Shown: positions 1 through 64,000 of the stretch, one piece after another | Layout of the letters: every line of letters starts with the position of its first letter | How positions within the stretch are numbered: the stretch's first letter is position 1 | Assembly (NCBI GenBank): GCA_004335835.1 | Contig: RWJK01001503.1 | Coordinates: forward strand, 86,094 to 150,093 | Direction of reading: 5' to 3' | DNA: 64,000 nucleotides | Origin: Scenedesmus sp. ARA3 | Lineage: Eukaryota; Chlorophyta; Chlorophyceae; Sphaeropleales; Scenedesmaceae | Position numbers and translations under genes: made by a program | The notes under the pieces: generated by a model | Database searches by the model: none | What the model saw: the letters and a program-made list of their open reading frames with translations, nothing else | What the model was told of the DNA's origin: nothing

Positions 1-66
1 CATAGGATTATGTAAGCATGCACATAGGATTATGTAAGCATGCACATAGGATTATGTAAGCATGCA
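1..66. repeat. 22-bp tandem repeat, 3 copies, at window edge
   Basis: Three perfect 22-bp units beginning CATAGGATTATG and ending GCATGCA follow each other from the first base; a broken fourth start follows. The array may extend outside the window. No coding potential. Confidence 0.95.
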
Positions 67-505
67 CATAATCGCATGCATTTGATGTGGATTGCAGCCA
101 AGCTGCAGCTGGAAGGTGAGCAACCCAATGATTATAACAGCCAGTACCCAGTTACCAGTTCACCCAATGATATTGATCTTGGTACTTGTCTTGCGCATGC
201 TTGTGTGCATTATATGTGATGTGAGAAGCGTTGAGACGAGTGGACTGTGTTTGGATGTTACCCTAGATGCTGAGCTGCAGCAGTGACGCATGTGGGGACG
301 GCTTGGAGGGACTCTGCTGGCGGGCGAGCTTTTGCATGTGACAGGCCCTGCTGCCGCGCAGGTTTCAAAGGGCCGTCGCTCGCGTTAATGCCGCCGCACA
401 TGTTGAATGCTGTGCATGTGACATGCCCTGCTGCCAGGCTGGATGTTGAATGCCGCCGCACACCCATCCTACCGGCTTCATGGGTGAGATCCTAGCACTG
501 CTGCC

Positions 506-507
<2 letters not shown>

Positions 508-549
<42 letters not shown>
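508..549 (+). repeat. (TGC)n microsatellite
   Basis: About 14 TGC triplets in a row. It keeps long Leu, Ala, Cys or Ser runs open in several frames on both strands, so ORFs crossing it (for example 450-773 +) are not evidence of a gene. Confidence 0.95.
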
Positions 550-775
550 ATGCACCACCTGACCACTGCGCTGCTGCCACTTTGTTTTGCACCGCGCAGC
601 CAGCGCAGACGCCAGCGCCTGGCGTGCTCCAGCCACCACCACCACCAGCAGCAGCAGCAGCAGCACTGTCATTGACGGCATGCATATCTCAAACGAGGGG
701 CTCCTGTCCATGCTGGCAACCAAAGCTTCTGAGCTGCTGCTTGAGCCTGCGCCTGGACTGGGTGGCATTGTGATG

Positions 776-1393
776 CTCGGAATGCTGCACCTGTCGCTGC
801 TGGGGCTGCTGAGCAACTTGGCAATGCTTGCGGCACATGGTGTGGTGTACTGGCTGCTGCCAATGGTGCTGAATGATGGCGACTTTGATGCATTCTACCC
901 GCTCGCACTTGCTGCTTGATGCCATGTTCATTGCTGTCATTGCATGGCGGCCACTCATCATACCATTGCGATGTGGACTGCAAAACAGTACTGCAATAGT
1001 TTGGTACAACATGCTTTTGTTGCTGCACCTGTCGCTGCTGGGCCTGCTGAGCAATGTGGCGCTGCTTGTGGCGCATGGCATGGTGTACTGGCTGCTGCCG
1101 ATGGGGCCGGACGATCGCAAATTTGATGCATTCTATCCATTGGCTCCATCTTTGTGATGCCATGTTGATTGCTGTCTTTGTGGGGCGGCCACTTATCATA
1201 CCATTGCGATGTGGACTGCAAAACAGTACGGCAAAAGTTTGGTTCATCATGCTTTCATCGCTGCACCCGTTGCTGCTGGGCCTGCTGAGCAATGTGGCGC
1301 TGCTTGTGGCGCATGGCATGGTGTACTGGCTGCTGCCGATGGGGCCGGACGATCGCAAATTTGATGCATTCTATCCACTGGCTCCAGCTGCTT
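776..1393 (+). repeat. 238-bp tandem repeat, about 2.6 copies
   Basis: Units start at 918 and 1156, with a partial unit before and only a few bases after 1394; period 238. Each unit can be read on the + strand as a hydrophobic peptide around LLGLLSN..VYWLLPMG. Because 238 is not a multiple of three, successive copies present that peptide in a rotated frame. No splice-consistent gene was found around it, so I treat it as a minisatellite, possibly derived from a membrane-protein exon. Confidence 0.8.
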
Positions 1394-3607
1394 GATGTGG
1401 ACTGTGCTGCATGTGAGATCCAGTGGCAGCAGCTGCCTGATGTGATTTATGCTGCATGTGGCTTGTGCACCCTTGCGATTAATTTGTATGCAATGCTGCA
1501 TGCACTGCATTCTGAAAAAATGCAACCCAGAAACATCACTTGCTGTGGGACGGAAGCCATGGATGCGGCTTGTGCACCCTTGCCACTCACTGCATGCAAT
1601 GCTGCATGCACTGCGATAAAAAACAATGCAGTTCAAAAACAATGCATGCTGTGGGACAAACGCCTGCTGTGGCTGCGAGCCCAGTAAGGCGTCTTACAGC
1701 CCAAAAGAAGGTGTGAAGATTGACTACGTGTGTGGTCTGTGCTTGGTGTAGCATTGCTGTGCTTGAGAATGTGTCTTGAGCAGGACACAGCGGGTCATAG
1801 GACTGTGTATATGCACCTGGCACAGTAGGTTTCAAAACACAGGGTTTGTGGTCTGCTGCTGAGGACTGGGGGTTGTGTTGGAGGCAGCAGCTGCATTGAG
1901 TGGGTGGTGCAACTGTGGTTCGATTCTGCAAAGAGCCTCAGCAAACATGCAGCAGCTCTGAGTCCTGTGAAGCGTGCAGTGGCGCAAGTAGTGCTGCCTG
2001 TATGTACGCCCTGCCGGTGCCGCTAGGGTCAGGTGCGGGCGATTCGTCAGGTATGTGCGCTACAGTTGAACCGTCTATGGAATGGCACATTTAGAAAACG
2101 GTGCTGCATCATGCACGCATTGCATAGCACACATGGGTGCTGCATGCTTGGCGGGGTACGTTTGCCTAGTGAAATTTTAAAGCGCCGCAGCAGCATTACC
2201 TTGTGCACTGTACTTCGTCAACTGCAGCGAGTTGTGTGGATTATAATGGCCGGGCTGGCATATTGCTGCTGATCACGCTCATGTGATGTTGTGTGCGCTG
2301 TATTAAAACCTCAATGGGGTTCAGTGAATTTGCCCTCTCCTGCTGTGATGCTAGCAGTGCATGCAGTGTTGGGAGATTTAAATTGATTGCTTAGGGTGGG
2401 TACCAGTGTTATCAGGGTTGGTGGTCAGGCGTGCAAGAAGGACGCTGATGCCTTTCACATGTCATGCAATCTGCATGGTTCACAAGCATTGATGTTTCTG
2501 CATGCATGCGCATGTCAGTGAAGGGATGATTGTGCTTGCATGAACAGGGCGCACCAACAGCTAGCAGCAGCAGTGCTCCAGGTATGGAAAATGCATAGCA
2601 TTTCTTTGCACGCATCATCTTACTTTGCTGGTGCGCAGCTCAGCATAATGATGCTGTACAGCAGTCAAGGGGTAGCACAAATAGCACGGAGGGCGCATTG
2701 GGTGCATGGCTGGCGTGCTGCGGTGGCTAGGACCCCTCACAGTGCACATGTCAGCTTACTATATAGTAATACATATCAGGGACTGCTGAAGGCTGCCAAA
2801 TCCAATCTTGCTGCAGGCATATGCGTGCGCTGCAATGATGCATCAGCGTTACTGAGGTTCTGCTGGCTTGAATGTGAAAAATGTGAGAGAAAAATGATTC
2901 CAGGGGCGGTGTTCTGCGGACCCTGCCGGAGGAGTGGGACGGGCGCTGCCAGAGTGTTGTGTGCTGCATGTGTAGAACAGTGATTTGTGCTTGATTGCTG
3001 TTTTTTCGTCATGGTGGGGTCACTACCTGAACACTGCTTAGTGCGTGATTGCTGTCCTTGGCCGGTTTGACGCCGCCACTTGAACCCTGCTTCATGTGCT
3101 GCGAAATGTATATAAGGACTCTGGTGGGGTTCAGCGGGGACAAACACCGTGCCGCATTGTACCTTGGGCTTGTTTGAACATGTGCATGGTGGCAGCCTTT
3201 GCAGCGCCACCAGGGGCATACAAACAGTGCTCCCAAGACATTGGTTGGTGTGCCTGACTTTGGCTTCTTGGCGTGGATGTTTTTGATGATTTGTGCCGCG
3301 CAGCAGCAGCAGCAGCAGCTACTGCTGGCAATGCCACTAGAGACAGCTGGAGGCCCAATCCTTGTGTAGTCCTGTAGATGGCCTGGCATGCGACACCAAC
3401 GACCAAAAAGGAACGCTGTGCTGGTGGTGTTCTCTATCATCTGTGCTTTGAGGCTGCAGCATGCCAGCAAGCCGCCTGCAGCAGTGAAAGGGGGACCTTC
3501 TAGCCATGTGAGTACGCATTAATCTCCATGTTGCCTAATTTGTGACCTGTAACTATCTATACTGAACGCTGGAAGATCTGCAGCTGCCCTTGTGGTCACC
3601 ACACGGT
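1394..3607. other. gene-free stretch
   Basis: Only short, mutually overlapping ORFs on both strands; none resembles a known family and no splice chain could be built. TGC/GCATGC-rich sequence, plus a short CAG tract at 3302-3319. Confidence 0.5.
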
Positions 3608-3743
3608 GGCACTACTGCCCGGGGTAACACTGTTACCCATGACGATGATGGCGGCACTACTGCCCGGGGTAACACTGTTACCCATGACGATGATGGTGGC
3701 ACTACTGCCCATGATGATGATGATGGCACTACCGCCCGGTGTG
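3608..3743. repeat. 45-bp repeat with internal palindrome
   Basis: Two full 45-bp units start at 3608 and 3653, followed by shortened copies at 3698 and 3725. Each full unit holds the near-perfect palindrome GGGTAACACTGTTACCC (8-bp arms, one central base) followed by a GATGATG run. It could form small hairpins or be paired protein-binding sites; no gene is attached to it. Confidence 0.85.
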
Positions 3744-4168
3744 TGAGGGCCTTGTGGTGGCACCGCTGCATGTGTCCTTTTTCGCTCAAAATCCGGGTAA
3801 CCAAAGCGAATAATGCTGGATGCTTGCAGGACGGCTACACCAAACTGGAGGCTGCACTGGATGTTTCCAGCTGAACTTCTGGGGTTGATGCTTGCAGGTG
3901 ACTGAAGATGGTCATGGGAACATGCCAGATGGTCATGGAGACGGCGAGGTTCAGCCTAATCGTAGTAAGAAACAAACCATTGTACTATGGAAATGTCCGA
4001 ACTGACCATCTAGCTGCTGGGGATCGTGTTTAGGCTCAACTTCCTGAGGCCAGCACCGTTGAGGCTTTTTCTGTGAGCATTTTCACTCACCAAAGCAATG
4101 AACAGAATCATTTTTCGTTTTTGATCAGGCTCAGAAAAGGCATTTGCCTTTTACAGGCGCGCAGCTTC

Positions 4169-4198
4169 CGTTACGATCGTCGTAACGTGACGGTCACG
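4169..4198. promoter_or_regulatory. nested inverted repeats with TGACG core
   Basis: Two overlapping dyads: 8-bp arms around a 3-base loop at 4169-4187, then 6-bp arms around one base at 4186-4198 (CGTGACGGTCACG). The second contains TGACG, the core bound by plant bZIP factors. It lies about 70 bp upstream of a TATA-like box, which suggests a promoter element, but this is inference from position only. Confidence 0.4.
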
Positions 4199-4269
4199 GC
4201 GTTACTGTTCGTGTCCACTTCCTTCCCATAATAAGGCCTTGATGCTGATAAGAACCGTTTATTCATGTC

Positions 4270-4277
4270 TATAAATA
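4270..4277 (+). promoter_or_regulatory. TATA-box-like TATAAATA
   Basis: A consensus TATAAATA in locally AT-richer DNA, upstream of the candidate ORF at 4613. If used, transcription would start around 4300 and leave a long 5' leader, possibly with an intron ending at the TTCTGCAG acceptor at 4577-4584. Confidence 0.35.
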
Positions 4278-4612
4278 CTCGTGTAGCTCAAGAACAATCA
4301 CTCATTCCAAGCATCGGAGTTGCCAGGTGGGTCGGTGAAACAGCACTCTCCTGTTCAGCGAATGCTTTGAAGGCACAAAAACATCGCTGCTCGAGACATT
4401 TTCGCTGTATAGCTGCAAGATTTGGAGGAAAACAAGGCTTCAATGCGACGATCGGTTGAACCAACACATGCACGTTGCTCGACAGTACTGTACGTGCATG
4501 TACGTGCAAGTATCTGCGTGTGCAACCAGAGGAAAGCATCATGACCCACATTTCACTTACAAATCTATTTTGTTGCCTTCTGCAGGCTTCGAACACCATT
4601 CAACGCCACAAG

Positions 4613-4918
4613 ATGCTCCCAGGTGCCCATGCCCCTGCTGCGGATGCAGCACAGCAGACCCAGATGGCTGCCATGAGGGCGCAGCTGCTGCTGCAGCTGT
4701 TTGGCAGGCTGAAGGCAAGGCTGGAGAACGCTGCTGCTGCTCAGGAAGAAATGGGCGAAGAAATGGCACTCGGCAACAACCCGATTGCAGCGGCGCTTGA
4801 CGATGCTGCTGTTGCTGCTGAGCTGGCGCAGCTGGCTGGAGATGATAATACTATCTTCCAAGATCTGGCTATTGCCTTGAATGCCGTGCAGCAGGCTGGC
4901 GTTCAGCAGCAGCAGTAG
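4613..4918 (+). CDS. hypothetical Ala/Gln-rich small helical protein
   Basis: An ORF of 101 codons from ATG at 4613 to TAG at 4916-4918. The same frame is open back to a good acceptor (TTCTGCAG, 4577-4584), so this may be a terminal exon starting at 4585. The product is acidic, rich in Ala, Gln, Leu and Glu, with heptad-like leucines (LLLQLFGRLKARLE) suggesting a helical or coiled-coil segment, and ends in a Gln run. I recognise no family. Support is the TATA-like box and TGACG dyad upstream and amino-acid use unlike the simple triplet-repeat ORFs nearby. It could still be chance. Confidence 0.4.
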   Translation: MLPGAHAPAADAAQQTQMAAMRAQLLLQLFGRLKARLENAAAAQEEMGEEMALGNNPIAAALDDAAVAAELAQLAGDDNTIFQDLAIALNAVQQAGVQQQQ

Positions 4919-7900
4919 GATCGGTCATCGCACGATTGGTCATAAATACCACCTGCTTCATCTGCGCCGCGAGAGACTCAAGGCCGCTGGGTGCACCCTA
5001 TGTGGATGGCTGTTATGAAACTTCTTCGCTGGAGTTGAGAAGTCATGATGGTGCCTTATGATAATATGATGGCCACTTCCAGCTTTTATTTGTGTTGCTG
5101 TGTTGGTAGTAGTGCTGTCTAGACACAGAGGCGTTGGTCCCGTTGCTGGTTGTGTCTTGACAGATGAAGTGGTGACAGCAACAGCTGGCAGGCTCAAGGC
5201 AGCGACAGCATTAGCTGCATGGATAACCTGAGCAGGCTGTCAGAATGCCCTAGAGCTTGTGCTCAGTCAATGTGCACAACATGGAGCTCATACAACTTAT
5301 GATTTGGCTGTGCTGCATTCACCATGCATTGTGGAGGCCGCATGGTGGATGGGGCTTTGGTTGTGACTGCAACTAACGACAGTGACAGCATATGCTGCAG
5401 GTTCTGTGCAACAGGTCTGCACGTGCTGTGGTGTATGCTGTGAGTCAAAAGATGTCAACATGGTGGGCCGTGGTGTTTGCAGGCAAACTATCTTTATCTG
5501 CCTGGTGCTGTGTGTGGGAGTAAAACCAGTTTTCCGGGTGTGTGGATGCAAGGTGGTGCCGTGGGATGGCACGTGCATGTCAACGGGTCATGCAGGAAGC
5601 AGCAGTGCTCCTACGTGCTGTTTCAACTTGCTCTCCCAGGAACACACGGAACAGCCGTGCATGTGGGGTGGAAGGGTGGGTGCATCTAAAGGAGCATCCA
5701 GGGTGTGGCTGGAACCAAACATCATGGTTCAACTGCAGCTATATGATCTCGATTGGTGCATTTGCAAGGGAAGTTTTGTGTGTGCTGCACGCGGTGTTGC
5801 AGTTACGTGCAGCATCAAAGTGCTGGACTGTCACTGCGCAGCACAGCCATTATGACAGCATGCTGTCGACGTTACATGCATATGGGTGGAATGCCCAGAC
5901 AAAAGAGGCATGCAATCATGGAGGGTGGTGACGATGCAGGGTGGTACATGGTGCGGGGTGGTTGACGTTCTGGGTGGTGCAGGGTGCACAACAGTCAGGG
6001 TGGTGCAGGGTGCAGGGTGGTTGAAGTGCAAAGGCGTGCTGCCGTCTTGCTGCATGGGTGTATGGCAGGTGTATGTACCTTTTGACTGATGCATGCAGGC
6101 TGGTCCTGTGGTGCCGCTTGTGATGTTCCATGTCTCACCTGGCGCCTGCAGCAGTCACATGGAAACTTCGGGGCATGTGTGTTTTGCGGTTTGCGCTCCT
6201 GTCATGTTCCATGCGCATGTGTGTTTGCATTTTGCACTCCTGCCATGTGTGCTCCACACTACTTGGGGAGCCATGCATGTGGTGGTGATGGTGGTGCTGC
6301 TGAGCACTGTCAGCGCACCAGGCCGGGTACTGCACCATCATGATGAGGATGCCATCCAGTGGTAGTCATGAAAACTAGAAATGAAGATGAGTAGGCAGAT
6401 GCAGTGGATGTTGGGACTGCATCCCCTCAGCACAGCCCAGCAGCTTGCTGCCTGGTGTCAGATACCCTGCACAACATCATCGTGCTCGTGTTGTTGGGCT
6501 GTTTTTGCTAAGGCTGGATCAGCGAGATGTCATTGATGATGGTGGTAGTGGTGCCTGTACCACACAGCACTGGGCTTGGTGCATGTGCCGCATACACTTC
6601 AGTTATTCTTGAGGAAGGTTCTTAGGACGCTGGTGCTGCAATGCACGAGCAGCCGTATTGGCTCTTGCTTGCGCTCCTGCAGGGCGCGGGGGTGATGACT
6701 TGATCTGTAACATACATGTTACATTTCTGTATCAAAGTGGTAGTTCCACTGACTATAGATTGAGGGAAGGGGCAGATAGCAGTCGGTTCACTGCACCGCT
6801 TGCCATAGCTACTGGCAGAGTTTTCATTGTACAACATGTAAGCACGGCTGTGTGTTGCCATGTTGGTCAACGTTTGATTCAAGTAGGATACAGCCTTTCA
6901 GCGCCAGTGCCAGCTTTAGCCCACTGTACACTGTAAACTCTCCCTTTGCAACCGCGCTGCATGTCAGGCGGATTGACATTCAACATTGGTAGCGATGCTG
7001 CGACTGGCTGCCGCTAACAGTCGACACACATTGCACAAATCGCGCTGCCTGCCAAGCGAGAGAAGTGTGGGCCGTCAGCGCCCCTAGCACCGGCAGGTAT
7101 CAGCCAATACTGCACAGGTCACCACAGAACCGTGCCTGCATGCAGACCGAAAACAGATGAGGGAAGCGGCATGCATGCTTACCTGCCTGCCTGCCTGTCC
7201 ACACATGCCTTTGTATGCGTTGGCTGCTACGCCACTAGCCTGATGCGGCATTAACCAAACCGCTCCCACATTGCAGCTATGCGGCAACGAGGCAAGGTCA
7301 AGTAGGTGTTTACTCAAAGAGGAGCAAGGCAGTGAGCTCAGCAGTGGTGAATTCGACTTGCAGTGAGCCAGCATACACGCCAGCGGTTCCAGCCGTGGCC
7401 AACACTTGCCAACATCTGATCAGCACAACCGCAGCATGTGCATCACAGGGGTGGGAGACAGGTACAGCATACTTGCTGCTTGCTAAGCAGCGGGGTGGGA
7501 GGCAGATACAGCATCATTACCAGGAACAAAAGCACCGCCTGCCCGCGACCCCATCATCCAAGCAGCAAAGCAGCCTGCACTTACATCGCAGAGGATTCAA
7601 AGCACAGCCAGGCACATGGCTGCAGTGCGTATTTCACGGTGCTAGTGCTACCAGCAGTGCTTCTAGTGCAAACTACACCGGCAGAGAGCATGCTGCCAAA
7701 TTGAGACGGTGTCAAGTCTATGGTCAATCGCGCAGGCAACAGTGGCTAAGGCAAGATCAGCGATCAGCGAAGCGAATGAGAAGTACAACCACTTATATGA
7801 GCGCGGCAGTCTTTGCTTTGGCAGCTGCTGCCATCCCTTTGCAGGAATGATCAAGAGTCGCAGTCAGGCTGGCCTGCACTGCTGCTGTTTGGTTCGACTG

Positions 7901-7963
7901 AAAGCTTTTGTGCCAAGGTCCACCACACTCAGTCTCTATCCTGCTGAAGGATGCCTTGGTGCC
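4919..7963. other. gene-free stretch
   Basis: No splice-consistent gene or recognisable protein found on either strand. There is a degenerate GGGTGGTGCAGGGTGCA-type minisatellite around 5930-6025. The right end holds the 3' flank of the minus-strand beta-helix gene. Confidence 0.5.
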
Positions 7964-10900
7964 TCATGCCGTTCCACAGCTGCAAGATTCAGGGATCCAA
8001 CGGGACAGCGCTTGGCATGTGCAGTTGCTGCTGACACAGCTGGGAGCACATATGTCACCAACCACTCTGTAACTGCCTGCCACCCCGCGCCTCCTTCCGC
8101 TACATGTAAAGCTAGCTAAATCCCTGACCCGAACATCTGGGTGGTTGGTGCTGCCGTTTATGTCAACCATGCTGTGAAAATTCACGGCGCCTGCAATGTC
8201 TACTGTGCTTGTTCCACCGATGACCATTGCGACACCTTCATTGCCTTGGACACAGTTAGCCACACTGGCCAAAGTGACGTCACCATCCGACACTGTAGCA
8301 CAGCTACCACAGTTCCGAAGAGGGTCCGCTTGAAAGTATTTTTGGTATGTGTTGTTGATGCAGGAGAACTTGGCACCCTTGACAATCATTGATGAGGCAG
8401 ACAAGTAAACAGCGCTGCCACTGTTCGCTACAAACTCCGCACCTGCCAGTAATTGCAGCACTGAATGGTCATATGCATACAGCGCTGCGCCGCTGCAGGG
8501 AGCTACGTAGGCGTCAGCGTAAAGTGATCCACTGCCTGCCGTGTTGTTCACAAACGTCAGCCTGCCCTCCGCTGTGATGTTGCAGGCCGTCATGTACACA
8601 GCCCCGCCACCTGTGTGCCCGGACCAAAAACCTTCCCAGTCAGCAGCAGTGTTGTCCGTGAACGTTGTGTCGCTGTGAAAGGTTATGTTAGCGACCGAGC
8701 AGCTAATGACGCCTCCGAGGTGACCGCAGTTGGCTGCATACAATGCATCCGTGATGTATGGCATGTTGCCTGAAAAGGATGCAGGGCCATGGAATGAGAC
8801 GTCTGAGTAGACTGCACGCAAGCAGCCGCCACTGCCACATGGTGACGAGATATATGGATGTATTTCATTTGAGGCAACGGCCGCCTGACCAGAACCATTG
8901 CAAACAAATGAGCTTCCAAACACAGCGCTGGAGTTGTGGATGTCCATGGCAGCCTCTGGGTTATCACTGTTTCCCGACAATACCACACTGCTGCTGAAAA
9001 GAACAGTGCTGTTCATGATTGTCATCACCCCTTGCCTATTTGCATACACAGAGACATCTGCGTCGAACAACACTTTGGTATTGACCGCTGAGAAGGCACC
9101 GCTTGGCAAGTGAATGGCGTAATCCCAGTAGTCTACCATCGATGGCATTGCTCCTTTTGGCTGTGTTCCACGTGCTCTAGGCAAGCTCCCGTTTACTGCA
9201 TGTTGAGTATCCCTCTTTCCCAACTCCATGGTGGTGGCATTGTGCCCGCTGAATTTGCGGCCACTTTCCCCTGCTCTTAGAGCAAGAGGCGCCTGCCCTG
9301 TACTGCGGGAGCAAGGCTTGCTGTTGTGCGCAAAGGTTACAGGGCCTTCAAAGGATATGGTGATGGGAGCTTTGCCAGGGGGTGACGAACTGCACCAGGC
9401 ACGTGCATGCTATTCAACTTGAATACGATACTAAAGGACGAGTTTCCTACATGTATGCCTTGCTGAGATGATGGGTTGGTTGTTCAGCAAGGCATACATG
9501 CAGGAAACTCGTCCTTTAGTATCGAAGACCGAATAAGCTTGCTGCAGCATACACAGCTCTTTTATGGCAACAACCTGCAGATTCTGGAGTCACTGTTAGC
9601 CCCACTTATTGTTGTCATGCAACCTCTCTCAGAGTTTAAGATGGTCTGCAGCACAGAAACACTCACCTTGTAAGAGCCCCCCATTCATTTGCAATGAACT
9701 TTGTATGTCCTGAGAAGATCGCTCCAGATGCAAGCGTAGTGAAGCCAGCGGCCCACCCACAACTTGTTGACTGGTTGCCATTTGTGTGCGGTTGGCTGTC
9801 ATCGCACCAACAGTATGTCCAACAGCTGCCTGGGTTACAGTCATACCCACACTCCACTGATGTGTCGTTGTTTTCCACAAACGCAGTGTCTTTGAACAAG
9901 AGCCATGCACCAACGTCGTCTACATTCAGCACAGCCGTAGGCGTGATGCGCCTGCAGTTGCAGAGGCAGTAAGGCAGACGACAAACGCAACGCCATCGTT
10001 GGTGGGTTCCGCTGGAAGCTGTTGGTTTGTCAGCATACACGCTTGTGTCTTTGTTGAGCAACCACCAATCCGAATGGCATTGTCAAAGCTCAGTGCTGAA
10101 GGCCGCAACAGTTGTGTCAGCAGTGTCAAGATGCATGCCTTCAGCAAGTAATCATTGTCTTATCGTGGCACGCATGTGTTGTGCAGCTGTCACGCACACA
10201 TGTGGTGTTTGGACACATCTTTCACAGTTCAACCCACACAAAGCTGCATACCAGGTATGCTGCAGGTGGTAGTTGTGCTGCTGATGTATAAAGAGATGTA
10301 TCAAGCAACTGCTTCCAACAAAACCTACATGAAGGTAACTCTCTCAGTCACAAGCGTGGCATGGTCTGCAGTGTCTGCAGCTTCTGCCCGGCTTTTCCAA
10401 ACGACAATGCCGCCTCCACCCTTTGTTGCTGTGGGTTGTTCTGGGTCAACAGCTCCAGAGATCACAATGTCAGTCAGAAACAGTCCTCCACCGTACATGG
10501 CAAAGTGGAGATGCCCCTTGGTCGCATTCATGTCTCGAGGAGGCATCAGAACACTTGGCCTTCCCGCCTCTGCATGGCCCAGTATGCAGATCACCTGCCC
10601 TGCGCCCAACTCGATTGTGTTGTTCAGCGTGAAGTTGCCGGGCCCGAAGACATAGTTGCAGCCGGGATGCAGCACCACAAGTTTTAAGGTGTTGTTCACC
10701 AAGACAGGGTCTGCAGCTGGGCAAGTGTGCGAGTTGCATCCGGGGGACGTGCCAGAGTCGGCGTGGTCAGGCACTGGTGGCTGCCATATGCCGTTGGCAC
10801 AAGTTGCCGACCATCCCCCACCCTGCAAGCACCCATTCCAGATTATGCATGCCATGCGCGGCGCATGTGCGTGATTCTTTGGTGCAAAGCTTGATGACAG

Positions 10901-13900
10901 TCAGAAAGCCAGGGTGAGACTTATCTACTGGATTGATGGCAGCTGCAGGGTACGACCATGTTATGGATCAGACCGCTGGGTGGTATGCGCCAGCATAGCA
11001 CAGGTTGCAGTTGCCTTACCTTTATTTGGAGCAGCTTCACCATTGCCCCTCTTGACCATCATGCCATGCTGCTGTACCGCAAAATCACAACGAATGATAC
11101 AATATAATACAATACCATACACATACGGGGCTTAACCCGCCCCAGGCATTAGCCCAGCGAGCCGCTATTCCGCTCATGGGGGATAGTAGTAATTGCACCC
11201 AGTCCTTTCTTTGTTGTTTGGGCGATCACAATCACCTGCGCAAGTCCGTCAATGAGTTGGGCCAAGATAAAAAATGCAAATGCATGAAAACATTGCACAC
11301 GTTTCGCATGTGCATGCTGTGCTAACCTGGTATGGGGGACCTGAGCAGCTAGCCCAGCACTTGCTTCCAGGCAGGCCATGACACCCCTCCGGAGGCCAGG
11401 TGGCTCCCGCATCCAACACAGGGGCCGGCGTGCCATGACATGACCCCGCCATTAGAATACACTTTGACGCTGTATCCTCCAGCACCCATGTTGGTTCGGC
11501 AGCCGCGTTGGTAGTGCAGATAGCACTTGGGTTTCCCCTGTACCCTGCAGCTACATTGCAGCCTGCTGTGCAGCTGCTGTTCATTGGAGCATCCTTGCAC
11601 TTGTCAGGCCAAGGCAACGCCCCGAGCCCTGCAGCGGCCGGAAGGCCGGGACAGCGAGCTGCGAAGCACGCTCGATGCAATGGTGACCATCCATCAGGTC
11701 TGCATTCAACCGCGGGCGTTCCCGTGTAGCCGCCAGTGGCATTGCACACTCCGATGCATACGTCGCCTGGCTGCGGCATTTTGCAATGTATGGTTGACGC
11801 CCATTTGATGTGTGGGGCCTTAGGAGGTGGTCCAACACACCCTGGCAGTACACACCACCACACCCGACAACAGTAGGTTCAGGGCAATTTTGCGCACCAG
11901 GCACGGTTGATTGAGCCTGGTTTGCTGTAAGGATGTGAAATGCCACTCTCGGAATAAGCACGCACTAGCATGGCGTCAAGCTGTGATACAACAAAGCTTG
12001 TGGACCTGCGCAGGTCCACAATGCATGCATTACGTATGAAACTATCGCAGGCATGCCTTACGTATGAAACTATCGCAGGCATGCATTCGGTTTGATATGA
12101 TGCATGTTTGCATTTACATGCTGGCCATTGCTATTGCACAATCAATCCAACTTCCATAGGATTCACACAAATGTCAGTAAGTGGCACCTACCGTTTTTAT
12201 CGCCACACATGCGAAGGACCCATTCATCGGGTGGCTGCTCTGCGCAGGTGGTCCCTACACAACCTGGCGCACACATGTCCCCCTCTACTGTGTAGTTGCC
12301 TGCTGCCCTGCGACGACCACCACCGCAGGTGAAAGTAGCAGTGTCTGTCACCATCATGTCCATCTCGTACATGCGAGCGTTGTCGTGCACACGGTTGTTA
12401 TGGAAGAGGACAGCCCCAACGAAATCAGCCACACTTGTCCCTGTGATGCTGAGCCCTGCTGTGAGCGTCTTTTCGCCCCACCAAGCCGGAGGTGGCGGCA
12501 GCACCCAGGGAGGTCTCCACAGAGAGGTTAGGCGTTGTGCGCGGTTGTCTTGAATGCAAGTGGTGGAGCTGGAAAATATGGCTTGGGAGTTGAAGAGGCT
12601 AGCACATCCGGCTTGACGTGCAGCAGAGTTGTTACCGCATGACACGCGTGTGCCGTTCAATGTTAGGTTTGACCGTTCTAGGTCCAGCGCTCCACCGCCG
12701 TACATTGCTGTGTTTGACCGCAGCTCCACGTCACCAGAAAACTGCAACACAGAACCAACTGCCTGCACAGCGCCGCCTGCTGAGCTGTCACACGGGCCAA
12801 GTGCCGAGTTGTCCCTGAAGCGGATTGCGCCGTCCGCCTGGAAGGTGCAGCTGGTTAGTCCCACTGCACCCCCGCCTGCACACACCTCATCTCTGTAGTT
12901 ATGACAACCCGATTCGCATGACCTTTGTTTACTATAACCATCCTTGACAGTGTTGCTGAAGAGGTTGGCGGCGGCCTTGAATGTGATGGTGGACTTTGTG
13001 GATGCAAGAGCTCCTCCAGAAGCCTCTCCATAGTCTGGGTAGCAGATGCTCCACGGGGACATCGCAGGGTCGTTGCCAAATGGATCATTATACGGTGCAT
13101 CTAATATCTGTTGGTTCCCTGTGAATGTTGCTGTGCTCCCAAACGTCACATTTGATTCCACGACAGCCATGCAACCGCCACTTCCACAAATCCACTCGTC
13201 TGTCAGTCCAGCAGGCGTGTGGCTGGTTGCAGAGCAGGAAAAGGAACCAGCAAACACAGCCAAGGAACTGTGCAGATACATTGCAGCATGAACAAGGTCA
13301 TAATTGCTGCTCAATGTAGTGCTGCCGTTGACGCGAAGAGTCCCAGAAACAAGAGCTAAAGCCCCTTTAGAGTTCTCTCTGAATGTCGTGGTAGGCCCGT
13401 TGAATACTAGGTTGGTGTAAACCGCCAAGACGCCTGCCCCGCGCCATTCGTCATGCATATACATGTCAAATTCTCCGCTGCTGCCACCCAATGGCCAGAA
13501 GAGTGGCCTTGAAGTAGCAGTGATAGCCTCCCTTTTTTGGCCGTGGTTGGGCGTCCTTAGCTGCTGTTGAGTGCTGTTGCGCTTGCTGATGGGTTGTGCT
13601 GTGACAGGATACGATCGGCGGCTCTTTCCACTAAAAGTGTTGCGGTTGCGCGCAAACAACACCGGACCATTGAAGGTGATGTTGATAGGATCACTGCTGG
13701 ACGGCCCAACACTTGGCATTGCAACCCAAACAAGGAGGTGGGAACACAGCGCAGACATGGTGCGCAATGGGTTAGGACCAGCTCTGGCCGGATCATCCGC
13801 TGTCACAGTGCACTCATGCTGCCATGCATTCCCTCACTGATTGACCGACGCCTGATGAGATTACTACCTTGTCCAATCCTGATGTCTTAGGTAGATATTG

Positions 13901-16900
13901 CTTTCACCACTAGATGGTGCTATTTCAGGTCACTTGAAGCTGAGTGCCGGCATGTTGCATGCTCAAGTAATCGCATGTGCTAACAGTGCACTGTTATGTG
14001 GTCGCCAATGCGCCTTCAAGGTCGGAGCTGTGATGAAACGTGTTCCTGCCAGAAGCTTAGCACCCGGCACTGCATGCAGGTAGATTTTCCTCACTTCTAA
14101 GGACCAGGTGAGACCCTCCGCTGCCCCTCAAAACACTGTGAGGGCCTCATAAGAGCACCCCAGATGTTGTCCACAAACTTTGTGTAGCCAGAAAAGGTTG
14201 CGCCTGATGCTTGAGTGGTGAAACCCGCAGCAGGTGTCAGTCCCAGCTGCATCAATGCTTCATTATGCTGGCAAATGTAAAGCTTTCTGTGCCAGTGGGG
14301 GTAGTAGTCCTCCAGTTCCGATGAGCACCCCACGTCCTCATTGATGTTACCAATGAAGGATGTGTGCGCAAAAGTGAGGGACGCATGCACATCATCTAGA
14401 CTCAGGACTGCTGTGTTGATGATATGCCTGCAGCCAGAGTTCCGTGCACAAGCATCGCAAAGTGGTTTGCAGGTCAGCGACGACGCGTGGACAAAGTTGT
14501 TACCAACTTTGTGTGAGACCAGCAAGGGGTGCACAGCCCCGACGCACAACAAGCAACTGCCCGGCAGTGCAAAAAGCTTCTGATCAACAACACCACTTAC
14601 TGAAAGGTGACCCTGTTGGTCACCAGCGCAGAGCCGCCTGTGCCAGTGCCTCTCCTGACAACAATGCCGCCGCCATCTGGGTTTTTGAGATAGTAACATG
14701 ATGACAGGGGTTGTGTTACAGTGATGTCATTCAGCTCAAGCCTGCCACCAAGCAGTCGAAAGTGGCTTGCCAGATTACAGCTGCTCTTGTCATAGGGTGA
14801 CAGCAACACACTCGGCTTGCTTGCCACTGCACTGCCCTTGATACACACCACCTGCCCAGACTGCAACTCTACTGTGGCATTGAGAGTGAAGTTGCCTGGC
14901 CCAAACACGTAGTTGAAACCGGAGTGCAGCGTCACTGGGGCGGAGGAGTTTTGTCAACATAAACGGGAGGTGTGGTTGGGCAGCCATATGCCTTGCACCC
15001 TGCAACAGAGCCGAGGGCGCCTGTGGGTGCACCCGTAGGTGCTTGCCACACACTTTGATTGCAGGTTGAGACAAACCCTGAGCCCTGTCAAGGTCGGAGC
15101 AGGTGCCAAATCACGCATGAGCCGCAAAATCGGATGAGCTCAAAATTGTGAGTTCAAACTTGCAAGTTGAGCAGTGCCAGGTTAGAGGACTGTGTTTGGT
15201 CAACACTTTGTCAGTGCAGTTTGGGGGCATGTCAAAAGCTGCCGTCAACGTGACGGATTTGTCTCTGATACAAGCAGCTTGATGGGCAGACGTATGTGTG
15301 CGCGGTGTGTCTGCAGTGTATGTTTTGACACCATTCAATGGTCATCAGTGATGCATGTGACATATGGCAAAGTCTTACTCCGACAGATCATGCTGATGAT
15401 GTCCGCTCACTCTGAAGGTTGGTTCACCGCAGCGCGCCAAACACGTGCCGCCATTTGGCGCGTCACAAACTTCCGGCCAGGCTGCCATCACACCAAGGTC
15501 GGAGGGTGGCATGCCATGGCATGACCCGGGCAACTCCTTGCAGTGCCTGGCGTGGGACAACACCCACGCTGGCTCCCCAGCTGCAGTTGTAACGCACTGG
15601 GCCCTCACACTACCCATGTAGCCGGCACTGGTGTTGCAGCGTGCAATGCAGCTGCTGTTGATGGGCGTGTCCCTGCACTTGTATGGCCACATCATTGCTC
15701 CAGGCCTTGCAAGAGCTGGCAGGCCAGGGCAGTGGGCGGCAAGGCATGACCCGTGTGGTGCTGACCAGCCAGCAGCGGTGCATACAACCGTGACTGTCGC
15801 GGGATACCCAGCAGTGGCGTTGCACGCCCCTGAACACGTGCTTCCCAGGTGTGGGATTGTGCATGGTAGCGACGGCGGCCATGTGATGTAAGGTGTGGGA
15901 GGTGGGGGCCCAGGGCAAACGAGGCCTGAGCAGCAGCATAGGTTATGCGGGGCAGAACAGCTACAGCTGAGAGGCTGCTGCAAGCAGGAGGGCGATGCAT
16001 GCATGCCATATGGAGCCACATGTGGGCTTGGCACGCAGTGCTGTAAATCACCTTGCAGCTACAAGCATGTACAGGTATGACGTGATGTGCGCATGTAGCG
16101 CAGCATGCCACATGCAGCAGTGCTGCAGCCAATACCGCCTGGCCGCCAAGTTACAGTGTACAACAGCACCACCACATGCTGTTGCCTTCAGCTGGCGCCA
16201 GCCGGCATAGTGAGGTAACTGTGAAGTTGCAGGTGCTGCTGTCACAGGTGGAACATGCGTCAAGCATCATATGTCAGTAGCATTTGCACAGAGACTGGCG
16301 ATCAGCGTAAACACATCAATTCCCCTTCATGACGGCGTTGACGATGCCTGTTTTGACCATGCCGTTGACACTGTCAGAAATGGGCCATTTCTGAGAAATT
16401 TCATCACATTTTGTATAGGCATGAAAATAGTGTCTATTGCCTGCCGAAGTTGCTTCAGGCATGCCAGGTTATCCTCCATCATAGACAAACAAGTTGTTTG
16501 GACCAACAGTATGACAGCCCTCGGCTGCTGGCCAGCAGGGGCGACACCACGGTGTTGAGAACAGTTGTAGCTCATGGTTTATGCTGCAGTCACATGACTG
16601 CAGAGTGACTAGCTCTGTTTGCCACCGTGACAGCATGCTGCAAACAGGCACTGATAGGTTCTGGTTGTCATGTACCTGTCATGCCATGGCTCGGTGCTCG
16701 TTGCTGCACTGCTTGCTTCTGCTCATGCACCACAACACACATCTTTGTAGACTGTTTTGTTATGGGATTTGAAACATTGGAAACTGTAGTTGCCTTTGAT
16801 GCACTTTTCGCCGTGTGTGCAAGCAGGAGCAGGGCAGGTGGCAGCATGCTGTTGCGCAACAGCAGCAGCTGCAAGACAAAGAAGTAGCTGCATGCACAGA

Positions 16901-16953
16901 CACATCGATGCCGCCAACAGTTTTGCCACAACTCGACCGTTAAGCTGTGCCAT
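7964..16953 (-). CDS. secreted two-module sushi/CCP-like plus Pmp-like beta-helix protein
   Basis: Nine exons inferred: 16953-16731, 15925-15411, 15084-14601, 14427-14146, 13711-12192, 11841-11327, 10822-10329, 9951-9667, 9389-7964 (about 1,910 aa). Exon 1 encodes a signal peptide (start MAQLNG at 16953; hydrophobic LLLCLAAAAVA core) and a Cys-rich stretch. Two modules follow. Each has a 515-nt exon of Cys-rich sushi/CCP-like repeats (GYxGxPxAxC pattern), then long beta-helix exons with repeated GGA and FxxN motifs as in chlamydial Pmp repeats, ending in a paired-Cys tail (A/SPxCV). The A-to-B splice (12192/11841) is in phase, favouring one gene over two. Module B reaches TGA at 7964. Module A has a frame break near 14935-14945 and a weak donor at 14145. 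No C-terminal membrane helix seen. Likely cell-surface or extracellular; ligand unknown. Alternative: two tandem paralogous genes. Confidence 0.75.
9426..9524. other. intronic long hairpin, 41-bp arms
   Basis: Arms 9426-9466 and 9484-9524 are reverse complements over 41 bases with a single mismatch, separated by a 17-base loop. The hairpin sits in the last intron of the beta-helix gene (between exons 9951-9667 and 9389-7964). Such near-perfect stems resemble algal miRNA/siRNA precursors or a small foldback element; no coding function. Confidence 0.9.
11998..12021. other. 24-bp perfect palindrome
   Basis: TTGTGGACCTGC followed directly by its reverse complement with no spacer. It lies in the intron joining module A to module B of the beta-helix gene, 8 bases before a 28-bp direct repeat. 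Confidence 0.9.
12030..12085. repeat. 28-bp direct repeat, 2 copies
   Basis: Two adjacent copies (12030-12057 and 12058-12085), identical except for the last base, beginning TTACGTATGAAACTATCGC. Located in the module A/B intron of the beta-helix gene next to the 24-bp palindrome. Confidence 0.9.
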
Positions 16954-18972
16954 GACGTCAAGCTGCAGCAACTATGCGCAGCCCTACAATTCTGCTGTCG
17001 AGAGGGTCACGGAGTTCTCAAGGAATGTAACAGAAAAATTGCTTGCGACGTGAACGCTGCAAAACGCATTCGGCAGTTTTGGCGCATACCGGAACTGCGA
17101 GCAATTCACGTTTGTGATGACAAGCAGCCAAAGGGGAGCACATAACAGCCTGTTACATGCAAGTTGGCCTAGTCCAGTACTGGATACTTGACTGCACTGG
17201 ACAGGACAGGCACCAATCGTCAGCCAGCGCCTGAACTCTGACAGTATGGTGTGCAAAAACGTTGATGTGGTACACTCGTGACCTGCTAGTTGTTGCAACC
17301 GCAGCAGGCGGCACGTGCTGTGTGCCTACCCTTTCCAAGTTCAAGCTGTTTGCGGATGTTACACCCGGACAGCGCATGACTCTTGCATGTTAATGGCCAC
17401 ACCCAGCAACATACGACATGTCGCAGTCCATTTATAAACATGCTGCGTCCTCTTACAAACATGGTGAGAAACATGCATGCCAGCTGAAACTGCCTAGTCT
17501 GCGCAACACGCTGGACCTGCCAAGTTAACACTGCAGCTGCAGCACAGCGCTGTACTAGCTACCTGTAAATGACATCACATAGCGTGCAGCACAATACACG
17601 GTGTGTTTCGCTGGAATGCTCACATGCAAATGTGATCACTACGTCAACAGTCGTGGCATGCAAGCAAGGCAGCGCAAGGAACCACACCATGGATACCTGG
17701 GGTTTGCTGGTGGCACCCCAAAGGGCGGCAGACAGACGTTGTGCCGTGCACCGCCAGCCGTTGCTGCTATTAAGCCGCACCACCAACAGTACCCTGCTAG
17801 GCTGGGCCAGCTGTGTTGTGCAGTGCCAGTGCTGTACTATGAAAGCAGCGTGGTTGCTGCTGCTGCTGCCAGCCATGTGCAGGGTGTAGGCAGGCGGTCC
17901 TTCACATGTTGACAGAGAGGTTGCATTTCATCGCATGCGTATCAGGATGGCAACACATCCTGCATGCGTATGAACAGCACATTTTGACACATGTGCCCAC
18001 AGATGCACCGCCCCTCGCAGACGCGCACGCATGCTGCTTATCAAGCATTCAGAAAATCAACCATAACAGTGTGAACATGTGAACCACTGGCAGCATGCAC
18101 CGAGCTGACAAAAACAGGACTGCATGTCACCCAGCGCAGATCCTGTGCAGAGCAGCACCAAGTCAACACAAGGAAAGAGATCTGCGTGCTCGCGGCCTCC
18201 ATGCATTCCATGCAGCAACATCTCAGCCTCCTGCCAGCCTGAGCAGCTGAGGAACACTTTCAAACAACCTGCAACCTCATTCTCTACACTTGCCCAGGCA
18301 GGCAACCCGGCCACAAGCTGCTGAGGTAGAACACCTGCAGGCCTGCGAGCACATGCACGCGGCTCTTTACAAGCAACTGCAGGCTCTGCAGACACAAGCA
18401 CACTGCAGACACTGCAGGCACAAGCAACCTGCCAGGGGGCAGCCCCACAAGCGCTGGACGCGAGTGCAGCGTCTCAGCAGCAAGCGGCGCTCCTGCTGTG
18501 TCTCACTCAGCACACAGCCAGGTATGGCCAACATAACAAGAACCACAACAGTACTAGCTGCACAGCGCTGGCACGCGCAAAGAGCAGAGCTACTGCTGCA
18601 AGCAAGGCAGTCAGATTCACGCAGCTGTGTGAAGATCACTGCCAGGCACAGCAGCAGCACATGCGCACACACCACACTCAGCCAGACAGCCACGCTGCCT
18701 GCATTTGCACTGCAGTGGCGGCAGAGCGGTCATCCGCTCGTCTGACATGCAGATCATGTGGTGCTAGGCATGCCACAGCAGCAGTGCGCCGTGCACCATA
18801 CTGTATGACGTAGCTTGTGAGCTGCCTATTGCCGCAACAGACTGCTGCTTCATGCGTATGAAGTCACCCATGACAGCTGGCTCTTTTGCCAGAGCTGCCA
18901 CTGTCCCACACCATGCGCTCAACCGCAGCACACGAAACAGCCTGCACCCTACAAGGTCCAAAACCTCAGCCA
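16954..18972. other. intergenic, no gene recognised
   Basis: Between the start of the beta-helix gene and the stop of the PHT4-like gene, both on the minus strand. ORFs on both strands are short and overlapping, with no family resemblance and no plausible splice chain. It should contain the beta-helix promoter and the transporter 3' UTR; no TATA box or clear polyadenylation signal was identified. Confidence 0.5.
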
Positions 18973-21900
18973 TCAGTCGAAGATGCGCTCCCCTGTGGCA
19001 AACAGGTTCCAGATCACAGTACCCACCAGGTACAAAATGACAGCCACCCGCCACACATCCGTCCAGGTGCCATGTGCCAGCAAATACCCAGTCGCCAGGC
19101 TGCCCAAAACCCCAGCCAGAACCCCGGCCGTGTTGCTAAGCCCCAGCAAAACCCCGGCGTAACGCGGGCCGATGTCTTGGTGGTTTGAGTACAGCCCGCT
19201 TTGGCTGAAGGCGTCAAAGCCTTGCGCGCCCATCATGCACGCGACAGCAGCAGGCAGCGTGGATACATTCTGCAGCTGCGTCAGGCAGAATGCAGGGCCT
19301 AGGAAGCCTAGGGTTTGCATGATCTTGCGCACTGCTGTCACACTGGTGCCGCGCTGCACGAGTGTGTCTGCGATCCAGCCGCCCACGTTTGCTGAGATGG
19401 CCATCGTCATCCACGGCAGCACCGAAAAGATGCCCGACTTGAAGATGTCGCAGCCCAGCACCTGCAGCAGCAGCAGCAGCAGCAGCATAATTTAATTGAG
19501 ATGGCCATAGTCATCCATGGCAGCACTGGAAAGATGCCTGACTTGGAAGATGTCGCAGCCCAGCACCTGCAGCAGCAGCAGCAGCAGCAGCAGCAGTGTG
19601 AGTTGGCTGAGATGGCCATGGTCATCCAGGGCAGCACTGAGAATATGCCGGACTTGAAGATGTCACAGCCCAGCACCTGCAGCAGCAGCAGCAGCAGCAG
19701 CAGTATGAGTTGGCTGAGATGGCCATGGTCATACACGGCAGCACCGAGAGGATGCCTGACTTGAAGATGTCGCAGCCGAGCACCTGCAGCAGCAGCAGCA
19801 GCAGCAGCCGCTGCTTACGCCACATACAAGGAGAGCCGCACAGGCGGTATGTAAACTGCATGCATTCTGCCGCGGCCCAGGGCGGCTGCCGCAAGCATGA
19901 CGCAACAGTGTTGAAGTGACAGGCCTGACCGCCCACCTGGTTGGCGTAGGTGGGCATCCACGTCAACAGGCATGCAGGCGCCATCTTGCAGGCGTCATCT
20001 AATCATAGGCTTTGAGAATGAATGACGCAAGAGTCGCACCGCCCCACCTGGTTGTAATAGGTGGGCATCCAGGTCAGCAGTATGAATGTGCCCCAGTTGT
20101 GGCAAAAGTGGCACACGATGATGGCCCACACCTCCTTGCGGCTCAGCAGCTTGCCCCAGGGGATGCTGCGAGTGGACTTGCCAGACACGCTGGTGTTGGC
20201 AAGGATGTACGCCTGCAGCAGTGACAAGCATTCACCATGAGAAATAAAGCCAAGACACTAGGAATACAGCCAGATTCTGGCTAACTTGCCAGACACGCTG
20301 GTGTTGGCAAGGATGTACGCCTGCAAGAATGAGTACAGTGGTGGCAGGGCTTGTAAGGCAGTGCAGGCAGTGCAGTGAGCATGTCGAATCCTTTATCTTT
20401 CCAGTGATTGCTTGCCCGACACTTGTGTTGGCCAGGATGTATGCCTGCACACAAGAAAGAGGCTGAATGCGAGTATTGCTGCATTTCACTTACACATACA
20501 GCTGGCCAGCTTCAGTTGCTGACTTGCTCGACACGCTCGTGGTGCCCAAAACACACCAGAAACTGCACACACTCCTAGATACCAGCAGCAGGCTGCAACA
20601 TGCGACACCTTGAGCACTGAAATCCAACAAGAGTCCCATAAACCCTCGCCAAACCCACAAAACCCTCCAGAAATGCATGAAAACCCTCGCACCTTCTCTG
20701 CGTTGCTGCACAGCGGGTCCTCCGAGGGTGTGCTCGCCGCCTTGCTGCTCCACAGCCCGTACCACAGCACGCCCAGGCTGCCAAAGCCATAAAACACGCT
20801 GGGCCAGCCCAAGGCCCCAATGAGCCCCGGGCTGAGGGCGAGGCCCGCGATGCTGCCGATGAACATGCCGCTGTACACCAGTGACAGCGAGCGGCTGCGC
20901 TCCGCAACCGGCACCCAGCTGCAGGCATACACCACATGGGGCACAGCAGGCGGGCAGAAGCAGGGGTGAGATGCATGATGCACGCGGAAGTGTGCATTTG
21001 AGTGACAGCCAGCGGCGGCACTCCGTGACCAGCACCCAGCTGCAGGCATTCCAATGCCCATCAGCTGCTGTACTACATGCTGCAGCTGCCGACATCACGC
21101 AGCATGTCATACATAACAGCCGCCGCTCCCTCACCGGCTGAGCAGGTTGTTCATAGCTGGCATAGCAACACCCTCCCCAATGCCCATCAGCGCACGCGCA
21201 GCCAGCAGCCAACACGGTCTGACCCACAAACACTGTTACTACTTGAACCCTGACCGGCTGAGCAGGTTGTTCATGGCCGGCATGGCCACGCCCTCTCCAA
21301 TGCCCATCAGCTGCTGTACTGCACACTGCAGCCGCCCAACACTCTGCACATGCAACCTAACAAAGCACAAAACCACTGCCGCTCACCGGCTGAACATGTT
21401 GTTGATGGCCGGCATAGCCACACCCTCCCCGATGCCCATCAGCGCACGCGCAGCCAGCAGCTGCACATTGTCTGAATTCACAAACACTGTTACTACTACT
21501 CAAACCCTCACCGGCTGAGCAGGTTGTTCATGGCCGGCATGGCCACGCCCTCTCCAATGCCTATCAGCTGCTCCACGCTGCAGCTGCCATAAGCAACATG
21601 TTCCTTGCAACAACGTAACAAACATAACAGCCACCGCTCCCTCACCGGCTGAGCAGGTTGTTCATAGCCGGCATAGCAACACCCTCCCCGATGCCCATCA
21701 GCGCACGCGCAGCCAGCAGCTGCACACACACACACACACACTGTCTGAACTCACAAACACTGTTACTACTATTCAAACCCTCACCGGCTGAGCAGGTTGT
21801 TCATGGCCGGCATGGCATCACCTTCTCCAATGCCTATCAGCTGCTGTACTACACGCTGCAGCCGCCCAACACTCTTCACATGTAACCCAACAAACCACAA

Positions 21901-22243
21901 AACCACTGCTGCTCACCGGCTGAGCAGGTTGTTCATGGCCGGCATGGCCACGCCCTCCCCAATGCCCATCAGGGCACGCGAAGCCAGCAGCGCCGGCAGC
22001 CCCATCTGCGCTGCAATCGGCGTGAAGGCAGTAGCCATGCTCCACCACACCACGCCAAGCCCCAGCACCAGCTTGCCGCCAAAGCGGTCTGCCCAGATGC
22101 CGCCAAGCACCTGAGTCAGCAGGTAGCCCCTGCAATGGCAGCAGCAGCAGCAGCAGCAGTGGTGAACACATGCCTAGCACCAGCTTGCAACCAAAACGGT
22201 CTGTCCAGATGGCACCCAGCACCTGAGTCAGCAGGTAGCCCCT

Positions 22244-22277
<34 letters not shown>

Positions 22278-23648
22278 TAAGGACATGCCTATCACCAGCT
22301 TGCTGCCAGAAGAAGCTGCTCTGCACCAGGCCAATGCTGCATTGCACACCACACCACGCTACAGCACCCCCGAAACAGCAATTCGCTGCAAACCCCACTG
22401 TGGTCAGTCTCATCAGTTCACCAGAAGAAGCTGCACTGCGCCAGGCCCGCCGTCTGCATGGAACAGCCGTACTGCAAGCGGCAACGAATTAAAAAAGCAA
22501 AAGACACAAACACCCCCAACCTGCTGCTCACTCACCAGAAGAAGCTGCTTTGCACCAGCCCCACCGTCTGCGTGGACCAGCCGTACTGCGCTGCCATGGG
22601 CAGCACCGCGATGCTCATGTTCACGCGGTCCATGTTGCACAGCATGAACGCCACAAAGCACAGCAGCACCATCGTCCAGCGCCGCCGCCAGCCAGAGATG
22701 CCCTCCAGGAACTGCAGCAGCAGCACACGAAAAGGACACAATTAGACAGTGTGGCACAGGCGAATGTATAGCAAGCAGATGCAGCCAGCCTGGCCCTGCA
22801 GCCAGCCAGGACCTGCAGCAGCACAGGCAGAAACAAAATGATGACAGGCATGTTGGCACATGGGGGGGCGTATGACGAGCAGATGCGGCACAGGCGTGCA
22901 GGCACACAGATGAACTGGGCAGCACGGCGCGACAGGTGCAGCAGATGTCGAGGAATAACTGTTGCGCCGCAACATTGCCAACCGGCCGGGAGGCCCGGCA
23001 GCGAGTGTTGCGCTGCAAGCGCGGCTGCACTGACACGTAACTGCCTGCATTAGGGCCCCAGTCCTGCATCTGCAGGAACTCCAACAGCAATGGGTCCTGC
23101 CATCAGCCATCAGCAACTGCTGTACATGCACTGGCATGCATTGCGCAGCACGCAGCTACTGCAAACAGCTTGCAGCTACAACACGTACAGCTTGCTAGTC
23201 ATTGCACTGCTGAGTAGGAGCATGCACATCAACCCACCTGAGGTTTAGGGTCTGCCAAGCCATCATCACCGCCTGCTGCAAATGTTGCACGCAGCGGCGG
23301 CAACCGCTGCCGCGCCGGACACTGCTGCTGCTGCTGCTGCCGCTGCTTGTGCAAGCTGCTCGACTCGCTACTGCTGCTGCTACTGCTGCTTGGCAGCAGC
23401 TGCTGCCGTTGCTGTGCTGCCTGCCACTGCTGCTGTGCTGCAGGCAGTGCTTGAAGACCGCCAAGCAACTGCCGGCCGTTGCTTTGGCTGCGCTGCAGCA
23501 CGCATGGCTGCAGAAAGTGTTTCGTGCTGCTGCTGCTGCTGCTGTGGATAGGCGACAGCAGTTTGCTGCTGCTGCTGCTGCCACTGCTACTGATGTTTAG
23601 TCCCGTCTGTGCTAAGCTGTGGCACCTGCGGGTGCTGGATGCCTGCAA
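18973..23648 (-). CDS. PHT4/SLC17-type anion (phosphate) transporter, probably plastid
   Basis: Major facilitator carrier. Core exons 22711-22536, 22129-21917, 20918-20693, 20212-20048 and 19461-18973 join in phase and end at TGA 18973. Seen: CNMDRVNMS in TM1, SSFFWGYLLTQ, the loop signature GGIWADRFGGK, the SLC17-type R.LMGIGEG, and GWPSVFYGFG. These match plant PHT4 carriers of phosphate (some ascorbate) in plastid membranes. Upstream exon 23648-23238 (137 codons, Ser/Gln-rich, ends at a good GTGGGT donor) looks like a transit peptide. A small exon near 23098-23040 (DPLLLEFLQMQDW) may link it, but its donor is unclear. Total about 560-580 aa, normal for the family. Introns are packed with partial exon copies (listed separately). 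Substrate is not inferable. Confidence 0.85.
19499..19782 (-). repeat. acceptor-side echoes of last PHT4 exon, 3 copies
   Basis: Three partial copies of the start of exon 19461-18973, each about 68 nt (VLGCDIF.SGI.SVLPWM), each preceded by a (CTG)nCAG acceptor. Copy starts are at 19565, 19675 and 19782 against 19461 for the real exon, so spacing is 104-110 bp. All lie upstream of the intact exon on its strand; none reaches a donor. Confidence 0.9.
19927..19968 (-). repeat. donor-side echo of PHT4 exon 20212-20048
   Basis: A copy of the exon's last 12 or so codons (LTWMPTYANQ) plus its GTGGGC donor, in the intron downstream of the intact exon. Confidence 0.8.
20284..20446 (-). repeat. acceptor-side echoes of PHT4 exon 20212-20048, 2 copies
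   Basis: Two copies of the exon start (AYILANTSVSGK, then the diverged AYILANTSVGQ) with their acceptors, at 20320 and 20444, upstream of the intact exon start at 20212. Confidence 0.85.
21000..21050 (-). repeat. acceptor-side echo of PHT4 exon 20918-20693
   Basis: A diverged copy of the first 40-50 nt of exon 20918-20693 with its CTGCAG acceptor, about 130 bp upstream of the real acceptor. Confidence 0.75.
21130..21855 (-). repeat. donor-side echo array, 6 copies in alternating A-B pattern
   Basis: Six copies of the 3' end of exon 22129-21917 (encoding GIGEG..MPAMNNLLSR) with its GTGAGC-type donor and some intron. Copies begin near 21130, 21251, 21381, 21507, 21641 and 21780; the intact donor is at 21916. 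Two sub-families alternate: type A carries CACGCGCAGCCAGCAGC after the shared core and type B carries CAGCTGCTGTACTACACGC-like sequence, giving an A-B dimer of about 250-270 bp. The copy at 21251 has a damaged donor. Confidence 0.9.
22143..22252 (-). repeat. acceptor-side echo of PHT4 exon 22129-21917
   Basis: A copy of the exon start (GYLLTQVLGAIWTDRFG) with a CAG-repeat-extended acceptor, upstream of the intact exon. A second fragment of the same exon (SKLVIGMS) lies at about 22273-22310, fused to a donor-edge fragment of the preceding exon. Confidence 0.85.
22424..22475 (-). repeat. donor-side echo of PHT4 exon 22711-22536
   Basis: A copy of the exon's end (AGLAQCSFFW) and donor, in the intron downstream of the intact exon; a shorter trace is at 22310-22335. 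Confidence 0.8.
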
Positions 23649-26600
23649 TGCATGGTGGATGTGTCAGTAATGTGTGTGAAAGAACGCCAGCAGCAGAGAA
23701 GTCTGAAGAAGTGCCGCTCCCGAAAGAAGCAAGCATACAGCAAGCAGTGCACAAACACAGCACATCTGCACGTCTATTAAGCAAGCACGCAACACAGGCA
23801 AAAAGCAGCTGATGATCCTGTGAGGCAAATGCACACGGCAGCAGAACGACAGCATGTCAATCCTCGCACCTGTCTGTGGCCGCTCAGCAGCTGCTGCCTG
23901 CGCAGCGGCAGACTGAAAGCCATGGCCCTGCAGGCGCAATGTAAGAGCAGCAGTGGGGTTCACACAGGGCTTGCAGGACAAGTACACTTGAAACTGCTAC
24001 TGTCCACTGTTTGCTGCTGTGGGCTGTTTCAGGCGGATGCACCACACAATGTTCTTTTCAAGATGGACAATGAACCTTTGGTGCCCGAAAAAGATTTTGC
24101 AACGCACCTCTTGCTGATCGCAGGCGTCTGCAACGGGCACGAGTGGAGCCTGGAGCCCTGCATGCCACTGCCTTGCGTAGCTGCCGCGTGCAGCCTTGAA
24201 GCCGCCAGACTAACACAAAGTGTAAGTTTTGCACGCGTGTGCGGTTGCGTCAGCACAGACCGCTGCCCCAGGAATCAATCGCAGTCGATACCACGACAGT
24301 TGTGGACTCAGACACCAACAAGCCACATTAATCACTGTTCGCCTCTACCAACAGAAACACTGTTGCGGCTTCAACATGCTCTGAGCAGCGGACGCCCGAC
24401 AGCAATGGGAATTCTGAAACAAAGTGTAGGGTTCGAGTGCGAAAGCCTCTAAATTAATTGCAACAAACACGCTTGAACAATGTGCTGTGGTTGCGGCTCA
24501 TCCGTAATGTACTTCTGCACGCCACTCAACACAGGACACAAGTGACTGTTCTTTTCCGCTTTGAGCCTGTGTACGCCATTTTACTGGCAGAAAGCCTTTG
24601 CGCTTAGCAGCAGTGCACTGAAATCGCGACAACGTAGCTCAGCAGCTGTACGTGCATGCTGCAGCATGTGGGCTCACCTGACACACCACAGCATGTGCAC
24701 CACCTCAGCTGCAGATGCTAGGCCAGGGGTCGCTCATCAAGCAGTTTGCTACACATTAGTTACAAATGAAACTGAACACCTCGCCACTCTTGCTAACCAG
24801 ACTCGCCTTGCCTTGGCAACCTGTGTGGTGGAAAGCAACTGACATCATGCATGCGCATGCACTGCTGGTGCACAATGCTTTTGGCCCCCACACACAGCAT
24901 GCAAAACACTCAAACTGTGGCCAGCAATAAGCGTTCAGCATGCTTCATCGCTTGAGAACATGTGCAACATTGAGCAGCACCAACAAGAATGGCCACGCTT
25001 TAATGGCTTACAGCCGCCTCTCACATGGCGGTGATCAAGCACTTCTGCCAGTGCACACGCCGTCATCGGGTACGATGCGTGCTGACAACGCGCCAGGCTG
25101 TTCAATCACCCACTACAACAGCCCACCACCAAGCCACACACAAGGGCGGCCTTTTTACGGAGCTCAAACCCGCCCCAAAGCAGGCATACAGCACCCAACA
25201 GCAGGCATGGGACACCATTGTGCCTGTCAAGGCATGCACGCAACGCTCAACAGCATGCACAACAGCACAACTCCCTAGGCAAAACTGCATTGCACGCCAT
25301 GCCGGCCCTTGCAATGTGGCTTCTCAGTCCAGCCCAGTCAGTGTCCAACTATGTAAAGAGTTGCAAAAAGCACACTTTGCAAAAGCAAAATGAAACATAT
25401 CGCTCAGTCACATCCAACTATGCATGTGAAGCTGGGTGCTGCCCATATCTGCCACAAACAAGCGGCGTGCTACACACTGGCTGGCTTATCGCCCAGAACC
25501 CGCAAAGACGTACCTACTCCATGCAGGTAAGGCCTGGACACGAGCAGGCAGCTGGCCGCACAACAGCAGCACCAAGTGCTCTGCACATACAGACGTGCAC
25601 TGAAAGGCAACTCGCAGCACTCACAAGGGCAATGCGCCAGCTGAAGCAAACCCCAATCGCTCGGCCAATGCGCAAAGGATCATCCAGTGCTGCTGCTGCA
25701 GCAAACAAAGGCTTGCAGGGTCCAGGCATGAAGCAACCTCGCCTCACTTAGACTCTGGACAGTTGGGTTGGGTCCCAAAGCATGAGTGAGGAACCACAGA
25801 ATAGGAGTGAGACGTCACAGTAACCGTTGAAGCATTACACAGGAGGCAACAACAGCAGCCCCAAGCGCCACGCAGTCAAGCAGCAACACAAAGCAGCATA
25901 ACACATCGTGCAGTACACTTTGCACTACGTAAACCAGCAAGATATCAAGCCTGGAGCATGGCGCATGCAGCGCAGCACTGCTGCCACCACTGCACCTCCT
26001 GATATTTGTGTCAGCCGTACAAGCTCAGCTTAGCAGCAGATACAAGGCAAGCCAATGACAAAAGTCAGGTGCCAAAACAGATAGCCTCGGAATGCCCTCA
26101 GGCTGCAAGCTGCAGAATTCCATTCAGATAGAGTGGCGAGGTTGGCGTGGTTGTGTGTGCTTCCAGTTCAGCAAGCGCCAACCATGCCTGGAGTTCATGT
26201 TGCATGAATGCAGATCAGGCATACAATCGGCGTTGTAAATGCAGCCTGCGGCTCCAAACACAAGGCGCCGAGTGTAACTCTGCCTGACGTACAAGAATCC
26301 TGCTTGAACTGACAGAATAGAGCTGTCCGTGCACGGGGAAATGTGCACAGGAGCAGAAACACAAGCTGGCAGGACAAACGAACCACCTTCACATCTACCT
26401 ACCGAGCATAGCAACACAGTATGCACGACAGTGGCCACACACTGCATACAAACCTGCATACACACCTGCTCACATACGTTGCGCCGCCGCACAAACATGC
26501 ACAGTGCGTTGCAGCACGTGGGTTGTACGGCGGTCGCAGTTTGCGGCAGACACTGCAGCAAGGGGAGGCACGTTTGCCACCTCCAACTCTCTCACCACCA

Positions 26601-27084
26601 AAGAGGCTGTTAAAGTGTGTTACGCAGCAGCCATGAATACTGCACATCACACAGCCTATGACAATTGGCACCATCTGCATTGCCACTGCAGCAGGTGGCA
26701 GCTGGGTACCTCTGGCAAACACACACTGGCCAGTAGCACCTGCAGCTTAGCACAACACACAACACATAACCTGCATCAGGCATACCATCACCTTTCACAG
26801 CAGCTGGTCTGCCCACCTTATGCAGGGGGCAGCAACACAAACTGTGACATAGGACATAACCCTCACAAAAAATAGCGACCGCCCCACAGCTGCACTGCAA
26901 CATTAGGGAACATGCTGCTGACACGTCATGCAACATGCCAACAAACTCCTTGCTGCCACGGCTTGCTACACCTAGGACGCACCTGCAGCTGCACTGCATG
27001 CAGCCCTGCCTGACTCCACACTCAACTCACCAACCGCAACACAACACATATGGAACCAGAAAGCTGCACCATGTGTGACACACG
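23649..27084. other. intergenic, no gene recognised
   Basis: Between the PHT4-like and TLC genes, both minus. The longest ORFs (23820-24452 +, 25218-25751 +, 26124-26561 -) lack recognisable domains, overlap opposite-strand ORFs and show no splice-linked neighbours. A gene of an unfamiliar family cannot be excluded. Confidence 0.45.
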
Positions 27085-27872
27085 TCACTCTGCATGGTGA
27101 TGTGGCGCATATGCCTTGATCTCCACAGTGCCTAGCAGCTCCTGCTGCTTGCCATCCGCACTAATGCGCAGCTGCTGCCGCTGCTTCTCCTTCAGCTGCT
27201 GCAGCTCCGCCACACCCTGCTGCTGCTGCTGCTGCTGCTGTTTGGCGCCAAACATCATCTTGTACGCGCCCTTCGCAATCTTGACAAACCACATCGTGTT
27301 GAGCGCCAGCAGCAGCAGCGGCACACCCAGCAGCATCGCAACTGCGTGTGGCGGCTCCTGAGCAATTATGCGCAGGTTTTGCAGGACGTGAAGGTAGAAT
27401 GGCACAAACATTGCCACACGTGCCACACCCCACACCAGCAGCATGAGCAGCCCATTGACTTGATACAGCTTCAAATGCTTCAGCTGCAACCGATCCAATG
27501 CCCATCGCAGATTCACAAAAGGTGTAGTAGCCTCGGTAAGCAGCACCATCAGCAGGTACACATGCAGCGACTGCACTTGTGCAGCAACTGCCAGTGACAG
27601 AAGCGACACCACATGGTGGATGTACATCTCCTTGCTGCCGATCTCTGTGTGCCAGCAGATCACACAGAAGTCCACCAAAAAATAGCCGGCTGAGATGCCC
27701 AGGATTGCATATGAAAGCTCGCTGACGCGCAGCACCACGCTGCTGCTGCTGCTGTTGCTGCTGTCGAAGAACTCGCCGCTGTAGCAGAGCGCCCACAGGC
27801 ACAGCGCAGTGACCAGCACTGCATGCAGCGTGCTGGGCAAGCTGCACACAGCAGGCAGCAGAAGTTGATGGA

Positions 27873-27906
<34 letters not shown>

Positions 27907-28575
27907 TGTCAGAAGAAGAGGCGACCAGCACTGCATGCAGCGTGCTGGGCAAGTTGTGTATGGAGCACGGCAGGCAGCGGAGTTAAAAGAGGCGACAGCA
28001 GCAGCAGCAGCAGCAGCGTGTTAGTGATTGCAGATAGCTTGCAGGGTCACGAAATGCCAACTGCCTGCTGCTGCATGCTACGGCCAACTGCACCCCAATC
28101 ACATCCGCGCGTGCAGAACAGCTGCCACAGCAGCCACCAATGCACATGCATTCAAATGGTTATGCTAGCTGTAGATACTACAAAACAATATTGTTCTTGT
28201 TACCTGCTGTTCAAACAGGTGCATTGGCCTAGTTTACTGCACGAAGCTTTCTCAAGCAGCCGGTTGGGCAAGCAGCCAGCTGCACAAATAAGTGGATAAA
28301 GAGAGAGCAGCAGATGCTGCGAACACTGCGCAGCTGCTTGATGAATGAACAAGCTATGCAACAAGCTACGCAACACACGTCAGCGCAGCACAGCTGTGTC
28401 ACAGCAGCATACACAGCAGCATACACAACAGCAGCAGCAGCAGCAGCACCAGCTCACCGCGTGTTCCAGTCGACCTTGTCATGCTGCTTCAAGCGCCTGT
28501 AGCCGCTGCAGAGCTTGGGTGATAGCACCTGGGAGCACTTGTACAGCAGTGTGTAGCCCACAGCGCTGAAGAGGC
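27085..28575 (-). CDS. TLC-domain membrane protein, TLCD4/TMEM56-like
   Basis: Two exons are certain: 28575-28458 and 27841-27085 (stop at 27085). They join in phase (DWNTR|LPSTLHAVL). Seen: FSAVGYTLLYK helix, the KVDWNTR..STLHA block, HHVVSLL (the HH typical of TLC domains), TEATTPFVNLRW, and six or so hydrophobic helices, then a cytosolic tail with a Gln run and KEKQRQQL. These match TLCD4/TMEM56 of animals, algae and plants. TLC proteins act in ER or plasma-membrane lipid metabolism or composition; a specific reaction is not known for this subgroup. The first exon is unresolved: an ATG at 28758 starts an Ala/Val-rich stretch, but no donor there gives the phase needed to join 28575. The product should be near 300 aa. 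Confidence 0.8.
27922..27960 (-). repeat. acceptor-side echo of TLC exon 27841-27085
   Basis: A copy of the exon start (LPSTLHAVLVA) about 110 bp upstream of the real one, separated from it by a CAG tract (27877-27903) and followed upstream by another CAG tract (27990-28016). Confidence 0.85.
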
Positions 28576-30951
28576 CTGCAGCAGGGCAAAATACAGCACA
28601 AGACAGCAGAAGAGAGCAGAAGACAGTATGTGAGGTGACAGTACAACAGAAACAACAACTACTGCTGCTGCTGTGGCTGCAGCCAAGCTGCTGGCGCTCA
28701 GAAAAGGGCTCGTAGCAGCTGCGTGAACGAGCTTGCTGCGAGCTGACACGGCAGCCATGGGTGCTTTACATAACACTGCTGTTGCATTGCCCGAGTACAG
28801 GACAACATAAGTAGCTCCATTAGAGCATCAAAATCCTCAAGCAGCTGCTTAGCAGTGCCTTTGCAGATGGGGCTGGTGTGTGCTACAGCTGCTGCTGCTG
28901 TGCTGCTGCTGTGCTCACAGCACGCCTGTTGCGATTAGCAGCTGCTAGCCATCGCCCGCAGGCTATATTCACCTGCTGTACCCGCCACTTGCAGGAGAGG
29001 GTCTTCCGTCACAGAAGCCAGCACTGCAGGAAGCAGCATGGGGGCAGTGAGGCAAGAGGGTGACGGTTTGTTTGCACAGCGTCCCAAGCTACGCCGCTCC
29101 CCATTGCATAACTGACACCATCAAGACAACTGAAAACTAAAGCGGATTGGACTGACCCAACAGCGCTGCTAGCGCATAGAAGGCTCGGGAGGAAGCTCAC
29201 CTTCACTAGCCTCGGTCCAAACGCCAGCCATGGCGCAGCACGGGCCTGAAGCCCAACAGCTACAAAATTATGCTTGCTGTCCGAAATTGACAATTCAATG
29301 CGATCACGGGGCAGGGGCGCGCTTCAAATTGTTGGCTGGCAAAAGCACTTGCTGCTGCTTGTGTGGCTGAATGCAGCTCCTGTACTGATAAAACGCTTGA
29401 TTTGTGACAATGAAGCAGAGCATACGAGTACTGTGGAGAAGCCAAAACTTGGATAGGCTGTTGAAGTGGTGACCTGGCAGTCATTTGGGTGGCACAGTGC
29501 AGGTCTTGTCGGACTTGGGTTCAACAGTTTCGACTTTGAAATGCTGGTTGTTACTAATCGTAAACTTAATGCATTTTCAGATGAGGAATGCAGCCCCGCA
29601 CATGTGGTGTCAGGCTGCCACCTGGCAGCTGCTGAGCGTGCCACCTGGCAACTGCACACAGCTGTGTGCCTTTGCAGCCATGCCATGCAATTGAAGCAAT
29701 TTCCCGTAAGATGCCAGCTGCGGCAACATCCAACCAAAAGCATTTTCTGAAAGTTACTTCAAAGTCAAGCTATAGCAGCAAGCCCAAGTCCATATACCTG
29801 AGGTAAGCTTCTTCAAAATGTTGACACTAGGATCCTACCGCCATGCAGACAACGTGGTCGCCACATGCAGGTGACGAAGCCATGCTGCGATGCAGCATAG
29901 CTCTTGCAACACAGCCACAAAAATCTTGTTACAGGGGAGAGCAAATGAACACCCGAGAGTGAACACTCACCCAAAAAAAAAACAATCACCCTACTTTCAG
30001 TTCACACAGCCCGCCACGCACTGCGATGGCATCACACCAGTTATATCACTCCAAGTGTGTGAGTTCAAACCACACACCTGGCCGCTGCGTAAATTTTTGT
30101 TGTCATCAGGAATTGCAGTGCTGTTGCAGCTTGCAGCAGCCTGCATCCACCACTCCGGCAAAGCAGCAGGTTGCCTATCACATTAACAACCTAGTTCAAA
30201 CAGTCATTGTTATGTAGCGTGTTAGTGGCATGACCAGCCTCTGCAGCCTCTAGTAGCATCACAATGAGCTTGTACCAGCCATGTAGACCGGCACACTCTG
30301 ACCACAGGATCATAGCTTGGCAAGTGCCGGGGGCTGCGCAACCCACCAAGCTCTGACCCTGTAGGTTGGCTGCTGCAGCAGCAGAGGCCGCCAGCTGAGC
30401 TGAGCAGCTCAGCAGCAGGGGCCAGGCCTTGAAAATCTTAGCTTTGCAAACTTAGCAAAATGAAATGCGTGCGGAATTCCTGAACAGCCTTGCATTCTCG
30501 GCAAGCGGCATGCGTGGTACTTCCCGCCAAAAAGAATCTGCTGCACACTTGAACTTGCAGCCAACCGAACTGAAGCTCGCCCCCAGGTTATGATCACATG
30601 ATGTCTTGCTGTCAAGCCGATTGCAAGCTGCGTGGTGCAGGGCGCACCCAGCCGCACACTGTCACAGTGCGGCCGCTGGTGCCGCTGCTGTCCCTGCATC
30701 AGGCAGCTATCTCATTTGTGCCTGGCCCAGCCTGACTCAGGCCCTTGTGACAAGGGCACAATGCGCAGCAGTTGGCCACCGCCACAAATCTTCCGCTGGT
30801 GTCCCTGCATCAGGCAGCTATCTCCCTTATGTGCCAGGCGCTGCCTGCTCCGGCACAGTGCAGCAGTTGGCCACCGCCGTGAATCCGACAGCTGCTGCCC
30901 TTTGCTGTTGCTGCTGGCTGCAGCTTACTGATGACAGCAAATCCAAAAGTC
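28576..30951. other. TLC 5' region and intergenic, no further gene recognised
   Basis: It contains the possible TLC first exon near 28758-28640, a CTG-rich patch at 28886-28910, and then sequence without family resemblance or a splice chain up to the b561 stop codon. ORFs at 29324-29743 (-) and 29466-29750 (+) overlap each other and look like chance. Confidence 0.5.
30670..30880. repeat. about 110-bp imperfect duplication
   Basis: TCCCTGCATCAGGCAGCTAT occurs at 30691 and 30802, and GCAGCAGTTGGCCACCGCC at 30765 and about 30860. It lies just downstream of the b561 gene stop, in its likely 3' UTR. Confidence 0.75.
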
Positions 30952-37170
<6,219 letters not shown>

Positions 37171-38375
37171 CTGCAGGACAGCCGGCCAGGGCAGGACGTG
37201 AAGCATCAGCAGATCAACGTTTTGGTGTTTTACGCATAAGCTGTCTTGCAGGAGGAACGAACAGATCTATGATACAAAACTTGAAATAGATTGGAAGGTT
37301 GCTGATGGCGGGATGATACAGAAAATGAAGAACAGCACAACAGATGCTTGGAGCCTCCTACAGCTGGATGTGTGACCTGGCCTTGCAACAAGCCTGATAC
37401 GTCAGTCCGCATGCGTTAGACTTGTCGCATTCACTCTATTGGCGTGTTGAAACACTCACGGATCGTTAAACGGTGGTAGATGTCCCGCGATTGGCTTAGT
37501 GGGGTGATCATAGCAGCTGCTGGCCTTGCTGTGGCCATGAAGGTACATGGGGAAACATTGTGCTCCAACAAGACCTAAAAGTAGCAGCAAAACCCTTTTT
37601 TCAAGCATTTTCGGGCGCTTCATGCCAACACGTCCACCACTTCGGAATCTGTCGCAAAGTGCGTGAGCCGAGCCGGCTGGTGACTGTCGTGTATTGGCAA
37701 TCGTAATGAATATAATGATAATATACAGTAGAAACGATGATTTGCAGTGGTTAGTGCGCGATGCTGACTCTCACTTTTGCGCTGCAGGGCATTTGGCGCC
37801 AGTAACACAGCTCGTGAGGCACACGTCAGCTGCCAGTGGCAATAGCAAGGACGAACGCAGCACATCGAGTTACCAGCACTGTAATACAAAAAGTAATGCA
37901 GCACTGTGCTGCGCATACATAGTGGCATAGACGCTTACTAGAAAGGCAGCACTGCTGCAGTAGGCAATGCCATGGAGCAGTGCTCACCCAGACACATACG
38001 TAACATGCAGGTAAACTTGCAAAATAGGCACATGCATTTTAAGTAGATGAAGCCATTCCCCAAAACATGACACTGCAGTGCTGATATGCTGCATAACTGC
38101 TGGTTCACCATCCGCACAAGACCTGCACACCTGCAACAGCAACGCAGACCTGCACACCTGCCAACTATGCTTCTTCAAAGACCTGCTTCGACGAAAGACT
38201 CAGTGAAGAGCTGCCAGTGCCAATTCGCCTCTGCACACAACGCATACAACGAAAGCTGTGGCAGCGCCATGCAAGTTGCACTTTGCAGGAAAGGTGCTGC
38301 TGGTGATACATTTGGTGATACATGTGGACAGAAAGCCCTTGTACCAGTTGTACCAGCCAGCAGAAGCACATGTGC

Positions 38376-38790
38376 AGCACACCAGCCAACCAGCCTGCGA
38401 GCAAAGCTTGGCGCCTGCCAGCCAGCCAACCAGCCTGCCAGCGAGCCAACCAGCCCGCCAGCCAGCAAGGCTTGCCAGCCTGCCAGCAAACCTTGCCAGC
38501 CTGCCAGCCAGCCAAGTAGCCTGCCAACCAGCCAGCCTGCCAGCCAGCCTGCCGGCCAACCAGCCAGCCTGCCAGCAAAGCTTGCCAGCCTGCCAGCAAA
38601 GCTTGCCAGCCTGCCAACCAGCCTGCCAGCAAAGCCAGCCAGCCTGCCAGCCAGCCAGACAGCCTGCGAGCCAACCAGCCTGCCGGCCAGCCAACCAGCC
38701 TGCCAGCCAGCCAAGCTTGCCAGCCAGCCAAGCTTGCCAGCCAAGCTTGCCAGCCAGCCAGCCTGCCAGCCAAGCTTGCCAGCCAGGCCG
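38376..38790. repeat. CCAGCCTG/CCAGCCAA minisatellite
   Basis: About 415 bp of interleaved 4-, 8- and 10-base variants of GCCAGCC, with AAGCTTG insertions at intervals. Five frames stay open for over 180 codons as Ala/Ser/Gln/Pro or Trp/Leu/Ala/Gly repeats, the mark of simple sequence rather than a gene. Confidence 0.9.
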
Positions 38791-39727
38791 TCCGCTGGCA
38801 GCACGATCAATGCCTACCAAAAGACTTGACACGCCCGCCATCACGCCCGCCAACAGCCAGGGTTTCCAGCACATAACCTACTTGCAGCAACAACCGGAAC
38901 CAGGGACGGAGTGTCTATCAAAGGGTCACTTCAAACAGCACTAGACGTCAAACCAGTGCAACGCTGCAACACGACACACGACGCTACGAAAGGTGACACA
39001 GATGCATCCCACTGAGCTGCCTGCCCTGCTGTTGTGATGCCGTGCAACTGTGGTGACCGTGCACTTGAGTGGACTCTATGCATACATTCGAACGGCGCAG
39101 CCCGATTTGCTAGATATCAACAGCTTGAACAATACCACGACCAACATAATGTAACGTAGAATATCATGGCAGCCGCACAACTACTTAAGGCTGCCAGGGC
39201 TGCACCGGCCCGACAAAAAAAATTATGCTTGATGAAGCAGACACAGGTGCTTGCACCCCTGCTGCTGCTGCCACCATGGTCCCAACCCACAGCCGACCAC
39301 AGACATGCACATGCGTCCATCTGCTGAAGCACAGCCAAACTGCCACAAACAATAAATCATTGTGGCGGCGCATGAGTCTGCATTGGACTGCTGCGAGCCC
39401 CGCAATCCACAGGTGTGTGTGCGACCACAGAGGGTGAAGGGGCTACAGCTGCTGACCCGCCTGCGCCACCAAAGGCAGCAAGGAAGCACATGGCACTGTA
39501 AGAAGCGTAGGGAGCGCCACCTGGTCAACTAGGAGAACAATGCCACACGACAGCAGCAGGCAGCGCCAGCCACAGCAGCACGGACAGAGCCGGGTACGGG
39601 CCAAAAGCGCAGCCGCCAGCATCACCAGAGCGCTAGCTGCGGACGTCCTCGACTCCGCTCAGCCAGCAGCGCCACTGAACCACCCTTTGCCGCCCCTGCT
39701 GCTGCCGCGCCTGCTGCTGCTGCTGCT

Positions 39728-39800
39728 GCGGTGGTGTCTGTGGCTGTTGTAGTGCCCGTTCTCATCCAGCTTATCATCGCTGCTGCTGCTGCTGCTGCCA
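39728..39800 (-). repeat. echo of KH gene C-terminal coding end, beyond the stop
   Basis: A diverged copy of the last coding segment (DDKLDENGHYNSHRHH against DDELDENGHHGGHGHH) lies about 100 bp past the stop, in the 3' UTR, next to CAG tracts. No splice site is involved here. Confidence 0.85.
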
Positions 39801-39827
39801 GCCGTGCTGTTGCTGCTGCTGGACGCT

Positions 39828-42800
39828 TCACATGTAGCCGTGGTGGTGTCCGTGGCCGCCGTGGTGTCCGTTCTCGTCCAGCTCATCGTCGTGGCCATCG
39901 CTGGCGTAGCTCATGCGCGGCTTGTTCTGGGAGAGCTTCTCGCTAATCATGGCAGCCGCCAGCTGGATGGCTGCGTAGGAGCCGCTGATGGCAACCTCAC
40001 GCTCGTGTGTGAGCGGGTCCATCTTGTTGCGGTCGCTGATCTTGATGGTCACCTTGGCGTTCTGCGCGCAGCAGCGTTTACATAGTTACACAACAGGTCA
40101 GTACCACAAGGTGGTGATATGGGGGCAGGACGAGCATGTGCTCGTGCGTGAGCTGGTCCATCTTGTTGCGGCGCTGATCTTGATGGTCACCTTGGCGTTC
40201 TGCAGCCAGCACGACGGCGCAACAGGTGGTATGTTGGCATATCAGCACAAGCACACGCATAACAGCACACAAATCCCAAGCCAACGCCCACCTGCAGTAT
40301 CTGCGCCAGCGTCTGCGCTCTTGTGCTTGGCATAGCCCCGCTCTACCCCCGCACACGCGACAGCCCCCCTCAACCAACGCCCACCGGCTACGTATGCGTC
40401 ACTGATTGCCCATTCTTGCCCAGCACTGCGACAGCACACAAACAGTAGAAAGGCCCACCTGCTGTATCTGTGTCAGCGTCTGCCCCCTTCTTGCCCAGCA
40501 CCCACTCTGATAACATAGATACAACGCCAACCAAAGCGCACAGCGCACCTGCTGTATCTGCGTCAGCGTCTATCGCTTCTTGCCCAGCACTGCGCCAACA
40601 CAGGCACAGAGCAGCACACAAAGCAGCACAAACAACCCTAGTTGAAGCCCACCTGCTGTATCTGCGTTGGCGGCTGCCCCTTCTTGCCCAGCACTGCGAC
40701 AGCACACACAAACAGTAGAAAGGCCCACCTGCTGTATCTGTGTCAGCGTCTGCCCTTTCTTGCCCAGCACCGCCCCAACAGCACACACAGCAGCACACAC
40801 AACCGGCCGATCTGCGGACTGCTTCGCTGAAATGCTTTGTGAACATGCTTGCAAACAAACTGCATTTCTGCTGTCAACAACCCGACCCAAGGCGCACCTG
40901 CTGTATCTGCGTCAGCGTCTGCCCCTTCTTGCCCAGCACCGCGCCCACGTCCTCGTCCTGCAGCGCCATCAGCAGCGTGGCCTTGGCCCCCGCCAGCACG
41001 CTGCGCGCGGTGCTGGTGCGCACCGCGGGGATAAGGCCCTGCGTGTTGGCCAGCTGCAGGGTGAGGTCCATGTAGCTGCCAAACTTGTCGTCAGCAGACA
41101 GCTGCAAGGTAAGAGATAGAAGACAGCAGCAGCAGGCAGCAGCAGTGGGGTCAGCAGCAGCAGTGTGGTCAGCTGCAGGGTGAGGTCCATGTAGCTGCCA
41201 AACTTGTCGTCAGCGGAGAGCTGCAGGGGCAGCAGGAAAAGCAGCAGCGGCAGCAGCAGCGGGGTCAGGTGCAGGGTCAAGTCCATGTACTGCCAAACAC
41301 ATCAACGTTGGGCAGCTGCGGCACAGCAACAGTAGCACAAGGCGTCGAATGTACGAGCAGCTTCAACAGTAGGGCAAGCTGCAACCATAGTGCGCGCAGC
41401 CCTCTCCTTTTGGACGACATCGGCATAGCATACAGCACGGCACCTGCTGCCAAAAACATCACCCTGCACCAGCCTCAAGTTGAGCTGCCTGCTCATCATG
41501 AGCGCCACCGCAGGCAGCACTATGTTTCACAAGAAGCGTACAGCACAATGTGCGCTGCTGGACCACCAAGCGCACCTGACACACGTTACACATTAAACAC
41601 TGCATGCTCCCAACTTATTCGGCATGAGCGCTGCAAACAACAGCACCAAATCGGTTCAGTACACGCCGCCCACCGTGTTGAGGATGAGCGCCACTGCGCG
41701 CAGCACCTTGTCCCGGCCGCCGCTGACGCTGATCAAGCGCTCGCTGTCGCTGGGCGTGAGCTCGCTCAGCGGCTGCACGCGGATGACTGCGCCGCTGTCT
41801 GCCATGAAGTCGCGAATGGTGGCGCCCTTCTGGCCGATGACCGCGCCGCACAGCTTGCGGGACACCGCCATCTTCACCTGCGCGTGCTGCAGACGAGCAA
41901 AGAAATGGGGCAAGTGTGCGAGAGGGTGGGTTGAGTAGGTGTTTGTGTGGTGTTGCGTGCGGTGCAACCTGCTGCAGGAGGTTAGGGAGGCCGTTTGAGA
42001 AGTGTTGGGTTTTATAATGCGAGGGTGGGTAGCATGCAGCCGCTGTCTGCCATGAAGTCGCGGATGGTGCGCCCTTCTGGCCGATGACTGCGCCGCACAG
42101 CTTGCGCGACACTGCCATCTTCACCTGCGCGTACTGCAAAAGAGCAAAGAATTGCGGCAGCAAGGCGGCAATGGCGAAGAGGGTGGCCTAAGGTTTCATG
42201 TAACAATGTGTGCTGCACATGATGAATTGCGGCAAGGCAAAGAACGGCACAGAAAGGGTGAGGCACGGGGAGCTGCTGCCGCTGCTGTTGTTACACAGCC
42301 CACAGGACGCACCATGCAAGTTGCACATCTGTACTCTGTCACCACATTTTGCTTGCTTAGTGCTACCATCGTTGTTGCTGCTGTTGCCGCTGCGTCGCAT
42401 TTGCTGCTAGCACATCCAGCCCAGTGCTGCTGTGGCTACGCTGCTCACCGCATCCTCCCTGGGCTTGCCAGCTGCCCTGCCCATGGCCATGACAGGCTCC
42501 TTGGGCAGCTTCTCCAGCATGAGGAACACGGAGGTCAGCACCGAGTGCAGCGTACCGGACAGCAGCAGCACACGCTCAGACGTGCCTGCAGGACAGCAGC
42601 AACAGCAGAAGCAGCAGCGTAAGGTTTATGCACGCCCTGATCAGTTCTGAGCGGACAGAAAATGAGACAGATACACAGAGTAGCTTTTATTGGTGTATAC
42701 TCGTAATATAGCTGTGAACTAGGCTGCTGACAGGGAGGACGACAAGCAAACTTGCCTGGGTAGAACTCGCCCGCACGGGACAGCTGCACACGTGCGCCCG

Positions 42801-43149
42801 AGTTCTTCTGAATCTGCTCGATGGTTTGGCCTCCCTGCATTCACCACGGATCGCAGCAACGATGAGTGCCTGGGACCCGAGGCCCCAGCAACGGCAGTCA
42901 CGGACATGTGCTTTGCCTCACCTTGCCGATCACGGAGCCTGCAGCTGCGTTGCTGATCAGCAGCTTAGCAATGACTGGCTGACCTCCCGAAGGCGTGTCA
43001 GCGGCAACTCCGGGCAGGTTGTCGCAGGCAGTGCTGGCTGGGGCCTCCTCGTCGCCCAGCTCGCCACCCTCGTGCTCCACCTCAGGCACATCATCCTCTA
43101 CATCGTGCTCGACTTCGGGCACCTCCACTGCCTGCTCGGTGTCAGCCAT
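39828..43149 (-). CDS. three-KH-domain RNA-binding protein (PCBP/hnRNP K-like)
   Basis: Six exons: 43149-42922, 42834-42756, 42585-42449, 41886-41674, 41101-40898, 40061-39828; 1095 nt, 364 aa, all phases consistent. An acidic N-terminus (EVPEVEHDVEDD) precedes KH1 with GKGG at residues 75-78, KH2 with GQKG at 166-169 and KH3 with GKKG at 276-279. The tail is Asp/His/Gly-rich (HHGGHGHHHGYM). This triple-KH layout with VIGKxG loops matches poly(C)-binding/hnRNP K proteins and plant PEPPER/FLK relatives, which bind C- or U-rich single-stranded RNA in splicing, stability or translation. Intron 2 uses a GC donor (CCAG|GCAAGT), required by phase. The gene is divergent from APC8. Introns contain echoes of exons 4-6. 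Confidence 0.93.
40133..40203 (-). repeat. acceptor-side echo of KH exon 6
   Basis: A copy of the exon's first 65-70 nt (NAKVTIKIS..NKMDQLTHEH) with its acceptor, 140 bp upstream of the intact exon (40061). It has lost bases relative to the exon, so its frame is broken. Confidence 0.9.
40279..40785 (-). repeat. donor-side echoes of KH exon 5, 5 copies
   Basis: Five copies of the exon end (VLGKKGQTLTQIQQ) plus GTGGGC/GTGCGC donors near 40290, 40456, 40547, 40651 and 40728, all downstream of the intact donor at 40897. Each carries the KH3 GxxG loop region and stops there. Confidence 0.92.
41163..41290 (-). repeat. acceptor-side echoes of KH exon 5, 2 copies
   Basis: One copy of about 55 nt at 41167-41221 (LSADDKFGSYMDLTLQL) and a shorter one at 41268-41290 (MDLTLHL), upstream of exon 41101-40898 and separated by CAG-rich sequence. 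Confidence 0.9.
42037..42135 (-). repeat. acceptor-side echo of KH exon 4
   Basis: About 95 nt of the exon start (YAQVKMAVSRKLCGAVIGQ) with an acceptor, 245 bp upstream of the intact exon 41886-41674. One base is missing at the GQKG/ATIR join, so the copy is frame-shifted. Confidence 0.9.
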
Positions 43150-43792
43150 GCTGATGCGTGATGCGGAGACAAGTGAACACAGCGAGTGATGGGGAAGCGG
43201 AGTGGGGCTAGCTCAATGACGCGTGAGGGGCGTGCAAAAGGGGAAACCGTGTGAGGAGGTCGCTGGGTGTGTCGGAGCTGTATGCTCGGGATGCAGGGGC
43301 AGTGTCACAGTGCATAACAGACAGGGTGCAACTGAACAGAAACCAATTCCCTGGTTGCTTTCAAAGCTTTCTGTCGAATGCAACACAAACATTTCAATGC
43401 TCTATGCGTGTGAGACCCTCCTGCATGCTGATCATCTGCCTGTTTGAAGAGTATGCCTAGCTCGCCCTCAGGGCAGTGCCTGACAGTGTGATGTTGAACT
43501 GACAGCAATCCTTTCAAAAATAAGCCTCTTTCTCAGATAAACACATACATCAATGGAAACATCATGTTTGAGTGATTCAAGCTAGCATCAGCCTGATCAG
43601 TCACGCAGCTTCTGCCGCAAGCAGCAGCAGCTGACTTTAGCAGGCTGCTGCTGCAATTCAAACACACCCTGCGACAGCACACTCTCCTGCAAGCCCTGAT
43701 CAGCTGAAAACGCCACCACTGTAACTCCAGCAGCACTGCCACCCTGGGAATTGGAGTCCTACGTCAAATCATCATAGATACAGCAGCAGCAG
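43150..43792. promoter_or_regulatory. divergent promoter region between KH and APC8 genes
   Basis: 643 bp separate the ATG codons of the KH gene (-) and APC8 (+), so both promoters must lie here. No TATA box or obvious paired motif was recognised; short CAG tracts are at 43621-43632 and 43781-43790. Confidence 0.6.
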
Positions 43793-45049
43793 ATGGCAGA
43801 GCTGGACGCAGTGTCTCTGTACGTGGAGCTCTCCGCTGCCATCGGCGAGCAGCAGTCCCGCTGCCTGCAGCAGTCGGTCAAATGGGCAGCAGAGCAGCTG
43901 GTGGGACTGCCTGAGGCAGCCTTTGAGGCGGGGGCGCAGCAGGCAGCGGAGGCAAGAGCCCGCAGCTGGCAGCCGGAGCACCCTCGGCTAGTGCAGGGCC
44001 GCTCATACTTTGACCTCAAGGTGATAATCACAGCATGGGTTTGTTTATTGATATGTGGCTGCGCGTGCTTTGGTTGTTTCATGATGATGTGTTGTAATAG
44101 CAGGGGGTAAGTACTGCATGTGCGGTGCGAGCTGTTCTGTGCTGTGCTGTTCTGTGCTGTGCTGTGCTGTGCGAATCCTTTGAAATGCACGCCATGCTGT
44201 GTCGATTCATCCTTGTCGGCAGCTGCAGCAACCATCGGCAGCAACCCTCGGCAGCTGGAGCAACCCTTTCGCCATCCTGTGCTCAAGTGTGATGTGCTGG
44301 TTGCTGCACTGCCCCTGCTGCACCACCCCTGCAGGAATACCTGCGTGCAGCACATGTGCTGGCAGGCATAGACACGCCAGTAGCTGTGTTTCTGCGCTGC
44401 TATGCCCTGTACCTGGCTGGAGAGAAGCGCAAAGAGTGAGCAGGCAGCCAAGCCAGCTTCACTCCCTTGCAAAGTTACAGCTCACTATGCCAGCGCAACA
44501 CACAGCAAGCTGCAGTTGGTGCAGCTGCGCCTCTCGTGTGAGCAGCATTGCATGTTCAGCAGCATTGCATGTAGGGCAGCAGTGTGCGGCTGGCCCCATC
44601 ACCAATACTGAAAGCAATATGGCCTGGTTGTACGTGTTGCATCAGCAGCTGTTGAGCACCGCACATGCACAAATGTTGCAATGTTTTATGCTAGTCTTTG
44701 CTTGTCTTACACGTTGCCATGCCTGTGCATCTGCATGTGCTGCAGGGAGCAGCGTGTGGAGGCGTCTGGGCCGCTGGGGTCCGCAGTGACAGCAAACCCT
44801 CACCTAGATCAGGTGAGCGGCAGCAGCGGCAGCAGCAGCAGCGGAAGCAGCAGCAGGAGGAGGCAGCAACAGGAAATACTAAACCATCAGTCAGTGTAGC
44901 GATTTCGCACCAAACAGCAACAGCATGCTAGGAACAGGAAAGTTACTAGCCATTGCTGTTCACCAGGATGTACAGCAGCAGCGGCTGGGGGCAACACCCA
45001 CAGCATGACCAGCAGCAGCATGGTATCAAGCAGCAAGTAGCTTCAGTTT

Positions 45050-45143
<94 letters not shown>

Positions 45144-48100
45144 GGCCTCCTGCAGGTGTCAGCTGAGCTGGAGGCTGCCACTGCTGCTGGGCTGCTGGCG
45201 GGTGACGGCTACGCACTCTACCTGCAGGCGCTGCTGGCGATAGAGCAGTGAGCAAAACTGCTGTGTGGTGTAGCTGGTGCGTGTTGCTACTGTGTGTGGT
45301 GTTGTGCCTGCAGGCATTGCTGGCATTAGAGCAGTGAGCCGTTGTTAATCATCGGGTTGATGATGTTGTTAGTGTCATAGCAATGCACAGCGGTGAGCTG
45401 ATGGCACTGCAGCCCTCGGGTCAAGTATTTTGGCATTGAAAGCAAGAGTCAGGCACCAGCGTGTTGAGTGGGAGCACCGCCCATTTGCACACGGCTACAA
45501 TCTGCTTGCTACTGCTGCTGCCGCTGCTGCAGGGACCACAAGCCCTGGGCGAGGCAGCTGCTGGTGCAGAGCCTCAACGCATGCCCCTGCCACTGGGGCG
45601 CATGGCAGGTGAACACAACAAAAACAGCATCGTCATCACCAGCAGCAGCATGAGCCGGAGCAGCTGAAGCACCGCTGGGGCACCGCTGTGCTATCTCAGC
45701 TGCATGAGCACTTGTTGCAGGGAATGGCGAATTCATGTTGAACACAAGATCCTGCCGGTCTGGCTAGCATGCACATGGCCAGCCCAGCAACGCCGCCAGC
45801 AGTCTGTATTGAAGTCACCATATGTCTTGACTGTTAACCACAAGATTGTTGTCACATTGTCACATTTGACACAGGCGCTGACAGGGCTGTGTGAGGACCT
45901 GGAGGATGTGTCCCGCCTGGCGCTGCCCGGCCACTGGGCGCGCCACTTCTTCCTGGCGGCGCTGTGCCTGGAGCTGCAGCATAACGCGGAGGCACTGAGC
46001 AGGCTGCAGGTCATCAACCAGGTGGGTTATGTGTGGCTTGCTGTGTCTGGTGTGCTTGATCAACCTCTGGTTGTGTGCAAGCAGGGAGCTGCAGCACAAC
46101 GCTGAGGCACTGAGCAGGCTGCAGTCCATCAACCAGGTGGGCAAAGGGTTGTGTGGTCTGTGCTTGCTTGTGGCACGCGCCACTTCTTCCTGGCGGCGCT
46201 GTGCCTGGAGCTGCAGCACAACCTGAGGCGCTCAGCAGGCTGCAGGTCATCAACCAGGTAAGCATAAAGGCTGTGCGGTCTTTGCACGTTGCTGTGAACT
46301 TGCTGCGCTGTGCCTGGCGCTGCAGCACAATGCAGAGGCACTGAGCAGGCTGGAGGTCGTCAACCAGGTGGGTTATGTGTGGCATGCTGTGTTTTGTGCG
46401 CTTGATGAACCTCTGGTTGTGTGCAAGCAGGGGGCTGCAGCACATTGGGGAGGCAATGAGCAGGCAGGTCATCAACCAGGTACACCAGGAACAGGTTGAC
46501 ACACTTCAACCCTGGCTGCATGCCGCACTGGCGCAGTTCAACCTGCTGTGCTGTTCATTGACAGCTGTATGTGGTTGTCCTTTTGCTGCCTGCAGCTCGT
46601 CCCTGGCAGCGACTGGGTGGCCGCCAATGCAGCTCTGGCGCACTGAACATATGCAGCTCTGTCTACGGCTAACATCCTGCTGCTGTCCTCGATCTTTTGC
46701 AGCTCTTCCCTGGCAGCGACTGGGTGGCTGCCAATGCCGCGCTGGCGCACTACAACATGTGCAACCTTGCTGACAGCTGCTGTATGTGTGTCTCATCTGT
46801 CCTGCATCAACACGCTTTTCTGCCCTGCAGCTGTTCCCTGGCAGCGACTGGGTTGCTGCCAACGCTGCGCTGGCGCACTACAACATGCGCAACCTGGCTG
46901 ACAGCTGCTGTATGTGTGTATCATCTGCCCTGTGCTGCATCAACACACTTTTCTGCCCTGCAGCTCTTCCCTGGCAGCGATTGGGTGGCCGCCAATGCTG
47001 CGCTGGCGCACTACAACATACACAGTTCTCTCAACAGCTAACACTGTGCTACTGTGTGCATTGTCGAACCTCGATCTCTCGCAGCTGTTCCCTGGCAGCG
47101 ACTGGGTTGCCGCAAATGCCGCCCTGGCGCACTACAACATACGCAGCTCTGTCTCCTGCTAACATCCTGCTGCTGTCCTCAATCTTTTGCAGCTCTTCCC
47201 TGGCAGCGACTGGGTTGCTGCCAACGCCGCGCTGGCGCACTACAACATGCGCAACTTTGACGAGGCGCAGGCGCTGTACGAGGACCTGCTGGCACGGGAC
47301 CCTGCACGCTTGGCGGTGAGTGCCTGTTGTTTGCGATTTTTTGGTGCTTAGCTGCTGTTTCAATGCCACTGCAACAGCCGGTGGTGATGATGTGGCATAG
47401 GCGCAGCAGCTCCTGGTGCCTCAATGCGAGTTCAATGCGAATCAATTCCTGGCACACAGCGCAGGGCATGGACACCCACAGCAACATCCTGTTTGACATC
47501 AACTGAACCTGCAACGACACGTTTTGATATGCTTTGTGTTGCACCACCACTGTGCAGGGCATGGACACCTACAGCAACATCCTGTTTGTCAAGGAGGCGT
47601 TTGCGCCGCTGAGCCACCTGGCGCACCGCCTGGCGGGCAGCGACAAGTACACGCCCGAGGCCTGCTGCGTGATTGGCAACTACTACAGCCTCAAGGTAGG
47701 CACTGGCACAGGCTGTAGCTTGGTATTCTGGTAGCTTTGTTGCTCTTTGGCTCTGTGGCTGTGGATTCTGTATGAGAACTTGCCTGTCAGGTTGGCAACT
47801 ACTACAGCCTGGGCAGTTTGGTGATATAACCTTTGCCTGTGTTCCAAGGAGGAAGGCAGTGCGGGCTTTGTGTAGGTTACATGCACGTCAGTCTGGCAAC
47901 TGATACTACAAGCTTCAGAGGGGTGGTTTTGCGGTTATGATGATCTGTCTATTTGATCGCCAGTCGATCTAGCGTCTGCTACATTTGGTAATACTTGGAA
48001 GGCCTGAACCCCAACCTCGAGCTTTAAGCGGCCCCTCAACAACCCTAACCCGCGCGCCATCAGCAGGGCCAGCACGAGCGGGCAGTGAAATACTTCAGGC

Positions 48101-51054
48101 GCGCGCTGTGGCTGAGCCACAGCCTTGTGCGCTTGCTGACAAAGACATTAGAGCTTGATCCAACATTAAAACTTTATACACTTGCAGGGCCAGCACGAGC
48201 GGGCAGTGAAGTATTTCAGGCGCGCGCTGTGGCTGAGCCACAGCCTTGTGCGCTTGCTGACAAAGACATTAGAGCTTGATCCAACATTGAAACTTTACAC
48301 ACTTGCAGGGCCAGCACGAGCGGGCAGTGAAGTACTTCAGGCGCGCGCTGTGGCTGAGCCACAGCCTTGTGCGCTTGCTGACAAAGACATCAGAGCTTGC
48401 TCCAACATTATAACTTTACACACTTGCAGGGCCAGCACGAGCGGGCAGTGAAGTACTTCAGGCTCGCGCTGTGGCTGAGCCACAGCCTTGTGCGCTTGCT
48501 GACACAGACATTAGAGCTTGCTCCAACATTGAAACTTTACACACTTGCAGGGCCAGCACAAGCGGGCAGTGGAGTACTTCAGGCGCGCGCTGTGGCTGAG
48601 CCACAGCCTTGTGCGCTTGCTGACAAAGACAGTAGAGCTTGATCCAACATTAAAACTTTACACACTTGCAGGGCCAGCATGAGCGGGCAGTGGAGTACTT
48701 CAGGCGTGCGCTGCGGCTGAGCCGCACCTACCTGTCCGCGTGGACGCTGATGGGCCACGAGTACGTGGAGATGAAGAACGCACCCGCAGCCATCGGTGAG
48801 CTGCTGTACATGGCTGCACTACTGTGCTAATGTACTGTTGATGTGATTTGGGCTGCTTTCTCCCAGATTTTCATGCGGAGGCCTATCGGTTGGAACGCTT
48901 GAGTCTAGACAGCTACCAACGTGAAAGCTGAAAGCATGTGGTGCTTGCACATGCCCTTTGGGACATCCTCGGGTGCAGGGCTAACAGTCTCCCACCCTTG
49001 CCGCATGCCGCTTGTGTGCAGATGCATACCGCTCCGCTGTTGCGCTCAACCCGCGCGACTACCGCGCGTGGTACGGCCTTGGCCAGACCTACGAGCTGCT
49101 CAGCATGCCCTTCTACGCGCTGCACTACTACAGGTAGGCATCCACTTCTTCATTAGAACGTTTGTTACATGCGTTATTTGCGGACAAATGGCGCTGCTGC
49201 GGCCTCTAAACCTGCGCATGTGGAGCGTGCTGGCCACTGCTGCTAGGAGGGCCTGGCGTCCTTTGTCGATGCCTTCACTGCGTCTCAGCTGTTCTCCACT
49301 GCCCTTCCTCCTCCCTGCCTGCAGGCGTGCTGCACTGCTGCGCCCCAGCGATCCCAGGATGTGGGGTGCGTTGGGTCACTGCTATGAGAGCTAAGGGCTG
49401 TCACCTCAAACCCTAACGCCTGCACTGTGTCTGAAACTGCCGCTGTCCCTCCGTACAGGCGTGCCGCACTGCTGAGGCCTTCAGACCCACGCATGTGGTG
49501 CGCGCTGGGCCACCGCTACGAGAGCGATGGGCCTGACAGCCCTACACCGTGACACCTGCACTGACACGAAATCCTCTGCTTCTTAATATCTTTCCTCCTG
49601 CAGGCGTGCTGCGCTGCTGCGCCCTTGTGACCCAAGGATGTGCTGCGCCCTGGGCCACTGCTATGAGAGCGAGCGGCTGTCACCCCAAATCCTAACACCT
49701 GCACTGTGGCTGAAACTGTCGCTGCCCCTTTGCAGGCGTGCTGCACTGCTGAGGCCGTCAGACCCACGCATGTGGTGTGCGCTGGGCCACTGCTATGAGA
49801 GCGAGGGGCTGGGCCTGCCAGGCCTGGCGGTGCGCTGCTACAGGAGGGCTGTAGCACATGGCGATCGAGAAGGCATCGGGCTCGCAAAGTTGGTGAGCGA
49901 GGCTGTTTTGCTTTTGCTGCCCAGTCATTGGAACTCTGCCAGTGGAACATTGGTGGCAGTGGCGCGTGGCGACCATGACTCACGGCAGCACCGTATTGCT
50001 TGGTGCTCATAAAACAGCACAGCAAGGTACCGCTGCTGCTGCTGCAATGCAATGCAATGCAATGCATTGCAATGCAGGCGAAGCTGCACGAGGCGCAGGG
50101 CGAGCGCTCCACTGCTGCACACTACTGCGTGCTCAACCTTGGCAACATCATGCTGCTGCTGCTGCTGCTGTGCAGGCGAAGCTGCATGAGGCGCAGGGGG
50201 AGCGGGCCACTGCCGCGCACTACTACGCGCTCAACCTGGCGCGGCTGGATGCTGAGCGGGTGCAGGGCGGGGACGTGACGGAGGCGCTGCTTTTCCTGGC
50301 AGAGTATGCAAAGGTGGGATCAAAAAAAGCGGTGCAGTTCGGAATGAAGTATAGAATAGCAGGGTGTTCCTGGCAAGTTGCACAGGATGTATGAACAGGA
50401 ATATGAACATGCACAGGAAATTGGGGCGCAGCCGGCGCGCTCCGTGGCCTTCACTACGGTCATGCAATTGTTCCTTCCTTTGTGTTGACATGTTGGAGGC
50501 GCTGCTGTTCCTGGTAGAATACGCAAAAGTGTGAACCATGGCATGGGAGTAGGAATATGACTAAACTGCGGTGTTGGTCCTTTTCACCGGGCACGTTTTG
50601 GTGATGTGACGGAACCGCTGCTGTCCTGGCGCAGTACGCAAAGGTCGGAAAACAATGATCAATGAACAGGAGTTGGTAGATGGCTATGGTGTCGGTCAGG
50701 ACTTCGAAGATTGACATGGTGTCATTCTCTGTTACAGTGACGTGAAGGATCCGCTGCTGATCTTGCAGGTTATCCAAAGTGCGGCAATTGCTGCGTTGAG
50801 GTTGGGCACAGATGCATTGTGTGTGACTGCCAGGATGTAGGCGAGCCTGCAGTGGCGGCTGCCTGCTGCTGTCGAGTGTGGTTTGTTTGTTGGCATCAAG
50901 CCACAACCATCTCTCAGCTGCTGCTGCTGCTGCTGCAGCTGCTGCTGCAGGACATGGGCATGTTGGCAGAGGCTGAGGCCTACTGCCAGCGCCTGATGGA
51001 TGTGGGGGGCCCAGCCAACATGTTGCCGCTGCTGCTGCTGTTGCTGGCTGCTGC

Positions 51055-51087
<33 letters not shown>

Positions 51088-51158
51088 AGGACATGGGCAT
51101 GCTGGCAGAGGCTGAGGCCTACTGCCAGCTCCTGATGGACGTGGGTGGCCCAGCCGAC

Positions 51159-51189
<31 letters not shown>

Positions 51190-51473
51190 AGGACATGGGC
51201 ATGCTGGCAGAGGCTGAGGCGTACTGCCAGCGCCTCATGGACGTGGGGGGCCCAGCCAACATGCGAGCCAAGGCCATCCTGCGGGAGCTGCGCAGCAGCC
51301 GCAGCAGCGCAGCAGCAGCAGCAGCAGCAGCAGCGCAGGCGGCTGGCCTGGTGGCAGCAGCAGCAGCAGGGACTGGCGACAGCGGCAGGGGCAGGGCGGT
51401 GCTGGGGGCTCGGAGGGTGCTAGGGGAGGCCACTGGCAGCAGCTCGTGGCTATCTCAAGCTGGTGCGGCACCC

Positions 51474-51505
<32 letters not shown>

Positions 51506-52750
51506 GACACCCTTGGGTGGTGTGGCAGCGGGCACGCCGCTTGCGCAGCGGCTGCGGTTCATGCAGGCTGCTGATGCTGCTGGGGCTGGCTACGCGTCAC
51601 CTGCAGCAGGCAACACCCCAGGTGGGCTGCTCAGCTGTGCTGCAGGAGACATATGTTAGTCATTTGGGTCTGCTCTTGCTGTGTTAACCTTTTTAGCGCT
51701 TGCTGTGTTAAGCTTACCACCCACTCAGCATAGCACTACAGCAAACCATTGAAGCATACAGCTCACGGTTCAGATGGCCAACCACTTGCAAGTGGCTGCG
51801 GCCTTTATGCTGCGTGCTGCTGTTGTATATGCAAGCTGGATTTGCGTATACGTATCAATGCAACGGAATGCATAGTAGCACTGGCTCTGCAGGCTTCATT
51901 CAGTGTCTCAACCGTGTGTTCTGGTTTGTGGCTGGAAAACTCACTTTTTCTCACAGGGAACTTCAGTGTAGCAATGGATGATGAGGATGATGAAGATGAT
52001 GATGACCGGCAGCTGCTGGCAGATATGGACCAAGTTACACCACCAGCAGCAGAAGCAGAAGCAGCACTAGCAGCAGCAGCGGCGGCGGCAGGGTGGGCCA
52101 GTAGCAGCATGCGTCCACCTCAGCGGCAGCAGCAGCGCTTCATGCCAACGCCAGCTGGGCGGTTTGCAGGGGCCATGGCAGCAGCAGCAGCAGCGCCGGG
52201 TGACACTCCGAGTGACACGGGTGACGCAGACATGGACATGGTTACACCAGCGCCGTTTGCATTCCCTAGTGCAGCGGGTCCGCCACGCATTGCGCCGCCA
52301 GCAGCTGCCCGAGCAGCAGCAGCAGCAGCAGGTCGTGGTCCTGGCGGCGGCAACAGTGGCGGTATAGGGTTCACTCCAGGAGTGACACCAGAAGCAGCAG
52401 CAGCACTGAATGGGACCGCTGGCGACAGCGGCACTGCTGGCAATGCAGCATGGAGGGCAAATCTGATGCAGCTGCTGGGGTCGGACTTTTCACAGCAGAC
52501 TGGCGCTGCTGCTGGGGCGAGGTTTAGGGCTCAGCTGGCAGCGCCAGGTCAGCAGCAGCTGGGTGGTAGGGGTTTAGGGTTTGACACGCCTGGCAGTGAC
52601 ATGGACATGATGACGCCTGCTGCTGCAGGGGCTGGCCGTGGGGCAGTGAGGGGTGGCTTGTTTGACACGCCTGTGGAGGGTGCTGCAGGAGGGCAGCAGC
52701 AGCAGCAGCTGCAGCAGCAGGGAGACGAAAGCCCGTCGACTCCCACGTAG
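43793..52750 (+). CDS. APC8: anaphase-promoting complex subunit 8 (CDC23), TPR protein
   Basis: Fourteen exons: 43793-44020, 44335-44435, 44746-44812, 45156-45247, 45533-45608, 45875-46021, 47193-47315, 47558-47695, 48672-48795, 49022-49133, 49736-49892, 50176-50313, 51192-51621, 51957-52750; 2727 nt, 908 aa, phases consistent. APC8 is a tetratricopeptide scaffold of the APC/C ubiquitin ligase, which targets cyclins and securin. Diagnostic blocks: [60 protein letters not shown] and [12 protein letters not shown]. The C-terminal 350 residues or so are an Ala/Gln/Gly-rich extension with an acidic run ([11 protein letters not shown]) and three DMDxVTP-like motifs, longer than the usual 550-600 aa family size. 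Several introns are expanded by exon-edge echo arrays. Start ATG gives the conserved N-terminal helix. Confidence 0.95.
45051..45142 (+). repeat. (TGC)n microsatellite upstream of APC8 exon 4
   Basis: About 30 uninterrupted triplets ending 14 bp before exon 4 (45156), so the tract occupies the polypyrimidine/branch region of intron 3. It creates long poly-Ala and poly-Ser ORFs that are not genes. Confidence 0.95.
45308..45337 (+). repeat. donor-side echo of APC8 exon 4
   Basis: A copy of the exon's last 25 nt or so (LQALLALEQ) and its GTGAGC donor, 90 bp downstream of the real donor at 45248. Confidence 0.8.
46085..46482 (+). repeat. donor-side echoes of APC8 exon 6, 4 copies
   Basis: Copies of the exon end ([16 protein letters not shown]) with GTGGGT/GTAAGC donors ending near 46136, 46257, 46368 and 46480. 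The second also repeats the earlier [12 protein letters not shown] stretch. All are downstream of the intact donor at 46022. Confidence 0.92.
46591..47140 (+). repeat. acceptor-side echoes of APC8 exon 7, 5 copies
   Basis: Copies of the exon start ([18 protein letters not shown]) with TGCAG acceptors; copy starts at 46596, 46703, 46831, 46964 and 47085, intact exon at 47193 (spacing 107-133 bp). Each keeps about 55-70 nt of exon and then diverges. Confidence 0.93.
47460..47505 (+). repeat. acceptor-side echo of APC8 exon 8
   Basis: [13 protein letters not shown] against [13 protein letters not shown] of the intact exon at 47558, with its own CAG acceptor. A donor-edge echo of the same exon (GNYYSL) lies downstream at 47785-47815. 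Confidence 0.85.
48067..48671 (+). repeat. 121-bp acceptor-side echo array of APC8 exon 9, 5 copies
   Basis: Five units start at 48067, 48188, 48309, 48430 and 48551, and the intact exon at 48672: an exact 121-bp period throughout. Each unit holds an acceptor (CTTGCAG), about 45 nt of exon ([14 protein letters not shown]), then non-exonic sequence (LWLSHSLV.. in the exon frame) and about 60 nt of intron. No unit has a donor. Confidence 0.97.
49183..49720 (+). repeat. acceptor-side echoes of APC8 exon 11, 4 copies
   Basis: Copies of the exon start ([20 protein letters not shown]) begin near 49188 (diverged), 49325, 49459 and 49604, before the intact exon at 49736. Spacing about 131-145 bp; three keep clear CAG acceptors. 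Confidence 0.92.
50078..50150 (+). repeat. acceptor-side echo of APC8 exon 12
   Basis: [21 protein letters not shown] with an ATGCAG acceptor, about 98 bp upstream of the intact exon at 50176, next to an AATGC pentamer run (50044-50077) and a CTG tract. Confidence 0.9.
50488..50780 (+). repeat. donor-side echoes of APC8 exon 12, 2-3 copies
   Basis: Diverged copies of the exon end ([12 protein letters not shown]) near 50495-50535 and 50600-50650, with a faint third at 50738-50780, downstream of the intact donor at 50314. Confidence 0.75.
50946..51191 (+). repeat. acceptor-side echoes of APC8 exon 13, 2 copies
   Basis: Copies of the exon start ([20 protein letters not shown]) at 50951 and 51090 before the intact exon at 51192. 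All three are preceded by (CTG)nCAG acceptors, so the triplet tract and the exon edge are repeated together. Confidence 0.95.
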
Positions 52751-53190
52751 GCAGAGATGCTGATATGCAGGTGGAGCATGTGTTCGGCATTTGCATACAG
52801 TATGTACAGGGTTTGGCCACACTTGTGAGTACTAGTACTGTGCAGTACTGGGCTGTCTAGCGTATGCATGTGTTGCTCCATCGAGCAGGTCAGCTGCGTG
52901 ACGCAAAATGTTATGCTGCTTGGTCATCGGGGATGAAATAAGAAAACTTCGATCAATTCGATTGAAGTCGGTGCGTTCCTGGTGATGTTGGTGTTGGCGC
53001 GAAGCTGCGACCAGCTGCAGCCCGCGTAACAAGGTGCGTGCAGTGGCGCCATGTCACTAGGCAGGCTCCCAAGCTCAGCACGCGACTCTAGCTAATGTCA
53101 TTTGGAATCACATTACTTGACACTTCTAGGAGTATTGGAGAAACTGTTTGATCTGTATTTGTGCTCCGCTATTAGCTTTCACAGACAAAA
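52751..53190. promoter_or_regulatory. APC8 3' UTR and POT transporter promoter region
   Basis: 440 bp between two plus-strand genes. No TATA box or clear polyadenylation signal was recognised. The transporter ATG at 53191 has a favourable context (ACAAAAATGGCG). Confidence 0.5.
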
Positions 53191-54026
53191 ATGGCGCCAC
53201 ACGACGGGATCCCAGAGGAGGACGCAGACTCATTAGAAGACAGTACTCATCTATCTAGGATATCACTTAGGAAAGACACCAACCATCATAGGCACCAGGC
53301 GGAGGAGATCGCTGCACCAGAGGAGGACCCTGTGTCGACTCAACGCAAGCGCATGCTCTTCCTGGCATGCGTATGCATTCTAGGTGGGAACATTACCAAG
53401 CACAACGACGATCGATTCATGCATAAGGCCTGCAAGCAGACGATTGGTGTTGCCGGATGCCAAGCAGCCGAGCGCGCGCGAGAAAATGTGTGCCTCGCCA
53501 CTGCAAACGACAGCAAGAATGGTGTGAACGTAGTCAGTAGGCTGATCCTTTGACGTCTCGTGAGATGTGCTGGTGTCGTGCGTGACTACTTCTGCTGCTG
53601 CTGCTGCTGTTGTCTGACTGGTGCTGCAGGCAATGAGCTGTGTGAGCGGTGAGTGCCGTTGTATGCCTGCCAGATAAGTTCACGTCAGCAGCTTGGATAG
53701 GTAGATGAGTCAAACAAGAGATACAACCAGAGATATGTGGTTCAGTTTGCTGATCTGCCAATGATGTCTACACAACTTGTCCTGCGTGATCCCAAGCAAG
53801 CCCTGAGAAACACTGCCTGGGCCTGTCACCTGCCATCACCATGTCCTATTGTTCCCCTTATATGTCCAACATTGCTGCTGTGTATTGTGCTGCTGTGTAT
53901 TGTGCTGCTGTGCAATGTGCTCTGCTGGTGTGTGCAGGTTGGCCTTCTATGGGCTGCAGACCAACATGGGCCTGTACCTGAAAAAGGAGCTGGGCTACCC
54001 AGCTGACACCGCCTCACAGCTGGTGA

Positions 54027-54062
<36 letters not shown>

Positions 54063-57000
54063 GCAGCAGCACCGCTGGCAGTGGTTACAACTTGGTGCTC
54101 AGATTGCAGTGGAGCTGTGTTGTCAGCAACAGCAACAGATGGAGGGAAAGAAAATGCACAGCAGAAGCAATAAGGACGATCAGTCAGTTTTTCAGACAGT
54201 GCTGGGTGGTGGTTCTGCCAGATACATCAGCTTCATCGCATCTCTGGCGAAGCAGCAGCAGTGCCAGCTGCTGCAAAGTTGCCATTGCATGCAGCAGCAA
54301 CTGCTAACTCTATGCCTCACTGTCTCCCCTGCAGCTGCAAGTGTGGAAGGCCACCGTGTACCTCACGCCACTGCTGGGAGGCTACCTGGCTGATGCAGGT
54401 GGGTAGACACAAAAGTTGCTGTTTTGCCCTGTTGCATGCAGCCACTGTCGCATGCAGCCACTGCCCTGTTGCATGCAGCCACTGTGTACCTCACGCCACT
54501 GCTGGGAGGCTACTTGGCTGACGCAGGTGGGTGCAGACCTTGGTTGTGCAGATGCCGTCCTTTACCTCCTTTAAATCAGCACTCAACTTTGTTAGCCGCT
54601 GCCCAGAGCTTGGTTCACACGACTGTTAACCCCATGAAACTGACTTAGCAGAAGGTCTACCTACTTGCTGAGCCAACTGTCCCTGGCTTGAACTTTGGAT
54701 TAAAAGTCTGCTGCCTTCTTATTATGCATCTTTGCCCTGTGCTGAGCCATCTGCTGAGCCAAGACACCATTGGTTTAAACTGCTGTGCTGTATCCTGCTG
54801 CATGACTGTGCATCGTTTCACTGTCATGCAGTCATGGGTAGGTTCTGGGTCATCCTGGTCTTCAGCATCGTCTACTTTGTGGTAAGTGGAACAAGGCTGA
54901 TCAATAACAGCGAAAATTACCACAGAAACACTGAGTACTGACTGAAGCAGCCCTGTCACCTTCAAGCATGACACAGAAGATGCAGCTGCCTGCAACTGGC
55001 AGATGAGACACTATATCAACAAGCACCAGCAACATGCTTTCTGGCCGTTCAGTGGCCAGCAAGTTTGCAGCCACACACCATTGCGCTGCCTCTTGGGGCC
55101 AATGACGTTGATGCTATGGCTTGATGTGTAGCATGATGATGATGACCATTGCAAGGCCCCTTAGATGGCACATCACACACATCATTGCATTATAACATGT
55201 TATTTAACATGTTACATCCCGCAGGGCATGCTGGGCATCACGCTGGTGAACCTGCTGCCCCAGATCCGGCCGCAGCGCGATGCAGCGCCCCCAGCAGGCC
55301 TGGCCACCACGCAGGCTGTGTTCTGGGTGTTCATGTACCTCACAGCGCTGGGTTCTGGAGGTATTAAACCCTGCGTGAGCAGCTTTGGAGGGGACCAGTT
55401 CAGGGAGAGCAGCGCAAGAGAGAGGTGGGCGTGCTTGCTGCATTTCAAATGCACGACACAGCAGCAATTAGAAGGCAGCTTGGAGCATTGACATGCGTCA
55501 GCAGCTTCGGACAAGGACCAGGGTGTTTGGTGTTCTGGGTGTTCGTTTACTTTACTGGGTAATGTACCTCACAGCGCTGGGTTCTGGTGGTATCAAACCC
55601 TGCGTGAGCAGCTTTGGAGGGGACCAGTTCAGGGAGAGCAGCGCGCGAGAGAGGTGGGGGGGGTGTTTGGTGTTTGTTAGCATGCTGAAGTGTGCATGTG
55701 ACTGGCGTGGAACGGCAGCGTGCTGAGCAAGGCTGATTTGCTGCCTTAGTAGTGTTCGCACGCAAGTGCCTCTTGCTACGATAGGGGGTTGACAGTGTGC
55801 TGAGTTTGCCACTCACATTTCCTGCTGTGCCTGCTGCAGGAGCTGGCGTTCCAGCTTCTTCAACTGGTGAGCCTGACACAACCTGCTGAGCAGGGTGGCT
55901 GGGGAGCCTTGCAGCTAGGCGCTGGTCAGCCTGGCAGCAGCTGAGCACAGCGAATTCATCAGGCTTCCAGCAAAACAAGCAGCAGCAACAAGCAAGCAAG
56001 CAGCAGCAACACAGCCCCTTTTGCCAGCAAAGGCACGCAGCTGCTGCCTCGCAGCTGTGACTTCTGCCAATACATATATGATACACACGCGCTGACCAAC
56101 TGCTGCTTCTGCTGATGCTGCTGATGCAGGTTCTATTTCAGCATCAACATTGGAGGTGAGACTTGATGTGGGAGGGGAAGCAAGCAGCGGGATATTTTTG
56201 AGATGAGGGTGCTGGCTGCCTCTCTTCCCAACAGCACAGCCACATCATAGCCACAGCAACTGCGTGTTGGCTGGTACTTCTCAGGCAGTGCTACATTTGC
56301 ATGCATCGTGCACAGCTTCTTTACGCATGCCCAACACACCATATGCTGCACATTCAAGAGCGCATGCAGCATTTGCGAGTGTGCTTTTACGCTCTAGATC
56401 ACCTGTCATTGCTGATACCGCTGTTTCTGCTGCCTCGCTGTTTCCTTGCACTGCATACTATGCACACGCACTTGGCATCCTGCAGCACTGGTGAGTGTGG
56501 GCTGGTGTTGCAGCAGCTCAGAGGCATGGCCAGCAGCAACCATGCAGCAGCACAACCTCGCATTCATTTAGTAGTGAGGCGGCCTTACTAATCTTGATTA
56601 CGTAGCGCATGGTGGTGCAGTTCAACGTCGCACATAGGGATGAGCTTGGTGCAGCGCTTCTGAGCAGCAATGTGTGCCAAAGCACCACATGCTGAAATGT
56701 AGATGTTTGATAAGACACTCGGTACATTCTGCAAACTCAGATGCATGCATTGTGTGCTGTGCAGGCCAGCCAGTGTCTGTTGCGTCAAGTCCCCCTGTCC
56801 CCCTTCCATATGGTACAGAAACACACCTATGCCTTGTCACCTGCAGGTTGCATCAACTGTAGTAGTTGGTGTGCAGGAGAGCAAGGGCTATGGGGTGGGC
56901 TTCGGCATCCCCACCATTGCCTGACATAAACCCACAACAACAACATTTTGTTTTGCCTGCAGGTTGCATCAACCGTAGTAGTGGGTTTGCAGGAGAGCAA

Positions 57001-60000
57001 GGGCTACGGTGTTGGCTTTGGCATTCCCACCACTGCCTGACATGAACCCACAATAATAACAATTTGCTTTGCTGCAGGTTGCATCCCCTGTTGTGGTGGG
57101 TGTGCAGGAGAGCAAGGCTATGGTGTTGGCTTTGGCATTCCCACCATTGCCTGACATAAACCCACAATATCAACAATCTGTTTTCCTGCAGGTTGCATCC
57201 ACTGTTGTGGTGGGTGTGCAGGAGAGCAAGGGCTACGGTGTTGGCTTTGGCATTCCCACCATTGCATTTGGTGTGGCCATTGCCATGTTTGTGGCGGGCG
57301 CCGCAGCCAACCTGTACGTGCGCGTGCCGCCAGAGGGCTCGCCCTTCAGCCGAATTGGCAGGGTACTGAGAGGTGAGGGGTGCAGGCGCATTTCAGCTTC
57401 ACTCTGTGTGATGTTTGTGGCGGGCGCCGCAGCCAACCTGTACGTGCGCGTGCCGCCAGAGGGATCACATTTTTCACACCTCGGCAGGGTGCTGAGAGGC
57501 GAGTTACATGGCTGGTGTTGAGTTTCAGTGCGTGACATGCAGCAGCAGTCTGGTTGATGAGAAGGACGTTCTGTGTGCGGAAGAACTGGCCCGTCCTCTT
57601 CAGTCGCAGTGGCAGAGTGCTGAGAGGTGGGTGGTATGGTAGGCTTTCAGCTGCTGTCTACACACATGGTCAGCTGCTGTCCACACAGATGATCAGCTGC
57701 TCTTCATACTTCTGGTCAGTTGCTGTTTTGCTGTCCGCAGGCGCCTTCACCAAGCGCCAACTGATCCTGCCTGCTGATGCCGGCCAGCTGCACAACCCCG
57801 AGCCAGGCACTGCGCTGCTGTTTCTACTGATGGTCAGCTGCTGTTGTGCTTTTTTGTATGCGTCTGCAGGCGCCTTCACTAAGCAGCACCTGAGCCTGCC
57901 TGCTGATGCCGGCCAGCTGTCAGCAGCATACAGCAGTACCTGTAACCAGTTGTCTGCCCTCGGTTCTGCCTGCCACAGGTGCCTTCACCAAGCGACATCT
58001 GAGCCTGCCGGCTGATGCCAGCCAGCTGCACAACCCCGAGCCAGGCACAGATGGAGCACTGCCATACAGCATGCCCCACTCACAGCGCATGAAGTGAGCC
58101 GCATTTTGAATACGCCAGAAGATGCTGGCAGCCTGATACTCTGTCGAATCGTCACACACCGCAAACCAGGCTCGTAAACAGTCTTTACAGTAAGACAGGC
58201 ATGCTCTTTTTGCATCTTGCTTGGCCTGGCAAGGCGTATGCTGTGATCTTGTTGCCAAATGCACTGTGATCACGTAATTTACATATGCTGCACACCTTTC
58301 CTGTGTTGCAGGTGCCTGGACAAGGCTGCCATAAAGAGTGAGGCGGGGCCTCAGGTCACACTCACAGAGGTGGAGGAGAGCAAGGCATTCTTCGGCATAC
58401 TGCCGCTGTTCCTGTGCATCTGCATCTACCAGATGACATACGTGAGTGCGGTAGCGCTTGAAGTTGTAGTAGCAAACATTGCTGTGCTTGTGCAATCAAC
58501 ACGCCACGAGCATATATGCCTGCCCCACTTCTACATCCTCAAATCATACAGCAGGTAAGGACACCATGTAATGGTTGATGTTGCATTCCAGTCCGCTGTG
58601 CTTCAATCAAGTGACAGCCGTAAAGGATGTGCATACAAAGCACACTGCTTTGCTGTTCCTGTGCATCTGCATCTACCAGATGACATATGTGAGTGCGGCA
58701 GGCACTGGTTTAGAAGTTACAGAGCAGACATATTGCTGTTCATCTGCATCTACCAAATGACTTATGTGAGGGTGGCAGGCGCTCACTTGCAGCACCTGAA
58801 GCAAACAGTGCTGCTGTGGATGCACAGTAACAGGTTAAACACATGAGTGTTCTGATGTGTGACAGTCACTGCAGAGTTCCATGCGGCATGGGGCAGCTGG
58901 TGGTGATGCGACTTGCAGTGTTTGCTTCATCCCACAAAACGTCATCAGTATGCAGCAGGTGCTGCTGCAGCACCTGCTGCAGCAACTGCTGCAGCCACTT
59001 ATACTTCTGTGGCCTGAAGCTGAATACCAATGCTTCGCTGCCATACCTGCAGGACCCCATCTTCACTCTGTTACCATACCCCGGTGATGCAATGGACCGC
59101 AGCATGGGCGCCACACATGTCCCTGCCTCATCTATCAGCTGTGCCAATACCTGTGGCGTGCTGAAATCTCAACATGACTGAAACCTGCTGCTGCTGCTGC
59201 TGCTGTTTCTCTTGCAGGACCCCATCTTCACTCTGTTACCATACCCCGGTGACGCAATGGACAGGTCCATGGGCGCCACACAGGTGCCCGCATCTTCCAT
59301 CAGCTTTGCCAACACCTTTGGCGTGCTGTTCACTGTGGTGGCGTATGACCTGGCGCTGGTGCCGCTGATGCAGCGGCTGCGGCGGCCCATCAGTATCACC
59401 TGGAGAATCGGGCTGGGCTTTGCTATCCAGGTGAGGACTTCTTTTGCTTCTCTTGTGTGTTTATGAAGATTGATGTTTATGAAGACAACATTGTACAGCC
59501 GGTATGGGTAGCATACACGGAACAGGGCTCGCGCAGCTGCAGTTCTGTGAAACAAAAGCAGCCAGGCAAATGCGCCATGCACAGATTAGGCTGCTGCTGA
59601 CGCACTGCAGTGCATCTAGTGCCAAAATGACTGAACAAGGTCTGACTGCTCATGAATTACTTCATGTGTTGCTGCTCCAGGTGCTGGCGCTGGTGAGTGC
59701 TGCGCTGATTGAGATGGCTACCATGTGGTGCTAGACTCCTCCCTGGCCAAACCCTAACCCTGCCTCTTGTGCTGGTGTTGTGCTGCACTGCCTGTAACAG
59801 GTGCTGGCGCTGGTGAGTGCTGCGCTCATTGAGATGGCTCGCTACCGTGTGGTGCGTGAGTCTGGGCTGCTGGAGCGCTTCCTGGCTGCTGGGCCAAAAG
59901 CAGACCCCCTGGACCCTCTGTTCACACAGCCCATGAGGTGAGGTGTGAGGTGCCTTTGCAAAGTGCATCTGAAAACTGTCTCCGTGGCTGCATGCTCTGT

Positions 60001-61876
60001 CTTTTTGGACAGTGAAATATTAAGTGCCTTCACTCGGTGTGCAGTGCTTGGCATGTGCTGGCTGGTATTCTGCAACAGGGTCATCTGCCGCCACATATCA
60101 GCACCGCCTTTCTGTATTGCCGAAAGTGCTGCCGCTGCGTGCACTCGCTTGCTGCTGCAGCATCTGGTGGCAAGCCATCCCTTACTTCCTGCTGGGAGTG
60201 TCAGAGGTGGGTTAGCGGTTGCACATCAAGCGGCTGCTGATGCTGCTGCTGTAGTGTGTTGGCGGTGCAAATAGTAGTCTTCTGGCCACGACGGTACAGA
60301 TTCAAATTGTGCTGTACATCAGGTTTGACGTCAATGTCGACATAGTCATGATGGCTGACCAACTAAAAGTTTTCTTGTGGCAACTCGCCGCTGAGCAGCT
60401 TAAATTTTCTTGTGGCAACTTGCCGCTGAGCAGCTGACACATGTTGTGCTTATGTGTTTGTGCTTGCTCTGCTGCAGGTGTTCACCAACATTGGCTGCAT
60501 GGAGCTGTTTTACACACAGGTAAGGGACAGTTGCTTTGCAAACAAGGGTCGAAGGAACAGAATCAGGCCCCTCGTGGCAGCAGATCATGGCCTGCTGAGT
60601 GCCTCTGCAGCATCTCCACCCCTACTGGAGAGAACACCTAGCCGGCAGGCTGCTCACCATGGCTGCTCACCATGGCTGCCCTTCCTTTTGACGGTACCTA
60701 ACATAAACATCCTAAGCCATCAACCAACTAATCATTGATTATCTGCAGGTATTCTGAGGCATGCTCCTGATGGGTGCCAGCATGTACCTGATCCTTGTCA
60801 TTGCTGTTAGGGTGTGCACTTTGAGCCTCAATGAAAACATGAAAGCAAGCAAATGCCAAATAAAGTGACTGCTACACTGTAGGTCTCTGACGGCATGCGC
60901 TCCCTGGGCGGGAGCGTGTACCTGCTCACGTTGCCTGCCGCCAGGCTGTTCCACCCTGAAGAGGCATCCTCTAACTCTGGTGAAACTTTGTTTCCCGCAG
61001 GTCTCTGAAGGCATGCGCTCGCTGGGCGCCAGTGTGTACCTGCTCACGGTTGCAGTTGGCACCTACCTGGCCAGTGGGCTCAACGTGATGGTGGCTGCCG
61101 CCTCACCACACGACACATGGGTGTCAAACAACCCACTGCTCGGACACTACGACTGGTGAGAGCTGTGAATAGGGTTTGCAGCAGGTTTCATGCAGCTGGG
61201 ATGTTGCTGCTGGGTGGCTGCTGCCTCGCCTCACGACACCTGGGTGTCAAACAACCCACTGCTTGGGCACTACGACTGGTGAGAGTTGTGGCTGAAAAGT
61301 TGATGTTATGCACATGCTGTGCCTGCTATTGTTTGAAAAACCCTATGTGACCGCCACACACTGGGCCAGTGGCGGTGGCTGCTGCCTCGCCGCATCACAC
61401 CTGGGTGTCAAACAACCCACTGCTTGGACACTACGACTGGTGAGAGCTATGAATAGGGTTTGCAGTTGTGTACTGCTCCAGCACATCTGCATGCCATGTT
61501 ATTCTGCTGCAGGCGGCTCAGCTGCAGGCGATCTTCTGTCCCGCAAGTCACAATCTGTACTGTAGTATCATATACATGTATGGCATAAATAATGCTGTTT
61601 CATGCGTCGCAGGTACTTCTGGTTGAATGCGGGCATCCTGGTGCTGGGCCTGGGCCTGTACATCATCGTGGCACATATAACCAACATGTGCTGTATCTTC
61701 TTATGTACCTCCTCATATGTCTGATGCATGGCAGGTACTTCTGGCTGAATGCGGGCATCCTGGTGCTGGGCCTGGGCCTCTACATCATCGTGGCACGCAG
61801 CTGCGGCTACACAGACAAGGGGGCAGCAGCACACCGCAAGGCGCAAGCCTGCGACCAGGGCACCAAGGCAGCTTGA
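53191..61876 (+). CDS. proton-coupled oligopeptide/nitrate transporter family (POT/NPF) protein
   Basis: Eighteen exons: 53191-53383, 53630-53648, 53938-54022, 54335-54398, 54832-54881, 55225-55424, 55840-55866, 56130-56155, 56486-56490, 57192-57372, 57979-58093, 58312-58441, 59218-59430, 59801-59937, 60161-60206, 60478-60519, 61001-61155, 61735-61876; 1830 nt, 609 aa, phases consistent. Family marks: ExxER (NELCERLAFYG) for proton coupling, [45 protein letters not shown] and [18 protein letters not shown]15/NPF carriers import di- and tripeptides or, in plants, nitrate and other anions with protons across plasma or vacuolar membranes; substrate is not inferable here. The N-terminal 60 residues are acidic and cytosolic. 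Exons of 19, 27, 26 and 5 nt are very small, and eleven sets of exon-edge echoes crowd the introns. Confidence 0.93.
53630..53648 (+). other. 19-nt microexon (exon 2 of POT gene)
   Basis: Lies between GGTGCTGCAG and GTGAGT. It supplies G(NELCE)R, the ExxER proton-coupling motif; flanking phases 1 and 2 fit exactly. A CTG tract ends about 17 bp upstream. Confidence 0.92.
54479..54528 (+). repeat. donor-side echo of POT exon 4
   Basis: About 46 nt repeated ([14 protein letters not shown]) with the GTGGGT donor, 130 bp downstream of the intact donor. Confidence 0.92.
55563..55653 (+). repeat. donor-side echo of POT exon 6
   Basis: About 90 nt of the exon end ([17 protein letters not shown]..) are repeated almost perfectly with a GTGGGG donor, 229 bp downstream of the intact exon. 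Confidence 0.93.
56486..56490 (+). other. 5-nt microexon (exon 9 of POT gene)
   Basis: CACTG sits between a consensus acceptor (CATCCTGCAG) and a consensus donor (GTGAGT). Exon 8 ends in phase 1 after ATTGGAG and exon 10 starts in phase 0 at GTTGCATCC. Direct joining gives the wrong frame. Insertion of these five bases restores INIGALVASTVVV, the conserved family sequence. Confidence 0.88.
56843..57170 (+). repeat. acceptor-side echoes of POT exon 10, 3 copies
   Basis: Copies start at 56847, 56963 and 57078, intact exon at 57192: spacing 116, 115 and 114 bp. Each keeps an acceptor and about 75 nt ([20 protein letters not shown]) and ends in an ATTGCCTGAC stop-containing junction. Confidence 0.95.
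57411..57628 (+). repeat. donor-side echoes of POT exon 10, 2 copies
   Basis: First copy 57411-57497 ([18 protein letters not shown]) has its donor changed to GCGAGT; second, shorter copy ends at 57628 before a GTGGGT. Both are downstream of the intact donor at 57373. Confidence 0.88.
57737..57950 (+). repeat. acceptor-side echoes of POT exon 11, 2 copies
   Basis: Copies start at 57741 and 57870, intact exon at 57979 (spacing 129 and 109 bp); each encodes GAFTK.(Q/H)[10 protein letters not shown] after a TGCAG or CCGCAG acceptor. Confidence 0.92.
58650..58772 (+). repeat. donor-side echoes of POT exon 12, 2 copies
   Basis: Copies of the exon end ([11 protein letters not shown]) ending at 58688 and 58765, each with a GTGAG donor. 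The intact donor is at 58442. Confidence 0.88.
59050..59165 (+). repeat. acceptor-side echo of POT exon 13
   Basis: About 110 nt ([20 protein letters not shown]) with a CTGCAG acceptor, starting at 59053, 165 bp upstream of the intact exon. It is one of the longest echoes and could be a cryptic alternative exon start. Confidence 0.92.
59678..59735 (+). repeat. acceptor-side echo of POT exon 14
   Basis: [14 protein letters not shown] repeated at 59681, exactly 120 bp upstream of the intact exon at 59801, with a CCAG acceptor. Confidence 0.9.
60880..60945 (+). repeat. acceptor-side echo of POT exon 17
   Basis: [16 protein letters not shown] at about 60883, 118 bp upstream of the intact exon at 61001; its acceptor is CTGTAG. 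Confidence 0.9.
61205..61441 (+). repeat. donor-side echoes of POT exon 17, 2 copies
   Basis: Two copies of the exon end ([20 protein letters not shown]) with GTGAGA donors ending near 61278 and 61440. The intact donor is at 61156; the second copy's downstream intron also resembles the intact one. Confidence 0.92.
61610..61677 (+). repeat. acceptor-side echo of POT exon 18
   Basis: [20 protein letters not shown] repeated at 61613, 122 bp upstream of the intact terminal exon at 61735; the echo then runs into a stop. Confidence 0.92.
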
Positions 61877-63433
61877 TCATGCCTAAGTAGGCTTAGTGGA
61901 TTGGTGGTGCAGCCTCAGGGCTGCCCAGTCAAACTGAGATCAGGGCATTTGAGCTCTGTAGTGCTGCTTGCAGCTGGGAATCAAGAAACCAAGGCTGCTT
62001 GTTGGCATCAGGTGATGCTAAGCACTTTTCAGCCTGGCTAGTCAGCTGATCTAGCCTGGCCAATCTGCTGCAGAGCACAGCAGATGTGCTGTACACATAG
62101 CTTCACAAGAAGCCGGGTACAATGCGGCAGCCAACAGCTGACCAGCGCTGCTGGGTGCCAGGAGGCCACCTTTTATGCCACAGGCATGGTGTGCAGGCAC
62201 AGCCAGCAGCAAGTAATGTTTGCATTGTCTGTGTTGGCTGTCACTGATGATCAGTTGTGCGGTTTGAAGTTTGTAGTCGTGCAGATTTCTATGCCTGCCA
62301 GGCCGCCTTACTCATCCTTGTGTACGTGAAGTTGTTAGAGTTCCTGCCCAGCAGCAATTTGGGTTGTAGCAACATACTTTGTAGATTTAATGTACCATAC
62401 TGTGAGTACATGAGGTGCCTTGGATGCATTGCTGCAGCAATGCAGCCGGTGTTGGTTCAGTTTTTTCAGGAGGAAGCTTCCCAGGACTGGTAGCTGACTG
62501 ACAACGGTGGGCGGCAAGCTTCACGTTGTTGCTGAAACTGGACAGAACTACGCTGCCATTTGCACACATGTAACAGGCCAGGTACTCAAAAATCGTATAC
62601 GATACATTGCTAGCAAGGCTAGGCCTGCTGGCATGCACCCGAATGCACTAGTGGATAATGGACAGCGCTGCCAACATGCCGGATGAGAGAAGAGGCGAAG
62701 CAGTGCAGGTTGGCCGCCATGTCAACTGCTGGCCACCATACTACGCCTTGGGTCGCCACATATTGCAAGCTCATCGGGTATATTGCTGCCACCACCTTCC
62801 TTCAAAGTGGCACGCAGCACCGCTAGTCTTACTGCTAAGGCTTCATATCAACTCAATGACGTGATGACGTGTCAGCCAATAAGCACGTGAGCTTGGACAA
62901 AAAAAGGAATTCCAGGCACGGAACCAGTGTGCCGCAGTGGCCCTCGTTATGCTACTTCCAAGGGAGCTGCTGCCCATGCAACTTATGTCATTGTTGAGCT
63001 GACGCCTCACCCAGTCAGCGGGCGTCAGCAGGGTGGAGGGCAGCAGCAAATTTTGCTGTTGTTGATGAACAACACTCGTGAGCTCAAGAACGTTTGCAAA
63101 AGTTCAGCACATGCATGCTCATGGCCATCGTTTGACATGGCACCAGGCATGTGTCTAACTCCAAGGAACAGCGGCGCATGACAAGCACAGGTGACGGAGG
63201 TCTCCTGGACAAGCAATGCTTGAAGTGCGCAGCTTTGCGATATTCATGCTAGACTGTCCATCTTTACAGGAGTCATGTACTGAAATTGCTGAACGGCGCG
63301 GTGGAAAAGGACGCGATTACAAGACTCCATGGTTCCCGAGAACCGAGTTACATGCGCCATGTGCGGGGTGGCATCAGCTCATCATACAGCTGTGCTCTTC
63401 TCTGCTTGCTGGTCAGCATACCCGTGGGTTTAG
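61877..63433. other. 3' flank and intergenic, no gene recognised
   Basis: Downstream of the POT stop codon. Short overlapping ORFs on both strands without family resemblance or splice chain; nothing else recognised. Confidence 0.5.
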
Positions 63434-64000
63434 TTCAGCCCACTTGACACAGCACTGCTGTGTGGGGCAGCGCATGGTCGCAGCAGTCCAGCCATCAACA
63501 GGTGTGGGGCAGCCCACAACCACAACAGTGCAGTTGTCATAACTAGAGTGATGTTTGTGGGGTATCCTACGGCCGCAGCATCATCAGATTGGTATGTGTG
63601 GGGCAGCCCATGGTCACAACAGTGCATCCATCACCAGCTGTGGGGAAGCCCCCCGTCACACCAGTGCAGCCGTCAACAGCACCATATCAATGTGTGTGGG
63701 GTACCCTACAGTCACAGCATCGCCAGAGTGATATGTGTGGGGGCAGCCTATGGTCACAGCAATTTTCTTTCAACAGCATCACAGCAATCAGCGGATGTGG
63801 GGGCAGCCCACAAACACAACATTCCAGCCAGCGGCGGGCGTGGGGCAGCCTACAATCTCAGCAGTGCATCCATTCATGAGCGTGGGGCAGCCCACAATCA
63901 CAACATTCCAGCAGTCAGTGGGTGTGGGGCAGCCCACAAGCACAACAGTCCAGCCATCAACGGCCGTGGAGCAGCCCACGACTAGAAAGTCCAGCAGTCA
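63434..64000. repeat. about 42-bp GTGGGGCAGCCCACA minisatellite, runs off the end
   Basis: Units centred on GTGGGGCAGCCCACAA followed by CACAACATTCCAGC-like sequence. Spacing settles to 41-42 bp from about 63798 on and is more irregular (41-60 bp) before. Since 42 is divisible by three, one frame stays open for 145 codons, but this is repeat-driven. The array continues beyond the window. Confidence 0.9.

Follow-up and report, generated by a model that had tools for sequence, protein, structure and literature searches.

The stretch of DNA analysed here (the window) comprises 64,000 nucleotides of contig RWJK01001503.1 from Scenedesmus sp. ARA3, positions 86,094 to 150,093 of the forward strand in assembly GCA_004335835.1, which totals 87.3 Mb in 1567 contigs. 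Three of its genes were modelled by hand, all with open frames. The PHT4-like (MFS) gene lies on the minus strand (18973..22711) and has five exons, at 22536-22711, 21917-22129, 20693-20918, 20048-20212 and 18973-19461; MFS_1 Pfam matches were seen in two ORFs, one over and one under the curated cut-off. On the plus strand, the APC8 (CDC23) gene (45875..51302) has eight exons, at 45875-46021, 47193-47315, 47558-47695, 48672-48795, 49022-49133, 49736-49892, 50176-50313 and 51192-51302, and the POT (PTR2) gene (54335..61876) has 15, with a frame open to the stop and a PTR2 Pfam match in one ORF. One of these 15 is a 5-nt exon, CACTG, at 56486-56490 (plus strand), which is required for an open frame between the exons at 56130-56155 and 57192-57372. 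Two minus-strand genes were modelled after these three and keep the names given by the original prediction. The b561-type gene (33323..34606) has three modelled exons with open frames and splice sites (34426-34606, 34023-34109 and 33323-33465) and gave no Pfam match for the single ORF tried. In the KH gene the end of exon 3 was wrongly set, and only its first 130 nt entered the analysis.

To identify duplicated exon ends, each exon edge was searched against its own intron with a score cut-off of at least 36; the top score in 250 background searches against block-shuffled introns was 28. In PHT4, APC8 and POT this recovered 58 truncated copies, distributed over 27 of the 50 splice sites and all placed within introns by the gene models. 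Acceptor-edge copies lie upstream and donor-edge copies downstream of the intact exon, as originally predicted, and 38 control searches on the wrong side in the same genes found no copy. Fifty copies start exactly at the exon edge and the other eight 1-7 nt inside it. The splice dinucleotide is kept in 55 of the 58 (AG/GT in 53, GC in two). No copy covers a whole exon, so that the two splice sites expected of a tandem exon duplication are not found. The b561 and KH genes contribute another 16 copies once three matches away from the exon edge are excluded, all 16 with AG, GT or GC at the splice position. The total of 74 over five modelled genes is close to the roughly 80 counted by eye in the original prediction, and the copy-to-copy step, with a median of 121 bp and 52 of 58 values in the range 90-145 bp, agrees with the spacing given there. 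Six genes had been named; the five that were modelled bear the claim out, and the sixth, a TLC gene for which no model was made, shows a single repeat pair (27811-28024).

In PHT4 (all on the minus strand), the edge search placed three acceptor-edge copies at 19497..19783, upstream of the exon at 18973-19461, in steps of 105-110. The exon at 20048-20212 has two acceptor-edge copies upstream (20284..20444), the inner one identical at 37 of 37 positions, and a donor-edge copy downstream (19937..19969). A single acceptor-edge copy lies upstream of the exon at 20693-20918 (21001..21039) and another upstream of the exon at 21917-22129 (22173..22241). The latter exon is followed by six donor-edge copies (21135..21840), among which the classes of adjoining intronic sequence alternate, as comparison of these sequences showed. 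Two donor-edge copies lie downstream of the exon at 22536-22711 (22307..22475). The b561 and KH arrays are also on the minus strand. In b561, two acceptor-edge copies lie upstream of the exon at 34426-34606 (34644..34839; 8 synonymous and 1 nonsynonymous difference in one, 10 and 2 in the other) and two upstream of the exon at 33323-33465 (33511..33768; 5 and 2, 7 and 2). In KH, five donor-edge copies lie downstream of the exon at 40898-41101 (40292..40779), and an acceptor-edge copy with 4 synonymous differences, no nonsynonymous difference and one indel lies upstream of the exon at 41674-41886 (42039..42132).

The APC8 arrays, found by edge search on the plus strand, begin with four donor-edge copies downstream of the exon at 45875-46021 (46085..46479). 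Acceptor-edge copies then lie upstream of the exons at 47193-47315 (five, 46596..47151), 47558-47695 (one, 47465..47498), 48672-48795 (five of period 121, 48067..48605, also reported by TRF), 49736-49892 (three, 49325..49679, plus a decayed fourth at 49191-49256), 50176-50313 (one, 50078..50139) and 51192-51302 (two, 50951..51162), and donor-edge copies of the exon at 50176-50313 lie at 50487-50527 and 50600-50643. In POT (plus strand, edge search) there are three acceptor-edge copies in steps of 114-116 upstream of the exon at 57192-57372 (56847..57150), two donor-edge copies downstream of the exon at 61001-61155 (61213..61439; 6 synonymous and 0 nonsynonymous, 6 and 4) and one acceptor-edge copy upstream of the last exon at 61735-61876 (61613..61674). 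A published protein, jgi/Sobl393_1/8739/SZX78120.1 (P0017), which we take to be from Tetradesmus (Scenedesmus) obliquus UTEX 393, is 100% identical to our hand-spliced APC8 over 61% of the model length. For the APC8 exons within its reach it contains the innermost copies, in line with the prediction that only these rebuild the protein. P0017 terminates at ..ALHYYR, at the exon just before the array (window 49133-49736) that lies upstream of the exon at 49736-49892, and other gene models of this genome may likewise be cut short by echo arrays.

Self-alignment shows that local direct repeats dominate the window as a whole. Self-BLAST gave 99 direct and four inverted pairs. In 96 direct pairs the two members lie within 1 kb of each other, with a modal offset of 100-125 bp, and three are at least 3 kb apart. 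Local direct repeats cover about 12.6 kb, or 20% of the window. Introns with copies have a median length of 582 bp (n=18) compared with 263 bp for those without (n=7), and the arrays, summed out to the outermost copy, occupy 7334 of 12857 intronic bases. In these genes TRF reports arrays with periods of 102-139 bp that have the head-to-tail order and constant period of minisatellites, although the intronic filler between the exon edges is unalignable in 38 of 56 copy-exon pairs. The step of about 120 bp (median 121) is narrow and alike in donor and acceptor arrays across positions 18973-61876. Outside the modelled genes, a direct repeat of period 238 bp and 2.6 copies at 783-1397 is possibly a further exon-edge array.

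The geometry of the arrays suggests how they might arise. A stretch of about 120 bp that includes a splice junction would be duplicated in tandem; the outer copy, consisting of the splice site and a truncated edge, would be absorbed into the intron, and only the inner copy would stay joined to the remainder of the exon. Copies would then be found only on the intron side, because a junction-spanning tandem duplication leaves just this outer product, and duplications lying wholly inside an exon would alter the protein. The one-sided orientation thus requires no special mechanism and is no evidence for a border-seeking process. The proposal that copying is seeded at exon borders is accordingly not established, as junction-spanning duplication gives identical geometry. 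Purely intronic local repeat pairs number 0 of 28 in the three modelled genes, compared with 35% of placements expected for a 121-bp unit. This deficit fits a border bias, yet quicker decay of such pairs could explain it, and faster loss of similarity in unconstrained copies accounts for at least part of it.

A more specific alternative is that a splice-directed copying process, for example an RNA-templated one, inserts edge copies terminating precisely at the splice consensus, beside new filler. The absence of purely intronic repeats is as this would predict, and the fillers bear on it directly. We defined filler as the intronic half adjoining the splice site and based both this comparison and the copy-to-copy comparison below on the 56 of 58 copies that lie within 3 nt of the edge. 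Filler scoring above 24 was called related, a lenient threshold given that mismatched flanks reach 44, chiefly from CTG-rich ends. By this measure filler is related in 18 of 56 copy-exon pairs (mean identity 0.84) and unalignable in 38, at nearly equal exon-part identity (0.906 and 0.894, respectively). The 37-nt identical copy at PHT4 exon 4 also sits beside unrelated filler, in an intron without another genomic match. Several cases are odd in this respect: APC8 exon 3, PHT4 exon 4 and the outermost APC8 exon 4 copy, whose exon part is 95-98% like its neighbours and whose flank is not.

Against new filler, simulations that gave filler the synonymous divergence and a data-derived indel rate showed all 56 pairs together to fit co-inherited neutral decay (mean p 0.49; five below 0.05 against 2.8 expected). 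Seemingly unrelated fillers also retain weak similarity across 22 arrays (p 0.009 global, 0.034 local). Taken alone, the 38 unalignable pairs have edges too similar for such filler (Fisher p 0.0002; five of 38 below 0.05), in a subset that is biased because it was picked for low filler scores, and with synonymous divergence inflated the discordance vanishes (p 0.35; two discordant pairs). Given the few synonymous sites per edge, the fit of the simulation and the weak residual similarity, most of the "unrelated" fillers are probably decayed relatives. The decay simulation mostly removes unalignable filler as proof of special insertion, and we regard splice-directed copying as distinctly unlikely.

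The main point, which the original prediction overlooked, is an apparent protein-level constraint on the intronic copies. To exclude the contribution of the coding exon, copies with alignable filler were compared only with one another (eight groups, 20 copies). Variable sites number 30 of 134 synonymous, 16 of 370 nonsynonymous and 76 of 379 filler positions, giving rates of 0.224, 0.043 and 0.201, so that nonsynonymous variation is about fivefold lower. The nonsynonymous/filler ratio is 0.22 (bootstrap 0.11-0.36) and the synonymous/filler ratio 1.12 (0.62-1.91). By codon position the variants fall 8/6/32. Random mutation would give a synonymous share of 0.27, and constraint confined to the coding branch one of about 0.42; the observed share exceeds both (against 0.268, p 6e-8; against 0.425, p 0.0016). 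Exon halves, scored against the coding exon, carry two indels and fillers 19 in these groups. With the filler threshold raised to 44, above every mismatched flank pair, six groups and 15 copies remain, with rates of 0.235 synonymous, 0.039 nonsynonymous and 0.149 filler. Filler mismatches are even across the four bases (0.135-0.149), which makes base-specific mutation bias an unlikely cause of the fivefold difference.

Comparison of copies with the coding exon gave 207 synonymous and 133 nonsynonymous differences, or 145 and 112 when each change is counted once per array. The b561 and KH copies differ from their coding exons at 51 synonymous and 19 nonsynonymous sites; ungrouped pairs of copies from these two genes show a weaker excess (37 synonymous on 160 sites, 34 nonsynonymous on 415). 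Neutral-looking copies do exist, at PHT4 exon 3 (1 synonymous, 5 nonsynonymous) and PHT4 exon 1 (2 and 5). Outermost copies have 0.60 indels each (n=15) compared with 0.19 in innermost copies (n=26), and their nonsynonymous load is alike (0.047 and 0.042). Taken together, this is a strong sequence signal of what appears to be protein-level purifying selection on intronic copies. Judging from the gene models the copies are probably unexpressed, and their constraint is that expected of silent coding cassettes.

How might such constraint be imposed? Read-through translation of the arrays was rejected, on step lengths (remainders 0, 1 and 2 after division by three in 18, 24 and 16 of 58) and on in-frame stops, present in 21 of 23 units on the donor side and 15 of 35 on the acceptor side. 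A second possibility is that copies are used in mature mRNA through alternative splicing and selected directly. Such use would be in keeping with the codon-level constraint and with the 55 of 58 copies whose splice dinucleotide could still function. It is nevertheless improbable, because every one of the 58 is a truncated copy detached from the remainder of its exon; the same in-frame stops count against it, as do steps that are divisible by three in only 18 cases. Without read-through, and with direct use unlikely, the constraint needs either a recent coding past or a recurrent move into the coding slot.

Under a recent coding past, the copies would be edges of diverged haplotypes, or of a hybrid parent, joined in tandem by unequal crossing over. 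The constraint would then predate their intronic state and no ongoing exchange would be required. Orthologous coding edges should show just this combination of low nonsynonymous variation and synonymous variation equal to that of filler. The explanation nonetheless requires haplotypes about 20% diverged at neutral sites, and arrays of several copies that share their steps and carry private changes would have to arise many times, which makes it an unlikely source of the signal.

We instead favour a recurrent move into the coding slot. In this model, the edge copies and the coding exon edge would form one recombining pool from which damaged copies are purged. Following the junction-spanning duplication described above, the filler would diverge freely and the exon half and splice site would persist, as seen in the arrays, where the synonymous sites of exon halves vary about as much as filler and the nonsynonymous sites about one fifth as much. 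Unequal exchange or gene conversion would bring an edge into the coding slot, together with its splice site and the filler beside it, frequently enough for selection to act against damaged copies, and the same edge-to-edge exchange would grow and shrink the arrays. In PHT4 exon 2 and APC8 exons 1 and 2, the edge of a copy can be nearer to that of a differently fillered copy than to one sharing its filler; the coding edge of PHT4 exon 2 has filler in common with the copy at distance 530 and an edge nearest to the copy at 662. Among informative site pairs, 18 of 44 are incompatible, which compared with tree-only simulation gives p 0.027 at divergence 0.3, 0.09 at 0.5 and 0.17 at 0.8. Neighbour tests for exchange detected nothing in the four arrays to which they could be applied. 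The mosaics and incompatible pairs are only suggestive of exchange between edges, as homoplasy could yield incompatibility at the higher divergences. We would back the full model about as readily as we would doubt it.

A step close to a short-read length would fit an assembly artefact in which divergent haplotypes or reads were falsely joined in tandem. In the cases inspected, however, no shared overlap was seen where edge meets filler, the period-121 array bears private differences, and PHT4 exon 2 contains two-unit super-repeats. An artefact of this kind seems highly improbable.

Beyond the window, local direct repeats were present in 14 of 19 stretches sampled, and one of the remaining five was all N. 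Offsets of 100-150 bp are the most frequent there, followed by a smaller peak at 225-275 bp, and two pairs are inverted. Nineteen pairs from other contigs, chosen for identity of at least 89% and a block below 0.8 of the offset, were read by eye; many show the same exon-edge pattern, in what is a selection and not a count. An annotation-free test for splice motifs at repeat edges was negative on other contigs (7 of 61 pairs, interior-position mean 7.1) and in the rest of the window outside the three genes (1 of 18 against 1.6), and gave 9 of 28 against 2.7 inside them. Its cut-off is strict, as each member of a pair had to exceed the 10th percentile of 25 true acceptors or 25 true donors, and most known cases were missed too. 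Of 111 repeat pairs, four that were more than 50% low-complexity had been set aside. The original prediction of a genome-wide habit is partly supported: the repeats and the cases read by eye agree with it, but the automatic test does not. Mismatch phase was also assessed on other contigs without gene models, excluding pairs with few mismatches or short segments. With triplet-rich repeats excluded, 98 of 161 mismatches from 24 pairs fall in the best phase (null 82.3; reached in 0 of 5000), and when all types are taken together (41 pairs) 232 of 418 fall in one phase (null 197.3). Both values exceed chance, in support of codon-level constraint. One sampled array (L018:1998-2792, minus strand) differs from the others in having a frame of 265 codons that runs uninterrupted across alanine-rich filler, and might be translated. 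More tentatively than for the arrays themselves, and at somewhat less than an even prospect, we propose that partial exon cassettes across the introns of this genome are kept coding-competent by selection, never translated in place and rotated into coding position by in-array exchange, with intron growth as a by-product.

Several known systems resemble these arrays in part. Tandem exon duplication, as in mutually exclusive exons, also places extra exon sequence beside the original, but the algal copies are truncated, lack one end and cannot replace the exon as they stand. Introner elements generate intron sequence through repeated copying across a genome. In contrast, no shared element was seen here and the copies are specific to the adjoining exon; the one intron searched genome-wide, in the PHT4 exon 4 region with the 37-nt identical copy, matched only itself, unlike an introner element. 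Silent gene cassettes, such as those of VSG or pilin genes, are kept coding-competent by gene conversion. The algal copies are likewise partial coding copies, apparently unexpressed and under coding constraint beside one expressed site; they differ in lying within introns of the same gene, product diversification is established only for the known cassettes, and exchange here is a conjecture drawn from the arrays. Tandem duplication is also a known source of intron sequence, and the potato RdRp gene (PMC4974935) carries a within-gene tandem duplication of an intron-exon stretch in which parental splice signals are reused, as in the alga. Unlike that case, the algal copies lie inside existing introns, leave the product unchanged, form arrays of 1-6 copies in several genes and show codon-level constraint. 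Judged by titles and abstract openings, with incomplete coverage, we found no description of exon-edge copy arrays in several genes with codon-level constraint.

For annotation, these arrays are a practical hazard, as edge copies resemble exons, and the APC8 protein in the database stops just short of an array. If the model is correct, in-gene exchange becomes measurable by comparison of strains, and intron lengthening would have a route outward from exon borders. More broadly, these algal introns would contain DNA on which selection acts at the level of the protein although it is not translated where it lies.
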